From Bryoerythrophyllum caledonicum (Eukaryota; Streptophyta; Bryopsida; Pottiales; Pottiaceae), in the NCBI GenBank assembly GCA_963971425.1, contig OZ020515.1, positions 17,810,291 through 17,874,290 of the forward strand: a DNA stretch of 64,000 nucleotides. Direction: 5' to 3'. Under the pieces are notes generated by a model. It did not search any database. It was not told where the DNA came from and saw only the letters and a list, made by a program, of their open reading frames with translations. Both the position numbers and the translations under genes were made by a program. Shown in pieces: positions 1-64,000 of this stretch; position 1 is the stretch's first letter; the number at the start of each line of letters is the position of its first letter.

Positions 1-462
1 GCAGTTGACCCTGCCAGTGGCCGCTAGAATACCGTCGTTGTTATACCGCTTTACCACCTTACCCACCCACTCGATCTGAGGTAAAAAAGGAAGAGGGATT
101 TGGGATTCAGAAGAAGGATCACCGTGCAGATCAACACGAACATCCTTCGATGGAAGGACTAAGCACTCTGCCATCCAAAGGACTGTCCTACCAACAGAAT
201 CAACCAGGACGGAGATGCCATCCTGTTGTGGGTGCATGAGAAGATAACGGGCCTCTTGGATGATCTCAGACACGCTAATTAGCGTCAGATTGGCCAGGTG
301 AAGATGAATGTTGACACCAAGCCAGTGACCGGTCAGAGCAGCCTCAATGACAACGCCCTCTCCAACCACACCATGACGGGGGTAGACGAGGGAGACAACC
401 TTGCCCGGAATGAATTTGGAATGCGGCCCCGGGAGAAGATTCGTGAAATCAACGGGGGGCGT
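1..462 (-). CDS. Partial exon, DUF8039-like hypothetical protein (transposon-related?)
   Basis: The minus strand is open without a stop for about 150 codons up to the window edge. It is preceded by a plausible splice acceptor (pyrimidine-rich tract ending in CAG/TAG near 463-501), so this is the 5' side of an exon that continues outside the window. If the acceptor is the more upstream CAG near 501, an in-frame TAG lies just before 462. The product has a segment reading GKVVSLVYPRHGVVGEG and later DSVGRTVLWMAE. This layout, a 'G-x-V-A-x-G' strand, a hydrophobic middle and a 'D-x-x-G-x-x-V-x-W' strand, resembles the DUF8039-type C-terminal domain of plant TNP/CACTA transposases. The resemblance is from memory and weak. 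The plus-strand reading of the same DNA is probably a shadow. Function is unknown. Confidence 0.5.
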
Positions 463-584
463 CTAGGTGAAGTAGTCATCGATCACGGTCTGTTGGAACA
501 AACAGTCTCACACGATTCGATTATTCTTGCAAAATGACAAAAGTAAGTAGAGAAGAAAATGTGAGTTTAAATCAACACAAAGAG

Positions 585-1290
585 ACATGGAGCACTCGTC
601 CCCTACTGAGAGATGGAGAGCGCACCCGATGAGCACCGAGAGATCGGGAGCGCACCTGATTATACCGGGGAAGGGGAGCGCACCAGATCACCACTAGGAG
701 ATCAGGAGCACACGCGATCCCCAAGTCGCGATCGCGAGCGCACTCAATAACCACTGGGAGATCGGGAAGGCACCTCATCCTCCAAAGGTGATCGGGAGCG
801 CACCCGATCGCCTACATGAGAACATGAGCGCAATCGATCCCCCACATGAGATCGGGAGCGCACCCAATCCCCCAAAAGAGATCGAAGGCTCACCCGATCC
901 CCCACACGATCACAGGAGCGCACCGATCCCCCGTAACAGATCAGAAGCGCACCCGATCTCCCATATGAGATCGAGAGCGCGCCCAATCCTCCAAAAGAGA
1001 TCGGAGGCTCACCCGATCCTCCACACGAGAACATGAGCGCACCTGATCTCCGGCAAGAGATCGGAAGCGCACCCGATCCCCCACATGAGATCGGGAGCAC
1101 ACCCAATCCATTAAAACATATCAGGGGCGCACCCGATCCCCCACATGAGATCGGGAGCGCGCCCGATCCCTTAAAAGATATCGGAGGGTCACCCGATCCC
1201 CTACATGAGATCGGGAGCGCACCCGACCCCTGCAAGAGATCGGAGGCGTGCTCGATCCCCCTCAAGAGAGCGGGAGCGCACCCGATCCCT
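585..1290. repeat. Family-1 palindrome tandem array
   Basis: About 20 copies of a near-perfect 20-bp palindrome, consensus close to GATCGGGAGCGCACCCGATC, are separated by about 10-bp spacers such as CCCACATGAG, giving a period of 30-31 bp. Mutations scatter through both palindrome and spacer. Because the unit is palindromic and nearly a multiple of three, several long false ORFs rich in 'EIGSAPDP' or 'SGALPISCGG' appear on both strands; they are not genes. The same unit recurs in the introns of gene 2 and of the HAD module. Confidence 0.85.
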
Positions 1291-1556
1291 GAGCGCCCGA
1301 TTTCAGAATTTCTAGAATTCCTTTGGACATATGGAAATACAGATACGTATATACGGTAGCAACCCAGTTCATGTTACAAACATCTATGGACAAACCCGTG
1401 AGTGATACGGTTTGCTCCCGCTGGAGATTGATCAAGAAGACTGAATGAGAAGAGATTGAGCAAGAAGATGTCACGGATACAATCGAACAGATATCCATGT
1501 CAAATTTTATGCATGCTAAAATCCGAGTGCCAATAGAGAACCATACCTTAAATCCT
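1291..1556. other. Spacer without recognised feature
   Basis: Between the family-1 array and the large inverted repeat I see no coding signal. One short minus-strand frame spans it, but it lacks codon structure and runs on into the array. Confidence 0.5.
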
Positions 1557-2479
1557 GAACGCCGTCCACCTTGCTCACCTAAGGAGCTCACAAAAGGTCA
1601 CAGAGCATTGCACCTCATCGCTCCTCCTCGCATGCACACGCACCTCTTCAATGTGCCTCTTCGGTTCAACTTGTCTTTAGTATGGACGAAGCGCTCTCCA
1701 GTTACGAGTACGAAGATGAGAATGAAGAACACAACGATGGACCAACCCGGAACAAAGATAGAAGAGAAAAAAGAGATAAAACTGCGGTGATGACTTCAAA
1801 GACGATGCGGAAGACAGTAAAAAACTACCACAAGAAATGAAAACGGCTATGGCGAAAAGGAAGAGTGGCTATGGCGAGCTCGAGCAAGGGAGGAGGAAAT
1901 GTGAATGAGGATGGGGAAGAGGAAGGTGAGCGTGGCATGTGAGAGTGACGGTAGACTAGAAATCGATTGTTGTCGGCTAAAGTTGACGTCGTTCACTTCC
2001 TCATGATGTTAGAACAGGAGCGCAATTCGTTCACTTCCTCATGATGTTTTAATACTTATGGCAACGAGAAGTACTGGACCCGGTTAATACTCAACACCCG
2101 GCTAATACATCCAATATATGTATCCTAAGCGGTGATTGGTTTTTTGTTGTGTTTACAACCGAAGGCATTATTATCTTACAAACACAGGGCCTTCTGATAA
2201 ACTCCTAAAGGCCCAAGGCAATTTCAAACCATGAATCCAATAAGAATTTCAATAATTCAAAATTATATATATATATAGTATATATATATATTCATTTATA
2301 TCTAATTTTATTTTTTCGATGGAGCTCATATCAAGGACAATCAACTATAGAGAATTTAAAAAATAGATTTTATCCCAATTTAAGGAACCTACCCGAAATC
2401 AAATCGTTCCCCCGAGGGACACTTGGACCTTTAGGAGTTAAGCAACCAAATGTTATTATATATATAAAAACCATAGATC

Positions 2480-2795
2480 CTAAACCTTGCACCCAAAACC
2501 CTAGACCCTAAACCCTGGATCCAGAACCCTAGACTCTAAACCCTGGACTCTAAAGCATAGACCCTCAACTCTGGATCCAAAACCCTAAACCCAAAACCCT
2601 AAACCCAAAACCCTCAACCCTAAACCCTCAACCCTCAACCCTCAACCCTAAAACCCTCAACCCAAAACCCTAAACCCTCAACCCTAAACCCTAGATCCAA
2701 AACCCTCAACCCTCAACCCTAGATCCAAAACCCTCAACTCTAAACCCTCGATCCAAGACCATAGACCCTAAACTCAAGACCCAAAACCCTGGACC
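2480..2795. repeat. Degenerate interstitial telomere-like CCCTAAA repeats
   Basis: About 300 bp of imperfect CCCTAAACCCT, CCCTCAACCCT and ACCCTAGATCCAAA units, as in plant (TTTAGGG)n telomeres but heavily varied. A shorter reverse-complement counterpart lies at about 5245-5320 in the other arm of the foldback, so the block belongs to the repeat and does not mark a chromosome end. Confidence 0.8.
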
Positions 2796-3094
2796 CAAAA
2801 GTAAGGGATTTGGAATGTAAGGGTTAGAAAAAATAAGAGATTGAAGAAGTAAAAGTTCAAAAAATATGGGTAAGATAAAGTAATGGATTGTAAAAGTAAA
2901 GGTTAGGAAAAGTAAGGGTTTGAAAAAGTAAGAGTGAGACAAAGTCAAGATTTGAAAAGTAAAAAGTTGGACAAATGGTGAAAAGGTAAAAAGATAGAGA
3001 TCAGACATTTGAAAATCAAAATTTATAAAAAAACAAGGGATTTGAAAAGTAAGGGTTGAAAAAGAAAAGGATTGAAAAGATGTCCAAGATACAA

Positions 3095-4960
3095 CTATAC
3101 ATATACAGATGATATATATATATACAAAACATACAATTATATCTCCATACGATTTATATCTATTTATACAATAACCAATGATATGTCATACATACATTTT
3201 GTACATATGTACAACATACAATAATTATATATCGATACAGTTTATATATTTAGAAGAAGAAGAAGAACGCCAGTCCCGGAGGGACCGGCGTGAGTAAAGT
3301 GTCTGTTCGCACCACCACTAAGACCATGCCCACCAGGCAAGGAGTTTTATATATTTATATATATATCCAACATACAACTATACATACACAGATAATTATT
3401 GTATGTTGTATATATGTACAAAATGTATGGAAATATAAGTATATGTTGTATAAATAGATATAAATCGTATGGAGATATAATTGTTTGTTGTATATATATA
3501 TAACATCTGTGTATGTATAGTTGTATGTTGGATATATATATAAATATATAAACTGTATCAATATATAATTATTGTATGTTGTATATATGTACAAAATGTA
3601 TGTATGTATCATTGGATATTGTATAAATAGATATAAATCGTATGGAGATATAATTGTATGTTGTATGATATATATATACAACATCTGTGTTTGTATAGTG
3701 TCTACCCTCGAGAGGGGGAAGTAGCCCTATACTTCTAATTCCTTGCCTGGTGGGCATGGTCTTAGTGGTGGTGTGAACAGATACTCTATTCACGCCAGTC
3801 CCTCCGGGACTAGCGTTCTTCTTCTTCTTCTTCTATAAATACATAAACTGTACCGATGTATAATTATTGTATGCTGGATATATGTACAAAATGTATGGAA
3901 ATATAAGTGTATGTTGTATAAATAGATATAAATCGTATGGAGATATAATTGTATGTTGTATATATATATATATATGTATATCATCTGTGTATGTATACTT
4001 GTATCTTGGATATCTTTTCAATCCTTTTCTTTTTCAACCCTTACTTTTCAAATCCCTTGTTTTTTTATAAATTTTGATTTTCAAATGTCTGATCTCTACC
4101 TTTTTACCTTTTCACCATTTTCCCAACTTTTTACTTTTCTAATCTTTACTTTTTCTCACTCTTACTTTTTCAAACCCTTACTTTTTCTAACCTTTACTTA
4201 TACAATCCATTACTTTATCTTACGCATATTTTTTGAACTTTTACTTCTTCAATCTCTAATTATTTCTAACCCTTACATTCCAAATCCCTTACTTTTTCTA
4301 AACTGTACTTTTAAAAACTCTCCATGTCATCAATCTCATATTTTACATACTTTTACTTTTTATTCTCTTACATTTTCTAAGCTTTTTCTTTTCAATCCTA
4401 TTCTTTTTCAACCCTTACTTTTCAAATCCCTTGTCTTTTCATAAATTTTGATTTTCAAATGTAGCACTTTTTACCTTTTTACTTTTTACCTTTTCACCTT
4501 TTTACAAAATGTATGTATGTATCATTGTATGTTGTATAAATAGATATAAATCGTATGGAGATATAATTGTATGTTATATATATATATATGTATAACATCT
4601 GTGTACATTGTATAGTTGTATGTTGGATATATATAAACATATAAAATTATTGTATGTTGTATGTATGTATCATTGTATGTAGTATAAATAGATATAAATC
4701 GTATGGAGATATAATTGTATGTTGTATATATATATATGTAACATCTGTGTACATTGTATAATTGTATGTTGGATATATATATAAATATATGAACTGTATT
4801 GATATATAATTATTGTATACTATATATATGTACACACTGTATGTATGTATCATTGTATGTTGAATAAATAGATATAAATCGTATGGAGATATAATTGTAT
4901 GTTGTGTATATATATATATATATATATCATCTGTATATGTATACTTGTATCTTGGATATC
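3095..4960. repeat. AT-rich centre of the foldback with TATGTTGTATA tandem repeats
   Basis: Dozens of variants of TATGTTGTATAAATAGATAT and ATCGTATGGAGATATAATTG occur with microsatellite TATATA runs. The long 'YIYIYI/IYLYNI' reading frames here are low-complexity artefacts. A third copy of the A-rich arm segment is embedded at about 4015-4460. Confidence 0.75.
3252..3835. repeat. Nested inverted repeat with 90-bp GC-rich arms
   Basis: The segment 3252-3342 (GAAGAAG run, then ACGCCAGTCCCGGAGGGACC, then a stretch ending CACCAGGCAAGG) reappears inverted at 3740-3835 with a few changes. Each arm itself contains a short palindrome around CCCGGAGGGACCGGCG. About 400 bp of the AT-rich repeat lies between. 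It may be a small MITE-like element inserted in the centre of the larger foldback; no clear target duplication was found. Confidence 0.65.
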
Positions 4961-6205
4961 TTTTCAATCCTTTTCTTTTTCAACCCTTACTTTTCAAATC
5001 CCTTGTTTTTTTATAAATTTTGATTTTCAAATGTCTGATCTCTACCTTTTTACTTTTTCACCATTTTTCCAAGTTTTTACTTTTCAAATCTTTACTTTCT
5101 TTCACTCTTACTTTTTCAAACCCTTACTTTTCCTAACCTTTACTTATACAATCCATTACTTTATCTTACGCATATTTTTTGAACCTTTACTTCTTCAATC
5201 TCTAAGTTTTTCTAACCCTTACATTCCAAATCCCTTACTTTTGGATTGAGGGTTTTGGGTCTTGAGTTTAGGGTCTATGGTTTTGGATCGAGGGTTTTGG
5301 GTCCAGGGTTTAGGATCTATGGTTTTTAAAGAAAATAACATTTGGTTGCTTAATCTATTTTTAAAAATTCTCTATAGTTGATTGTCCCTGATATGAGCTC
5401 CATCGAAAAAATAAAATTAGATATAAAAATAAATAAATAAATATATATATATATAAATATATAAATATAAATATATATATATAAATATAAATATATAAAT
5501 ATATATATATAAAAATATATATATATATATATATATAATTTTTATTTTTTTCATTTTTTCATTTTTATTGAATTCATGGTTTGAAATTGCCTTGGGCCTT
5601 GAGAAGTTTATCAGAAGGCCCTGTGTTTGTAAGATAATAATGCCTTTGGTTGTAAACACAACAAAATACCAATCACCACTCAGGGTACATATATTGGATG
5701 TATTAGCCGGGTGTTGAGTATTAACCGGGTCCAATACTTCTCGTTGCCATAAGTAATCAAGCATCATGAGGAAGTGAACGACTTCAACTTCAGCCTACAG
5801 CAATCGATTGCTAGTCTACAGTCACTCTCATATGCCACGCTCACCTTCCTCTTCCCCATCCTCATTCTCATTTCTTCCTCCCTTGCTTGAGCTCGCCATA
5901 GCCACTCTTCCTTTTCGCCATAGCCGTTTTCATTTTCTGTGGTAGTTCTTTACTGTCTTCCTCATCGCCTTTGAAGTCATCACTGCGGTCTTTCTCCATT
6001 CTTTCTCTTCTCTCTTTGTTCGCGGTTGGTCCATTGTTGTGTTCTTCATTCTCATCTTAGTGCTCGTAACTGGAGAGCGCTTCGTCCATGCTGGAGACTG
6101 GTTGAATCGAAGAGGCGCATTGAAGAGGTGCCTGTGCATGCGAGGAGGAGCGATGTTCTGTGACCTTTTGTGAGCTCCTTGGGTGAGCAAGGTGGACGGC
6201 GTTCA

Positions 6206-6665
6206 TGACATACTAGCAAGAAGAAGATCAAAGCTCGATATTTTGGTCTGTTGAATGTCTCATTCCTCATTCAGAATTATGGTAGTATTCTAGTTAGAAT
6301 TAAGTGAGCTGCTTCTTGGTTTCACTAAGTTCAATTCCAGGAAATTGCCTTGGTTTCTGCTAGTTATAATTCAGTGAATGGCTTGCATGCAGCAGATTTT
6401 CTAGCCATCTTGATATGCTGAGATGGTGTCTTGAAATTTCGAATTTCAGTCAATACTAAGTTAGTTGATTGATTAGAATGAAGTGAACTGCTTTCGGGTT
6501 TCATCATATTCACTCGAAGATAATCGATTTGGATTCTCCTAGTCCAAAGCTTTAGATGGTTTCAAGGTCTGCTGTATAGGAATTGTGAATTGGGTCTGGA
6601 ATCATCAATGCTGAGGCAACCTATTGAATCAGGTCAATACTCCGCAGCGTTTATAATCGGCAAGG
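6206..6665. other. Non-coding stretch
   Basis: Unique-looking sequence of ordinary composition between the foldback and the first exon copy of gene 2. No sustained reading frame or repeat was recognised. It could hold the promoter or 5' UTR of gene 2. Confidence 0.35.
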
Positions 6666-6715
6666 ATGGCAGTGGCGATTAGTGACTCGAATCCGGCGCC
6701 GGAGTGGCTGAACTA
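6666..6715 (+). pseudogene. Duplicate copy of gene 2 exon 1
   Basis: A 50-nt segment begins with ATG, reads MAVAISDSNPAPEWLN and ends exactly at a GTAAGT donor. It parallels the exon at 7092-7141 (MAVVISKPNFVPEWVN). The following 370 bp, carrying family-1 palindromes, is duplicated too. Joining this copy to the next gene 2 exon would create TAA at the junction, so it is probably the non-functional copy. Confidence 0.5.
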
Positions 6716-6789
6716 GTAAGTATTTCATTTCTTATTTATATTTGAACTGTTCATATACTTCCATATACATGAAACCGTATATTATGTGA

Positions 6790-7445
6790 CCGTATACACG
6801 CCGTCGACATCGGGCGCTCGCCCGATACCCTAGTCGAGATCAAGAGCTCGTTCGATCCCCACTAAAAGATCGGAAGCGCACCCGATCTTGTATTGGCCAC
6901 TAGGTGCTCTGAAAATCAACCATTGATGATAGGGAGCGCGTCCAATCTGCAATAATATCGGGAGCGCACCCGATCTATTTCGTGATAGGTTGCTCCCACA
7001 ATAAAGAAAAAGGCGGTCAAGAGCGCTCGAGCTCTCTTCCTATAGATCGGGAGCGGGCCCGATTTCCAAGTAGAAATCAGAAGCGCATCCGATGGCAGTG
7101 GTGATCAGTAAGCCGAATTTTGTGCCGGAGTGGGTGAACCAGTTAGTAGTACTTTTTGTCATGTATATGTATGTTTGTCCTAAATGCAGTCGACATCGGG
7201 CGCACATCCGATGCCTTGGTTGGGATCAGGTGTGCGCCCGATACCCTAGTTGAGATCGGGAGCTCGTTCGATCTCCACTAAAAGATTGGGAGCGCACCCG
7301 ATCTTCTAATGGCCATTAAGCGCTCTCAAAATCTCTTAGTGATGATCGGGAGCGCGCCCGATCTGCAATAAGATCGGGAGCGCTCCCGATCTACACTGGG
7401 AGATAGTTTGCTCCCACAATCTCATAAGAGATCTCGGGAGTGCGT
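6790..7445. repeat. Family-1 palindrome cluster, two degenerate copies of a ~400-bp unit
   Basis: Spaced palindromes such as GATCGGGAGCGCACCCGATC, ATCGGGCGCTCGCCCGATAC and GATCGGGAGCGCTCCCGATC are joined by fixed spacers (for example TGGCCACTAGGTGCTCT and TAGGTTGCTCCCACAAT). The order of palindromes and spacers is the same in both copies, and again at 21237-21534 and 26798-26965. The Mutator-like element inserted inside this unit. Confidence 0.8.
7092..7141 (+). CDS. Gene 2, exon 1 (start of ParB-like/methyltransferase-like protein)
   Basis: ATG opens a 50-nt exon reading MAVVISKPNFVPEWVN plus two bases (CA), followed by the donor GTTAGT. The next exon, at 27062 after a CAG acceptor, begins with a single base that completes CAA (Gln) and continues ANREALKNVPKE in the open frame, so phase is conserved across a ~20-kb intron. 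The exon call rests on this phase match and on the duplicated copy at 6666, not on transcript data. Confidence 0.5.
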
Positions 7446-7525
7446 GGACCAAGCTATTTTGCGTGCCCAACTTTGCGAGCCGCGAGCCGCGAGCCTACGG
7501 TTGCGAGCCTTTGGGAAAATACATT
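7446..7525. repeat. Left terminal inverted repeat of the Mutator-like element
   Basis: Imperfect inverted match of about 70 bp with the right end, strongest over GCTATTTTGCGTGCCCAA and the following run of GCGAG and GAGCCTA motifs. Confidence 0.75.
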
Positions 7526-8348
7526 GTTCTAAATTTGAAAAAGGCCAAAAAAAAGCAAAAGTGTAATTGGGATTTTTTTGGTGGAAATGGTGGATAGCTA
7601 AAAATCAGGGGACCTATTACCGTGGAGGACGGTGTAGAAATTGAACGGAAGAGGTTGTAAAATTGACAATTTGGATGATATTATTTTAAGGAGCCTACGG
7701 CCGTGGATTTTTTGCTCTACCAGTTAAGACTAGACAAGATTAGCGAGGACATAAAGCTCTAAAGTGGGGCTCAGTATAGATTAAATTGTTGTGTAAGAGT
7801 GGAGGACAAGGAGGTTGTAGTTGAGGTTTAGGATACGATTTAGGAGTTAGAAATTCAGAGTAACAGTACTGATATTTAGGATTTAGGGTACAGTAACTAG
7901 AGATACAGATCAGAGGGTAGGTTGTGGCGATAGTTATGGATAACGATAGAATTGGGGTAAGAGTAAAAGGCCCCCACGTCTCATGGGATTCCAATAAGAA
8001 ATGGTTCAATTAGAAGATAAATATTTTAAGATCCTTAAGGGTGATAGATAGCAAATACTGCGAGTTTAAGAGAGTCAGTGAATTTGAGAAGTTTAGGGCA
8101 ATTGTGAGAGAGGATAAAGAAATAAAATCACAAGCGGACCTAGGTATAGGGTTGAGGTTGAAGTAGGTTTAGAGTTTACAGGGAAGATAATCAGACACTG
8201 CGAATCACCTGTATTCACACAAATTTGCAAGACTAAAATTGGAGATTGACAAGATGTAGTTCAGAGTGTGGAGGTGGCCCTTTTAGTCTCACCGCCTTTC
8301 CAACGGAAGGAGTGACTTAGTACAAGGTTTAGGGACAGGAAAAGGCAG
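7526..8348. other. Subterminal non-coding region of the Mutator-like element
   Basis: No convincing coding frame. The stretch has scattered GGTTTAGG/GATTTAGG motifs and a short minus-strand frame of unlikely composition. It probably holds the 3' UTR of the transposase and subterminal sequence. Confidence 0.45.
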
Positions 8349-11300
8349 CTATGCACTGTAAAATTTAAGCACCAGAATTTGAAGAATTCGTTTGATCTCA
8401 ATCCAGCTGAAACTAGGTGCGTGGATGAACACATCTACCTCCGGATCTAAACCATATACAATGTTGAATACGTAATACAAGTGCTTACAGTAAGTCCATG
8501 AACCGCGTTTGCCGAGTGATTTCTTGGACATCTCTGTAAACGATAGGCAGTCGCAGCTTGGAAACTGGCCGACTGTAACAATATACCGTGAAATTGTGGA
8601 AATGTTTCGAGACTCTATAGTGACAATGCAACCCAATGCTGGAGGCGGGACCATCAGAATTGCACAGAGTTTTCCCACTACAGAGAGAGCAGAAGCGCAG
8701 CTGTTATGGTGTCGAGTAGTTGGAGCAGCTTCGTTCCTTCGAATGTTTTTCCCAAAACGCTTGGTTGGATGCTCATCAGGTTTAGGAGGAGTAGGGTAAT
8801 CGTTTAGGTTCACAGAGATACCTTCACCAAACAGCTGTCGAGGAGATAAAACCTGACGCTGTACAAGACGAAACCCGGCATTTTCAAGGGAAAGTATCTC
8901 TGTTTTGCTAAGGTTAGTGCCCATCTGAACAGGCCAGAACTCTGGAGGAGGTGGCATACTTTTAACCCATTTGCGCCTTGTGCCCATAACACAACGATGA
9001 ATGTCGTCGCTGTAGAAGAAGAACTGATGCCTCTCTAACCGAGTCTTCTTGTAATTGTCCATAAGACCAGTGTATGTAGGGGCAGCTGTAGGTCGATTGT
9101 TGCGCACAATCGTGGCAACACACTTCTTCCTCGTACCGGCTTGTAGAGCAAAATATTTCCTAGCGGATGTCTTCGAAAGCCTCGCAATATGCCAGTCATT
9201 CTCATCACATACTGTCTCTTCTACACTCTTCACGTGTGAAACGCGAGCTGAAGTTGTAGGTGGAGATAAATGAAGTCCTGCAGGAGACTCCGGAGAGTGA
9301 TGGAAGGACGGCAGAGGATCCTCAGCAGTAAGGTCGACAATCACTTGATCAATGCAAATTGCTTTACCTCGAGGGCGGGAGATGCTGATCTTATCCGGCC
9401 GATGCGAATCAAATTCAGATCCAGGAGGAAGATCAGCTTTTCTCTTTAAGGATACAAATTCTTCTTCTCCTTCAAGGTGAGGATTGCGAGTACAGAATTC
9501 TTCAGCACCAGGCATGTTGGCGAGGGCGGCATGAAGGACCTTGGCATTTCCTGAACGTTGGGCGGTGCGATGGGCAGTACGGAGCCGAAGTTCTTCCTTT
9601 CTGGGACCTGTACCTGGCTTCTCCCCTTTTAAGAATTGGTAATAAGCTACAACCTGCATGAAAGCACGAACCATGTCGTCGACTGCACCAACGTACAAAT
9701 CATTCCCTCTCTTCCCAGATTGCTGCAACCATTTGTTATGAATTGATTCGGCCAAATTACACGATGGCATCTCAGCAAGTTCAGCTTCAGTGAGGTTCTG
9801 TAGAGAAATCGGAACAATTATAGTTCACGAGTTAGAATAAATCGAAAGAACAGTATGGCATTAGATACCAAAGCAGGAAGTCATTAAAGATGTGATTATG
9901 TCACAAAAGTAACAACTACTAAAAAAGCGGAAGAGGTAAGTCATGTTATGCACATTCATTAGACGAATACACTGTTCCGTAAACAGAGACATTGGCAATG
10001 TTTTAATTGGTGAAGTGATTGACATGGCCAGACCAATGTATGTAGGCTGGTCTACCATGAAGGAGTTGCCGACATCGGCTATAATGCAGAAATGAAATTG
10101 AAATTACGGTAATATATGTAATTGTACAGTGACGAAGCAGGTTGCCGACTTTGGCGTCCATTTTCATTGTCTCTGATGACAGATTAGAAAGCAGTGTTTA
10201 AAAAGAATGGATTATGAAACTTACCAGCTCCATGAATCCTCCCCACTACCGATATCGGTAATGCCAAAAAGCTAGCCACAGGTCCAGTCTTGGAAGACCT
10301 TCATCAGTTGTTGCGCCAGACGACAACCACCACGCCTTTATTGCCAAATACCTGCTCTGAGCCACCTCCAAAGAATTGGAATTCTTGTATTGCTTACAAA
10401 GCCTTCGGTGCTGATCCTGAAGGTCAGTTCGTATATCAGCTTTAATATGCTTTTCCAGAGATTGAACCCAATGAAAAAGACAAGTTCTCTCTCTGGACTC
10501 CATGGGGACGGCTGGATCGCCAGTTCCGTAGCAAATTCGAACAGCATTCCAGTTCGCTTGAGCGCTATCCGCCATAAATCCCTTGAAATTTGGACTAGGA
10601 AGGTCATGTCTGCTACAAACGGCGTTGAGATTCTTCCACAACACTAACTGCGCTGCCACATCTTCGGACTGCATATCGCAGACAGCAATGGTCATGATTC
10701 GACAGTAACTGGAGTCGTACACATGGCAAGCCATTGTGGTCCAAGATTTCACCCGTTTGACATGGTCAAACATCATCCAGGAGTCCTCTAAATCACCTCC
10801 TGGTTGCATTCGTTTAACTAAATCAACTCCACACCCCGGACCAACCTCCGCCATCTTAAATATGAAGACTTTATCCGAGTCAGTACCTTGACCAGGAAAG
10901 CGATTCTCCTGGATGAAGGCCCAATTGCTGGATCCCCGAAGTTTGGTTATGCTATCCATTTCACCAAAACGACGAAGGTAACGGAACGTTGTCACCTCGT
11001 TCCGAATGCTAGGAGAGGACATCAATTTGAACTTGTCCAAGACAGGGACAAGCTCTTCAAATGCAAAAGTCTTCATGGGAACACCATCTGGGCGTAACAA
11101 TAACTCTCCAAGGTACTCTTTACTAGCTTCTAGCACAATAGACGAATTTGTTCCTGCGGGAGTTTGCTCCACCTGGTCGCTGATGAGGGAACGAAGCTTC
11201 AATGACGAGTCCCTGTAGTTTCCTTTCTTCACAGCATGACCATGCGTCCCCAAATGGATGCAAGCACGAGTCATATGGTTTTCCCTAAGGACGTAATATA

Positions 11301-12336
11301 TCTTCGCATCGCAAGACCCATAACATGTGGGCGGAACTTGATACACAGCACAGACAACGGTGGAATGACAAGGAGGATCACATCCAAGCACAAATGGAGA
11401 AGCAGAATTGCCCTCCCACTCAGTTTCATTGACAGGAAACAACCTATTCGGACGATTGAGATAATCACATGATTCATTAGCACACTTCAGCTTGCCCAGA
11501 CAGGTAGACATTCAGAAGGTGAGGTGAAACTCGGATTTAATGTGAGAAGTGGAAGTTCGAGTCCATGCATGGCCGTCATCCCGCTTATCCATTCCGTGCA
11601 GTTGCCCAGCCTTTGACGATGAAAGGTACTTTTCCAAAGAAGGAAGTTCAAAGATGACATCTCCATCGAACTGGGGAGGGAGGAAATCAACCTTGCAAAT
11701 TGGAATGGCATTGTAATCTAGTTTTGACAAAATTGACTTTGATCCACGACGGCTACTAAGAAGTCAGAGACAATCTACCACACTTTCCGTAGAGGTGATA
11801 GGGGGTTTGCTAATGGTGGGACCTGTAGGGTCAGACGGAGAAAATTGAGGAACAATGACTCGATCTATCGGTTTGCGAACGCTAGGCAGGGAACCAGGGG
11901 TGATGCCATCACTGTCTGAATCATCACTTAGTAGGACAACTAGGTTGTCACGTGGCTCAAGTTTTACTCTCCTAAGGAGGGGAGTCACATCATTTGCAGC
12001 GCAGGAACGAGCAGGAGTAAATTTAGACGAAGAACTGCTAAAACCACTGTCCACAGTCCCGTAGACTCTATAGGTTCCCACCGCTAAGCGCCAAGTCTTC
12101 GATCCTTGAGAAGAGCTGGGCATCTGAGCAACAGTATGGGTGACTTTGCTAGTGAGCGGGTCCACCACATCAAAGTCAACATGCAAACTCTCCTCTACGA
12201 AGTGGAATCGACAAGCTAATCGATTCCCGGAAACTACAGCGAGACCATCTTCAAGAACCGGAAATGAAATAGGTAAATTATCACCAACACCATGAATTAC
12301 TGCATATCCAGATATCAAATCCTCTGAGAGAGCCAT
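8349..12336 (-). pseudogene. Mutator-like transposase with SWIM zinc finger, three in-frame stops
   Basis: One frame runs from ATG at 12336 to 10225, is spliced across 9798-10224 (donor GTAAGT, acceptor CTACAG, phase 0) and continues to the stop at 8349, about 1,190 codons. In-frame stops interrupt it at 11764 (TGA), 11512 (TGA) and 10246 (TAG). After an N-terminal region comes a Cys-rich finger (CLGKLKCANESCDYLNR and later CIHLGTHGHAVKKG) of the FLYWCH/GCM1 kind seen in MULE transposases. A DDE-like core follows, with WMMFDHV, FMADSAQANW and the CLFHW motif typical of MULE cores. Near the C-terminus is CDCLSF, then YCKHLYYVF, a SWIM CxC...CxH finger. Family assignment is by motif; the third catalytic acidic residue was not located. 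It would bind the element's ends and catalyse cut-and-paste transposition. With three stops this copy is probably dead. Confidence 0.75.
10066..10260. repeat. Family-2 palindromes at the transposase intron/exon edge
   Basis: GCCGACATCGGC lies in the transposase intron (10068-10079) and TACCGATATCGGTA at 10247-10260 overlaps the last codons and in-frame TAG of the upstream exon. They are the same palindrome type as those in gene 1 introns. Confidence 0.7.
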
Positions 12337-13611
12337 GTGATCCTAAAGAATTGGAGAGTTGCATAAGATAATGATTGTGTGCAGCGGACAATGATGCATT
12401 TTGTAGAGACAGGGTCGAAAGGAAAGGTTGCTAGAGATGGACTTAAGAATTCTAAAGTAAAGCAGCGTTAATAATGGAGAAGTTAATAATGAAGAAGTTT
12501 GTGTCAAATTAAGACTACAGTGGTTGAGATTTGCCGCCGCCTCAGTGGAAATTTCATCATTCACGATTTCAGGTGATAACTTTTATCACTCTACAGAAGT
12601 ACGATTTGAAAATGGTGGCTAAGAATATTTACCAACTGTCATACGGCTGTGTGACGGTAATTTATTCGTGGCCAACATTTTGTAAACTACGGTAATTTAT
12701 TCGTGGATACCATAAACTAAGAGATGAAAAATAACATCGTTAACTAAGAACCATGATGATGGAAGCGTGCCTAATTAATTGTGTCCGTCAGCTTTGGTTG
12801 TGCCAAGGATTTGATTCAGGTGATTAGGACAACGAACCAGATTCTATAGATATTATTACAACCGATTAATAAATATCATCAGTAGAAAGGGAAAGCCCTC
12901 ACAACTAAGGTGAGGTCGTAAACAAGGACTATGCCAAGGAAGCGAAAAAACAGACTCTCTTCTTTTCGAATCGCAAGCAGTTGATTCGATCACGGCTAAT
13001 GAGGGAGATGAGATCGAGCGCCAGACTAGCGGAGGTGGGAAACACAACAAGAGTATTAGCGTTTGAGAAGTCTGGGTTGGACGAGGTTCAGACGGAAGGA
13101 GCAAGTTCGTCAGGGCTGCGACAATTAGCCGAGGCTGGGACCGAACGGAAAATTTCAGAAACTTTGAGAGGCAGCAGAAGTGGGAGCTCGAGCGAGGCTG
13201 GGAATGAAGATTGTAGAAGTGATGGTAAGATTGAGCCAATGATGACTAATGAGGGTAAGAGAGAAAATCCGTGATTATACTGCGCATAGCTGAATGTCTT
13301 GTCATCACATCTTTTCAAGAGCTACAACATTGATCAGTCGCAGTCAGGGTATTGTTTTCCTCCGGCTTAGGGTATAGTTGCACCTCCGACTTCGGACTGG
13401 GTCGATGCAGTTTGTTCTTCGACTTAGGGTATAGTTGCACCTCCGACTTAGGGTATAGTTGCACCTCCGACTTAGGACTGACCGTGCCAATGACTTCAGT
13501 TAGACCTTTAGACTTACCCCGAGGCGCTTACTGAGGAAGGGCACAGCTTATCGTCGACTATTGCTTTCTCTTATCATTTTGTGTGTTTGTGCAGGTCGGG
13601 GTCAGCTACGA
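12337..13611. other. Divergent intergenic region between transposase and gene 1
   Basis: About 1.3 kb separates the two divergent starts and presumably contains both promoters. A Ser/Glu-rich plus-strand frame at 12981-13274 could be a 5' exon but has no supporting splice partner. TACGGTAATTTATTCGTGG occurs twice (about 12655 and 12688). The sequence just before the gene 1 ATG ends in a good acceptor (TTTGTGCAG at 13594), which suggests an intron in the 5' UTR. Confidence 0.45.
13365..13480. repeat. Short direct repeats upstream of gene 1
   Basis: Three copies of TTAGGGTATAGTTGCACCTC followed by CGACTT, two of them directly adjacent, lie within the presumed 5' UTR or promoter of gene 1. Confidence 0.75.
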
Positions 13612-16600
13612 ATGACGGAAGGAGAGGGCCATGGCCGGAGGCGCCTGCAGAGTGAAGATGGAGAGGCCAATGAAAGCTCAGATGCCGTCGGAGAGGGTTA
13701 GTTCCTACTCCAATGCTGTTTTTTTTAATTCAGCTAACTCGCGTTGATGCGCCGGATCAGTGTATTGTCGTTGCGGGTGTTGCTCTCATGAGCTTTGAGA
13801 CCGGTTAAAAATGAAAGTAGTGGAAATTTCACAGCTTCGCGTAAACCACAAATAGGGTTCGAGTGACTGCGGCTGTGGAGAGCGCTCCCGCGCTGGGGCT
13901 GCCGACATCGGCAGTCCCCAGGTGAGGATACCTCCCTTGATAGAAGCTCCCTCACCTGGGGACTGCCGATGTCGGCAGCCCTATGGTGGAGAGGCTGTCC
14001 ACACAGACAGCTCCACCGAAGCGGGGCTGCTATGTGGATAGCCCCTCCACCATGGGACTGCCGACATCGGCAGTCCCCAGGTGAGGATGCCTCCCTCGCG
14101 GGAAGCTCCCTCACCTGGGGACTGCCGATGTCGGCAGCCCCATGGTGGTTGGGCTGTCTTCACAGACAGCTCCACCGAAGCGGGGCTGCTGTGTGAACAG
14201 CCCCTCCACCATGGGGCTGCCGACATCGGCAGCCCCATGGTGGAGGGGCTGTCTTCACAGACAGCTCCACCGAAGCGGGGCTGTTGTGTGAACAGCCCCT
14301 CCACCATGGGGCTGCGGACATCGGCAGTCCCCATGGTGGAGGGGTTGTCTTCACAGACAGCTCCACCGAAGCGGGGCTGCTGCGTGGATAGCCCCTCCAG
14401 CATGGGGCTTCCGACATTGGCAGTCCCCAGGTGAGGGAGCTTCCCGCAAGGGAGGCATCCTCACCTCGGGACTGCCGATGTCGGCAGCCCCATGGGGGAG
14501 GGGCTGTCCACACAGCAGCCCCGCTTTGGCGTACTTCATAGTGAGCCGTAGAATGTAAGACATCTGTCGCTTCAAGTATGATTGGTTTGGATAAGTTGAT
14601 TTGGGTAATTGGATTATGCAAGTTAAAACCAAGTAGATTCTGTGATCTATGTGAGGACTAATGATCTGTGTTGACATGATTTGACAGCAAGAGAACATGA
14701 ATTGGAAAGTCTCGAGTTAGGGGACGGCAATGGAGATGAAGAGAGCCCGAGCGTCATTGCTCGTATGTTTGAACAACCGGTCTCAAAAAATGATATTGTG
14801 GTCACAACAGATTAGACACTTGGAAAAATATGTTGGAGCATTTTGGTTGACACATTATTATTTATCGTATATGTCCGCCATTAAAGTTGGGCAACTCTGA
14901 GGCACTCGAGGGCAGCCGATGTCGGCAGCACTTGGGTGGAACAGCAGCCCTTGCAATCAGTTCTTCCACCCTAGGGCTGCCGTCATCGGCTGCACAAGAG
15001 AACTGGAGCTCCCTCAGTCGCACCTCGTCAGAATGAGTGCTGCCGATTGCACTGTCATCTCGCCATTCACTCGCATTCGCCGTTTTCGTTAGTTAGGTCA
15101 TTTTGCAATCGCTGATGATGACTTCATGTTCAGGTTCGAAGGATTGTGAAGACTCGGGAAGTGCACCCGCAGCAGGTTGTTCATCCTATTGCTCTTAGCC
15201 TACTATGTTTGTGGTCGGCAATGCTTGAGGTCCTTCGGTTTCGCAGTTCATGTTTGATTGCCTATTCAACGTATTTTGATTTGGCTTTGACGTTTTAGGA
15301 GCGGGCTCTCTGGTTACTGTTTCGGACTTTGGATTTACTGGCGAAGAAGAGGATCTCGTTTACTTAGATGCCGCTAATGCGATGTCTGCTGAGGAGCTCG
15401 GTAGAGAGATGGAGAAGTTGGTCGTCATGGAGTCAGCGAACACAAGTCAAATCCTTGATGAGCTTCGGTTTAAGCCTCGATCCAAATCAAAGCTCAATAT
15501 TCCATTATGCCGAATGCTGCCCCTCGTTGCTGTAAGGCCATCACTGAAAAATGATGTTATGGCTCTTGGGGCTCAGTTTGTGAGCACAGGTTATATGGAT
15601 GGACACGGTGTTTTCTACGTTGCTGTGAACGATAATGAGGGCAGATCGATGGAAGTCACCCAGGATATAGTAGCAAAATGGAGCCCACTGTGGGTTAGGG
15701 CAGATGAAGAGTTTGAGAGTGACTTGATGAATGATGATGCATGGAAGCAGTTTCTGGGAAAGATGTTCTTTGTTTGGGACGGGAATCACAGGCTGGCTTC
15801 GTGGTTACCAATTATTAATAGAGATCATGGCAGTGACCGTGCTTGGCATTACAGGGTGGAGTCAATCATTCTTGAGGTAAATGGGCAGGTGGGGCGTCTC
15901 CAAACTGCGCTTCACCAAGTGAACTGGTAAGCTTCAAAACAAAGCTTCTGAACCAACTCTTTAGCTCTCGATGATTCTTATTGTTTTGTATCTGAAATGC
16001 AAGAGGAACCAGACTGGACACGTTAAACTCAACCTTGTTCACAAGCTGTATCGCATGCAAGGTATCGCTGCTCAGCCTCTACAGTTTTTTGAAGACTTAG
16101 TTTCGAAAGAAGACCTAGCTAACGCGGGGAAGAAGCAGCAGTCTGCTAATCACACCTGGTACACATTGACTGTTGATGCTCTTATTGGTGTCCTCTATCA
16201 GGTACTCCTCATTTTCCTTCGTTCTTCTTGATTAATTTTTGTATGGTGGCATTATTAGAAGAGTCTTCGTCGTAGTTTTTGCTCTTTTCCGAAGGCGCCG
16301 ACATCGGCAACTCTGTAGAGAGTAGGGCTACGTAATAAGTATTTGTTTTCCTCATGAATGAAATTGACACTTGATCAACATTGCAGCAAGAGTTAGGTGA
16401 CGCTGTAGCCCATGCTACAAGGAAGTTTAAGGAACAGTTTCCGGAGAAGTCGAGTCAGTGGAATTCTGCTAAGCTTCATGAGGTTATTGGAAGAGCTGTT
16501 GCGAAGGTGAGGAAGGACCGCCGGTCTGAAGTTATGAAGCAGCTTCCGATAGCTGATCCAAGGCTCACGCCGCTATTTCTTGAAGAAGTTCGAAAGCATT

Positions 16601-19600
16601 ACGAGAACCACGAAGATGATCCTGAAATGTCTCAAGAGAAGCTGTGGTACCTTGCAACATCAAGCATGGATTCGACTACGAAGGTCAAGTGGTTGCAGCG
16701 CTGGAATATGCCTGCATCTCTTCGTGCAGCGGTTCGGTTTCCTCGGTCGAAGTTTGCCGATCACTCGTTTCCCGAGTGGCTGCACAAGGCTACTTGGTGG
16801 GCACAAGTAAGCATTTTTGCTGTACTTCACTGTCAATTTTTTCGACGAATATACTGTTGTCTAAATGTTGTGTTCTCCGGTTCTCAGATTGCCAATGAAG
16901 TTGAAGACCTCTTCACAGCCTCGCTGTCAGATCTCAATGTCACCATCAACTATCACCCTGTAGGTGAAGGAGTTGTCAAGAGTCTTGCAGATTATGTTGA
17001 GGAGATGCGAATCCAGCTCTGGGATTTGGCATTTGTTCAAGATTTTGAGGTCAACAAAACTCATAAGAATAAACAACCGGAAGACCAGATTGGATTGGCC
17101 GAGGCGGTTTCTAGAGTTCTCTACAGGTACTATCACTTTGTCCTTCTCCTTCGGCATGCAGTATCAAAGACACCCGCATTCTTTCCTGGATACCTCGACA
17201 GGAGAAGTGACAGTTGCATGATTACGGATGAGATTGCAAAGAGGTGGGGTCATGAGCACTACGCAACTTGCGGTTGGTATTTAGACTGCCCTGTGAAATG
17301 CCCTCCTTCGTTTGAGATTTTGCTGAGGAACGGTATTCAGCCAACTTTGACTGGCACGGAAGTGGTGGTTCCCCAGCCGGCTGCCGAAGCCACATCAAAG
17401 AAGCCACGCGTCTCAAAGCGAAAAACTGAAGAAGAGGCAAAGAAAAAGGCTGCTCAGGCGGAGGAGGCGGTAATTGCAAAAATGGCGGCAGCTGAAGCGG
17501 AAGCCAATATCAAAAGGTTAGCGGAGGTCGCCGTTGCAGGGTCCAACCTCAAGAGAATGGAGGAATCGTTGTTACGAGCAACTGTCAATACGGATTTCAA
17601 TGTGGTCTCGTCAGAGCTCCCTTCGGAGTTTAATCCGCTGCCCTCGGCATCTTGCCCTCCTGCTATAGCTCAAGATTTTGAAGTTGATCAAGCATTCCCC
17701 GTCTCAATCATCTCTGACCGGCTCAAGAAACGTGCGGTTTCAAAGAAGTCTAAGACTAAGGCAAGCACCTCGATTCAGTCTCGTGTTTTCGTAGCCAACT
17801 CCAGCATCAGAAAGATTGTGGAGGCTCTTCCAAACATTCACCTGACTCTTCGAGAACTCAATGATTTCTCCCTTGAGGTACTCTTTTCAACTAATTCGCT
17901 CCAATTATCTCTCAGATATTTGTTACTCTTGCCATGTTAAGGTTACTACATGCAATTCGTATTGCCAATGTGGTTGATATATATATTCTTATATCTCTTT
18001 ACCGTTGAGGTTAGAATGCGGATTTTGTACTTCAAATGATATTGAGGAGCTCATTCTCTCTTCAGTCTTCTTATCTTCCTTCACTAGCTATTTTTTTTGG
18101 TGGAGCAAAGCTGTCTCAAACTGTTGTTCCATTTTTCTGCTTGCCGGCGATTTTCGAGTACTACATAATATTTGTTCTAACCTTCAGCAACGTGGGATAG
18201 GCCACTGACATGAATTGTCTGCAGCAACCTTATGTGAAGGAATATATTCTACCATGAATATCCTTAACCACTGCCGATATCGGCAGTCGAATTTCATGCC
18301 CTCTACAATGCTTTCCTGTTTCTTTATTTTCAGTTCTTTCCTCTCCTAATCTGTTTCCTCCTTGCTTTCCTCTTCTCTTAATATGTTCCCTTCTTCCTTT
18401 CCTCTTCTCGTAATATGTGCCCTCCTTCCTTTACTCTTTTAAAATCTTCTTATTCCTTCTTGTTATCTGTGCCCTGAAACCTCCTGTTTATTTTTTTTCA
18501 GGTCATGAAAGTGGCTACAACAATGTCTCTTTCAGCGCATTGCCCACATAGCGGCTTTGACTTGATTATCGGAGATCTTCAAGATGGGATGTCAGTTCCA
18601 GGTGTCTCCGAGAGAATGGACCACATCCCACTTTGGAATGAGTATGCCGTCGAGGATACAGAGACGCTTTTTGAATTTGCTGAGCATTTCCTCAACGCAA
18701 AGGGGGCTGTTTTTTTGTTCGTACCCGACGTCCCTCATATCAAAGCTGATGTGCTGTCCTTTGCAGCTGCTTATGGGTTTCAGCCAATTCGTGAGTGGTG
18801 GGGCATTAATGACCTCCCCTTATCGTCGTTCTTCTCTCCTCATGTTCAGATATATCATGGTTTATTTTTATCCCTCAACTTCTGAATTCCGGTCTTAAAA
18901 TTCATCCCGTTTGCTGTGTATTGTTGATTCCAGAGCAAGCGCTTCAAAATTCAACTCTTCATTCATGAGAAGCTTGGAGCTGATTGCTATCACATTGCTA
19001 TTAATGATGAGCACACCGAGTTGGGCGTCGGAGTTGGTGATTCGGATGTGTTGTTTAATTTTACGTCCAAGGAGTCTAAGTCGATGAACGGCTCGCTTCC
19101 GTGGAGGGGCCCTCATGAGAAAGACGCTAGCTTCATTGAGATGTTCATTGAGGCACTGACACAACCTGCCTCTCTTGTCCTGGACGCCTTTGCCTCTGTT
19201 GGTAAGTTCTCATCTTTCTCATTCTCCATGCATCTATGGTCACTAATCCCTAGCTTATGTTTGTCTTCCATCATTGACTCCTTTTTTTCGAATGCAGGGA
19301 ATTCCGTTCGTGCCTGCAAATCAACGAACCGGCATATTGTTGCACTCGATGATGATATTTTAGTTTTCAACGCGAAATTGAAGCCTTTTCTTGAAGTGCG
19401 TCCACCAGTACCTTGTGTTCCCTCTGTTGCGCATGCTCGAACGCTTATTGACGTGGACGTCCCCATTCGGGTAGTTACGAAGCGAACTAGATTGAGTAAG
19501 TAAGTTTGATGATGCGATGCTTGTTAGTGCTACAAGTGTTCATTCATTCCGTAACTAAATTGTGCTTGACATGGACAGGTTGATTGAGCAACAGAGATCT

Positions 19601-19795
19601 CCTAACGAAGACTTCGACATGGCACCTTGGGATGCGGCGGCTGCAACTATCCAGGCTCCAGCACAATCTCCAGCTTCGTCTTCGTTTGTTCCTAGTTACG
19701 ACAGTCGTGTCTGTTGTTTCATTGATGATGAAGCAGAGGTGGAGAATTGGGTCCACTCACCTTCCTCTGACACTTCCATGGACTCGTACTTTTGA
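13612..19795 (+). CDS. Gene 1: ParB/Srx-like domain fused to beta-class DNA methyltransferase-like domain
   Basis: Eleven exons join in phase without a stop, predicting about 1,154 residues: 13612-13696, 14688-14762, 15134-15175, 15299-15926, 16006-16201, 16387-16806, 16888-17877, 18502-18843, 18934-19201, 19298-19499, 19579-19795. Residues 1-70 are acidic. Around 134-235 is a ParB/sulfiredoxin-like fold (PLCRMLPLVAVRP ... FFVWDGNHRLASW). A Lys/Ala/Glu-rich helical stretch lies near 667-705. From about 830 come FDLIIGDLQDGM (the place of DPPY motif IV), a GF-x-x-I-x-x-WW segment, then HEKDASFIEMF and LVLDAFASVG followed by a conserved acidic DDD (motif I region). Motif IV before motif I is the order of beta-class N4/N6 amino methyltransferases. 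Both signature motifs are altered (DPPY to DLQD; FxGxG to FASVG), so activity is doubtful. Its place in the transposon suggests a transposition accessory or anti-silencing role; that is inference. The end of exon 8 is the least certain border. Confidence 0.72.
13885..14525. repeat. Family-2 palindrome array in gene 1 intron 1
   Basis: Alternating inverted units centre on CTGCCGACATCGGCAG, flanked by CCCCTCCACCATGGGG, CCCCAGGTGAGG and AGCTCCACCGAAGCGGGGCT. Each ~120-bp unit is the reverse complement of its neighbour, so the array can fold into several stacked hairpins. Long false frames rich in 'CRHRQS' or 'SPASVELSV' result. The whole array lies between exons 1 and 2 of gene 1. Confidence 0.85.
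14911..14993. repeat. Family-2 palindrome pair in gene 1 intron 2
   Basis: GCAGCCGATGTCGGCAGC and, inverted, GGCTGCCGTCATCGGCTGC flank about 45 bp containing CTTGGGTGGAA and TTCCACCCTAGG, together forming a hairpin. Confidence 0.75.
16297..16308. repeat. Single family-2 palindrome in gene 1 intron 5
   Basis: GCCGACATCGGC, a perfect 12-bp palindrome apart from the central AC/AT pair, lies in the 185-bp intron between exons 5 and 6. Confidence 0.7.
18271..18286. repeat. Single family-2 palindrome in gene 1 intron 7
   Basis: CTGCCGATATCGGCAG is a perfect 16-bp palindrome within the 624-bp intron between exons 7 and 8. Confidence 0.75.
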
Positions 19796-21149
19796 CTACA
19801 CTTTTGATGTCATTTTGAGTTCACCTACAGTGTTTTAATTTCATATTACCTTACCCTAAAGTGACCAACGAACACAGTCGATCACACTTTCTCTGTGTTT
19901 CATTTCTTTGCTTATACATCATTAGTTAGTATATTGTAATTGCTTTTCTTGCACAATTAATTATTGACTAAATCTAGATTTGAATATACCTTCATCCCTT
20001 AAGTCAATATCGACCAGAATGTGGTCGATCTGACTCTGGTCAGGCTCTCAGATATTTAATTTAGATCGTATGATGTTAGAACTTTTTGCAGGTTGTAGTG
20101 TTTCCCATACCTTTAAAATCTCAGGAGTCATGCTTTAAAATTCCCCATACTTTAGGAGATATCCACGGTCAAAATTTGAAAACACTGTTAGGGCATGCTG
20201 AAATCTGACCAAAACTGCGGTATATGCTCAATTATTCCCAAAATATGCCCAAAACCAATTAGATTGCAGAAACACCCTAAATTCACCCAAATTTGAGATT
20301 TGACTTATTCTCGAATTTTGATCTTCGTACATGTAAAAGACGTAGTAAAGCATGATCTCACCGTCTGGATTATCAATCCGATAATTTTTTATATGCCTTT
20401 TTCATTGTTGAAAATTGGCATTTGTATTTGTATTTCAGCATACCTCCATGTGAAAAATTAAGCATTTCTTTAGGTTTTATAGGTCCTATGAGGGTAAAAA
20501 TTATACGGACATATTCCTTATACACATAGGGACAAGAATATTAAGAGCCTCATGTCAAATTTTCTTTCAATAATGGTTTTTTGGGCCCCTAAAACATTAG
20601 TTTTCCATTCTACAACAAGGAAAAAGTCTCTTTTTTCAACTTTGAACATTACGATCTCACAAATGGTGAGGAATTTGAATCTAAGATTCGGTATGCATGT
20701 ACAAGTACAAGTTAGGTACTAGATCTTATGGTTTTATACTCAAAAAATTGTCAAAAGTTTAAAAATTTCACCTTGCAATGAAAGAGGGCAGTTTTGAGGG
20801 TTTTTGGCAGTTCTGAGGGCTTTCGACTTTAGGGGTAAATGCTACATATTCGGTTCCGAACTCCACGGCCATAGGGTATTTACAATATTCTTGCTAGTTT
20901 AGGTCACCTCCATTTTAACCCTATGCCTTATTACTAGTGGACTTTCTTCATATTAAGGCCAACTATTCACCAATTTCCACGGCTATAGGGCCATCTCCTT
21001 CTATCTTTTAGTTTCATCTTTACTTTTTTTTGGACCCTTCTTATGTATTTTTTCCTTTTTTTGAACTTCTTATAAACTTTTTAAACTTTAATTTTTGGCT
21101 AACTTTATAAATGCTATGTTACTTTTACTTTATCTCATAAAGTTTACAA
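19796..21149. other. AT-rich non-coding 3' part of the Mutator-like element
   Basis: About 1.35 kb after the gene 1 stop has no sustained reading frame. It should contain the poly(A) region and subterminal sequence of the element. Confidence 0.5.
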
Positions 21150-21225
21150 TTTTTCATTTCTACGCTCGCAAACCTAGGCTCACAGCTCGCAACTCGCATA
21201 ATTGGGCACGCAAAATAGCAATCCC
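21150..21225. repeat. Right terminal inverted repeat of the Mutator-like element
   Basis: Reverse complement of the left end: it ends GGGCACGCAAAATAGC plus AATCCCC and is followed directly by the target duplication CGGGAGTGCGT. Confidence 0.75.
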
Positions 21226-21236
21226 CGGGAGTGCGT

Positions 21237-21534
21237 TTGATGAAGAAAGTGGCAGTCGAGAGAGCTCGAGTTCTCCTCGTATAGATTGGGAGCACGCCCG
21301 ATCTTGTAATTGATATCGAGAGCGCACTCGATGGCAGTCGACAACGGGCGCGCAGCCGATGTCTGGGTTGGGATCGGGTGCGCACCCGATATCCTAGTCG
21401 AGATCGGATGCTCGTTCGATCTCCACTAAAATATCGGGAGCGCGCCCAATCTCGTAATTGACATCGGGAGCGCACCCGATGGCAGTCAACAACGGGCGCG
21501 CAGCCGATGTCTGGGTTGGGATCGGGTGCGCGCC
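21237..21534. repeat. Family-1 palindrome cluster (interrupted unit, left part)
   Basis: Palindromes of the GATCGGGTGCGCACCCGATA and ATCGGGAGCGCACCCGAT type in the same order as at 6990-7445. A ~110-bp part is duplicated (GGCAGTCGACAACGGGCGCG near 21333 and a near-identical copy at 21481). The unit is broken at GCGCC by element A and continues at 26798. Confidence 0.8.
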
Positions 21535-22056
21535 TGTGGGATTCCGTTCCCACGTGGTGCCGGAAGTTACCCTTATATTCCGGCCAAAACAAAAAAAATG
21601 AGTAAATAGTTACGCTAGTTCGGTCTAAGGAACAACATATAGTCTTGATGAAAGAATAAAGTTGGAGGAGACGATCTGCAAACCCTAATTAAGCCTAAAA
21701 CTGTCAAATACGGAACCGGAGCAATTACCGGGATTCCGGGTCAGGTGGTTATCCGGAACTGTCGGTCGGAACTGTCACCGTCAACCGTCATCATGATACC
21801 GTACTAACGGTCTGACTACTTAAAGCTGGGGTTTGGAGGGATACTCTTTCTTCTCACTTTGTCTTCCCGTGCCTCGGCTTGTTCTTTCTTTTGCTCTCGC
21901 TTTCTCTCTCGCTCTTATGATTTTCCGAACCGCTTGCCGTTAGGGTTTGGTGAATCAGACAGTTAGAACGGACGTGTGTCTGTTAGGGAGGGCTTTTGGT
22001 AAGGACGGTGCGTGCAGGGACAACCTCGAGAGATAGTGAGGTGATAGTCTGATTCC

Positions 22057-25000
22057 ATGACGTCTGTGCCGATGCCCAAGAAGAAGAGAACGGACAGAGA
22101 CGGGCGCGGCCGAAGAGACGAGGGGCCGGCAGTTGCACTGCCCCCCTTAACCCGCGTTCTTCCGGAAATCCCAGAAGACCCGGAGGAACTCGGTATACTG
22201 AAGAACAGCCTGAAGTATATGGGTTGTGAGGGTTTACTCGAGGTTCCTTGGGGCATCCAGGAGGAGGTCTACGTCCAGGAGCTTGTTGGGTTGCCGGACG
22301 AGAAATACAAGGGGCTGATGAGAGCCCATCCGAAAGTCTGGGGAGTCCCGGAGTGGTCTCAGGCCTACGATTTCCGAGCTGGCCGCACCAAGGTGGTAGA
22401 AAGGCGGGACGAGTTTTTGGCGGAAGAGTTCGGAGGACCCGCAGACCCGAAGGATGGCTACAACCTCCAAGACCTTCGGCACCAGGATGCCTTGTTTGTG
22501 CTAGGGTTTTTAAACCCTATCTTCCATCCAAAAAAGCCAAAACGGGTGGTGGCGAAGTGGGCCTGCACTTTCCTCGGAGCACTCCGGGGAAAGATCATCG
22601 TCGACTGGGGAACGTTGATGACCGACCTAACACTATAAGAAACCTGTGTTTTTTGTGACAGGGCAACTAACGTGCAATTATATTTTGTGCAGCATCCGGC
22701 ACGTCAACGTTGACGTCCAAAAAAATCCATTATAATTGACATGTGAAAAACATGCCAAAATCTCAATAAACATGCCCACGTTTTTTTAAACGTCACAAAA
22801 ACTTGGGGGTTGAAGGTGTTAAAAATCTGCCATGTGGCTGCCACGTCGCGTCCACGTCATCGCCACATGGACGGGCAGTGCCACATCCCCAACTTTTTCA
22901 TCCGGGCCCTTGGTAATGTGGCCCATGATGTGGCGCATGACGTGGCATACGATTGTGACTAGGCTTGCATATGTGGACCCGCCATTTTATGACGTGGCAC
23001 CTTTAAAATATGACGTGTCACTTTTTAAAATATGACGTGGCATGTCCAATCAGCATAGTTTAATGCAATAATTAATTGTGGACAGTGTAATTTGGGAAGT
23101 CATTTCTAACACGGTATGTTTTCTGTGACGTTCGTTATGACGTTTTCTGTGACGTTCGTTGAGATGGACGTCACCAAAAGCAAGCACCAAGTCAGCAAAA
23201 GCAAGTGCCATGTCACCAAAAAGAAGCGCCATGTCATCAAAAAGTACTGTATCACTTTAAGTTTCAAGGGTAATTCAAATTCATCCAAATAGATGGATGA
23301 AAGTGAATCACTCTTGATTCAAGTGTGATGAGATAGGAGAGAAGGCCTTACATATATATACAATGGGATGCACAAGTGGTGACAATCCATATGGGATTTT
23401 TGGATTTGTCATGGTGTTAGCATAAACATTCAAATGTCACAGTAGACGTCCATCCAGACGTCTGTTCCAACATCCTCTTTGCCTACGTGGCAGCTGATTT
23501 CAACATTGCCTACATGGCACAAACATTTTAAAAAGAATCCAATTTCTATCTAGCCTACGTGGCTGAAACATGTTTTTTGTGATGTCAGTAAGGACATCCA
23601 CGTTTTTTGTGATATCAGTAACGACATCCACGTTTTTATTTTTGTAGGGGTCAGCCCATCTCCACTATGTTTTAACCGTTGGGCAGTGTTTTACGGGAGG
23701 TTGCAGTAACAATCTCGAAGTTACTCACAGTGAAGCTGAAACCCCCCTGCCGACGTGGCTTTGTCACCTTTCTGAGGACGTTGTCTAAAACATGACTATG
23801 TTCATTAGGACGTCCCGCAAAACAAATACGTTTATGCTAACATCTCTCCGTTTTTCCGCCAATTTTTCCATGTTTGGTACAACATCCACCAGAATCCGAG
23901 AGCCCAAGGCTCGGCCCGTTCGCAAAAACATGTTTTGAAAAACACACTTGATCACAGCTAACGTCACAAAAATCACGAGTTTCTTATAGTGTAATCAACC
24001 GGTTGGTCGCCAATCTCCAGAAGGTGAAGAAATCGGCAACACCGTTGGCCTCGTATGTGGTGCACCTTTATGCGCACCACCAGCAACTCACTCAAGCGGA
24101 AGTCCGGCACTACGACGAAGTGCTTAACTTCCAGAGGTATGGAGCGGACGAGTCGGAAGAAGAAGAGTCCGGAGAAAAGGAGACTGCGCCGGGAGCAGCA
24201 ACCACGAGCACTCCGGAAGTCCGAAAGACTTCTAAGAGACCTCGGGGGAAGGAGCCCAAGGCGGAGAGTTCGGGCATCGACAGCTCCTCCGCATCTTCTG
24301 GAGAAGATGAGTCCGGACCATGAGAAGGAACCAGCCGGAAGAGGAGGAAGGTGGACAAGGATGACTCCAAGGGACAGCTCAAGCAAATGGACGAGCTCAC
24401 CCGAGAGATCGGCTGGAGGGTTGGCCTCCTTAAGGAGACCAACTTTGTCATCACCACGAGCGTGGAGCAGATCTTCCGGAGCCTGGACGTCGACCGGCTG
24501 GAGGACGCCATCAACCGGGTGGAGGAACTCCGGAATCGGGAGACGGACTCGAAGGCACTACATACGCAAATCTCCACCATGTACAAAGCTAGCAATGACA
24601 TGGAGAAGAAGATGAAGCGGTACCTCGCGGAGGCCGCCCTGGCAATGACGGCCCGGAAACTGGCCGAGGAAAAGGCTAATGCTTCCGCCGCCACCTTGAC
24701 GGAGGTCCGGGCAGCCCTGGAATTCCCGGTGTACACGATCAACCGGAGCCGACTCTTCACCGAACTGGTGGAGAAGAAGGAGAAGGTCAGCAGGGCCAAC
24801 ATCATCCGGTTCCTACTAGACCAAGCGGAGAAGATGGGCCGGACATGGAAGCAGATGCGACTGCTCGTTGACAACATCACCCAAGGTCTTCCGGAGGACC
24901 CCGAAGCACCGACACCAAGGGGGACCCCAACCCCAGGACGGACTACCGCCCCTCCGGAACCCCCGCCGCCTGCGACCACTCCTGCTCCGGGGACCTCCGC

Positions 25001-25235
25001 GAATCCGGAGACCTTGTACACTCCGTCGCCACGGACACCAACGGAAGGTATCGTACTCCCCAATCCAAGTATGAGTGAGATTCTGAAGAAGTTTCCGGAT
25101 CTCCTGTCGCCACCCAACATGCGGCTGCCGGATCCTCCGGCGGAAGGCGACCCTCCAACTGCTGCAAGGTCCGTGTCCCGGAGACTAACGGACGGACCTA
25201 GGAGTCCATCCGGAAGCTACCGAGACCTGGTCTAG
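22057..25235 (+). pseudogene. Element A protein: helical domain plus coiled coil, split by CACTA insertion
   Basis: The ATG at 22057 opens a Lys/Arg-rich start and a domain with DPEELGILKNSLKYMG and VLGFLNPIFHPKKPKR. The frame is broken at 22630 by a CACTA element and rejoins at 23995 in phase. After an acidic linker an in-frame TGA lies at 24321. The frame continues with a long coiled coil (about 24350-24900) and a Pro/Thr-rich tail ending at 25235, about 600 residues in all. The N-terminal domain resembles plant-mobile-domain or 'putative plant transposon protein' ORFs, and the element B protein aligns along its full length. It may be a structural (gag-like) or DNA-binding protein of the element; this is inference. 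Protein-level similarity between A and B despite divergent DNA suggests past selection. Confidence 0.6.
22631..23991. mobile_element. Non-autonomous CACTA element, 1.36 kb
   Basis: Ends CACTATAAGAAAC and its exact inverse GTTTCTTATAGTG, flanked by a 3-bp target duplication TAA (22628-22630 and 23992-23994). Subterminal regions are rich in GACGT/ACGTC and TGTCACG-type motifs and TTTTTGTGA, as is usual for CACTA elements. No transposase is present. It interrupts the element A coding frame and its removal restores that frame. Confidence 0.88.
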
Positions 25236-26797
25236 GAGGCCGGAACGGCTTCCGCAGCGGGAATACCAGCTCCCCTGATTCCGGAAGGATCACCGCAACA
25301 GCCCCCTCCACCGCCGGACGCCAGTACTCCGGTGGCAATTGTCCCTCCAACAGCCGGACCATCGACCCGGAGGACCACCCTTTCGCCGGCAACGTCAAAG
25401 AAGGTGAAGGGCAAGGCCCGCGTTCCGGTAGAGATCTCCCCCTCCCGCCGGAGTGGGAAAAACCGGGGCCCAAGAGCTCCAACTTAGGATTAGATAGGTT
25501 TTGAATTTCTTTGTCTTCTTTTCTCAGGGTTAGAGTCCGGATCAGCAGCGACTAACGATGGGGCCCCAAGCGCACCCGGCTGCTGCCGGAATCAATAGCC
25601 AGTTTTGTAGATTAAGTAGGAATTCCGGAGACGGAACTGTTCCGAGATTTATGGATCTGAGATTGGATCTGGAACTTTCCGGATTTTTCGGATCTTTTAG
25701 ATAAGATCTAGCAGTCTTCCCGTAGATAGGTAGGAGGAAAGACTAAGTTTAGTCAAGACTTAGTTAGTACTTAGTAGTAGGGTTTTGGGCAAAATCCTTT
25801 TATCTTGTTCTTCTCACTCGGAAATATACGCTATCATTTACACTAGATTTGCTACCTTGTGTTGATTGTGGTGTATGGAACCTGTGAGTGACGGATCCAT
25901 TCATGAGGGTAGGGTTGTGTGAATAATTCTTTCCGGAATAGGGTAAATCCACTGTTTTGCCGGAGGGGGAAGCTATCAAAATCGGTATCAGAAGATCGCC
26001 TGGGAGAGCTGGAGAGAACTATTGCAGAGGTGTTCCTGGTAGTCTCCAGGGTCCGGAAGTAGCCAGGAGGGGAGGAGATGAACTGCAAAGGTGTTCCTGG
26101 TAATCTCTAGTTCACGGAAGTAACCGTGCTAAACTGGATTCCGGCCCCGGCCGGAATTCTTCCCTAAGATAGGAAAAGCCTGGTACCCATATCTAGACGG
26201 AATAACCATAGTGAATAGTGAGTCTCTGTACCGGAAAATTGCAACCATACCTGCCGGAATGCCGTTGTAGTCCGGATTAGTCTTTGTGTGACCGCATCCG
26301 GAAGGCCTTCCGGATGTCGTGAGAGCCGATGTCCGGCAGCAGCAATCAAATTACTAGTTAGCATAGTAGGGAGAGTAGTGTTCGGTCACTATAAGTTTCG
26401 GACAGTGGGTGCCTAGCCACTTTAAGTCACAGGGCAGTGGGAAACCGAGCCACTTACACAAAACAGGGTCAGTGGACTTCGGCCACTCGCTTAAAAACTC
26501 CAGGAGACTCTCTGAGGAGGAACAGACACAAATCAAACTACCCTCCTGATTTCCGGAACCTACTCTCCGGAAAACATTGTAAGTAATCCGGATTCCGGAA
26601 GAATCCGGATCTAACCTAAGTAAGAAAAGACTATAGCTAACTCGTAACCGAATTGCTCTGTTAAACTTAGTAATCCGGAGTATTGGAAAGAAGATATTTA
26701 GGTCTCTGTGGGAACGAAACCGGAGCGGTTACTTTGGGAAGCTCTTAGTGACGATTGGGAGCATTCTGGAGGAATACTGTCTCTACGAACTGCAACA
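25236..26797. other. 3' non-coding part of element A
   Basis: About 1.5 kb rich in TCCGGA/CCGGAA motifs. Includes a short direct repeat (GGTGTTCCTGGTAGTCTCCA at about 26030 and a variant at 26089) and a TTTAGATAAG-type stretch before the 3' end. No coding frame is convincing; the frame at 25236-25480 is Pro-rich continuation in another phase. Confidence 0.45.
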
Positions 26798-26965
26798 GCG
26801 CCCAATACCCTAGTCGAGATCGGGTGCTCGTTCGATCTCCACTAAAATATCGGGAGCGCATCCGATCCCCCATTGGATCTCCAAGTTCGGGAGCGCACCG
26901 GATCCCCCAAGTTCGGGAGCGTGCCCGATCTGCCATGTTATCGGGAGCGCTCCCGATCTCTGCTG
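26798..26965. repeat. Family-1 palindrome cluster (interrupted unit, right part)
   Basis: Continues the unit broken by element A: CCAATACCCTAGTCGAGATC, then palindromes ending with GATCTGCCATGTTATCGGGA and GCGCTCCCGATC. It lies about 100 bp before the gene 2 exon 2 acceptor. Confidence 0.8.
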
Positions 26966-27061
26966 CACTCTTGTTCTGTGGCATGAATCTCGAATTAAGA
27001 TTGCAATTTCAGAATTATGTGACCTGTTCCTAATCGGTTTTTTGTTCGTTCATTTTCGCAG

Positions 27062-29544
27062 AGCCAACCGTGAAGCGTTAAAAAATGTGCCGAAGGAGTT
27101 GCTCCCGGTGAGGCTTAAACCTGCGATCAGTTGCAGATTGCTCACAATGCCGTATCAAGGAGACCCAGATTCGCAACTTGTCGCTTTTTACCTTGCCGAC
27201 ATGACCAAGGAATGGGGATTGGAGTTGGGGATGGAAGAGGCTCAGGGAAAAACCTTCGTCGCATCGGTCATCCTGATTGAGGATAGAAGACAGCGCAACG
27301 GACCGCCACGCTTATTACCGACCAAGGACTGTCAAGTTCTGGGGCTGTACGAAATTCAATCGACAGAACACGTCCTTGCAATTATCACTAAATATGTAGC
27401 ATCAGCAAGAGCAACAAAAATGTTTGGTTTAGTTCTACCCACCGCGCGATTGTATTATTCGCTTTGCGAAGATGTGGAACAGTTGGGGTTCTCTGTCGAT
27501 GGCGATAGTGTCGATGCAAGTGACTAATGTGCTGTCTGGACTGAGTTGATGGCGGGTGTCGTTGCAAAAAACGTGGGAGAGGAAGAAAGCCAGCGGCGTC
27601 CTCCGATCACCCCTCCAAAGCGGAAGAGAGCTTCAACGGGCGGCGGTCCGGCTGTAGCAGAGGAACCCATCAAGAAAAAGTCGGCCAGGAAGAAACCCGA
27701 AGCCAAAACTGCTGACGGAATGACATTGGCCAAAGCTGTGAATCTTACCTACTCCGCTGTTGCGAAATTCACTACAAAGGAGCTCCTGAAGTTGCGCGAC
27801 TTTTTCGAGACGGAGTTCGCCCCATTGCACATATTCGGCTAGCGCCTTTTAAAGATCAAGGATGATCCAAATGAGCCGGACCTCCTCGTCGACATTGACA
27901 ACCTGCATAGGGCTCCGGCACCAACAATTGTGTACCGGCCTCTTTTACCGTCACGGGTCGAAGCTTTAGTCACGCAGAAGAGGACGATTCCCTCCTTCAA
28001 CGCGGCGTTGCAACATGTCTTCGTGATGCCAATAAGGGGACCTCCTACTCTAGTTGATGACCCAAACACGGAAGACGGAGCTGTGGAATTATTTGACGTA
28101 CAGCCAAGACGGGATCAAATCAACAAAGATACACACTTCTACATAATAGGAGGCCAACATGGTGTCGCAGCTCACAGACAGCTTCTCGAAGTAGGTAGCC
28201 TTAGTAATCGCGACGCCGCCAACGCCCGTAAGTACTTTGTCACGATATTGTGGACAAAAATGGAGTCATTCAACCAGCTCACGTACTTCAGCAAGTTCCT
28301 AAACCAAGACTTTGCTAGTAATCGGAAGGAGGGCAAATATTTAAATCAGTTGCAAATAGCTCGGGGATGCTGGAATGAGCTCGGCAACCCGTTGCCCAAA
28401 GAGAATGGTGCCCTGAACACCAAAGAATTCAATGTAAGTCGTACTATTCCATTTAGTTTATTGAGGTTCAACATTTCCACTAAGTTTTCCAATTCTTTTT
28501 ATTCGTTGTTTTCGCTTTACTTCATAATTGGGGGCGCACCCGATCTTCTCCCTCAATCGAGAGTGTACTTACTTCATTTCATGCTTTCAGGCGTTTGTTG
28601 AGAAGCTCAAAGCATGTTTCTCAGAAAACAAACTAGGCGCTCTGGATCTCGATAAAAGTAGTGGAGCGCCGAAACTTCCGTTGCTGTACGTTCCGAATCC
28701 TCTCTTCCAACAATGGATCCAAATCGAGGAGTTATACATCGACGGACTACTTCCCAATCCTTCGAACAATGTTCCAGGAGTCCTTTCTGCGAGTGTCGAT
28801 GACGACGACGACGACGGAGCAACTTCGTCATCATCAAAAAGTCGTGCTTCAAAGCTGGCGAAGAACAGAGAGTCTCGGGCGCTGATGAAGAACGATCTTT
28901 GGGATCTGTATGGACTAACCAATGATGAATGTCAGAAGATGGCCAACATGGTAATGCGAAAAGAGATTTCCGTGAAATTCTCAAAGGGACTTAAGAAGCC
29001 GGCTGTTCTGAAGAGTCTGAAGGACCTTTGCTTCATTGAGAGGAGGCTGAGAGTATTGAAGAACGAGCTCATGCATCACTTTGAGGAGAAGCCGCTTCCA
29101 GAGAAGACGGTAGAAGAACCGTATAAAGAAGAGGAGTACGAGCAATTTTCTGCTGCACACAAGATTACCAAGGATGTACTTCTCAGCTGGTACAACAGAC
29201 TGAGTCAAGACGAGGGTGGTCAATTATTCTTCTCGAAGCGGACTGCCAATCTGAACCCCTCTAATAGGACAGACGACATTGCACCCTTGCTCAAGACTTT
29301 GTTTCAACAGCTGAGGGACAGTGAGAGGGATAGTGCTGGTGGTAGTCGTGGCGCATCTAAAGAAGAACCTGAAGAGCTTATGGAATCCTACTATCGTGTC
29401 AGGTCGCTGGATAGAAAAACCGGTGATGTAAAGAATATCTTGACAGACGAGAGCTTGAAGACCTTCAACGCGAAGAATATGAAGCAGATCTACATTTACT
29501 GCTTCGTCAACCGAGGGCAGCGTGCGTTCGGAGATGCATCCGTC
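27062..29544 (+). pseudogene. Gene 2, central part: ParB-like domain, degraded
   Basis: Exon 2 (27062-28433) follows a TTCGCAG acceptor. Exon 3 starts at 28591 after TTTCAG, and phase is kept. Two in-frame stops lie in exon 2 (TAA at 27525, TAG at 27840), with clear coding composition on both sides. After a basic linker (PPKRKRAS, IKKKSARKK) comes a segment with THFYIIGGQHGVAAHRQLLE and ARKYFVTILWTKMES. It matches the position and pattern of DGNHRL...VESIILE in gene 1, so it is probably the same ParB/Srx-like fold with the conserved Arg altered. Exon 3 has an Asp-rich run, then a helical domain. At 29544 the frame is cut by element B and resumes at 53983 in phase (DASV followed by LKQEM). The two stops make this copy a likely pseudogene. 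Confidence 0.6.
28526..28546. repeat. Single family-1 half-palindrome in gene 2 intron 2
   Basis: TTGGGGGCGCACCCGATC lies in the 157-bp intron 28434-28590; the left arm has drifted. It is followed by CAATCGAGAG, a possible remnant of a second unit. Confidence 0.55.
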
Positions 29545-29834
29545 TGTTGTACCACGAATTTTTAATTTCTTTTAGTTAGATAGTTAGGGATGATTAGCAT
29601 GGACCAATTAGTTTAGTTTGATGGATTAGTTACGCCAGAATTAGCCGTTAGATAGAATTAGGTTTGGGGGAATATAGGACTACTCTAGGATCCTTAAAAA
29701 GGATAAAGTAGATCCTAGGGCCCGACTCTAACTTAGAGCCTTACCCTCGATTTCCAAACTGGAGGCAACCGATCAACCTCAACCGGAAGCAATTGGGTAC
29801 CCCAGCTCAGGGTAAAAGGCTCCACAGAGATCAG

Positions 29835-30575
29835 TTAAGTCAACAACCCCGGAGTGGAACCCCGGAGCGGAACCCCGGAGCGGAACCCCGGCGCGGAACC
29901 TCGGAGCGGAACACCGGAGCGGACCCCCGGAGCGGAACCTCGGAGCGGAACACGGGAGCGGACCCGTGTGAGGAAGACTCGGAGAGGAAATCCACACAGC
30001 CAAGACGAAGACGAGGAACGCCACAACCGAGACGACGGCTGGGAGTGTGGATACCCCAAAGCCGTGCTCGGATACCCCAAGCCCGTGGGTGAAGATCCAA
30101 GGCGGCCGGTGCGGAAACCCACAGCCCTTATGCGGAAACCCACAGCGAGGGGAGCGGAAGGCGAGAGCGAGTGGCTGGAGGGAGCCGACGCACTGGAGGG
30201 AGCTGACGCACTGGGAGGAGCCCGCGCACACGAGGAGCCCGTGCATACGAGGGAGCCGGCGCACACGAGGAGACGGCAACACACATGAAGCATAGATCTC
30301 CCCAAGAAACCGTGTGAGGAAACCCTGTGAGGAACCATCTTCGGACACCGACCAGGAGCACTGTGACGACCAAGAGCCCCGTGAGGACCTCACCACGAGT
30401 AGGACCTCACGACGAGCAAGACAACAGGACCTCACCACGAGCAGGACCAGCAGGACCTCACCACGAGCAAGACTTCACCACGAGCAGGACCAGCAGGACC
30501 TCACGACGAGCAGGACCAGCAGGACCCTCACGACGAGCAGGACTAGCAGGACCCTCACGACGAGCAAGACCAGCA
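29835..30575. repeat. Minisatellite stretches in the 5' region of element B
   Basis: A 15-bp repeat of the CGGAGCGGAACCCCGG type runs over 29850-29970. Degenerate GAGCCCGCGCACACGAGG repeats follow at 30200-30275, then CACGAGCAGGACCAGCAGGA and CTCACGACGAGCA repeats over 30390-30580. The apparent proteins here are repeat translations. Confidence 0.75.
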
Positions 30576-30733
30576 GGAGCACCAGCAAAAAGGGTGAACT
30601 CCACCAAGTTGGTGAAGCTTGTGTGAGAGGACCTCACCGGCTCGACCTCACCGGGAGAGTGCGGACCTCTCAGGCGAGATACAAAGCGAGGAAGAGAGAA
30701 GAAGGCCGGAGCAGGAGCTGTGCGAGCAAAAGC

Positions 30734-31450
30734 ATGGCTCTTTCAGTGGTAAAAGATATCTCCCCTCTTGTCCCAAAGGATCCTCTTGAGCTCACGGAGC
30801 TCAAAGAGGACCTTCTCCGCATGGGATGTCTCTCTCTCCTTGAGTTTTGCTGGGGATTTTGTATCGAGTCCACGGTGCAGGAGCTGCGTCAGGACCCCTT
30901 GCCAGAGCCAGAGGGAGATAGTATCCGCGCTTGCCCCGAACGGTGGACAATGGGGAGGTGGCAGGAGGTGTACGGATTTCCACGCTAGGGCGCGGGGTGG
31001 ACGAGTTTGAAGAAGGAGGAGTATGCCAAGGGGAGGTTCGGGGCCAAGGACGCCAAGAACGGCTGCGCGTTGCAAGACTGCGTGGACCCCCGTGCCAAAC
31101 GGGTCTTCTCATTTCTTGTACCCATCTTGTACCCTGAGAGACCCAACCGGGTCACCGTCACTTTGGCTAACACGTTGTATGGAGCTTACTTGGGGGAGAG
31201 GACAGTGAACTGGGCCATCATCGCGAAGGAGGTGGTGCTGAGGTTGGCCAAGAGTGTGGGGAGCACCAGGCGTTCTCCCATCTGTCCATTCCTGATCCAT
31301 CTCTATCATCACTTCAAGGAGACCACCCCAGATGAGGACGTGGTGTATGGACCTCAACTCATGTTGAGGAAGTTCGAGGGAACAGAGTCGGAGCACGAGC
31401 CAGGATCGGAGGGAGGGAGCAGCTCATCCCAGTCAGAGGAGGAGGCACCA
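30734..31450 (+). pseudogene. Element B protein, N-terminal half
   Basis: From ATG at 30734 the frame reads KDPLELTELKEDLLRMGCLS, then after an in-frame TAG (30986) continues with KKEEYAKGRFGAKD and FSFLVPILYPERPNRVTV and ends in an acidic Ser/Glu tract. It aligns residue for residue with the element A protein (KNSLKYMGCEG; LGFLNPIFHPKKPKR). At 31450 it is cut by the Ty3 element between two Pro codons and continues at 51320 without frame loss. Function is unknown; see the element A protein. Confidence 0.6.
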
Positions 31451-33402
31451 TGTAGGCGGAAATTTGTCTTGTAAATATAAATAAATCCAAGGTAATTTCC
31501 TAGTGGGGGGTCTTAGGGAGGCTTAATTCAGTCTATCGTTTGAATAACTAAGGTCACATGTTAGATAGGAATGTCTTTTGTTTAACAAATTGCTTAAGAT
31601 AACGAATTATCTATTATAGGTGTGTTAATTAACCCTTGTGCTTTTCCCGTGAGTGCACTCTACACTCTTACAGTCAATTAGTGGTTAAACATGCATTTGT
31701 GATTGTGTGGGATCCTCTCACTAAAGGACACAAATAATCTTTAAGTGTTTTAGTGAGTGATACAATTTGTCTTGTTCATAATCAATGCATCATAACCAAT
31801 TTTATTGCCAACTCTAATTGCTAATTCCTTTTTATTAGAATTGACAACTATGCTAGCTATTCTATTTTGCCAAGAGCTTATGGGTTCGGAATTCTATCCT
31901 GGCTTCCCACTTTCGCTCCACTGGTCCGCCTTAAGTTAATCATTTCATCATACCTGTAAAACTTTCCATTCAAAGAAACACCGGACAACAATTATATCTC
32001 ACTCTCGGTATAATTGTTGTTATTGATAACCCTTTGCTATCAAATCTATGTGTCCTCTCACTAATACTTACTTATGGCAAATGGTCTTGTTTTATGTCGT
32101 CAATCTCATGACACATACAAACAATCTCTTTTTCTTTAGCTTGACTTAATGTACACTTGGTCAAACTTTAATATAAAAGGCATCTAGCCCAACTTATGAC
32201 AACATGGTCATTCTCAAGACTCTCTCGGCCCACTCTTGGCTCTTTAGTCTTACTTCTCCATTGCTCTCTCTTTTAGCAATTCTTTTCTTCTCAATTTACC
32301 TTCACTATTTGTCATGCTTCACCCATATGATCTTTAATGCTTCAATTCATACTATAATGACATAAATTGTTTTTGGGAAAATTACTATTGTCTTATAATT
32401 TAATGACTAAGGGTGATCAATCCTTATTTCACACATTATGGACGTAATTTCACTCGGCAATTCTATCAGACAAATAGTATAATTGTACGCATTTTACCTC
32501 ACCCGCTATCCATTCATCTCAGTTTAGACTTAGGGAAGTTACAACAGTCATACAAGACTATTTGTAATTATCACTTTATGGTTTTTTATAATTCGTCACA
32601 TCACTCGGCGTTTACCATCGGAAAGGATTTGACAAATGGTAATATAATAAAAGGACTCGATTACTACTGTGCTTCACAGCTTCTCCATTTATGATACTCA
32701 ATTTAGTTATAGACACTGATAGTAGTCAAGACGAATTGTATATTACAACAATCTCAAAGTGGTGATTGAGAATGGACTGCAGCATAGATTAATTGTATCC
32801 AAGATACACTCGTTTATTCCTGAGCCATTAATTGTGCACCATTATCACAAATCAACGTTTTGTGAAAATAGACTCAATCAACGACTACTGGTCTTCTGCA
32901 ATCCGCCATCAAAATCCCAAGGATTCTGACTTCGTCATCCTCTAACCTCCAATCTACAACTCTGATATAATGTAGACCACTGGTAATGCAGAAATTACAC
33001 CAACAATTTAGAATTCATAAAACTAGGCTTGTATTCCATGAAAATTTTGAGAGTTACAATCAACAGCCTAGGACACACATTCAAAGTGAGAAAAATGTGG
33101 TGTATCCAAAGTTGGATTCAGTTTCTTTATATCCCTCTCGTGACTATTGGTTTCTCGACCTAGACCAATGATCTTCTCTCTCAACTTCCATAACTACTCG
33201 TCTAACTTACTCCTGATAACTTCCTACTGATAACTACTTTTACTAACTTACTTAACCGCCTATTAGTCTTTTTTACGCTATTCCGAAAAATTAGGGTAAA
33301 GGTTCACACTCTTTCATACTATTTGTAAACTGGTGCTACTTATGATCCCTATTCACACTGTAAAGATGAATAGTGTTCAAAAAGTAAAATTTCTGCACTA
33401 CA
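31451..33402 (-). repeat. 3' LTR of the Ty3 element (left copy in the window)
   Basis: 1952 bp, TGTAG...CTACA on the coding strand. Differences from the other copy were seen at 33229 (G/A), 33243 (C/T) and 33384 (G/A). Small frames inside are shared by both copies and look non-coding. Confidence 0.93.
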
Positions 33403-33415
33403 TAGCCTTCTCCTA
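33403..33415 (-). other. Polypurine tract of the Ty3 element
   Basis: On the coding strand TAGGAGAAGGCTA directly precedes the 3' LTR. It would prime plus-strand DNA synthesis. Confidence 0.6.
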
Positions 33416-34470
33416 AGCTTTTTGACGCCCTCGTCAAAATCTGAACTAGGGTTCTGTCTAGGTTCACTTACAACTTGTCTTCTTGGTTATTGTTGTCTGC
33501 GCCGCCTTCCTTGACAAATTGTAATCCTAGCGCTGCTGATTGAGATTGCGTCGTGCATCTTGTTGTTGCGTTCCGCGCCGAGCGTCCTCAATCTGCTGCT
33601 TGTTGACCGCCTTGCATATGTCCTCATCCTCTTGCACTAGTGCTGGATTATTTGTCGCTTGATACCTCAGGCACCGTGCAAAGGGATTCTTCCTTGTCGC
33701 GCCCATCTCATTGATAAGACTCAGGTGTACACCTGAAATGAAATGAGTGATGGACATCACCTCGACTACTCGTTTCCACCTCGCTCCGCGATACTGCAGC
33801 TTGAGTAACAGAAGGAACTCCGGTCGCGCTGGATCATACGTGTTGACATCCACCCGCAGTTTGAACTGAGTGCACCATCTCGCTAGAACTCCACAGAAAT
33901 AAGCTGCTCTGAAGCAGACAGGATCCTGATGACTCTTGTGTAACTCGTGGAATACCTGGTACGAATGGGCACATTCTTGCCAGCTCTTGAAGCTGCCACG
34001 GATAGTAGGCCAGTTGTACTCGATGGAGTCAATTGTTGCCTCTGGATCCCACTTGCAACGCCTTGGACAGTTGCAAACCGAGGGTCCATGTGTACTGTTG
34101 CAGGGAGCAACTTAGGGTCCCAATCCTTGGAAACCTTGCGATACGCAATGTCTGCAGAGATGGTGTTGGTAGTCGAAAGACCATAGTCCTCCAAAATCCA
34201 CTCCAACGCCTTCCAGCTCGCAATGTACTCTGTCTTTGCCTCCAGCGTATCGAATAACTCATTCATGTGTCCAAGGTATCGTACCTTGAGCACTGATCCC
34301 GCCTTTGGGAGGTCCACAATTAGTCCATGCGCCACCATCGATTGATATACTCTTGGTGCATAGTGGAATGTTGTTGCACTCTGCAACATCAGTCGTGGAA
34401 GACTATTCGTCCTCAAAGATTGAGCCGTCTGCTGCAACCGATTTACCGCCTTATCTGCCGTATAAACATA

Positions 34471-37389
34471 CACTATAAGAAAACCCCGTTTTTGGTGATG
34501 TCTTCTGCAGACGCAGAATCACTTCGGTGATGTCTTCAAGACAAAGCAGGATGTCTAGCAAGACATGAGGATGTCTTCTACGTCTTTTGGGTACTGTAGC
34601 AACTTGGGTAGCATGAAGACAGTCGTGTCTTCTAGAAGACACGAAGATGTGTGCGAAGACGTGGATGTCTTTGCGGATGTCTTCGTAGACATTCCTGGAG
34701 ACATCAAAGTGCCACGTTGGCAAGGGAATCCGGTTTGACCGAGGGTAAATGTCTGAAAGTCACTGGTATGCGGGGTAAAATGCAGCCCAAATGTAGAAAA
34801 TTAGCATAATGGGCAGCGGTTTGCATGAGCAAAGGAAAAGTCTTCATCCAATAAAATATTGTTTCCTTTTCTGTTCATTAAAAAAATATTTTGAATTTGT
34901 TATAAATTCGAAATATTAATTTTTTGATATTAAATTCTATTTTCAGTAGTTGTCATTGGTCCATTTTTAAAAATAATATTAAGAATTAAAATTTTGAATT
35001 TAAAATTAATGAATATATATATATTTCTTAATAAATTAATAATATGGAATAAAAAATTATTATATTTAAATTAATAAATTATTTTATATTCAATTAAAAT
35101 TATTAAAATATTAAAATATATGTATTTAAATATTATTAAATTATTAAAATAGAAATGCTGTAGAAAATAGCATTTTATAATAAAAGTCAATTTTCCGATA
35201 TTGATAATTGAATAAACATGTGGACATATTGTTCACTTAATAATTTACAGCTCCTTATCTACATGGCAAGGAAAACTCCACGTCGGACGAGCTGACACGT
35301 CATAAAATGTCTAGGCGGATGTCTAAGATGACGTCCATGAAGATGTCTAAGATGACGTCCATGAAGATGTCTAAGATGACGTCCATGAAGATGTCTAAGA
35401 TGACGTCCATGAAGATGTCTAAGACGACGTCCATGAAGATGTCTATAATGACATTCATAACCATTAACTAGGATGAATTTCATCGAGTTCACTGAATGAA
35501 CAGAGGCGGCTAGGGTTAGAAGCTGCAGCCATAGTTAGGTCATGAGACCTTTAAGTAGAATTTGAGGCTGCACAAAGCTCACTTTGGCCTTCATTTCTCT
35601 AAGTAGTTAGAGTTTAGAATGTAGAGGTTAGAGTTTTAGAGTGTAGATTGAGTTTACAAGTTAGGATGTTAGAGTTTAGAGTGTAGAGGTTAGAGTTTTA
35701 GAGTTTTAGAGTGTGTGGTTTAGATGTTAAAGTTTTTGAGTTTGAGAGTGTTAGAGTTTAGAGTGTAGAGGCAGCTGCAGCCATAGCAAGTGAGCCACTG
35801 CACGACGTATGAACAACACGGGAAATCTTGAAGACGTTTTCAAAGACGTCTTTGAAGACGTCTTCGAAGATGACCAGTCAAACGCGTCAACATTTCCATG
35901 AGCGTCTGAGATGTCTGCTAGAACATCCCAGAAGACATCTTGTCACATATAGCAACTTGTATTCTACTTTGAGGGACATGTGGAACGTTCACATAGTGGT
36001 GTGATTAAGACTAACAGTTTTTTGGCGTTAAGAAGTTAACCATGCACATATAGGTCGTCATGCTAACGGGATTTATAGCAATTTTCTTCTTATGTGAAAC
36101 CCTTGTTTAATTGCATGCGTTGTTGGCTTGTTGAACATGTGCAGTGTTGGACATGCGCACGACCATATGGGAGTAGCGACAACCAGTGATGACAGAGGAG
36201 CAATTTGAAGTTGTCGGTACGTAGTACATCGCTGATGTAGATAGAAGTATTTTTTTGATGTAATTTTTTTTATTAGGTTACAAACAATATAGTTATAACA
36301 ACTAATTTGTGATGTCACCTCATGTTTTGAGTATGCAATGAAAATACTTACTCTTGACAAGCAGCCATCAATATTGTAGACATTTTGAACATTGGGTACT
36401 GCGATGTCTATATATGTCTCTGAATGTTATGTGAGATGTATTGGAAGATGTCTGGAACATGAAGGGAAGACATTCCGATGTCAGAGTGGATGTTTGAATG
36501 GTGAGTGGAGCATGCTTCAAAAGACGTCTACGTATAGCTGTGGATGTCTTGTAAGACATCCTATACAAGTCGTCACAGATGTTTTCTAGGACGTTTGTGC
36601 AATCATGTCCTCTCGAACATCTTCTCAAACGTCATATCAAACATCATGTGTAGCATCTTCTTGAACATCTTTTGAAACGTCATAGCAAACATCATCTCCA
36701 GCATCTTCACAAACATCTTCTCAAACGACATAGCAAACATCATCTTGAACATCCTCACGAACATCCTCCCAAACATCCCCTAAGACATCTCCTAAAACAT
36801 CCTTCACAACATAACAAGAGCAGTACCATGTCTCAAGTGATGTCTCGGCAGACACTCATAAAAATGCAAAGACATCACAGTAGACATCTCACAAGACGTC
36901 GTAGATGTCTGCTAAGACATCCGTGATGTCTTCTTTGATGTCTATCAGTAACATATTTCGAGCATAAAAACCCCCAAAACGATGCTGACGTGGCACGCCA
37001 CGTCATTTTTCCGGGTCCACGCTAGATTTTCCCGCCTGCCACGTTAGATTTTCCCGCCTACCACGTAGGATTTTGGCGCCGCCACGTCATATTGTGTGGG
37101 ACCGCGGAAAAGTCCACATAAGGATGAAATTCATTGCCATGTGGCAGTGCCCGTTCACTTGGCACTGATGTGTCTTTGACGTGGTTCCCTCGTGGCACAG
37201 ACTTTACCCTCCCAAAATTACCCCTAGACGTCTAAGACACAGAGATGTCTTCCGTGTCTTCCCGGATGTCTTCTTAGACATCCGCCCTGTCTAAGATGTC
37301 TTCGCGCTTGCAAGACATGACTATAGATGTCTTTGCATTTTTTGAGACATCACTGAAGACATGACAAAAAACACGGTTTTCTTATAGTG
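34471..37389. mobile_element. Non-autonomous CACTA element, 2.9 kb, inside the Ty3 third ORF
   Basis: Ends CACTATAAGAAAAC and GTTTTCTTATAGTG, TSD ATA (34468-34470 and 37390-37392). Both flanks are dense in GATGTCTT/AAGACATC motifs over several hundred bp, the subterminal repeats expected as transposase-binding sites. The centre is AT-rich (34850-35210). No transposase frame is visible. It is younger than the Ty3 insertion it sits in. Confidence 0.88.
35317..35462. repeat. 24-bp tandem repeat in the CACTA element
   Basis: About six head-to-tail copies of AAGATGACGTCCATGAAGAT plus GTCT, with one or two changes in the last copies. Each unit holds one subterminal GATGTCT motif and one palindromic GACGTC. 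Confidence 0.85.
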
Positions 37390-39549
37390 ATAGTGATTGG
37401 CAGATAATTTGCCCCTTTTCGCCCAGCTCTCGCGCTCCAGCACACATTCCAAAGAGCTGCGCAACAACTGCGGATCCTTGATTTTGACCAGTAGTCCTTC
37501 AACTCCTGCGAGCCAAGTCTCGTAATCTTCTGGTTGTACATCCTTGGTGCGGATCTGCTTCAACATATTTTGATACACCGCCATATCAATATGGCGTGTA
37601 TCCTCCATGGCATGGTCCAACTGCCTCTTCCTCTCAATCTGAAGCTCCAGGTCCAAATAGTAAAGGAGTGCTCGGGCTCCCACATCGCCCATGACTATTA
37701 GTACCTGCTTGATGTCTTCTACTAACAGGTCACGACGAGCTATGACCTCAGCCATCAGATTCGGTCTTCCCATCTTCACTGCAGCTTCCCATACCTCTTC
37801 AAATTTTGTGGGAGTCAAGGTGGCTCGTTGCTCCATCTCCACCATCACGAGAAAGAGGTTGCGCTGCAATTCATAAGTTCGGTACAGAGAGTGGGAAGGG
37901 GGGTTCTTTGCATCCAACTTCCATAATCTCTCATGGAGTTGTGCAATCTGGGCCTTCATCATGTCGACTTGGGTATACAAGTCGTCATTGCATGCCGCCA
38001 GTTCTCGAAGGTCTTCTATCATGACGTCCATCTCCATAGGTTGATAGCTGCTGCTTTCGCCCTTATCGCTTACTGCCAACCTTGGTACACCTGGACTATT
38101 TGTCAAACGAAGCTGCAACTCTTGAATTTGCTTCTCCATTTGAGTCTTATCCTTCAGGTGTATGGCTGCCGCATCCTTGGTATCCTGTAGCAGTGCCGTC
38201 ACTCTGGTAAACTCTCGCTCCTGACGTACGAACTCCTTTTGCAACTCGTCATAAGAGTTGGCCTTGAAACGCATGTCTTCTGTGCTTGCCTCAGCCCTCG
38301 CTTGATCACGCTCCGCTTGCAAAATACTAATAGTCTTCTGATGATTCGTACCTTGTAGCGTGAGGTGCTCCACTTGAGCTCTGGAAATGGTGATGACGGC
38401 CACATGCGCTCGTTCCTGATCCTTGAGCTGAATTGTCAAAGACCTTGCCCTTTCTTCGTTCTGACCACTCGTCTCTTGAGCCTGCGCCAACTCCAAAGTG
38501 AGTCGTGCAAGTTCTTGGTCCTTTTGTTGGATCTTCCCATTGAGAATCTCCAACCTTCTTCCAAGGAGCTCATCCTCCTCTGCTCCTGACGAAGTGTAGT
38601 CTTCCTCCTCAGGCTCAGAAATCACGTCGACCTCCTCCTCTTCCAAATCCACCAGCTGATGCCTTGGGCGTTTCTTCATTCTGCTGCTAGTTTCGCCCTG
38701 CTGAATACTTGAATGAGGTGAAGACGAATTGTCGTGATCTTCTTCCTTGGCCTTCAAAAGCTCGACTCTTGGGCTGCCCACCGCTGGTCTTGCCTTAGCG
38801 ACTAATGGTCTGGGCGATATTTCTACCACTTGAACCTTTTCCTTAGTGTCGCTCGTACCTACGTCTTGGACTACTGGTACTTGCGGATGTTGTCCCGTAA
38901 ATCCCGGAGCCACATGGTATTCTTCGCAATGAACACTCAGGTATCCTGCTTGCAGCAAGCTCATCGGGTTGCATATGCTCTTGACGAACAGCTCCCTTCT
39001 CATGGCCTTCATGAGAACTCCAGCCCAATTGTACTCCTTTCCTTGCCATGCTCTAAACGTCATGGCGAGCTCCTGATCCTTCATCGCCTTCTGCAAGTCG
39101 AGAAAGAATCGCTGGTTGATGTACTCTAACCATTGACCAATCGGACCTCTGATACTACCAATGTACCAGCTATCTCCCTTCGGTCTTGCTCTCTCGGGAC
39201 CAAGTAGCAACGCCAACTCCTCCATAGTTAGAGGTTCAGCCTCGACGATTGGTCCTTCAAAAAGCACGGTGAGTAATTCACCAATGGCTTCCTCGGTGAA
39301 TGGTATCTTCACTCCATCCACTGTGGCCGAAGATTTCTGCCCGTACCGTGAAGCTCTTACGAATTCTGCAACAATTGGTAAGTCTCCATTCTTGCAGTCG
39401 TGCCAATCCTTCTGAATGTAATCCCAAAGACCTACCTTCTGCAGATTCACCATATTCTTGTCCACCGCCATCTTTGCTCCAGGTGGTAGCTCTCGAAAGG
39501 GGATGGCCTTACACCGCAGAGGTATTTCTTCCGCCATTCTGTTTGACAT

Positions 39550-39557
39550 TCCACATT

Positions 39558-39590
<33 letters not shown>

Positions 39591-41216
39591 ACGACTCGTC
39601 TTCTTTAGTCTTCAGGAATTTGTTTGTCATGGATATGTCATACTTGAACAGCTTACGAAGATGATTTGTAATATCTTCTTATCAGTTCATTGATATCACC
39701 ATCGTATTTGATTACTTGTACACTGTTTTTAAACTCTGGTTCGTTCCAATTCGACAACTTGTATCTCTTCATTCGTATACTATTTCCATGATATAATTCG
39801 TCCGTAGAATAACAGCAGCTTATCTTCAACAGCATAACTCTTTTTTCTTTTCATTTTATATATTTTTTTCCATCCTTTTCAAAGGTTTTTCATTTTTTAA
39901 GGTCTTGACTACTTGTCATGAATTCTCTCAACAAGGACAGTCATGAACCTCTCTCATACCTAGTTTTTTCCACTCTTGCAAGATAATCAGACTGTAAAGG
40001 GTTCTATTAAGAGCTGAGTTTTTTAAGACAATTGGTAATCTGGTTCTTAACATCCTCAACTCCTTCTCATAACAACGTATGATAGTATTCTTACCTGAGA
40101 ATCAATCTTGTTTCTCTCAACAATTTGTCTACTTCACCTTGAGCTCATTCGTTTCTTCTTCTTGCTTCAATACTCCCTTCAACTTCTGTTGTACAACTTA
40201 GTCCTGGCCAGTAACTGCATTAGAACAACTCTATCGATAATTGGTACTGAATCAAAGAAAAATGAGCAACCTTTGCTTCGGTTTAGTGATGACAAATTAA
40301 CTAAATCTCTCGGCAATGGCTAATCCTAACAGTGACGCACCTTGACACCTTGCTATCAACGTGACTTCTCATATCACTCGTCAACACAATGTGGAAAACA
40401 TACCTTACCCCAATAACCTTCTTTTGCATGCAACTAACAATTCACACTCGGCAATGACCACAACAGAGGTATCGTCATACCTCAAGACAATTTGCCACAG
40501 TGTCTCTCTCTTCTCCGTCGTTTCTCCACTCAAACGACCAATTATCTCCTCGAGGCTTCCAGTGCTCCCAGCACTCTCTCAACAAATCTCTACCACTTTG
40601 TCTTCCAATTCTCTCGGCATATACACTCAGCTGATTAGTCTCAGTTCTCACTTACACACAATGTATTGTGCTGCGCTCACAATTGGTCATTTGTGCAATC
40701 TGTGCAAACCTTCTCTCAAGACTACAGTGCTAGTGCATACTCACCGAGACTAATTGTCATTAGTGACTTCGTGATTGCAAGTTTAGTGGTTGATGCTGAA
40801 ATGATTAACTTTGGGCTTCTCGTTGTCTTGTCTTGATGGATCTGTGGCGTCAGTTTCGACTAGTAGTCCTTTACCAACAGTCCTATCAATAATTCCCATT
40901 AATGCCTAAAGTAGTGGTGTTAAGTTCACTCGTCCCTTTTCCACTCACTACCCCTCTGCTCTTTTCTTATGATTAATGGTACATTCAAATTTTATTTTTC
41001 AATTTTCAAAAAATTTATTTTTATTTTTATTTTTATTTTTGATAATTTCAGAATTTCCAATTCTGTAAATGTTATTTTATTCAATTTATTTAAATTTGTT
41101 GTTTTATATAATTTTTTGAAAAAAATTCAAAAAATATTGAAAATATTTCCAAAAAATTACCATAATTTTCTACACCATTTAGCTACTCTGCCTTCTCCTA
41201 ATCCAATAACTTGCCC
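39550..41216. other. Non-coding spacer between pol and the third ORF of the Ty3 element
   Basis: AT-rich with a T-rich homopolymer of nearly 30 bases at 39560-39590. Plus-strand frames (for example 40361-40753) are antisense to the element and look spurious. It may contain a splice acceptor or subgenomic promoter for the third ORF. Confidence 0.4.
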
Positions 41217-44200
41217 TCAAGTTATGTAATGTTTGAGACGGTAGCCATTATAACGTGTAGCATGCACATTGCCGGCAAAATCTTGTAAATCTACCGAACC
41301 ATTTGGATATGCTTTTAAAATTTTATAAGGACCAAACCAACGCATTTTAAATTTTCCAGGGAATTTTTGAAATCGACTATCATAAAGCAAAACTAAATCA
41401 TTATCCTTTAATTGTTTAGGTTGCAATTTGCTATCATAATATGTTTTTCGTTGGTTTTGAATAGCAACCATGTTCAAGTAGGCTTGGGCTCTAATTTCAT
41501 CTAATCTTTCAAGCATAAATACTCGTTGATTTAGAGATTCCACATCACCCATACGTTCGGCAATGGCCACTCTTAAAGAAGGAACCTCTAATTCAATGGG
41601 TAACATAGCCTCTTGACCATAGACAAGTTGAAAAGGAGTAAACTTAGTGGTAACTTTATAAGCACATCGATATGCCCATAAAGCATCAAAAAGTCTAGCA
41701 TCCCAATCAACATTAGCACCTTGAACTGTTTTAGTTATAATTTTACACAAAATCCCATTGGTTTTTTCGGTTTGCCCATTAGCCCGAGGATGATAAGGTG
41801 AAGATTTTCTATGTTTAATGAGATATTTAGTAGTCAATAATTGAATAGTCTCATTTAGAAAATGTGTACCTCTATCACTAACAAGCTCTTTAGGGCACCC
41901 AAAACGTGTAATTATATTCTCATAAATAAATTTAGCAACAATATGTGCATCATCAGTTTTAGTGGCTAAGGCTTCCGCCCATTTAGTCACATAATCGGTG
42001 GCCACTAAAATATATCGTTTTTAACCATTACGACTTAGGGGTTTAATTGGTCCCACAAAATCTATGCCCCATTTTTCAAAGGGTACTTGTGCTAATATTG
42101 GATTTAAAGGCATGGCTTTTGAGGTAGTAGGTTTTCCCACCCTTTGACAAGGATCACATTTTTTAGCATGTTGGGCGGCATCAAAAAACAAAGTTGGCCA
42201 CCAATATCCAGATTGGAGTACCTTTTGTGCGGTTACTAAACCGGCAAAATGACCCCCACATGCATCACCATGACACCCTTGAAGAATAAGGAGTACCTCA
42301 CTAGGATTAACACACCTTCTCAAGATACCATCTTTGCCTTGTTTATACAACATATGAGAAATAATGGAATAAGGTCGTGCTTTATGAATTAATCTATGTT
42401 TTTGTTTATCCGTATATTCTAACGGAAATGTGTTGGTATTAAGGTAATGTATTATATCCGCATATTCGGAAGGAATGACATCTACATGAAAAATATGAGC
42501 ATCCGGTAAACTATCATCAATAGATGTAGGATTGGTTTCCATGCTCATTCGTGAAAGAAAATCGGCATTCCCATGCTTTTTTCCGGGTCTTACATTAACA
42601 ACAAAATCAAATTCTTGAAGTAGTAATACCCAACGGGCTATTCGTCCACTCAATTGAGGTTTGTTAACCATGTACTTCAAGGCATCATGGTCAACGTGAA
42701 AGGTAAATTTATAACCCAAAAGATAGTGTCTATATTTTTGAACGGAGAAGATCATTCCAAGCCCTTCCCTTTCGGTAACGGAATAATTTTTTTCCGCGGC
42801 ACTTAGTTGCCTACTTGCAAAGTAAATAGGTTGATCGTGTCCTTTTTCATTCTTCTGACTCAAGACGCTACCAATGGCATAATTTGACGCATCCACATAA
42901 ACTTCAAAAGGTTTTTCCCAATTAGGAAGAATTAATACCGGGGCAGTACTTAAACGTTTTTTAAGTTTATTAAATGCTTTACTACATTCAGGAGTCCAAA
43001 CTCCCGATGTATTAGTTTGTTTGGTTAAATGGGTTAAAGGAGCAGCTATATGGGCACACATATAGATAAATCGTCTATAGTAATTAATTGCACCCAAAAA
43101 TCCCTTCAAAGCGGTCATATGGACCGGTGTAGGATATTTTAAAATAGCGGCCACTTTATCCGGATCTACCGCAATTCCTGCTTGGGATACTATATGACCT
43201 ACTAACCTACCACATGGTAAAACAAATTCAGATTTAAGTGCATTTATGGAAATACCATTAATTTTGCATTTTTCAAAACACTTTTTTAGACATTCTTGGT
43301 GTTTAGCTTTAGAACTAAAAACACAAAAATCATCTAAAAATATTTCTATGAATTTCCTTAAATACTCTTGGAAAGCATGTGTCATGGCTCTTTGAAAAGT
43401 AGCCGGTGCATTACACAAACCAAAAGGCATCACTTTATAAGCATATGTCCCCCAATCGGTTGTGAATGTGGTTAAAGGGCGATCTTCCGGGGCTATTTCA
43501 ACTTGGTTATAGCCCGAGAACCCATCCAAAAAGGAATAGCATTCATGACCAGCTACCCCATCTAGAATGGCATCTGTAAACGGAAGTGGAAAATAGTCCT
43601 TTTTAGTGGCACTATTCAACTTTCTGAAATCTTGACAAATGCGTAATTTTCCATTTTTCTTTGGTACTACGACAATTGGTAAGACCCACTCACTATGAGA
43701 GACGGGATATGTAAATCCACACTCTATCAATTTGTCTATTTCTTCTTTAACCATTAAAGAATATTTGGGATTCATACGATATTGTCTTTGTCTTACGGGT
43801 TTTGTGTTAGGCTCTAAGATAATTTTATGTTGACACACTTCCAGAGGAATTCCCTTCAAATCCTTATACGTCCAAGCAAATGTGTCTTTACATCCCATAA
43901 AAAAATCATACCAATTATCAAACTCTTGAGAAGACATTTTGTCATAAACTTTAATACATTGTGGAATTTTGGAAGTTCCCAAATTCATTTCTATATAAGT
44001 ACTTTTAGGTGGTGGTAATTCGGGGAGTTCCAAATTCATTAAATTATCAATTAATTCTTCGGAATCCGTTTCATACGAAGGTTCCAATTCTGATCCAGAA
44101 TCAATTATTGAAACATTATAAATAGGCGAATTTTCCCAAGCTATTATTTCATCATCAGATTTCTCTATCTGATGTAACGGAGTATCATATTCTCCCATTC

Positions 44201-47141
44201 CCAAAGGAATTAATTTAGGCATGTCCTTCTTTATCAAATTTGTTGTTTCTGTCCCCGAATCATAAGAGTCTTGAGAAGTGACATCAGTGTCATCTTCTTG
44301 TGTCTCTCCATGATATTGAGTAGGAAACATTGGTAGGACTACTTTTTTATTGTCTTTTTCTATAGTTAAGGTTCCTTTTCCCCAATCTTCTCGAGCTTTA
44401 GACAATTTAAGCCAAGGTCTTCCTAACAAAATAGGATAAGAGGGCACGGATTCGGTAACCTTAAAAACTATATAATTCAATTTAAAGTCAAGACCTCCAA
44501 TAGTAGTTGTTATATTATACAACTTCCCTAAAGGTACGACTTGGCTTTGATCGGCCATCCGTAATATAATAGAGGTTGAAACCATTCCTTTCATATCAAG
44601 TTCTTCCATTGTATCTTTGTTCATTAGATTAACACTAGCCCCACTGTCAACTTGTACACCATCTATAAGTGTACCGTCGATCATCACATCTACGGTGGGA
44701 GCTCCAGGATCCAAAGATATATCATTAATTTCCACTAGTTTGGGTCTTTTCCTAACTAGGGAAGAACTTAGTTCACTTCGACATTTAGGTGCTATAGCCA
44801 ACAATTGCCTCAAAGAAATTTGAGGTTGAATATTGTCCATGTTAGCTATAACATTATAAGGATCCATTCCTTCGGCCAATTTCATGATTCTATTATGTTT
44901 TCGTTTTTTAATCCCCACGATTGTATCTTTTTGTATCTTTTTAGGGGTCTTATAAAAAGTTGGCCTTTCCAAGGGAACTTTCAATTGTATAGGTATTTTA
45001 TTTACCATAGAATACGGTACAATGGTTTCCTCAATAATTGGAGGGATGTTATTTTTTACTACTCCCTCTTCTACTTCCTCAACCTCCTTACTCGGTAAAA
45101 TAATTTTTTCTCCGGGAAGATCAATTATTTTAGGTTGTTGAAAAGGTAAGTCAATAGATTTTGGAAGTGTTTTTAATTTATTTTGATTTTTGTTTTTAAT
45201 TATAACATCCGAAGATTCACTATCGGAGTTACTCACTTCCTTACTCTCAGTTATTGCACGTTTAGCCTGAGATCTAGTGATATAAACTTCCTCAATTTTT
45301 GCCTTACTAACTTGGTTGACATTTCGGGTGTTATCCGAAGAACTAAATTGAACATGTTTCACCGGATTAGGTGCAGTGCAATCATTTGCCGTATGACCAT
45401 TATTCTTGCACCTTCCACAAAGTGGTACATATCCAACTTGTTTCCTTGGATTAGGACAATCTCTACTCATGTGACCCAATTCTTGACAATTGAAACATAC
45501 CGGTATTTTCCCTTGTTGAGGAGGACCATACTGGTGTGTATTAGGATTTGAGGGTGGTCCATTCCAAACTGGAGGGCCATTATAATTATCATTCCATCTA
45601 GGTCTATTATCACCATTTCTATATGGAATGTTAGAATTTGGTCCTGTAAAGGGTCGTTTGGAAGTATAGCTATACGGTTGTTTAGGAGAATTATTTGAAT
45701 TGTTATTATTTTTTGCATTTTCATCTTGAAGATTGGAACTAACCGCCGCTACCACTTTTCCCAAATTCCAACATTTGGATACATCATGTTTCCCTCCACA
45801 AAAGGTACAACCTCCCCTAGTATTATCATCGATTGGTGTAGGGCATTCACTGGACAAGTGATCATGTCCTTTACAATTAGAGCACCACATATTTGTCCTT
45901 TGGTTTGTAGGTTTAGGACGTTTTTCTCTACCATTGGTTACTTGAATAGATAATTCATTTAATTTTTTCTCCAATTTAGAGACACTATCCATGACCGGAT
46001 CACTTGGGGGTGCTCTTATTGCTAAAGGTTGCACATTAAGGGAACGAGGTTGGATGTTTAATGGTGGTTCTAACCATAACTTAGGACTAACTCGAGTAGG
46101 ATAATAATCTTGTCCTTTAACATCCATGCCTTGTAGGTGATCATATCCCATCTTTCGAGGAGGATATGGTTCGGCATATTGAGCATAATCCGTATTTACC
46201 CGAGCCTCTTCCCAGGTTTTAGCTAAATTATAAGTTGTATCAATATCAGGAGGACTCCTTTCTTTTAAGCAAATTCTTAATTCTTCCGGCCAGACTCCAC
46301 CCACAAAGGTACATGCTAGGACCTCATTATTCAGCCCATGATTATTCCATTTTCTTAATAATGCATTTACCCTTGTATAGTAGGAGTCGATACCCTCATT
46401 GGTTGCCATTCGTATAGTGCGAAATCTATCTATTAATCCAGGTATGAATGATCTTGGCCTAAAGCGTGCCAAAAATGCTTCTTTCAGCTCATTCCAAGTA
46501 GGAAATGGTGCCGGTAATTGTATGTACCATTCATAGGCATCATCCAATAAAGTACTTGGAAAAGTACTTAGATAAAAATTTAGAGGTAGTTGATTTGCTT
46601 GAGCCACAATTTTAAATCTATCTATATGGCGATCAGGATCAGATCCCGGAAAACCATAATAAATAGGATATGGGGCTATATTTAGAATTCTTGGTTGAGC
46701 CATGTTTATGGGTTCAACTGGTTTGAAGTGGAGAGGAGATGGAGGTTCTAAAGGATCAATTGGTGGAGGAGGAATTCCAGGTAATCCTTCTTCCGCTCCT
46801 ATTGAACTTTCTCCACTACTTGAACTGTCACTACTACTTGAACTATATGATGGTTCGGGTGCAGGTGTTGTAAACTCTAAAGTTTGTTCCTCAATCGATA
46901 TATCTTTATAAGGGATATCCTTACTTGAGGAAGTTTCACCCAAATTTTTTTCGTTATTATAGTCAAGTCGTTTTTGAGGTAGTGTATCGTCTTCTTCCTC
47001 ACTTGAATATTCTAATTTCTCCTCTAAAGATTTTTGTTTATTTTTTGATTCTTTACTAATTTCTCCTTCAGAATTTCCTTTAACTTCTTGTCCTTCAGGT
47101 TTATTCAAACCGAACGGAAAAGTTTGGACTGCCAATTCCAA
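41217..47141 (-). pseudogene. Ty3 gag-pol polyprotein with one in-frame stop in integrase
   Basis: A single frame of 1,706 codons runs from 47141 to a TAA at 42021 and then, in the same frame, a further 262 codons to 41217. Approximate order by residue: acidic Ser-rich leader; retrotransposon gag core 147-315; CCHC-type knuckles near 417 and 550-600 (CFNCQELGHMSRDCP); aspartic protease VQVDSGASVN near 830; RT with YSFLDGFSGYNQ near 1195 and FLDD near 1268; RNase H VYVDAS near 1417; integrase HHCC finger 1585-1670. After the stop come SDRGTHF and RANGQTEKTNG, so the D,D,E catalytic set is present but split by the stop. The C-terminus has the WFGPYKI GPY/F motif and no chromodomain. The TAA is a one-base change from a sense codon. 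In a nearly LTR-identical copy it is either very recent or tolerated by read-through. Confidence 0.9.
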
Positions 47142-47246
47142 ATAAGATAAAGGAGTTTCAAATTGTAAATTTTTTAATATTATATTTTCGTCAGGACTAT
47201 TAAAAGTCCTCTCGATAGTTGATGGGCTTACACTTGGGGTTCGAAA

Positions 47247-48893
47247 TTAAAATTCTACGGCAGAAGGACTAATAGATCCACCATCATTTGTATTTTCAGT
47301 TCCTGATGAATTGACTTCGGTAGATTCTTGCTCACTAGAAGACTCTATAATAGGAGTTATAAATTGTGGAGAATCAGTCAACAATTTGAGAAATTGTTGT
47401 TGATGCTTTTTTCTCAATTTATAGGTCCTCAAGGACTCTCTAATTTGTTCCGCATTTGGAGGTAGTATGTTTCAATGCGCAAAATTAGGAGATGGTGGTG
47501 AAGTCAATAATTCATTCAATACTAAAATATTTTCGGGTGAATTTGGTGCACCACAAGGTTTAGGTGATAATCTTAAACCTTGATTAATTAATGGTGATGG
47601 TGTAGCGTTAAAGTACGGATTTGTAGCTACGGCTAATAATTCTGGTTTAGCACATTTTTCGGCTCTTTTATCTCGTGCTTTATTTTGCTTTTCTGTTTTA
47701 TCCTTATCCTTGTCGGACATTGAATGATGTTTCGCACATCTTGAACATGGTGGTTTGGAATAATTATTTTCTGAAATTTTTTAATGATAAAATTTCCAAA
47801 ATAATTTTCCAGCTAATCCCGGGGTGCTAGATATAATTTAATATATTGTTCCAAGGCTTGTAAATCATAAACTTCTTGTTTAAAATTACGGGGATATTTC
47901 CATGATCTCAAGATATCCGGAACCGACTTTGCTTCGTAAGAATGGCTTAGTGTAAATAAAAGCTCATCAATTCTCTTGGTTAAAAATTTAATTAATTTTT
48001 TCTCTTTTCTATTTATGGTTGAATAGATATAAAGGTAATCTATCAAATTACAATAAGAGGTGACGATTGGGTCATATTTCAACCAATTTGTTCCCATTAC
48101 TCTATTGCTTTGATCTTTTATAATTAAACCATGAGCTAAGTGTAAAAGGATCAACGTCAAAAGATTCTTCGTCTTGTTCCTCTTCAAAATTTCTCGGATA
48201 ATTATGTTCAAAGATTAATCTTTCAACAAATTGACTTCTATGATTATCCTCAAGATTTTCCTTGCTAATTTGTTCAATTTCTTTCGCTAGAAAATGGATT
48301 AAATTGGTTTTGTTCTTTTTAGCTCTTTGGTATAATACTAATAAGCGTCTCAATCTTATTAATATTTCTCTAAGAGTTTCCGGTTTTATCCCCATTTCTC
48401 ATAAGCGAAGCAACCCAAACGCATGTACATTTGTGTGTACAATTTCTCTACTCAAAAAATCCGGCATTAAACACCTTGAATTTTTGATAGAAGGGTCGTA
48501 ATTGAACAAATAGGTAGATGGCTTAGTAGTTGGATATCCGTTCCAAGTACCACATCCACATGAAATTATGGGTTGGGTTAATTGTTTTAGCCTACCGTAT
48601 TGGACAAATATAAAGTGTAATTTGATTGGTAGTAACAATGACCCTTCATCTACCATCAAAGTCCCTATGTGTTGTCCTCCATTCCAAATTTTTGATAATA
48701 TGATTCCTTTAATTTCTAAAGGTAAATTATCAAAACTTTTTTGAAAATCTTTACCAAGTTGTAGAGGTCTTCCACTTAAGGTAAAACCTTTACCAAAATA
48801 GGCTCCTCTAAATACTCGATAAAGTGAGGAAAATAAATAAGGTCCTTTAAAGAAATTATTAATTTCAGATGGTTTTAATTCCCAAGGAAACAT
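47247..48893 (-). pseudogene. Degenerate open frames between PBS and gag
   Basis: Consecutive frames at 48893-48399 (starting MFPWELKPSEINNFF), 48395-48102, 47720-47472 and 47432-47247 share the gag-pol phase and are separated by single stops. One frame, 48211-47813, is shifted. Together they look like one former ~500-residue N-terminal extension of the polyprotein or a separate leader ORF. I do not recognise a domain. Two parts contain similar segments (YPRNFEEE and YPRNFKQE after a helical stretch), which suggests an internal duplication. Confidence 0.45.
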
Positions 48894-49341
48894 TTTAGCA
48901 ATCCCATATTTTTAATCTTTTCTATAAAAAATTTATCAAATTTCTTTTCAGACTTGCAGAGCATAATTTTTTTTTAATTTTTTGTTCACTGCAAGGCAAT
49001 GATGCGATGCCAGAACAAAGACCATTCGTCGACTGTCACTGGACTGCGTTTCCTTATACAGTCCTGATTTAGACGATTTGTCAAGGTCTCAGTCTACAGT
49101 CACATACATTGTGATTGTCTATTTGTAACGGGAATTTTTTTGATGTGTAGAACACCAATTGTTTAACGGTTAATAGGATTGTAATTTTGGACTAGCATAT
49201 GTATTATCTTTGTAACCAATCAAGTATTATCAGAGAGCTGTACCGGTATGCCACTTAATAACATATCATTACACCTACAATTTGTTTTGACATTAAAAAA
49301 CCTCGTCTGTCTACATCTTAGCTACCGTTAGCCAGAAAGCC

Positions 49342-49359
49342 TCCCCGGCAGCGGCGCCA
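49342..49359 (-). other. Primer binding site, tRNA-Asp type
   Basis: Two to three bases inside the 5' LTR the coding strand reads TGGCGCCGCTGCCGGGGA. From memory this is the complement of a plant tRNA-Asp 3' end with one mismatch, a PBS used by Athila-type elements. Confidence 0.75.
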
Positions 49360-49362
49360 AAA

Positions 49363-51314
49363 TGTAGGCGGAAATTTGTCTTGTAAATATAAATAAATCC
49401 AAGGTAATTTCCTAGTGGGGGGTCTTAGGGAGGCTTAATTCAGTCTATCGTTTGAATAACTAAGGTCACATGTTAGATAGGAATGTCTTTTGTTTAACAA
49501 ATTGCTTAAGATAACGAATTATCTATTATAGGTGTGTTAATTAACCCTTGTGCTTTTCCCGTGAGTGCACTCTACACTCTTACAGTCAATTAGTGGTTAA
49601 ACATGCATTTGTGATTGTGTGGGATCCTCTCACTAAAGGACACAAATAATCTTTAAGTGTTTTAGTGAGTGATACAATTTGTCTTGTTCATAATCAATGC
49701 ATCATAACCAATTTTATTGCCAACTCTAATTGCTAATTCCTTTTTATTAGAATTGACAACTATGCTAGCTATTCTATTTTGCCAAGAGCTTATGGGTTCG
49801 GAATTCTATCCTGGCTTCCCACTTTCGCTCCACTGGTCCGCCTTAAGTTAATCATTTCATCATACCTGTAAAACTTTCCATTCAAAGAAACACCGGACAA
49901 CAATTATATCTCACTCTCGGTATAATTGTTGTTATTGATAACCCTTTGCTATCAAATCTATGTGTCCTCTCACTAATACTTACTTATGGCAAATGGTCTT
50001 GTTTTATGTCGTCAATCTCATGACACATACAAACAATCTCTTTTTCTTTAGCTTGACTTAATGTACACTTGGTCAAACTTTAATATAAAAGGCATCTAGC
50101 CCAACTTATGACAACATGGTCATTCTCAAGACTCTCTCGGCCCACTCTTGGCTCTTTAGTCTTACTTCTCCATTGCTCTCTCTTTTAGCAATTCTTTTCT
50201 TCTCAATTTACCTTCACTATTTGTCATGCTTCACCCATATGATCTTTAATGCTTCAATTCATACTATAATGACATAAATTGTTTTTGGGAAAATTACTAT
50301 TGTCTTATAATTTAATGACTAAGGGTGATCAATCCTTATTTCACACATTATGGACGTAATTTCACTCGGCAATTCTATCAGACAAATAGTATAATTGTAC
50401 GCATTTTACCTCACCCGCTATCCATTCATCTCAGTTTAGACTTAGGGAAGTTACAACAGTCATACAAGACTATTTGTAATTATCACTTTATGGTTTTTTA
50501 TAATTCGTCACATCACTCGGCGTTTACCATCGGAAAGGATTTGACAAATGGTAATATAATAAAAGGACTCGATTACTACTGTGCTTCACAGCTTCTCCAT
50601 TTATGATACTCAATTTAGTTATAGACACTGATAGTAGTCAAGACGAATTGTATATTACAACAATCTCAAAGTGGTGATTGAGAATGGACTGCAGCATAGA
50701 TTAATTGTATCCAAGATACACTCGTTTATTCCTGAGCCATTAATTGTGCACCATTATCACAAATCAACGTTTTGTGAAAATAGACTCAATCAACGACTAC
50801 TGGTCTTCTGCAATCCGCCATCAAAATCCCAAGGATTCTGACTTCGTCATCCTCTAACCTCCAATCTACAACTCTGATATAATGTAGACCACTGGTAATG
50901 CAGAAATTACACCAACAATTTAGAATTCATAAAACTAGGCTTGTATTCCATGAAAATTTTGAGAGTTACAATCAACAGCCTAGGACACACATTCAAAGTG
51001 AGAAAAATGTGGTGTATCCAAAGTTGGATTCAGTTTCTTTATATCCCTCTCGTGACTATTGGTTTCTCGACCTAGACCAATGATCTTCTCTCTCAACTTC
51101 CATAACTACTCGTCTAACTTACTCCTGATAACTTCCTACTAATAACTACTTTTATTAACTTACTTAACCGCCTATTAGTCTTTTTTACGCTATTCCGAAA
51201 AATTAGGGTAAAGGTTCACACTCTTTCATACTATTTGTAAACTGGTGCTACTTATGATCCCTATTCACACTGTAAAGATGAATAGTGTTCAAAAAATAAA
51301 ATTTCTGCACTACA
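49363..51314 (-). repeat. 5' LTR of the Ty3 element (right copy in the window)
   Basis: 1952 bp, nearly identical to 31451-33402. Carries the retrotransposon promoter on the minus strand; no specific TATA box is claimed. Confidence 0.93.
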
Positions 51315-51319
51315 CACCA

Positions 51320-52606
51320 CCACCCCCTAAGCGACAAAGGCAGCACCAAGGTGGAGCTCCTTCGACACGGACCCGTGCAACTATTCGAGCGGCAGCCACC
51401 GGTTTAGCTCTACTCGGAGGTAAGACTTACAAGGCCCCCAAGTTGGTTGAAGCTCTCCGGGTGTATGTGGACGACGTGGAGAGGACATTGGGGCAGGTGA
51501 GTGGCTTGGTGGGCAATCCACCTAGCCATGGATTGGTGGCAGCAGTCAAGGAGAAGATGGGAGGTGCTAGTGACCTCCGCATCATGGAGCAGAAGGTGGA
51601 CCGGCTTAACCTCCACATGGCCAAGGTGAGGAGTCGGGCGTTGGAGGTAGAGAAGGGTTGGAAGGAGGCATGTCTCCAAGCCAATGCCTCAGCATTAGCG
51701 TTACAATAGGTGGAGGAGGCCTTGCACTTTCCAGCGGATGCAGTATTGAAGGCCAAGATGTTCGATGCCAAGTTGGAGAGAGATGGCCATATCTCCAGCA
51801 AGAGGGTAATCGCTTTCATGGTAGAGTAGACGGTGAAGCTGGAGACAGCTTATGCTAACATGAGGATGTCGGTGAGTAACCTCACCCACATCCTGCCTAA
51901 GATCGTGGAGGAAGCTGATGGCGAGGACCTGGATGACGATTCTGGTTCGGAGGCTGATTCGGAGAGACAAGACTCGGGTGACCAAGGCCTTCCAAAGGGG
52001 AAGGGTGTGATTGATCTGGATAGCCCGGTTCTGCCCTCACGGACTCCACTTGTGGGAGTCACTGCCTGCCATTCTCCTTCAGATGTCACCACACAGGTAC
52101 AGAGCGTGAGAAAGGAGCGCACGGGTGCCACGATGGAGCCTCCGCGCATGGCTCTTCCTCGCCAGTTTTTCCTCGGAGACCCCGGTTGTACCACATCGAC
52201 CGTTGCCCCTTTGCAGGGTAGGTCTCCTTTCGGGAAGACTACTAGTGAAAACTCAGCTTACTTGCACCTTCCAGTACGGATGGAGGGCAAGTTGGGACAC
52301 ACCTCCGTTCAAAAGGTCTTCATTGGGACTCCGAGCCAGGTATCGGTCCTTCCGACCCGGTCTGAGCCCCACCAGGGCACTACTTCCGTGCTACTCACTC
52401 CGGGTGGCCCGGATGCCACGTTGACTTTGATGGAGGGCGTGCCTCGGTCATCCATGGCCGGATCGGCACCCTCTTCATCCACAGATATGCTATCCCCTCT
52501 TGGGATGCTTGCGACAGCCGCGGCTCTCCCGACTTCAAGCAAGAGCGCGAAGAAGCGGAAGAGGAGGGAAGAAAAGAGAAGACTTGAGGAGTTGACCCGG
52601 AAGTAG
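51320..52606 (+). pseudogene. Element B protein, C-terminal half (coiled coil)
   Basis: Continues the frame from 31450 with a basic Pro/Lys/Arg/Gln stretch (PKRQRQHQ), then heptad-rich sequence (LRIMEQKVDRLNLHMAKVRS) and an acidic Asp/Ser cluster near 51930-51980. A low-complexity tail ends in Lys/Arg-rich residues at 52606. In-frame TAG codons at 51707 and 51827 interrupt it. The coiled coil aligns with 24350-24900 of element A. With three stops in total this copy is not expected to make full-length protein. Confidence 0.55.
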
Positions 52607-53977
52607 GGTCAGATTCTTTGTTTGTAGGTTACTGTTCACTTTTGGAGTTGGCCCCAAGTTGAACGTGGATTTGACTTGGTTTTGCCTTGGAAATTGTGTT
52701 TAGATGCCTTTGACTTTGCACGTAGAGTTGGTGGGACGGTGGCTGCGCCGTCAAGGGTAGTTAATGCTGCCAGGTTTAGTAGAAGGCATCCTTTGTGTTT
52801 GGACGCTTGTGTGTGTTTGCTGCAGTATTAGTGAGGAGCCTCAGAGCACCTCTCTTCACTGCTTGTTGTGTGTACTTTGCTTTCAGTTTAATTCTAAACC
52901 TACGCTCTTTGAAAACCTTCTATGGTTGGGAGAGCTCGGATTCTACATGATTGTGAGTACCATTTCGAGTAGTCCATTCCTCAAGTCCGTACTAACCGTC
53001 TAAGTCGTTGTTTCCTTGTTCCATCAAGTAGATTAGTCCGGGTGGATGGAAATAACAGGTGAGACGGGTAGGTGGTTAGTTGGGCGGGACTCTAACTCTG
53101 ATCCCTTGTGATTGTTTCCTTGTTCCATCAAGTAGAATAGTCCGGGTGGATGGGAATAACAGGTGAGATTACAAGTGGTTAGGGGAGGACGAGGGGGGAG
53201 TGACGGATGTGTAAGGGTCCTAGCGAGTCTTGAGTGACCTTCCAACGTTAGATTGGCGTCGGTTGTGAGGGCTCGGGTCGGTCCCTGAAACATCTTACCT
53301 CCAGCCGCATTGGAGGTGGAGGGAGACTAGGAGTAGGACGGATAGTGGGCGGGTAGGCCCCTTGTTCACTTACATTATGCACATCGTAGCCTCGGAAACA
53401 CGGGTCTAACAGCCCTTCGGGGGAATCTCAGTGACACCATATCCATCCAAGTGAGTGAGTAGAGTTAGAAGGAGAGAACGGGAGGAAGAGTAGCTGGTAC
53501 TTGTGTCAAACACTAAAATCTCTTTGAGTCCATGAACCCTTGTTCATGGTGAAAAACCTTCTTCGGATACGAAAGTACCTGGATGTCTATAGTGTACATA
53601 GTGTAAAGTCCTGCCCGTCGAAACCTAGTGAGGACCGTAGTGAGGAAACCCAGTGAGGACCGTAGTGAGGAAACCCAATGAGGACCGCAGTGAGAAACCC
53701 AGTGAGGAAACCCAGTGAGGACCGCAGTGAGGACCGCATTGAGGATACCTCCCTCCCTTTTGGTAATGGGGAATGAAGATTTGGTGTAACTAAGTCTAAC
53801 CTTTGTAATTAATCTTCATTTATCTGTCTTGTGATGTAATTATTGTGGTATGTAGAGTTTGTATAGTTACAGACTTGTTGTTAGTCGTTGTAGTTCACGA
53901 GGATTCTCAGTGGGAACGAATACCTCAGGGTATCTTTAGTGTTAAGATGTGAATACTTGCCAACGTGTACTACGACA
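52607..53977. other. 3' non-coding part of element B with repeats
   Basis: Contains a ~50-bp direct repeat about 107 bp apart (CCTTGTTCCATCAAGTAGAW near 53015 and 53122), a run of GTGAGGACCGTAGTGAGGAA and AACCCA units at 53625-53740, and GTGGGAACGAA near 53911, which is shared with element A. No coding frame. Confidence 0.6.
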
Positions 53978-53982
53978 CCGTC

Positions 53983-55092
53983 CTGAAGCAAGAGATGGTG
54001 AAATGCTTCACGGCAATGGAGAGCAGGGATGAGCAGAATTTTAGGAGAGCGCGAAGTCCAGGTGTGTTTATAACTGACCACGCTGGGTTGGTTGTGCTGG
54101 TGAACTTGTTCAATGATGAAGATCGGAATTATCTTCAAGGCCCTGTTTGGGATTACACGTCGACAGTGTACCTCACTTCTCCGGCCAAGCAGTTCGCCAA
54201 ACCGCTATCGGTTGAGCCAAGCCTACCTCTCTACTTCAATTTCGTCTTCGGGCAGACCGATGGCAATGCAGCGGAGGCAAGCTTCCGAGACTACTTTGGG
54301 CCTGATCTGCAGTAAATCCTGTGTGGAATGCGAAGGACTTTCAAAGCGTCTCCGGACCGAGCTGTGATCAGGTCGGGCGTGCCAACTTCAACGTTTGCGC
54401 GGTAGACAAATTGATTGGTGTACTTTGCCGTCGCAACGTTGCAATTATCAACGTTGGAGCTGGTTCTGCGATTACCTGGATATCCCTAGTAAGAATGATG
54501 TCATCATTTGTCATCATTATCACTCTTGCTCTTGATGTTTTTAGTTGCGTTAATCATGTACCTTACGCTCGAAACGGGTCTTTTCTTGCAGACCAAAGGC
54601 GCTAGAGTCGTGGAGGTTGTGTTCTCAGCAGCAGACAAGACCTTCGCTTTTGACAATGCAAAGAAGTTTTGGGATGCTCGTCAGGTTCTAGCCCTTACCC
54701 CACCTGCGACTCCGCCGACTAAAAAGAGGTTGTCCAAGGTAGAGAGAGTTAGAAAGAAGTCCTTGGTCGTTTCACGCGCACCTGTCCAAAATGTACAGCC
54801 AGAGAGAAGAATCGTTCTCAGGAGTGCACGACAAACGACTCCGTCAGAATCCTCAGAAGAAGAAGTTGGCACTGACCACCGTGGCCCTGAGAGTGACGAA
54901 GAGAAAGACAATGAATCGGACCATGACGGCGAAGAGGACGACAATAGGGAAGAGGAGATACGATTGAATCGTACAAAAGAGGGCGCCCAGGAAGAGGACA
55001 ACAGCGATAGTGGATCGGATGGAAGACGCACCCCAATAGGAAATCCGATCGCTGCACTACCTGGACCTGATGTGAGTTGGCTCGCCGACTAA
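53983..55092 (+). pseudogene. Gene 2, C-terminal part: methyltransferase-like domain and acidic tail
   Basis: Resumes the gene 2 frame after element B. A segment with GVFITDHAGLVVLVNLF ends in a frame change near 54310-54320. The next frame reads to a GTAAGA donor at 54489 and is spliced to 54592, with phase kept. Across this intron lies IINVGAGSAITWISL, then TKGARVVEVVFSAADKTFAF, in the same place and with the intron in the same position as LVLDAFASVG|NSVRACKST in gene 1. It is therefore a homologous, further degraded methyltransferase-like motif I region. The following ~120 residues are basic, then strongly acidic. A TAA closes the frame at 55092, but a consensus donor GTGAGT at 55072 could bypass it and join the HAD module in phase. 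Confidence 0.55.
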
Positions 55093-55493
55093 GCGGACCT
55101 CACTTAGTGCCATCCGTCCGAGACCGAGGCCGAACCAAGCGTTTTATTTGCTGGTACCAGGCAACAGTTGCATCTTGGCCGGGACGACACTGACATTGGT
55201 GGCAACGTACGACCCATCGACTTCTTTTTTTCCATGGACTTAAATACTTTATAATTGACTTTGAACTAATTAATGTAGTGCGTGGTAATACATCTTTGAT
55301 AGTGTTTATATCTTCAGTAGTCCTCCTTCTTGCAGGCAGCATGGAGTGTCGGTGCCTACCGCACGAGTGGATCGCCGTCCTCGAATTTGGTACAGCCCAC
55401 CCCCTCATTCTGAATACGCAATCATTGTCTGCCACAACGTCTACTTGTCTTGTAATGTTTAATTTTCATACTCTAAAATTCTGGTATATTGAG

Positions 55494-55675
55494 ATCGAAT
55501 GCGCCCCCGATCTCTTTGATCGGATCGGATGTGCTCCCAATCTCGCCGATGGGACCGGGTTCGCCTTCATTGTCGTCTATCAGATCTGTTGTGCTCCGGA
55601 TCTTCCAGATCGGATCGGGCGCGCCCCCGATCTCATGGTCCGGATCGAGTGCGCACCCGATCTTCCATTCCGATC
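55494..55675. repeat. Family-1 palindromes in the intron before the HAD module
   Basis: Units such as GATCGAATGCGCCCCCGATC, GATCGGGCGCGCCCCCGATC and GATCGAGTGCGCACCCGATC occur at about 30-60-bp spacing, wholly within the predicted intron 55390-55743. Confidence 0.8.
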
Positions 55676-56811
55676 TTTTTGGGCTTTGGGTATGATTGTC
55701 GACATTTGTATGTCCATCCACTGAATGTATGTCCTTCGCGCAGCCAATATCCGTCGACCCTCGTGATGTATCTCCTTCTTCAGTACCCACCTAAGACACC
55801 CCTCACTCCGTGGAGGATATGCACGTCAATATGTTGTCAGGGCTTGGAATTGAGGTTGGCGGAGCTAGGCAAGACGAAGCAAGGGAGGAGACAATGGAAG
55901 AACGAAGGGTGAGAGAGTCCAATGAGGAGCCGGAGGTACTGGAGGTCGAAGAGAGGTGGTATAACAGGCCTGAATCCCCACCAAGGGAGCGAATTCATAT
56001 TCCGTTCGATCATGAAAGGGCAATGTGAGTCCGAGGTGTCGGTTCTAGAACGAGGATATCGGCGAGGATTGTACGTGTCACAGCAGTAGTTATTGCTCCC
56101 GCAGTCGTGGAGTGTCTTTTGTCCGGGCCGGCTTTGATGCAGGTAGATCAGTCCTATCAGTCTTCATCTGGCGACGCCACTAATGGTCACGTGCCCGACC
56201 CTGAGGAAGGCCCAACCGAAGTGGAGGTGGTGGTTGTCGGCGCACTTACTAACTTACGGTCTTTGCAACTACCTTCTACTTCGGGGCGTAATCTTTCATT
56301 GACGGATTCAACTTGCGAACATGTAGTCGATGAAGGGGCTTACGAAGGCATGTTTGATGATGAATTGAAGCCTCTTAGCCCCGCTAACATTGCATCGGAA
56401 TCTGCCGTTGCGGAAGTCCATGACGGGTTAATCTCTGAAAGAGCCGTGATTCAAGTTGATGTCTCGTCTTCCTTGGAGTGCTCCTCAATTGCTCGAGGAA
56501 ATCCCCTTCTCCCAGGTAGGTATCTCTTGCCTTTGGTTCTTTGTTCATTTTCTTCTGAGTTTTATATTCATCGGTCCTAATCTGCACTTGGTCATCTAGG
56601 ATCCACTGGTGCGGATGCGAAAAAAGATCTTCAAGTCGTTGCTCATAGTGGAAGCGTGTCGAAGCCTGCCGCAGCTTTTACCGAAACCGGAAGCATTTCA
56701 AAGCGTCATTCGTCCAGCGAACGTGCCCTTCCAGCATCAATAGTTGATGGTGATATTCCACGCCTATGTTTCATTCTAAGTAATTCGTGTGAAAAATTCT
56801 TCCTGTTGAGA

Positions 56812-56905
56812 TCGGGGGCGCGCCCGATCTTCCAGTGGTGATCGGGAGCGCATCCAATATTTTTGTGGAGATCGGGTGCTCGCTCGATCCTCTACTTGAG
56901 ACGCC
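56812..56905. repeat. Family-1 palindromes in the intron before HAD domain 1
   Basis: GATCGGGGGCGCGCCCGATC, GATCGGGAGCGCATCCAATA and GATCGGGTGCTCGCTCGATC in a row, within the predicted intron 56780-56978. Confidence 0.8.
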
Positions 56906-57134
56906 CTTCTCTAAAGTCCATTTCCATGTTTTGTCTAATAGAGTATGGTTCACCTTTGGATTTTGCTTCTTGTTTCAGGTGGTCTAGTTCGAGCAGCTGA
57001 GCCTCGAGCACCTCGGGAATCCACGGTAAGGGTACCGAGGTACACTGTCGTCGTGGACTTAAATGGATTTTTAGTTCACAGGCCTGGCTTTAACCACATT
57101 TGCACTCTTAGACCCGACGGTGGTCGTTTTCTAG

Positions 57135-57476
57135 CACTAGTACAAAAGTGGGAAAAAAAAACCGCCCTCAATTTCATGTTGCCGTTCTTGTGACCACGCT
57201 GCCAGAATTCTGTTACATTGTTCATGTTTTGGGCTGCCGCGGTTTTTTGCTCATAGCTTCTTTAGTTTTTGGAAGTTTTGGGCGTGTAATACACCATTGA
57301 AAAGGTCTTGAAAACACGCTTCCAAAAGTATATTAAATGCCCAACGACTTCAAGTTAGGAGCAGAAAACGGCGGCAGCCCGAACCATGAACAGTGTAACA
57401 GAATTCTGGCAACGTGGTCACAAGAACTGCAACATGAAATTGAGGGCGGTTTTTTTTTCCCACTTTTGTACTAGTG
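57135..57476. mobile_element. 342-bp CACTA-type MITE with ~120-bp inverted arms
   Basis: Starts CACTAGTACAAAAGTGGG and ends with its inverse. The arms match over about 120 bp with a few mismatches, so almost the whole element is a hairpin. TSD TAG (57132-57134 and 57477-57479). It interrupts HAD domain 1, and the frame rejoins in phase on removal. Confidence 0.9.
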
Positions 57477-58859
57477 TAGAGTGGTTGCACAATAAGGCTA
57501 ATGTGGTCATATGGAGTTGTGCGATGTCCCGTAATGTGGATGATATGGTCACAACACTTCTACGTGATACTAAACTGACGCGAGATCAGCTTATAGTCTT
57601 GTCGCAAAATGATACGACGAAGTCCACTTATCCTAGAGTGGACCACCTTACCAAGAGGTACATGCTGAAGGACCTCTCAAAACTCGCAAGGGACCATGAT
57701 ATCATCGACCCTAGCCTGACGTTGCTTATTGACGATAGTCCTGAGAATTAGAATCTTCTGAATGACGAGTTCAGTGCTATTCATCCACCTACGTGGGCTG
57801 GTGATATGGATGACAACTTTCTTCGCCAGACCTTGCGTCCGTGGCTGTCGAGTATGATAGCATCACTTTGTTCTGTACCTCAATATGTGCAGGCCAATCC
57901 CCTTTCCGGATTTACTGATGGTTCTGTTCTTAGACGCTCTAAAGTAGGTGAAAATATAGTAAAAGGATGCTCTCAATCGTGGCACCAACAAACTCGTAGA
58001 TTTATTTCACCTGAATCTTCTCCGTCGTGAACTGAAGTGGTCTAGTATATTTTGATTTTACCACACCGGTTTTGTGTACCTGCAGGGCTTGTTACGCTCT
58101 TTTACGCTGTTGACAATGCCATGTCATAGCTGTTTTGTTATGATTCCCCTCAATATTTTGTACATTACCTTGTCTATTGTGTATAACATTTTATTTTTTT
58201 TGTTACGTTCACAGCGATGCCGTGACTACTCAAAGAAAGTTGTCGTATTGTCTGTCAACGGAGTGCTTTGTTTCGAGCCATACCATAATCACAACCCACA
58301 ACGATTTGATCCGAATAACATAATAGTTCGGCCTGGTCTTGTAGAATTCTTCCAAATCCTTCTGAGGTCCTTCCGTGTTGGTATATGGTCGTCCATGCAA
58401 GCCAAATGCGTAAGAAAGGTTCTTCAAGTCATCCTCCCCGAAGATATAAGGACAAAACTCCTTTTTGTTTATGGACGAAATAAGTGCTCTTTGCCGGCGA
58501 GGTATCCATCATGCATGAAGGATCTATTGAGGCTAACTCACGACAAGGCAACAAAGGAGTTCTGCATAAAGGACCAGGTATTGATGGTTGACGATTTCAC
58601 ATGGCGGAATTTGATGAATGGAAACTTGGCATACTACTTTCCAAAGTCATGGCATGGGGAGATGACCTTACCCAATGCAAGGAAAGTTATACCTGACATT
58701 GCAACAACATTGCTTCCGTTCATCCTGTCGCTGCGATCTTCACCGTCTGTAAAGGAGTATCTTCAGACACATGATATGGATGGTCAGTGTAAACGGACAC
58801 TATGTCAGCAATCGCAATATGACGAACTATTTAAGAGTAGGTAGAGGTGATGCAATCTC

Positions 58860-59725
58860 GGCCTCCGAGTTCGTAAGAGCACTCGATTGGGGACTACAAG
58901 AATAGAGGTGAACGCGATCAGGACTGTGGGATCGGGAGAGCCCCTGCTCGAGACTGTTTTGGGAGATCCTGAGAGCATAGGAGATTTTTCATGAGCGTTA
59001 TTTTGAATATGTAGAGGTAACCTAATATAGATGGGTACTCTCTCCGTTTTTTGTTCCCACTGTTGTACATTCCAATATTATGTGAATAAATTTTCAATTC
59101 CTTATTGGTCTTCAAATCATTGCATACATGAATGTCTATTTACTCCCTTTTATATTTTTAATTTTTTAAAGGTCTTCAATTCGATGCGACACATGAACAT
59201 TGTCTATTTTCTTTGCTCGGTCTAGGATGTAACCTGGATGTACAAATTCTAAGAGATGTTGTTTTGTTAGCTGGTCAGCTGTTAGCATGTCTCTCTTTTG
59301 TTAAGATTCCCCTAAAAAAATCCGGGATCAAGAGCTCGCCCAGTCTAGCTGTATCGTGGATGAGGACCTTCCCGGATCACGACGTAACCAAGATCGGGAG
59401 CTCGCTCGGTTAGACTTAACCTGGATGAGGACCTTCCCGGATCACGACGTAACCAAGATCGGGAGCTCGCTCGGTTAGACTTAACCTGGATGAGGACCTT
59501 CCCGAGTCCCAACGCAACTGGATTGGGAGCTCGCCCGGTTTCAGCGTCACCTAGATCAAACCTCCCCGGGTCACGCGGTAACTTGGATCAGGAGCTCGCC
59601 CGGTCTGGACATAACATGGTTCCGGACCTCCCTTTTCGGTTTATGAAAACTTAATATCTCCAGCTCTCCACGTAACCTACATCGGGAGCTCTCTGGGACT
59701 CGTAGTAAAATTCGGATTTCAAAGT
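58860..59725. repeat. Diverged family-1 related units including a 65-bp tandem duplication
   Basis: Isolated units at 58870-58945, then at 59315-59720 a run of GATCGGGAGCTCGCTCGGTT-type half-palindromes alternating with GATGAGGACCTTCCCGGATC. Two adjacent 65-bp units (about 59353-59482) are nearly identical and therefore recently duplicated. 58946-59314 holds no recognised feature. Confidence 0.65.
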
Positions 59726-59779
59726 CCACATTTCATTCTAAAGTCCATTTTTACTTAAATATCGCATAGAAATGAAAGT

Positions 59780-61135
59780 TTAAATGTTGGGATTTCTATC
59801 TAGCCATGATGAGAACAATGCATGTCGCATGTTCTGTCCTGCAATCTTGGCCGCATCTCCGTAATTTCGCAACCTCTGTGGACCACGATGCAAACCTGCT
59901 AAAGGATCACTTTGCATCCTCACATCAGTTGGTGCGGGAAGTCTTTCACCATTTAACTCACAATAGTTGTGTAGCACACAACATGCTATTGTAACGGTGG
60001 CACATTTGTCTACAGATGAACTAAAACATTTCAAAATCCTCCATCTATATTATAATGCTCTTAAGGCATTTTCTATATAAACTCTACCACTATTGATTGC
60101 AAAATCAAATCTCTTTTGATCTTGAAGTGCAGGATTATTGCTGGGCTTGAAGTTCTTCAATAAATATGGGCGTATTGGATAAGCTGAGTCTCCAATCAAA
60201 AAAGGTTGTACCTGAACACCACGAACTAAAATAGAAGGTTGCTGCAAAATCCTTCGTTGATGCAAATCTTGATAAAGGCTAGACCATCTAAATTGTCCAG
60301 CATCATGCACTCCACCTGGTTGTCCGGCACATATGTTCCAGAAAATCCTATTTGTGTCACAAACCGCTTGAAGCACAACGTTATGAAATTTCTTCCGGTT
60401 GAAGAAATCAGCAGACATTGGCGTAATGCGAGAATTTGGACGTGTAGATAATGGAATGTGGGTCCCGTCAATAGCGCCGCAAATATTAGGGACTCATGTG
60501 ATGTCTCTAAATTTTTCTATAATGTCCTGTAATCTATCTCCAATGGGTGTATGAATATAAATGCTAAATAATCCATCACAACTAGATAACACTTTATATA
60601 TGATCCTTGTATACTTTCGAATTGTAGATGCACCACATCCATATAAATCATCCATATTCTCGCATGACATACCGTGCGCTAATCTAAAATTCACCAATTT
60701 TACTTGCTTTCTTATTTGTAGAGGTGGTCTAGAACTCACAGCATGCAATACTAATGGTGCTAGAAATGATGTCAATTCCAAAACAAGGTGCTCAAATGCC
60801 ATAAACGTCATCCTAATTGCCTTCCAATATTCTCTATCCAACATTTCCGGAGTGGTGTGCCATACGTCATCTTGTACAACATCATGATATACATATTGTC
60901 GAGGTTGCACATGCCAAAATTGTACAGGAAATCTCCTCATCCATGTAGAAACAACTAGTACTGGCAAATGATGGGCCCCTACAGACAATTCTATAAGATC
61001 TATAGGAGGTGAAGAACGTTTCCTACGAGGTGAAAATGCCAAAAAAATGATGAAATACGCAGGAAGAAGTGTCGAAGCTTCATTAGAATCCATGGCTTTT
61101 TGCACCAAATTGCAAAAACTCTCTCTAAGTACCAA
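59780..61135 (-). pseudogene. PIF/Harbinger (HARBI1-like) transposase with two nonsense codons
   Basis: One frame of about 450 codons has in-frame TGA at 60494 and TAA at 60050. A likely start is the Met near 61094, or the ATG at 61135. An N-terminal helix-turn-helix-like part (LAHGMSCENMDDLYGCGAST) precedes the DDE nuclease: ICGAIDGTHIPL (first Asp), FLIGDSAYPIRPYL (second Asp) and YIENAL (Glu), followed after the stop by YRWRIL. The C-terminal ACCVLHNYC motif is typical of HARBI1/PIF nucleases. All three acidic residues are intact. The TAA replaces the residue just before YRWRIL, where family members usually carry Lys. It pairs with the divergent Myb-like ORF at 61713, the normal two-gene layout; these elements usually make TTA target duplications, but ends were not located. 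Confidence 0.82.
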
Positions 61136-61712
61136 ATCAACAAATCACCAAAAGATGTGCTCAACTGAACCAACACCTCTGGACTTTATATGATCAAAAT
61201 ATCTTGTTAATTTACACTCCGTGTGAACGCAATAGTTTTTGAATTTAACAAAGTGTTTAGTTAATTTTTGGTGAAGCTGGGGTGAAAAGTAACGGAGCGG
61301 TTGACTGCAGCGGCTACACGATGTGCGCCTGCTCGCAACTGCTGCCACTACAAAATAAAAAATCATAAAAACATTAAAAATTCGGCCCGTGATAAGCAGC
61401 CGCGTGGACTTCCATCCTACGCGGCTGCTGGCAGCCGGCTGCCAGTTCGCTTGCATGTGCAAGGGCCTAATAGCATTCTCCTCCGCCATGCGACACGTCC
61501 CAGAGCAAACTCTAACTGCGACCGGACTCGGATGTATTTCAGCTCATTTTTCATCGGCGCGCTCATTTTTCATCCATGTGTTCATCCAAAAGGATCGTCC
61601 TTCATCCTGTATTTTTTTATAGATATAGATATATGTCAGTGCTAAATATATTTTCCTTCTCTCTTCTCTCATTTGGATTGCGAGTTGTTAATTTTACAAA
61701 ACAACGACCATC
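61136..61712. other. Intergenic region of the Harbinger element
   Basis: Separates the two divergent Harbinger ORFs and should contain their promoters. GC-rich GCAGCCGCG and GGCAGCCGGCTGCC stretches near 61390-61445 can form a hairpin. No other gene is seen. Confidence 0.45.
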
Positions 61713-62003
61713 ATGGACAAAGGTGAGCCTTCATATGTCCACCCACAACAGACAGGGACGAAAAAAAGAGGATTTAGGGATTGGATGGAGGAGACTTTTG
61801 GCTTCCTTCTGGCTCTCGTCAAAGATAAGTTCATAGAAACTGGCGGTAAGTTAATCTCAAGGGATAATTGGAATAGTTTCGCCGAGACACTGAACGAATC
61901 ATTTCCTAACAAGCCTAAACGATCATTTAAGCACTGCAGAGATAAGTTCCAAACTATGAAAACGAAGTACAAGGATAAGAAACGTGACATGGAACCGACA
62001 TGA
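61713..62003 (+). CDS. Harbinger second ORF, Myb/SANT-like DNA-binding protein (short)
   Basis: 96 codons. WMEETFGFLLALVKDKFI, then SRDNWNSFAETLNESFP and CRDKFQTMKTKYKD give the three-helix pattern with conserved Trp/Phe of the plant Myb/SANT-like (Myb_DNA-bind_3) domain. Harbinger elements need this partner to bring the transposase to the nucleus and the element ends. Family members are usually 200-400 residues, so this copy is C-terminally truncated by the TGA after DMEPT, and the downstream sequence shows no continuing domain. Confidence 0.65.
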   Translation: MDKGEPSYVHPQQTGTKKRGFRDWMEETFGFLLALVKDKFIETGGKLISRDNWNSFAETLNESFPNKPKRSFKHCRDKFQTMKTKYKDKKRDMEPT

Positions 62004-63639
62004 ACTGCCCCATCAACGTGGCCATGGACGAGTGCATAATGATCAAACAAAGTCACCTGATCCACTCAACGTAGGGAAAAAAATGAATCATTTTCTTGAC
62101 TTTAAACGCGTTATCTTTCAATCTATGTGGTCAAAGTTTATGAAATTTTGGAAGTATGTTTACTTAATAAGTTTTAAATGAGATCCTATAATCAAAACTA
62201 GAAATATAAGGTTTTGTTTCCCTCCTTACTCATTGCACTATAACGAGCACTTTTGAAGTGTTCTTGGTGTGAAATTGTCACGGACCTTTAGCTCGTAGAG
62301 GACCATTTGCATCTGCGGGGTACAAATTGATTTTGGGCAAGTTCCTAAAAATCCATTTTTGAAGATAAGTTCTTGAAATTTTTAGTTACAATAGATATAT
62401 AGGTTACCTTGGTAGGGAATTTTTTCTTTCTTTTTTGGAACTTGTAGCGAAAAAATAATGGTGCTTCAAACATAAGAAGCATGTTCATTTTGGCAGTTGG
62501 GCAAGGTACTATATCTAAGATGAATAGTGCTACTATAGAGTTGAAAATTGCACTTTTTTAAGGTGGGTTTAGTGAAGGAAAGTTCTTTGCAATCTTCATT
62601 ATTTACACTAAATCCCTAAAGTTCCTTGGCAATTTCACTCAAATACTAGTCCAAAATTGCCACTTTCAAAAAGAGGCACAAAAATCACATTTTTGAACAA
62701 GATTTTGGACTTTTGACCATAAGATCTTAAAATAGACTCATATCTAAGTATGCCATATTTTTTTGGTTGCAATTCACCACACGGATATGAAAATTATAAT
62801 GATTGAAGTACAAGAAATAGTTTTTTTTGCCCCTTGCCCGGCAAGGTCAGCCCACTTTGACTTTGCACATCTTGTCACTTTTACACTAAAGTGTATTTGG
62901 AACCATTACCAATATGATTCATATGATGTTAGCGAATTGTGTTCAAAATTTTAGATCAAAACGAGGAGTGAAGCATGTTGAAATAATTAGTTTGATGCAT
63001 GGAGGTACAAACACGTGACAATGGCTTCAAAAATGGAATGGAAATGTTTGTTGCACACCACTTTACATATTTGAGAATCCCTACGGTTTAAACTTGTCAT
63101 TCCATTTTTCACTAATTTAGGGGAAAAAAATTGGGTAAAAATAGTAAAAACTCTAATTTAAAAAATTAATTGAATCATCCCAAACAATTTTTGGTAAGGC
63201 AGTCTTTGAAAATGGGTCTTATTCATCAAATGTTGGGCCACATCATCTCTCCCACTTCCCCTAAAAGTCAAGGTCGTTCAACTTCTCTTCACAAGAGAAA
63301 AAAACGGGGGGGGTCCGTGTTGGTCACTCCACAGGTCTTGCGGACAACTGGCGGGCCCAATTCAATAAGATTTTAAAAATATTGGTATAGAATTTTCTTG
63401 ACTTTTATAAAAGGCATCTTTCAAGGTTATTCTTGTACCGATGATTTGGGCTGCTCTACCCTTCCTCCATCCTTTGAGCCCTTATTTATTGCCCCTTTTT
63501 GACACTTGTATTTTAGTGGTTCACATGGTTGTCTATGCTGCCTAGCGTCCCCATATTTGACTTCGAAGGCCAATAAACTTTCAAAATATGAGTTCAAACA
63601 AAATAAAAAATACCTCCACAAAGCTCTTATCAGGGACAA
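62004..63639. other. AT-rich non-coding sequence
   Basis: Low-complexity, A/T-run-rich DNA without a convincing reading frame, tRNA or repeat array. It may include the rest of the Harbinger element. Confidence 0.5.
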
Positions 63640-63750
63640 TCTAAAATATTTTTTTTTTTAAAAGAGGATTTTTTCTATTTTTAGGAACCTGCCCAAAATC
63701 AAAATTGTCCCCTCAAAGGACACTTGGTCCTTTAGGGGTTAATAACGCTT
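63640..63750. repeat. Dispersed repeat shared with the foldback arm
   Basis: AGGAACCTGCCCAAAATCAA through GGACACTTGGTCCTTTAGGG matches 2385-2445 in the left foldback arm (AGGAACCTACCCGAAATCAA ... GGACACTTGGACCTTTAGGA). The foldback therefore contains a repeat dispersed elsewhere. Confidence 0.7.
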
Positions 63751-64000
63751 AGAAATTATGGATTTTCTAATATTTTTAAAATTGTTAGAACAAGTCACAA
63801 TAATTCTATCAACCGTTCAGATTTTAGATCCAATGATTATTTCTTTAATAAATAAATACAATTCTTTTTTAAAAGTAAATTGCCACTTTCTATACCCTTA
63901 GTCGTTGCAAGTCCATTTTTCTTATCATAAACTCCTCCATTACTTGTGATTTTTGGCATGCAATGACCTTAAACAAGGTAGAACATAGATCCATTGAACT
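63751..64000. other. Non-coding end of window
   Basis: AT-rich, nothing recognised. Confidence 0.4.

Follow-up and report, generated by a model that had tools for sequence, protein, structure and literature searches.

VANC proteins are the best-known case of a transposon telling its own copies from the remaining genome. They are anti-silencing proteins of the VANDAL elements of Arabidopsis and, in the excerpts of the reports concerned, go with short lineage-specific motifs (PMC5735166, PMC10398659). ParB and methyltransferase proteins are already known from algal transposons, and it has been suspected that they bind the DNA of these elements; the passages available of that report suggest that they may bind and modify their own transposon and propose methylation as a self mark (PMC12477816). 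No recognition sites are named in those passages ('palindrom' has 0 occurrences), and no report of a recognition sequence for ParB/methyltransferase transposon proteins was found in the literature searched. Fungal KDZ and other transposons, according to excerpts of another study, carry TET/JBP genes (PMC12730594).

The 64-kb window (the whole stretch of DNA analyzed here) is contained in the 437-Mb genome that was searched. Element A, a DNA transposon with gene 1, is nested in element B, a second DNA transposon that carries gene 2, a HAD gene and, 1.8 kb to the left of the window, its transposase (Table 1). The first-pass annotation had described two separate genes with their own sites, but gene 1 actually lies nested in the gene-2 transposon: three copies of element B (L033, L034 and L035) connect position 7445 of the window directly to 21226. 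MULE-type transposons have a target-site duplication of about 8-11 bp and terminal inverted repeats. Element A ends in the same manner, with an 11-bp duplication and terminal inverted repeats that are imperfect (86% over 56 bp) and begin ~7 bp in from the two ends. The insertion in the gene-2 exon holds a nested LTR element with gag-pol, whose repeats at 31441 and 49353 are 99% identical.

Table 1. Features of the window, numbered from its first nucleotide
Feature	Position	Strand	Basis or detail
Element B piece between its transposase and gene 2	1..7445		comparison with uninterrupted B copies
Transposase-side family-1 array of element B, pitch 30 bp	590..1290		pattern match
Family-1 array 5' of gene 2, overlooked in the first-pass annotation	6808..7391		pattern match, B copies
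Left 11-bp target-site duplication CGGGAGTGCGT	7435..7445		right copy 21226-21236
Element A: 13.8-kb DNA transposon, divergent transposase and gene 1	7446..21225		uninterrupted B copies, duplication, inverted repeats
Element A transposase ORFs (8352-9824, 10249-11511, 11767-12342)	8352..12342	-	homologues
Family-2 palindrome in a gap between transposase ORFs, probably an intron	10068..10079	+	same gap in L012, L024
Gene 1: 11 exons, 1155 aa	13612..19795	+	rebuilt, open to single terminal stop
Family-2 array, gene 1 intron 1: 95/159-bp tandem units, both orientations	13901..14485		six exact sites
Family-2 sites, gene 1 intron 2	14915..14990		one exact and one 1-mismatch copy
Family-2 site, gene 1 intron 5	16297..16308	+	one exact
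Perfect palindrome variant GCCGATATCGGC, gene 1 intron 7	18273..18284		pattern match
Family-1 array in element B piece 21226-21534, overlooked in the first-pass annotation	21284..21509		pattern match
LTR-retrotransposon-type insertion, ~5-bp duplication, TGT..ACA ends	21535..26797
Element B piece with gene 2 ORFs 27060-27524, 27528-27839, 27843-28436 and exon from 28591	26798..29544	+
Insertion in gene-2 exon, ~5-bp duplication	29545..53977		uninterrupted B copies
Element B piece: remainder of gene 2 (to about 55092) and HAD gene start	53978..57134	+
342-bp CACTA-like insertion inside HAD gene: inverted termini, TAG duplication	57135..57476
Element B piece with HAD gene, ORF 58056-58841	57477..59039	+	NIF PF03031, E 1.7e-8

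The transposase of element A carries a SWIM-like CxCx(n)CxH motif, spotted by eye, and its ORF 10249-11511 has 264 homologues at E <= 0.001 and 99 matches scored in its own genome. It had no match in Pfam; with a model that is partly of low confidence, Foldseek gave none at E <= 0.001, the best being the ISCth4 transposase (E 0.034). Unlike the Sola1 elements in the passages of PMC12477816, the elements here have transposases of SWIM/MULE-like (A) and DUF7869 (B) type.

Three palindrome families were mapped over the genome. Family 2, GCCGACATCGGC, tied to element A, occurs 1739 times (839+900; control 7, 4+3); family 1, GATCGGGNGCGCNCCCGATC, tied to element B, 126 times (126+126; control 0, 0+0); and family 3, GATCGTANNATCTNACGATC, tied to a related gene-2 clade termed C, 114+110 times (control 0+0). 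The matches listed extend to C1:25.19 Mb for family 2, to C1:34.79 Mb for family 1, over the whole of C1 for family 3 and to C4:13.66 Mb for the long form of family 2.

Family 2 gave 13 match rows in the window at no more than 1 mismatch, 9 of them exact (shuffle mean 0.11), and all fall within 10068-18284. Most copies consist of two 5-bp arms flanking a CA spacer (core GCCGA-CA-TCGGC). As the first-pass annotation had it, sites lie in introns 1, 2, 5 and 7 of gene 1, where we located them in the rebuilt model (its intron 4 ends CAA as drawn; an AG 3 bp further would preserve the frame), and in the transposase gene, in a gap between ORFs taken as an intron. For family 1, the uninterrupted 18-mer had no match in the window at up to 3 mismatches, but a form with one free base on either side of GCGC gave 99 rows on both strands at the same threshold (shuffle mean 0.06), at the places described earlier in gene 2, the HAD gene and the array at 585-1290, whose sites span 612-1287. 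Sites at 26818-26958 lie 5' of the first gene-2 ORF, in an intron or promoter; one at 28526 (2 mismatches) lies in the gap preceding the exon at 28591; and those at 55493-55662 and 56810-56889 lie within the piece starting at 53978. Introns of the HAD gene were the earlier reading, and in other copies of the element its family-1 sites lie outside coding matches. The two overlooked arrays fit the pattern because they are contiguous with 26798 in B copies that lack the interruptions. Outside the pattern are four weak rows, which fall at 58930 and 59586. Introns do hold sites, but arrays also stand between the divergent transposase and gene 2.

No mixing of families was seen within either element in the window, as claimed before. 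The first 20 family-2 clusters, selected by palindrome (L009-L028), had exact family-1 palindromes at 0/20 loci, and seven family-1 stretches (L029-L035), all multi-site and taken non-randomly from 6 of the 15 clusters listed, had family-2 palindromes at 0/7. A single family-1 site with 3 mismatches, in L027, is the one exception to the separation among copies. In the fetched loci, none of 108 family-2 and none of 79 family-1 dyads overlapped a coding match (0/187 in total). The claim that each gene carries its own palindrome in introns survives as one tag per gene family, placed outside coding matches, with the DNA transposon rather than the gene as the unit.

Protein-first tests on C1, which took in all 65 gene-2 rows there, showed family 2 within 10 kb of 6/6 gene-1 matches, family 1 of 9/13 clade-B gene-2 matches, and family 3 of 11/11 clade-C matches and 0/54 other gene-2 matches, against a chance of 0.9-1.9% across families; the copies share descent, and these counts are not independent. 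Random placement, or placement in unrelated repeats, was ruled out by these tests. We consider it probable that the palindrome families are private address tags, one for each DNA-transposon lineage, with the lineage's protein as candidate reader. Each lineage would comprise a transposase and an oppositely oriented, fast-evolving ParB/methyltransferase-like protein, which most likely binds its own lineage's palindromes, clustered in introns and around promoters. Such binding is predicted to keep the lineage's own copies expressed, by anti-silencing or self-activation, and the tag could change while the protein diverges. That this protein, rather than another, binds the tag, and what binding does, we infer.

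Gene 1 lies divergently within 25 kb of 67 of the 99 transposase-A matches (3 in other orientation, 29 without gene 1). Of the 123 gene-2 rows, 106 were typed; a divergent transposase B lies within 40 kb of 50 of these, 2 have it in other orientation and 54 have none. Ten of 15 listed family-1 clusters adjoin gene 2 or transposase B, counting C1:13207688, the partner of cluster 13205313 and one of the rows omitted from the typed set. Among the matches listed, clusters without a partner in ~10 kb number 5/15 for family 1, 7/26 for family 3 and 3/24 for long-form family 2; in L021 and L023, no element could be detected beside the one family-2 site. The palindromes could instead be sites for the transposase or a transposition cofactor, serving end pairing or autoregulation of the transposase promoter. 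Consistent with this, one family-2 site lies between transposase ORFs, and ten A-type loci (L012-L018, L022, L025, L028) have palindromes and transposase with no gene 1 in the 10 kb fetched. In L012, the only such case among the ten, gene 1 lies just outside the fetched stretch; in L013-L018 no shared ORF made a convincing gene-1 candidate. En/Spm-type elements have subterminal repeats that serve as sites of this kind, but in element A no family-2 site comes closer than 2.6 kb to an end. Among transposase-A matches on C1-C3 and on C4 as far as 13.66 Mb, 14/26 with gene 1 have the 16-bp family-2 form nearby, versus 0/10 without it. The B and C transposases, moreover, are 70% alike and their palindromes unlike. 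These results lower the case for the transposase as tag reader, and we regard this alternative as unlikely.

The first-pass annotation had raised the question of whether paralogues with diverged ParB-like domains carry diverged palindromes, and one diverged paralogue clade does have a different palindrome. L036, fetched by protein match alone, holds a diverged gene-2 paralogue (37% identity) with its own 28-bp palindrome array of different sequence at the matching place and neither family 1 nor family 2. When up to 3 mismatches are allowed, 14 family-3 sites appear in L036, alongside 2 in L035 and single sites in the window, L011, L027, L032 and L034. The gene-2 ORF of L036 had 2 homologues among 7995 scored candidates, and a sequence search of PDB gave nothing significant. 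On C1, a palindrome precedes the same gene-2 exon by 46 bp in 4/13 clade-B matches and, with a different sequence, by 96 bp in 4/11 clade-C matches. Clade C, a label (like D and E) based on identity and alignment extent rather than a tree, has a median identity to clade-B queries of 36.5% for gene 2 and 70% for the transposase (14 pairs); of the two, the accessory gene has diverged more quickly. Palindromes were read in three lineages and a switch of palindrome once, from B to C. Divergence is not always accompanied by a change of tag: the family-2 core is unchanged in a gene 1 at 47% identity.

A further alternative is that the palindromes are carried along passively, as tandem repeats with a single origin in each lineage that spread with the element and are read by no protein. 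The arrays are tandem and variable in copy number, descent alone would give lineage specificity, and some tag clusters lack the genes, all as such an origin would have it. Against it, three lineages have palindromes instead of ordinary repeats; those of B and C differ in sequence at matching places and near-equal pitch (28-30 bp); gene 1 drops to 47% with the family-2 core intact; and across 19 units of the array in the window, taken from a repeat family whose identity is 60% or more, information content amounts to 1.41 bits per position in the palindrome and 0.89 in the linker. We judge passive spread quite improbable and the address-tag reading better suited to these data.

The accessory proteins had been described as combining ParB-like and methyltransferase-like types. 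Gene 1 has a ParB-like box, WDGNHR, and a C-terminal motif I like that of N6/N4 methyltransferases; gene 2 has a short motif, GGQH..AAHR, aligned with WDGNHR by BLASTP at E 2.1, which does not establish homology between the two genes. The label 'ParB-like' is a tentative one that rests on these short motifs: every profile library tried failed to recognize a ParB domain, and the AlphaFold model of this part of gene 2 (pLDDT 38.6) was too poor to use. In size (about 1100 aa), in their putative ParB-like and methyltransferase-like parts and in being encoded, within a large DNA transposon, on the other strand from its transposase, the proteins resemble those in the passages of PMC12477816. No protein among 7990 scored candidates, from 5.8 billion, matched gene 1 at E 0.001; this negative carries little weight, since genes of this sort may be split at their introns when proteins are predicted. 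The suggestion of homing found no support: no endonuclease was matched in the profile searches run, which distant domains can escape.

A methylation self mark, in the manner of restriction-modification, would have the protein methylate its own palindromes. The motif-I region of gene 1 does resemble N6/N4 methyltransferases (Pfam E 1.7e-4, below cut-off; DpnA E 0.03; RsrI E 0.1), and GATC is present in each arm of families 1 and 3. However, [DNSG]PP[YFWH] is absent from gene 1 and from ten gene-2 pieces (window, L034, L036), the likely motif-IV position reads GDLQDG in the window and, in five alignable paralogues, GDLKDG (three) or another non-DPPY sequence (two), and gene 2 had no methyltransferase profile match. 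With no canonical catalytic motif found, methylation is doubtful, and in this the proteins also differ from those in the passages of PMC12477816; methyl transfer is not favoured, and we hold a methylation mark to be very unlikely. An accessory gene related to DNA modification is also what the fungal transposons carry in the excerpts of PMC12730594, but no TET/JBP or KDZ match was present among the ORFs scanned here.

By analogy, the address-tag arrangement suggests transposon self-recognition of the VANC/VANDAL kind. As in the excerpts on VANDAL, short lineage-specific motifs stand in tandem in introns and upstream non-coding DNA (some clusters without genes), related lineages differ in motif, and a fast-evolving accessory protein lies beside the transposase. 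Unlike those motifs, the ones here are palindromic and occur in both orientations, and the proteins are ParB/methyltransferase-like. The Pfam matches listed for the two genes, all of them short of the cut-off, do not include the VANC family, by what we take to be its Pfam assignment. A bolder and more tentative proposal, which we rate at somewhat short of an even chance, is that this is a second, independently evolved self-recognition system besides VANC, in which a ParB-like and catalytically dead methyltransferase-like module reads lineage-specific palindromes, protein and palindrome change together and several mutually blind codes share a genome. What goes beyond the passages of PMC12477816 is that the genome itself yields candidate recognition sequences for three lineages, of which two are related yet have different sites. 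Co-evolution of protein and DNA is thus directly testable with few proteins and short oligonucleotides, and might yield a set of orthogonal DNA-binding proteins.

Gene 2 has at least two more clades beyond the three lineages read.

When compared with further copies from its own 437-Mb genome, the window (C2:17810291-17874290) proved to be a nest of mobile elements. Element A is a DNA transposon with gene 1 and a divergent transposase, and is nested in element B, a DNA transposon with gene 2 and an HAD gene. Of the units in the first-pass annotation, gene 1 and its partner transposase correspond to element A, and gene 2 belongs with the HAD module to element B. The copies in which the element-B pieces join each span only part of that element.

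Features of the nested elements, in window coordinates
Feature	Position	Remarks
Element B, pieces	1-7445, 21226-21534, 26798-29544, 53978-57134, 57477-59039	neighbouring pieces join in L033, L034, L035
Element A	7446-21225	inserted in element B; 11-bp duplication CGGGAGTGCGT; imperfect inverted ends
LTR-type insertions	21535-26797, 29545-53977	break element B; ~5-bp duplications
LTR retrotransposon	repeats at 31441 and 49353	in the 24-kb insertion 29545-53977, itself in a gene-2 exon; 300-bp repeats, 99% identical; gag-pol ORF 42021-47246
CACTA-like insertion	57135-57476	342 bp; inside HAD gene of element B; CACTAGTACAAAAGTGGG inverted ends; TAG duplication
Gene 1	13612-19795	11 exons; single open frame, 1155 aa
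Gene 2, in-frame TAG	27840-27842	common to L032; read through in four other copies (L029, L033, L034, L035)
HAD phosphatase gene	56029-58844	NIF/FCP1-type; adjoins gene 2
Telomere-like array	2468-2790	in element B; degenerate AAACCCT type; 46 units x 7 bp, 68% match

Family 2 (GCCGACATCGGC), the palindrome family of element A, had 839 forward and 900 reverse matches genome-wide, while the reversed pattern, serving as control, had 4 and 3 (site and gene counts, here and below, are of related copies). At the first 20 family-2 clusters on contig C1 (10-kb loci), gene 1 and/or the element-A transposase was present in 18 and neither in L021 and L023. A fairer view for this family is the protein-first test, in which all six gene-1 matches on C1 up to 25.19 Mb, three of them only 47-49% identical, had an exact site no more than 10 kb away (chance 1.9%). 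A long form (CTGCCGACATCGGCAG; 138+141 genome matches, control 0), followed over C1-C3 and C4 to 13.66 Mb, lay within 10 kb of 17 of the 21 gene-1 matches at ≥60% identity and 5 of the 26 at 40-49% (chance 0.3-0.6% on C1 and C2). The short-form and long-form counts near gene 1 thus indicate that the diverged gene-1 copies tested retain the core, whose flank changes along with the gene. In 21 of 24 long-form clusters gene 1 or transposase A was nearby; three had neither. By the listed coordinates, a sister form (GTGCCGACATCGGCAC; 138+167 matches, control 0) occupies mostly different places.

Family 1 (GATCGGGNGCGCNCCCGATC), which goes with element B, occurs at 126 sites genome-wide (control 0). 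The seven stretches examined came from 6 of the 15 listed clusters, all six of them multi-site. Gene 2, the HAD gene or both were present in six stretches; the remaining one, L030, represents the upstream portion of the L029 copy. A gene-2 or transposase-B match lay within 10 kb of 10 of the 15 clusters and was lacking at five. From the protein side (C1 to 34.79 Mb), an exact site lay no farther than 10 kb from 9 of 13 clade-B gene-2 matches; the other four were diverged or partial (72-82%).

In a de novo dyad count, GCCGA-2-TCGGC or its own extensions came first or tied first in 15 of the 20 A loci (the exceptions being L012, L019, L021, L023 and L028), and ATCGG-8-CCGAT or TCGGG-6-CCCGA did so in all seven B loci. 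With as many as 3 mismatches allowed, family 1 was absent from 19 A loci and had a single site in the twentieth, L027; with 1 mismatch allowed, family 2 was absent from all seven B loci. The partition of palindromes by gene, read at first from the window, is borne out by the genome counts and loci, and the two families were not found together in one copy save for the 3-mismatch site in L027. Their placement in introns, claimed along with it, is part of the picture: the palindromes sit in introns and also in the stretch that separates the two divergent genes. No dyad in the fetched loci overlapped coding sequence (0/108 for family 2, 0/79 for family 1), coding matches making up about 28% and 40%, respectively, of the element-like sequence examined, with related copies and arrays that are not independent. 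Tags of this kind might be taken for the usual subterminal transposase sites, but in element A no palindrome is nearer than 2.6 kb to either end, so the element-A tags are not such sites.

A search with the gene-2 exon gave 123 scored copies, clade B at ~67-100% identity and the others at 34-55%. From these, a 37% copy (L036, C2:28562300-28567799) was picked by protein match and element-B site layout, blind to its palindromes. Roughly 300 bp 5' of the gene-2 ORF in this copy (402-1811, minus strand), a 28-bp unit (GGGATCGTAAGATCTTACGATCCTGAAA) containing a 22-bp palindrome is repeated 7.9 times in tandem. The position and pitch of this array are close to those of the family-1 sites that precede gene 2 (pitch 30 bp); L036 itself had no family-1 (≤3 mismatches) or family-2 (≤1 mismatch) site. 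Family 3 (GATCGTANNATCTNACGATC; 114+110 genome matches, control 0) was found on C1, where the listing of its sites is complete, within 10 kb of all 11 clade-C gene-2 matches (34-38%, aligned to residue 318) and of none of 31 clade-B, 12 clade-D and 11 clade-E matches (Fisher 1e-12 for clade C, copies sharing descent). The labels C, D and E reflect identity and how far the alignment extends and are not tree-based, and palindromes were read for three lineages: element A, clade B and clade C. The expectation that a diverged paralogue would carry a diverged palindrome is realized in clade C. A gene-2 or transposase-B match lay within 10 kb of 19 of the 26 family-3 clusters on C1, and seven had none.

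An exact family-1 site stands 46 bp before the same gene-2 exon in 4 of 13 clade-B matches, and a family-3 site 96 bp before that exon in 4 of 11 clade-C matches; the two clades have different palindromes in the same gap between exons. Compared with clade-B queries, clade C showed median identities (14 pairs) of 70% for the transposase and 36.5% for gene 2; of the two, the accessory gene thus diverges far more quickly. The ParB-like ORF of L036 alone was 46% identical.

Over C1-C3 and C4 to 13.66 Mb, a long family-2 site lay near 14 of 26 transposase-A matches with gene 1 nearby and 0 of 10 without it, which favours gene 1 over the transposase as the protein that reads the tag. On the side of the transposase, ten loci (L012-L018, L022, L025, L028) have palindromes and transposase and show no gene 1 in their 10-kb stretches; for L012 alone was gene 1 located just beyond the fetched stretch (C1:1556497). 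A transposase-A subfamily, ~75% identical to the window's, has 14 matches (C1:8970096, C1:9568723 and 12 others) with 757-aa open frames, several equal in score. No gene 1 lay within 25 kb of them among the matches scored, and the first two had no family-2 site within 10 kb among the matches listed. This subfamily is a natural control for the self-recognition claim.

Nine of the ten gene-1 introns as drawn are GT...AG, and intron 4 reaches an AG end if moved 3 bp. Around SAM motif I, the C-terminal part of the protein matched N6_N4_Mtase at E 1.7e-4, under the Pfam cut-off, and also PHROG methyltransferases (E 0.001-0.004), DpnA (E 0.03) and RsrI (E 0.1). A pattern search for canonical motif IV, [DNSG]PP[YFWH], found none in the whole gene-1 protein; at its expected place, set by our own reading of the alignment, are GDLQDG in the window, GDLKDG in L009, L010 and L011, and different, likewise non-DPPY residues in L019 and L027. 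Gene 1 is labelled putatively ParB-like for its WDGNHR-type motifs only. For gene 2, no profile match reached or approached a cut-off, and a search of ten of its pieces, taken from the window, L034 and L036, did not find the motif-IV pattern. Besides its in-frame TAG, the window copy of gene 2 is broken up by insertions. The element-B transposase match (C2:17807621-17808520, minus strand), 1.8 kb left of the window, is 91% identical to the L030 copy, which matched DUF7869 at E 6e-13 and 3e-15.

In the accounts of VANDAL transposons consulted (PMC5735166, PMC10398659), lineage-specific short motifs are arrayed in introns and upstream non-coding DNA, and VANC, a fast-evolving transposon protein, binds the motifs of its lineage and lifts silencing of that lineage. 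On these accounts it is the closest functional parallel, the candidate sites here being distributed likewise. The gene-1 and gene-2 proteins look like the ParB-methyltransferase proteins known from algal transposons, and the present case would join such proteins to sites distributed as in VANDAL/VANC. Judging from sequence, we consider it somewhat probable that each lineage's own ParB/methyltransferase-like protein recognises its palindromes and affects expression of its own element; anti-silencing in particular, suggested by the analogy, is a tentative reading and overall rather doubtful. No earlier reports of such recognition sites were found in the open-access literature searched.

The pairing of the HAD gene with gene 2 recurs in L029, L034 and L035; in L031 the HAD gene is present and the gene-2 match lies just beyond the fetched stretch. 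Because it stands beside gene 2 in several copies, the HAD gene appears to be cargo of the transposon and not a host gene. By hand count, C1, the largest contig (65 Mb), holds 31 of ~49 gene-2 matches at ≥67% identity; this contig may represent a special chromosome, for example a sex chromosome.
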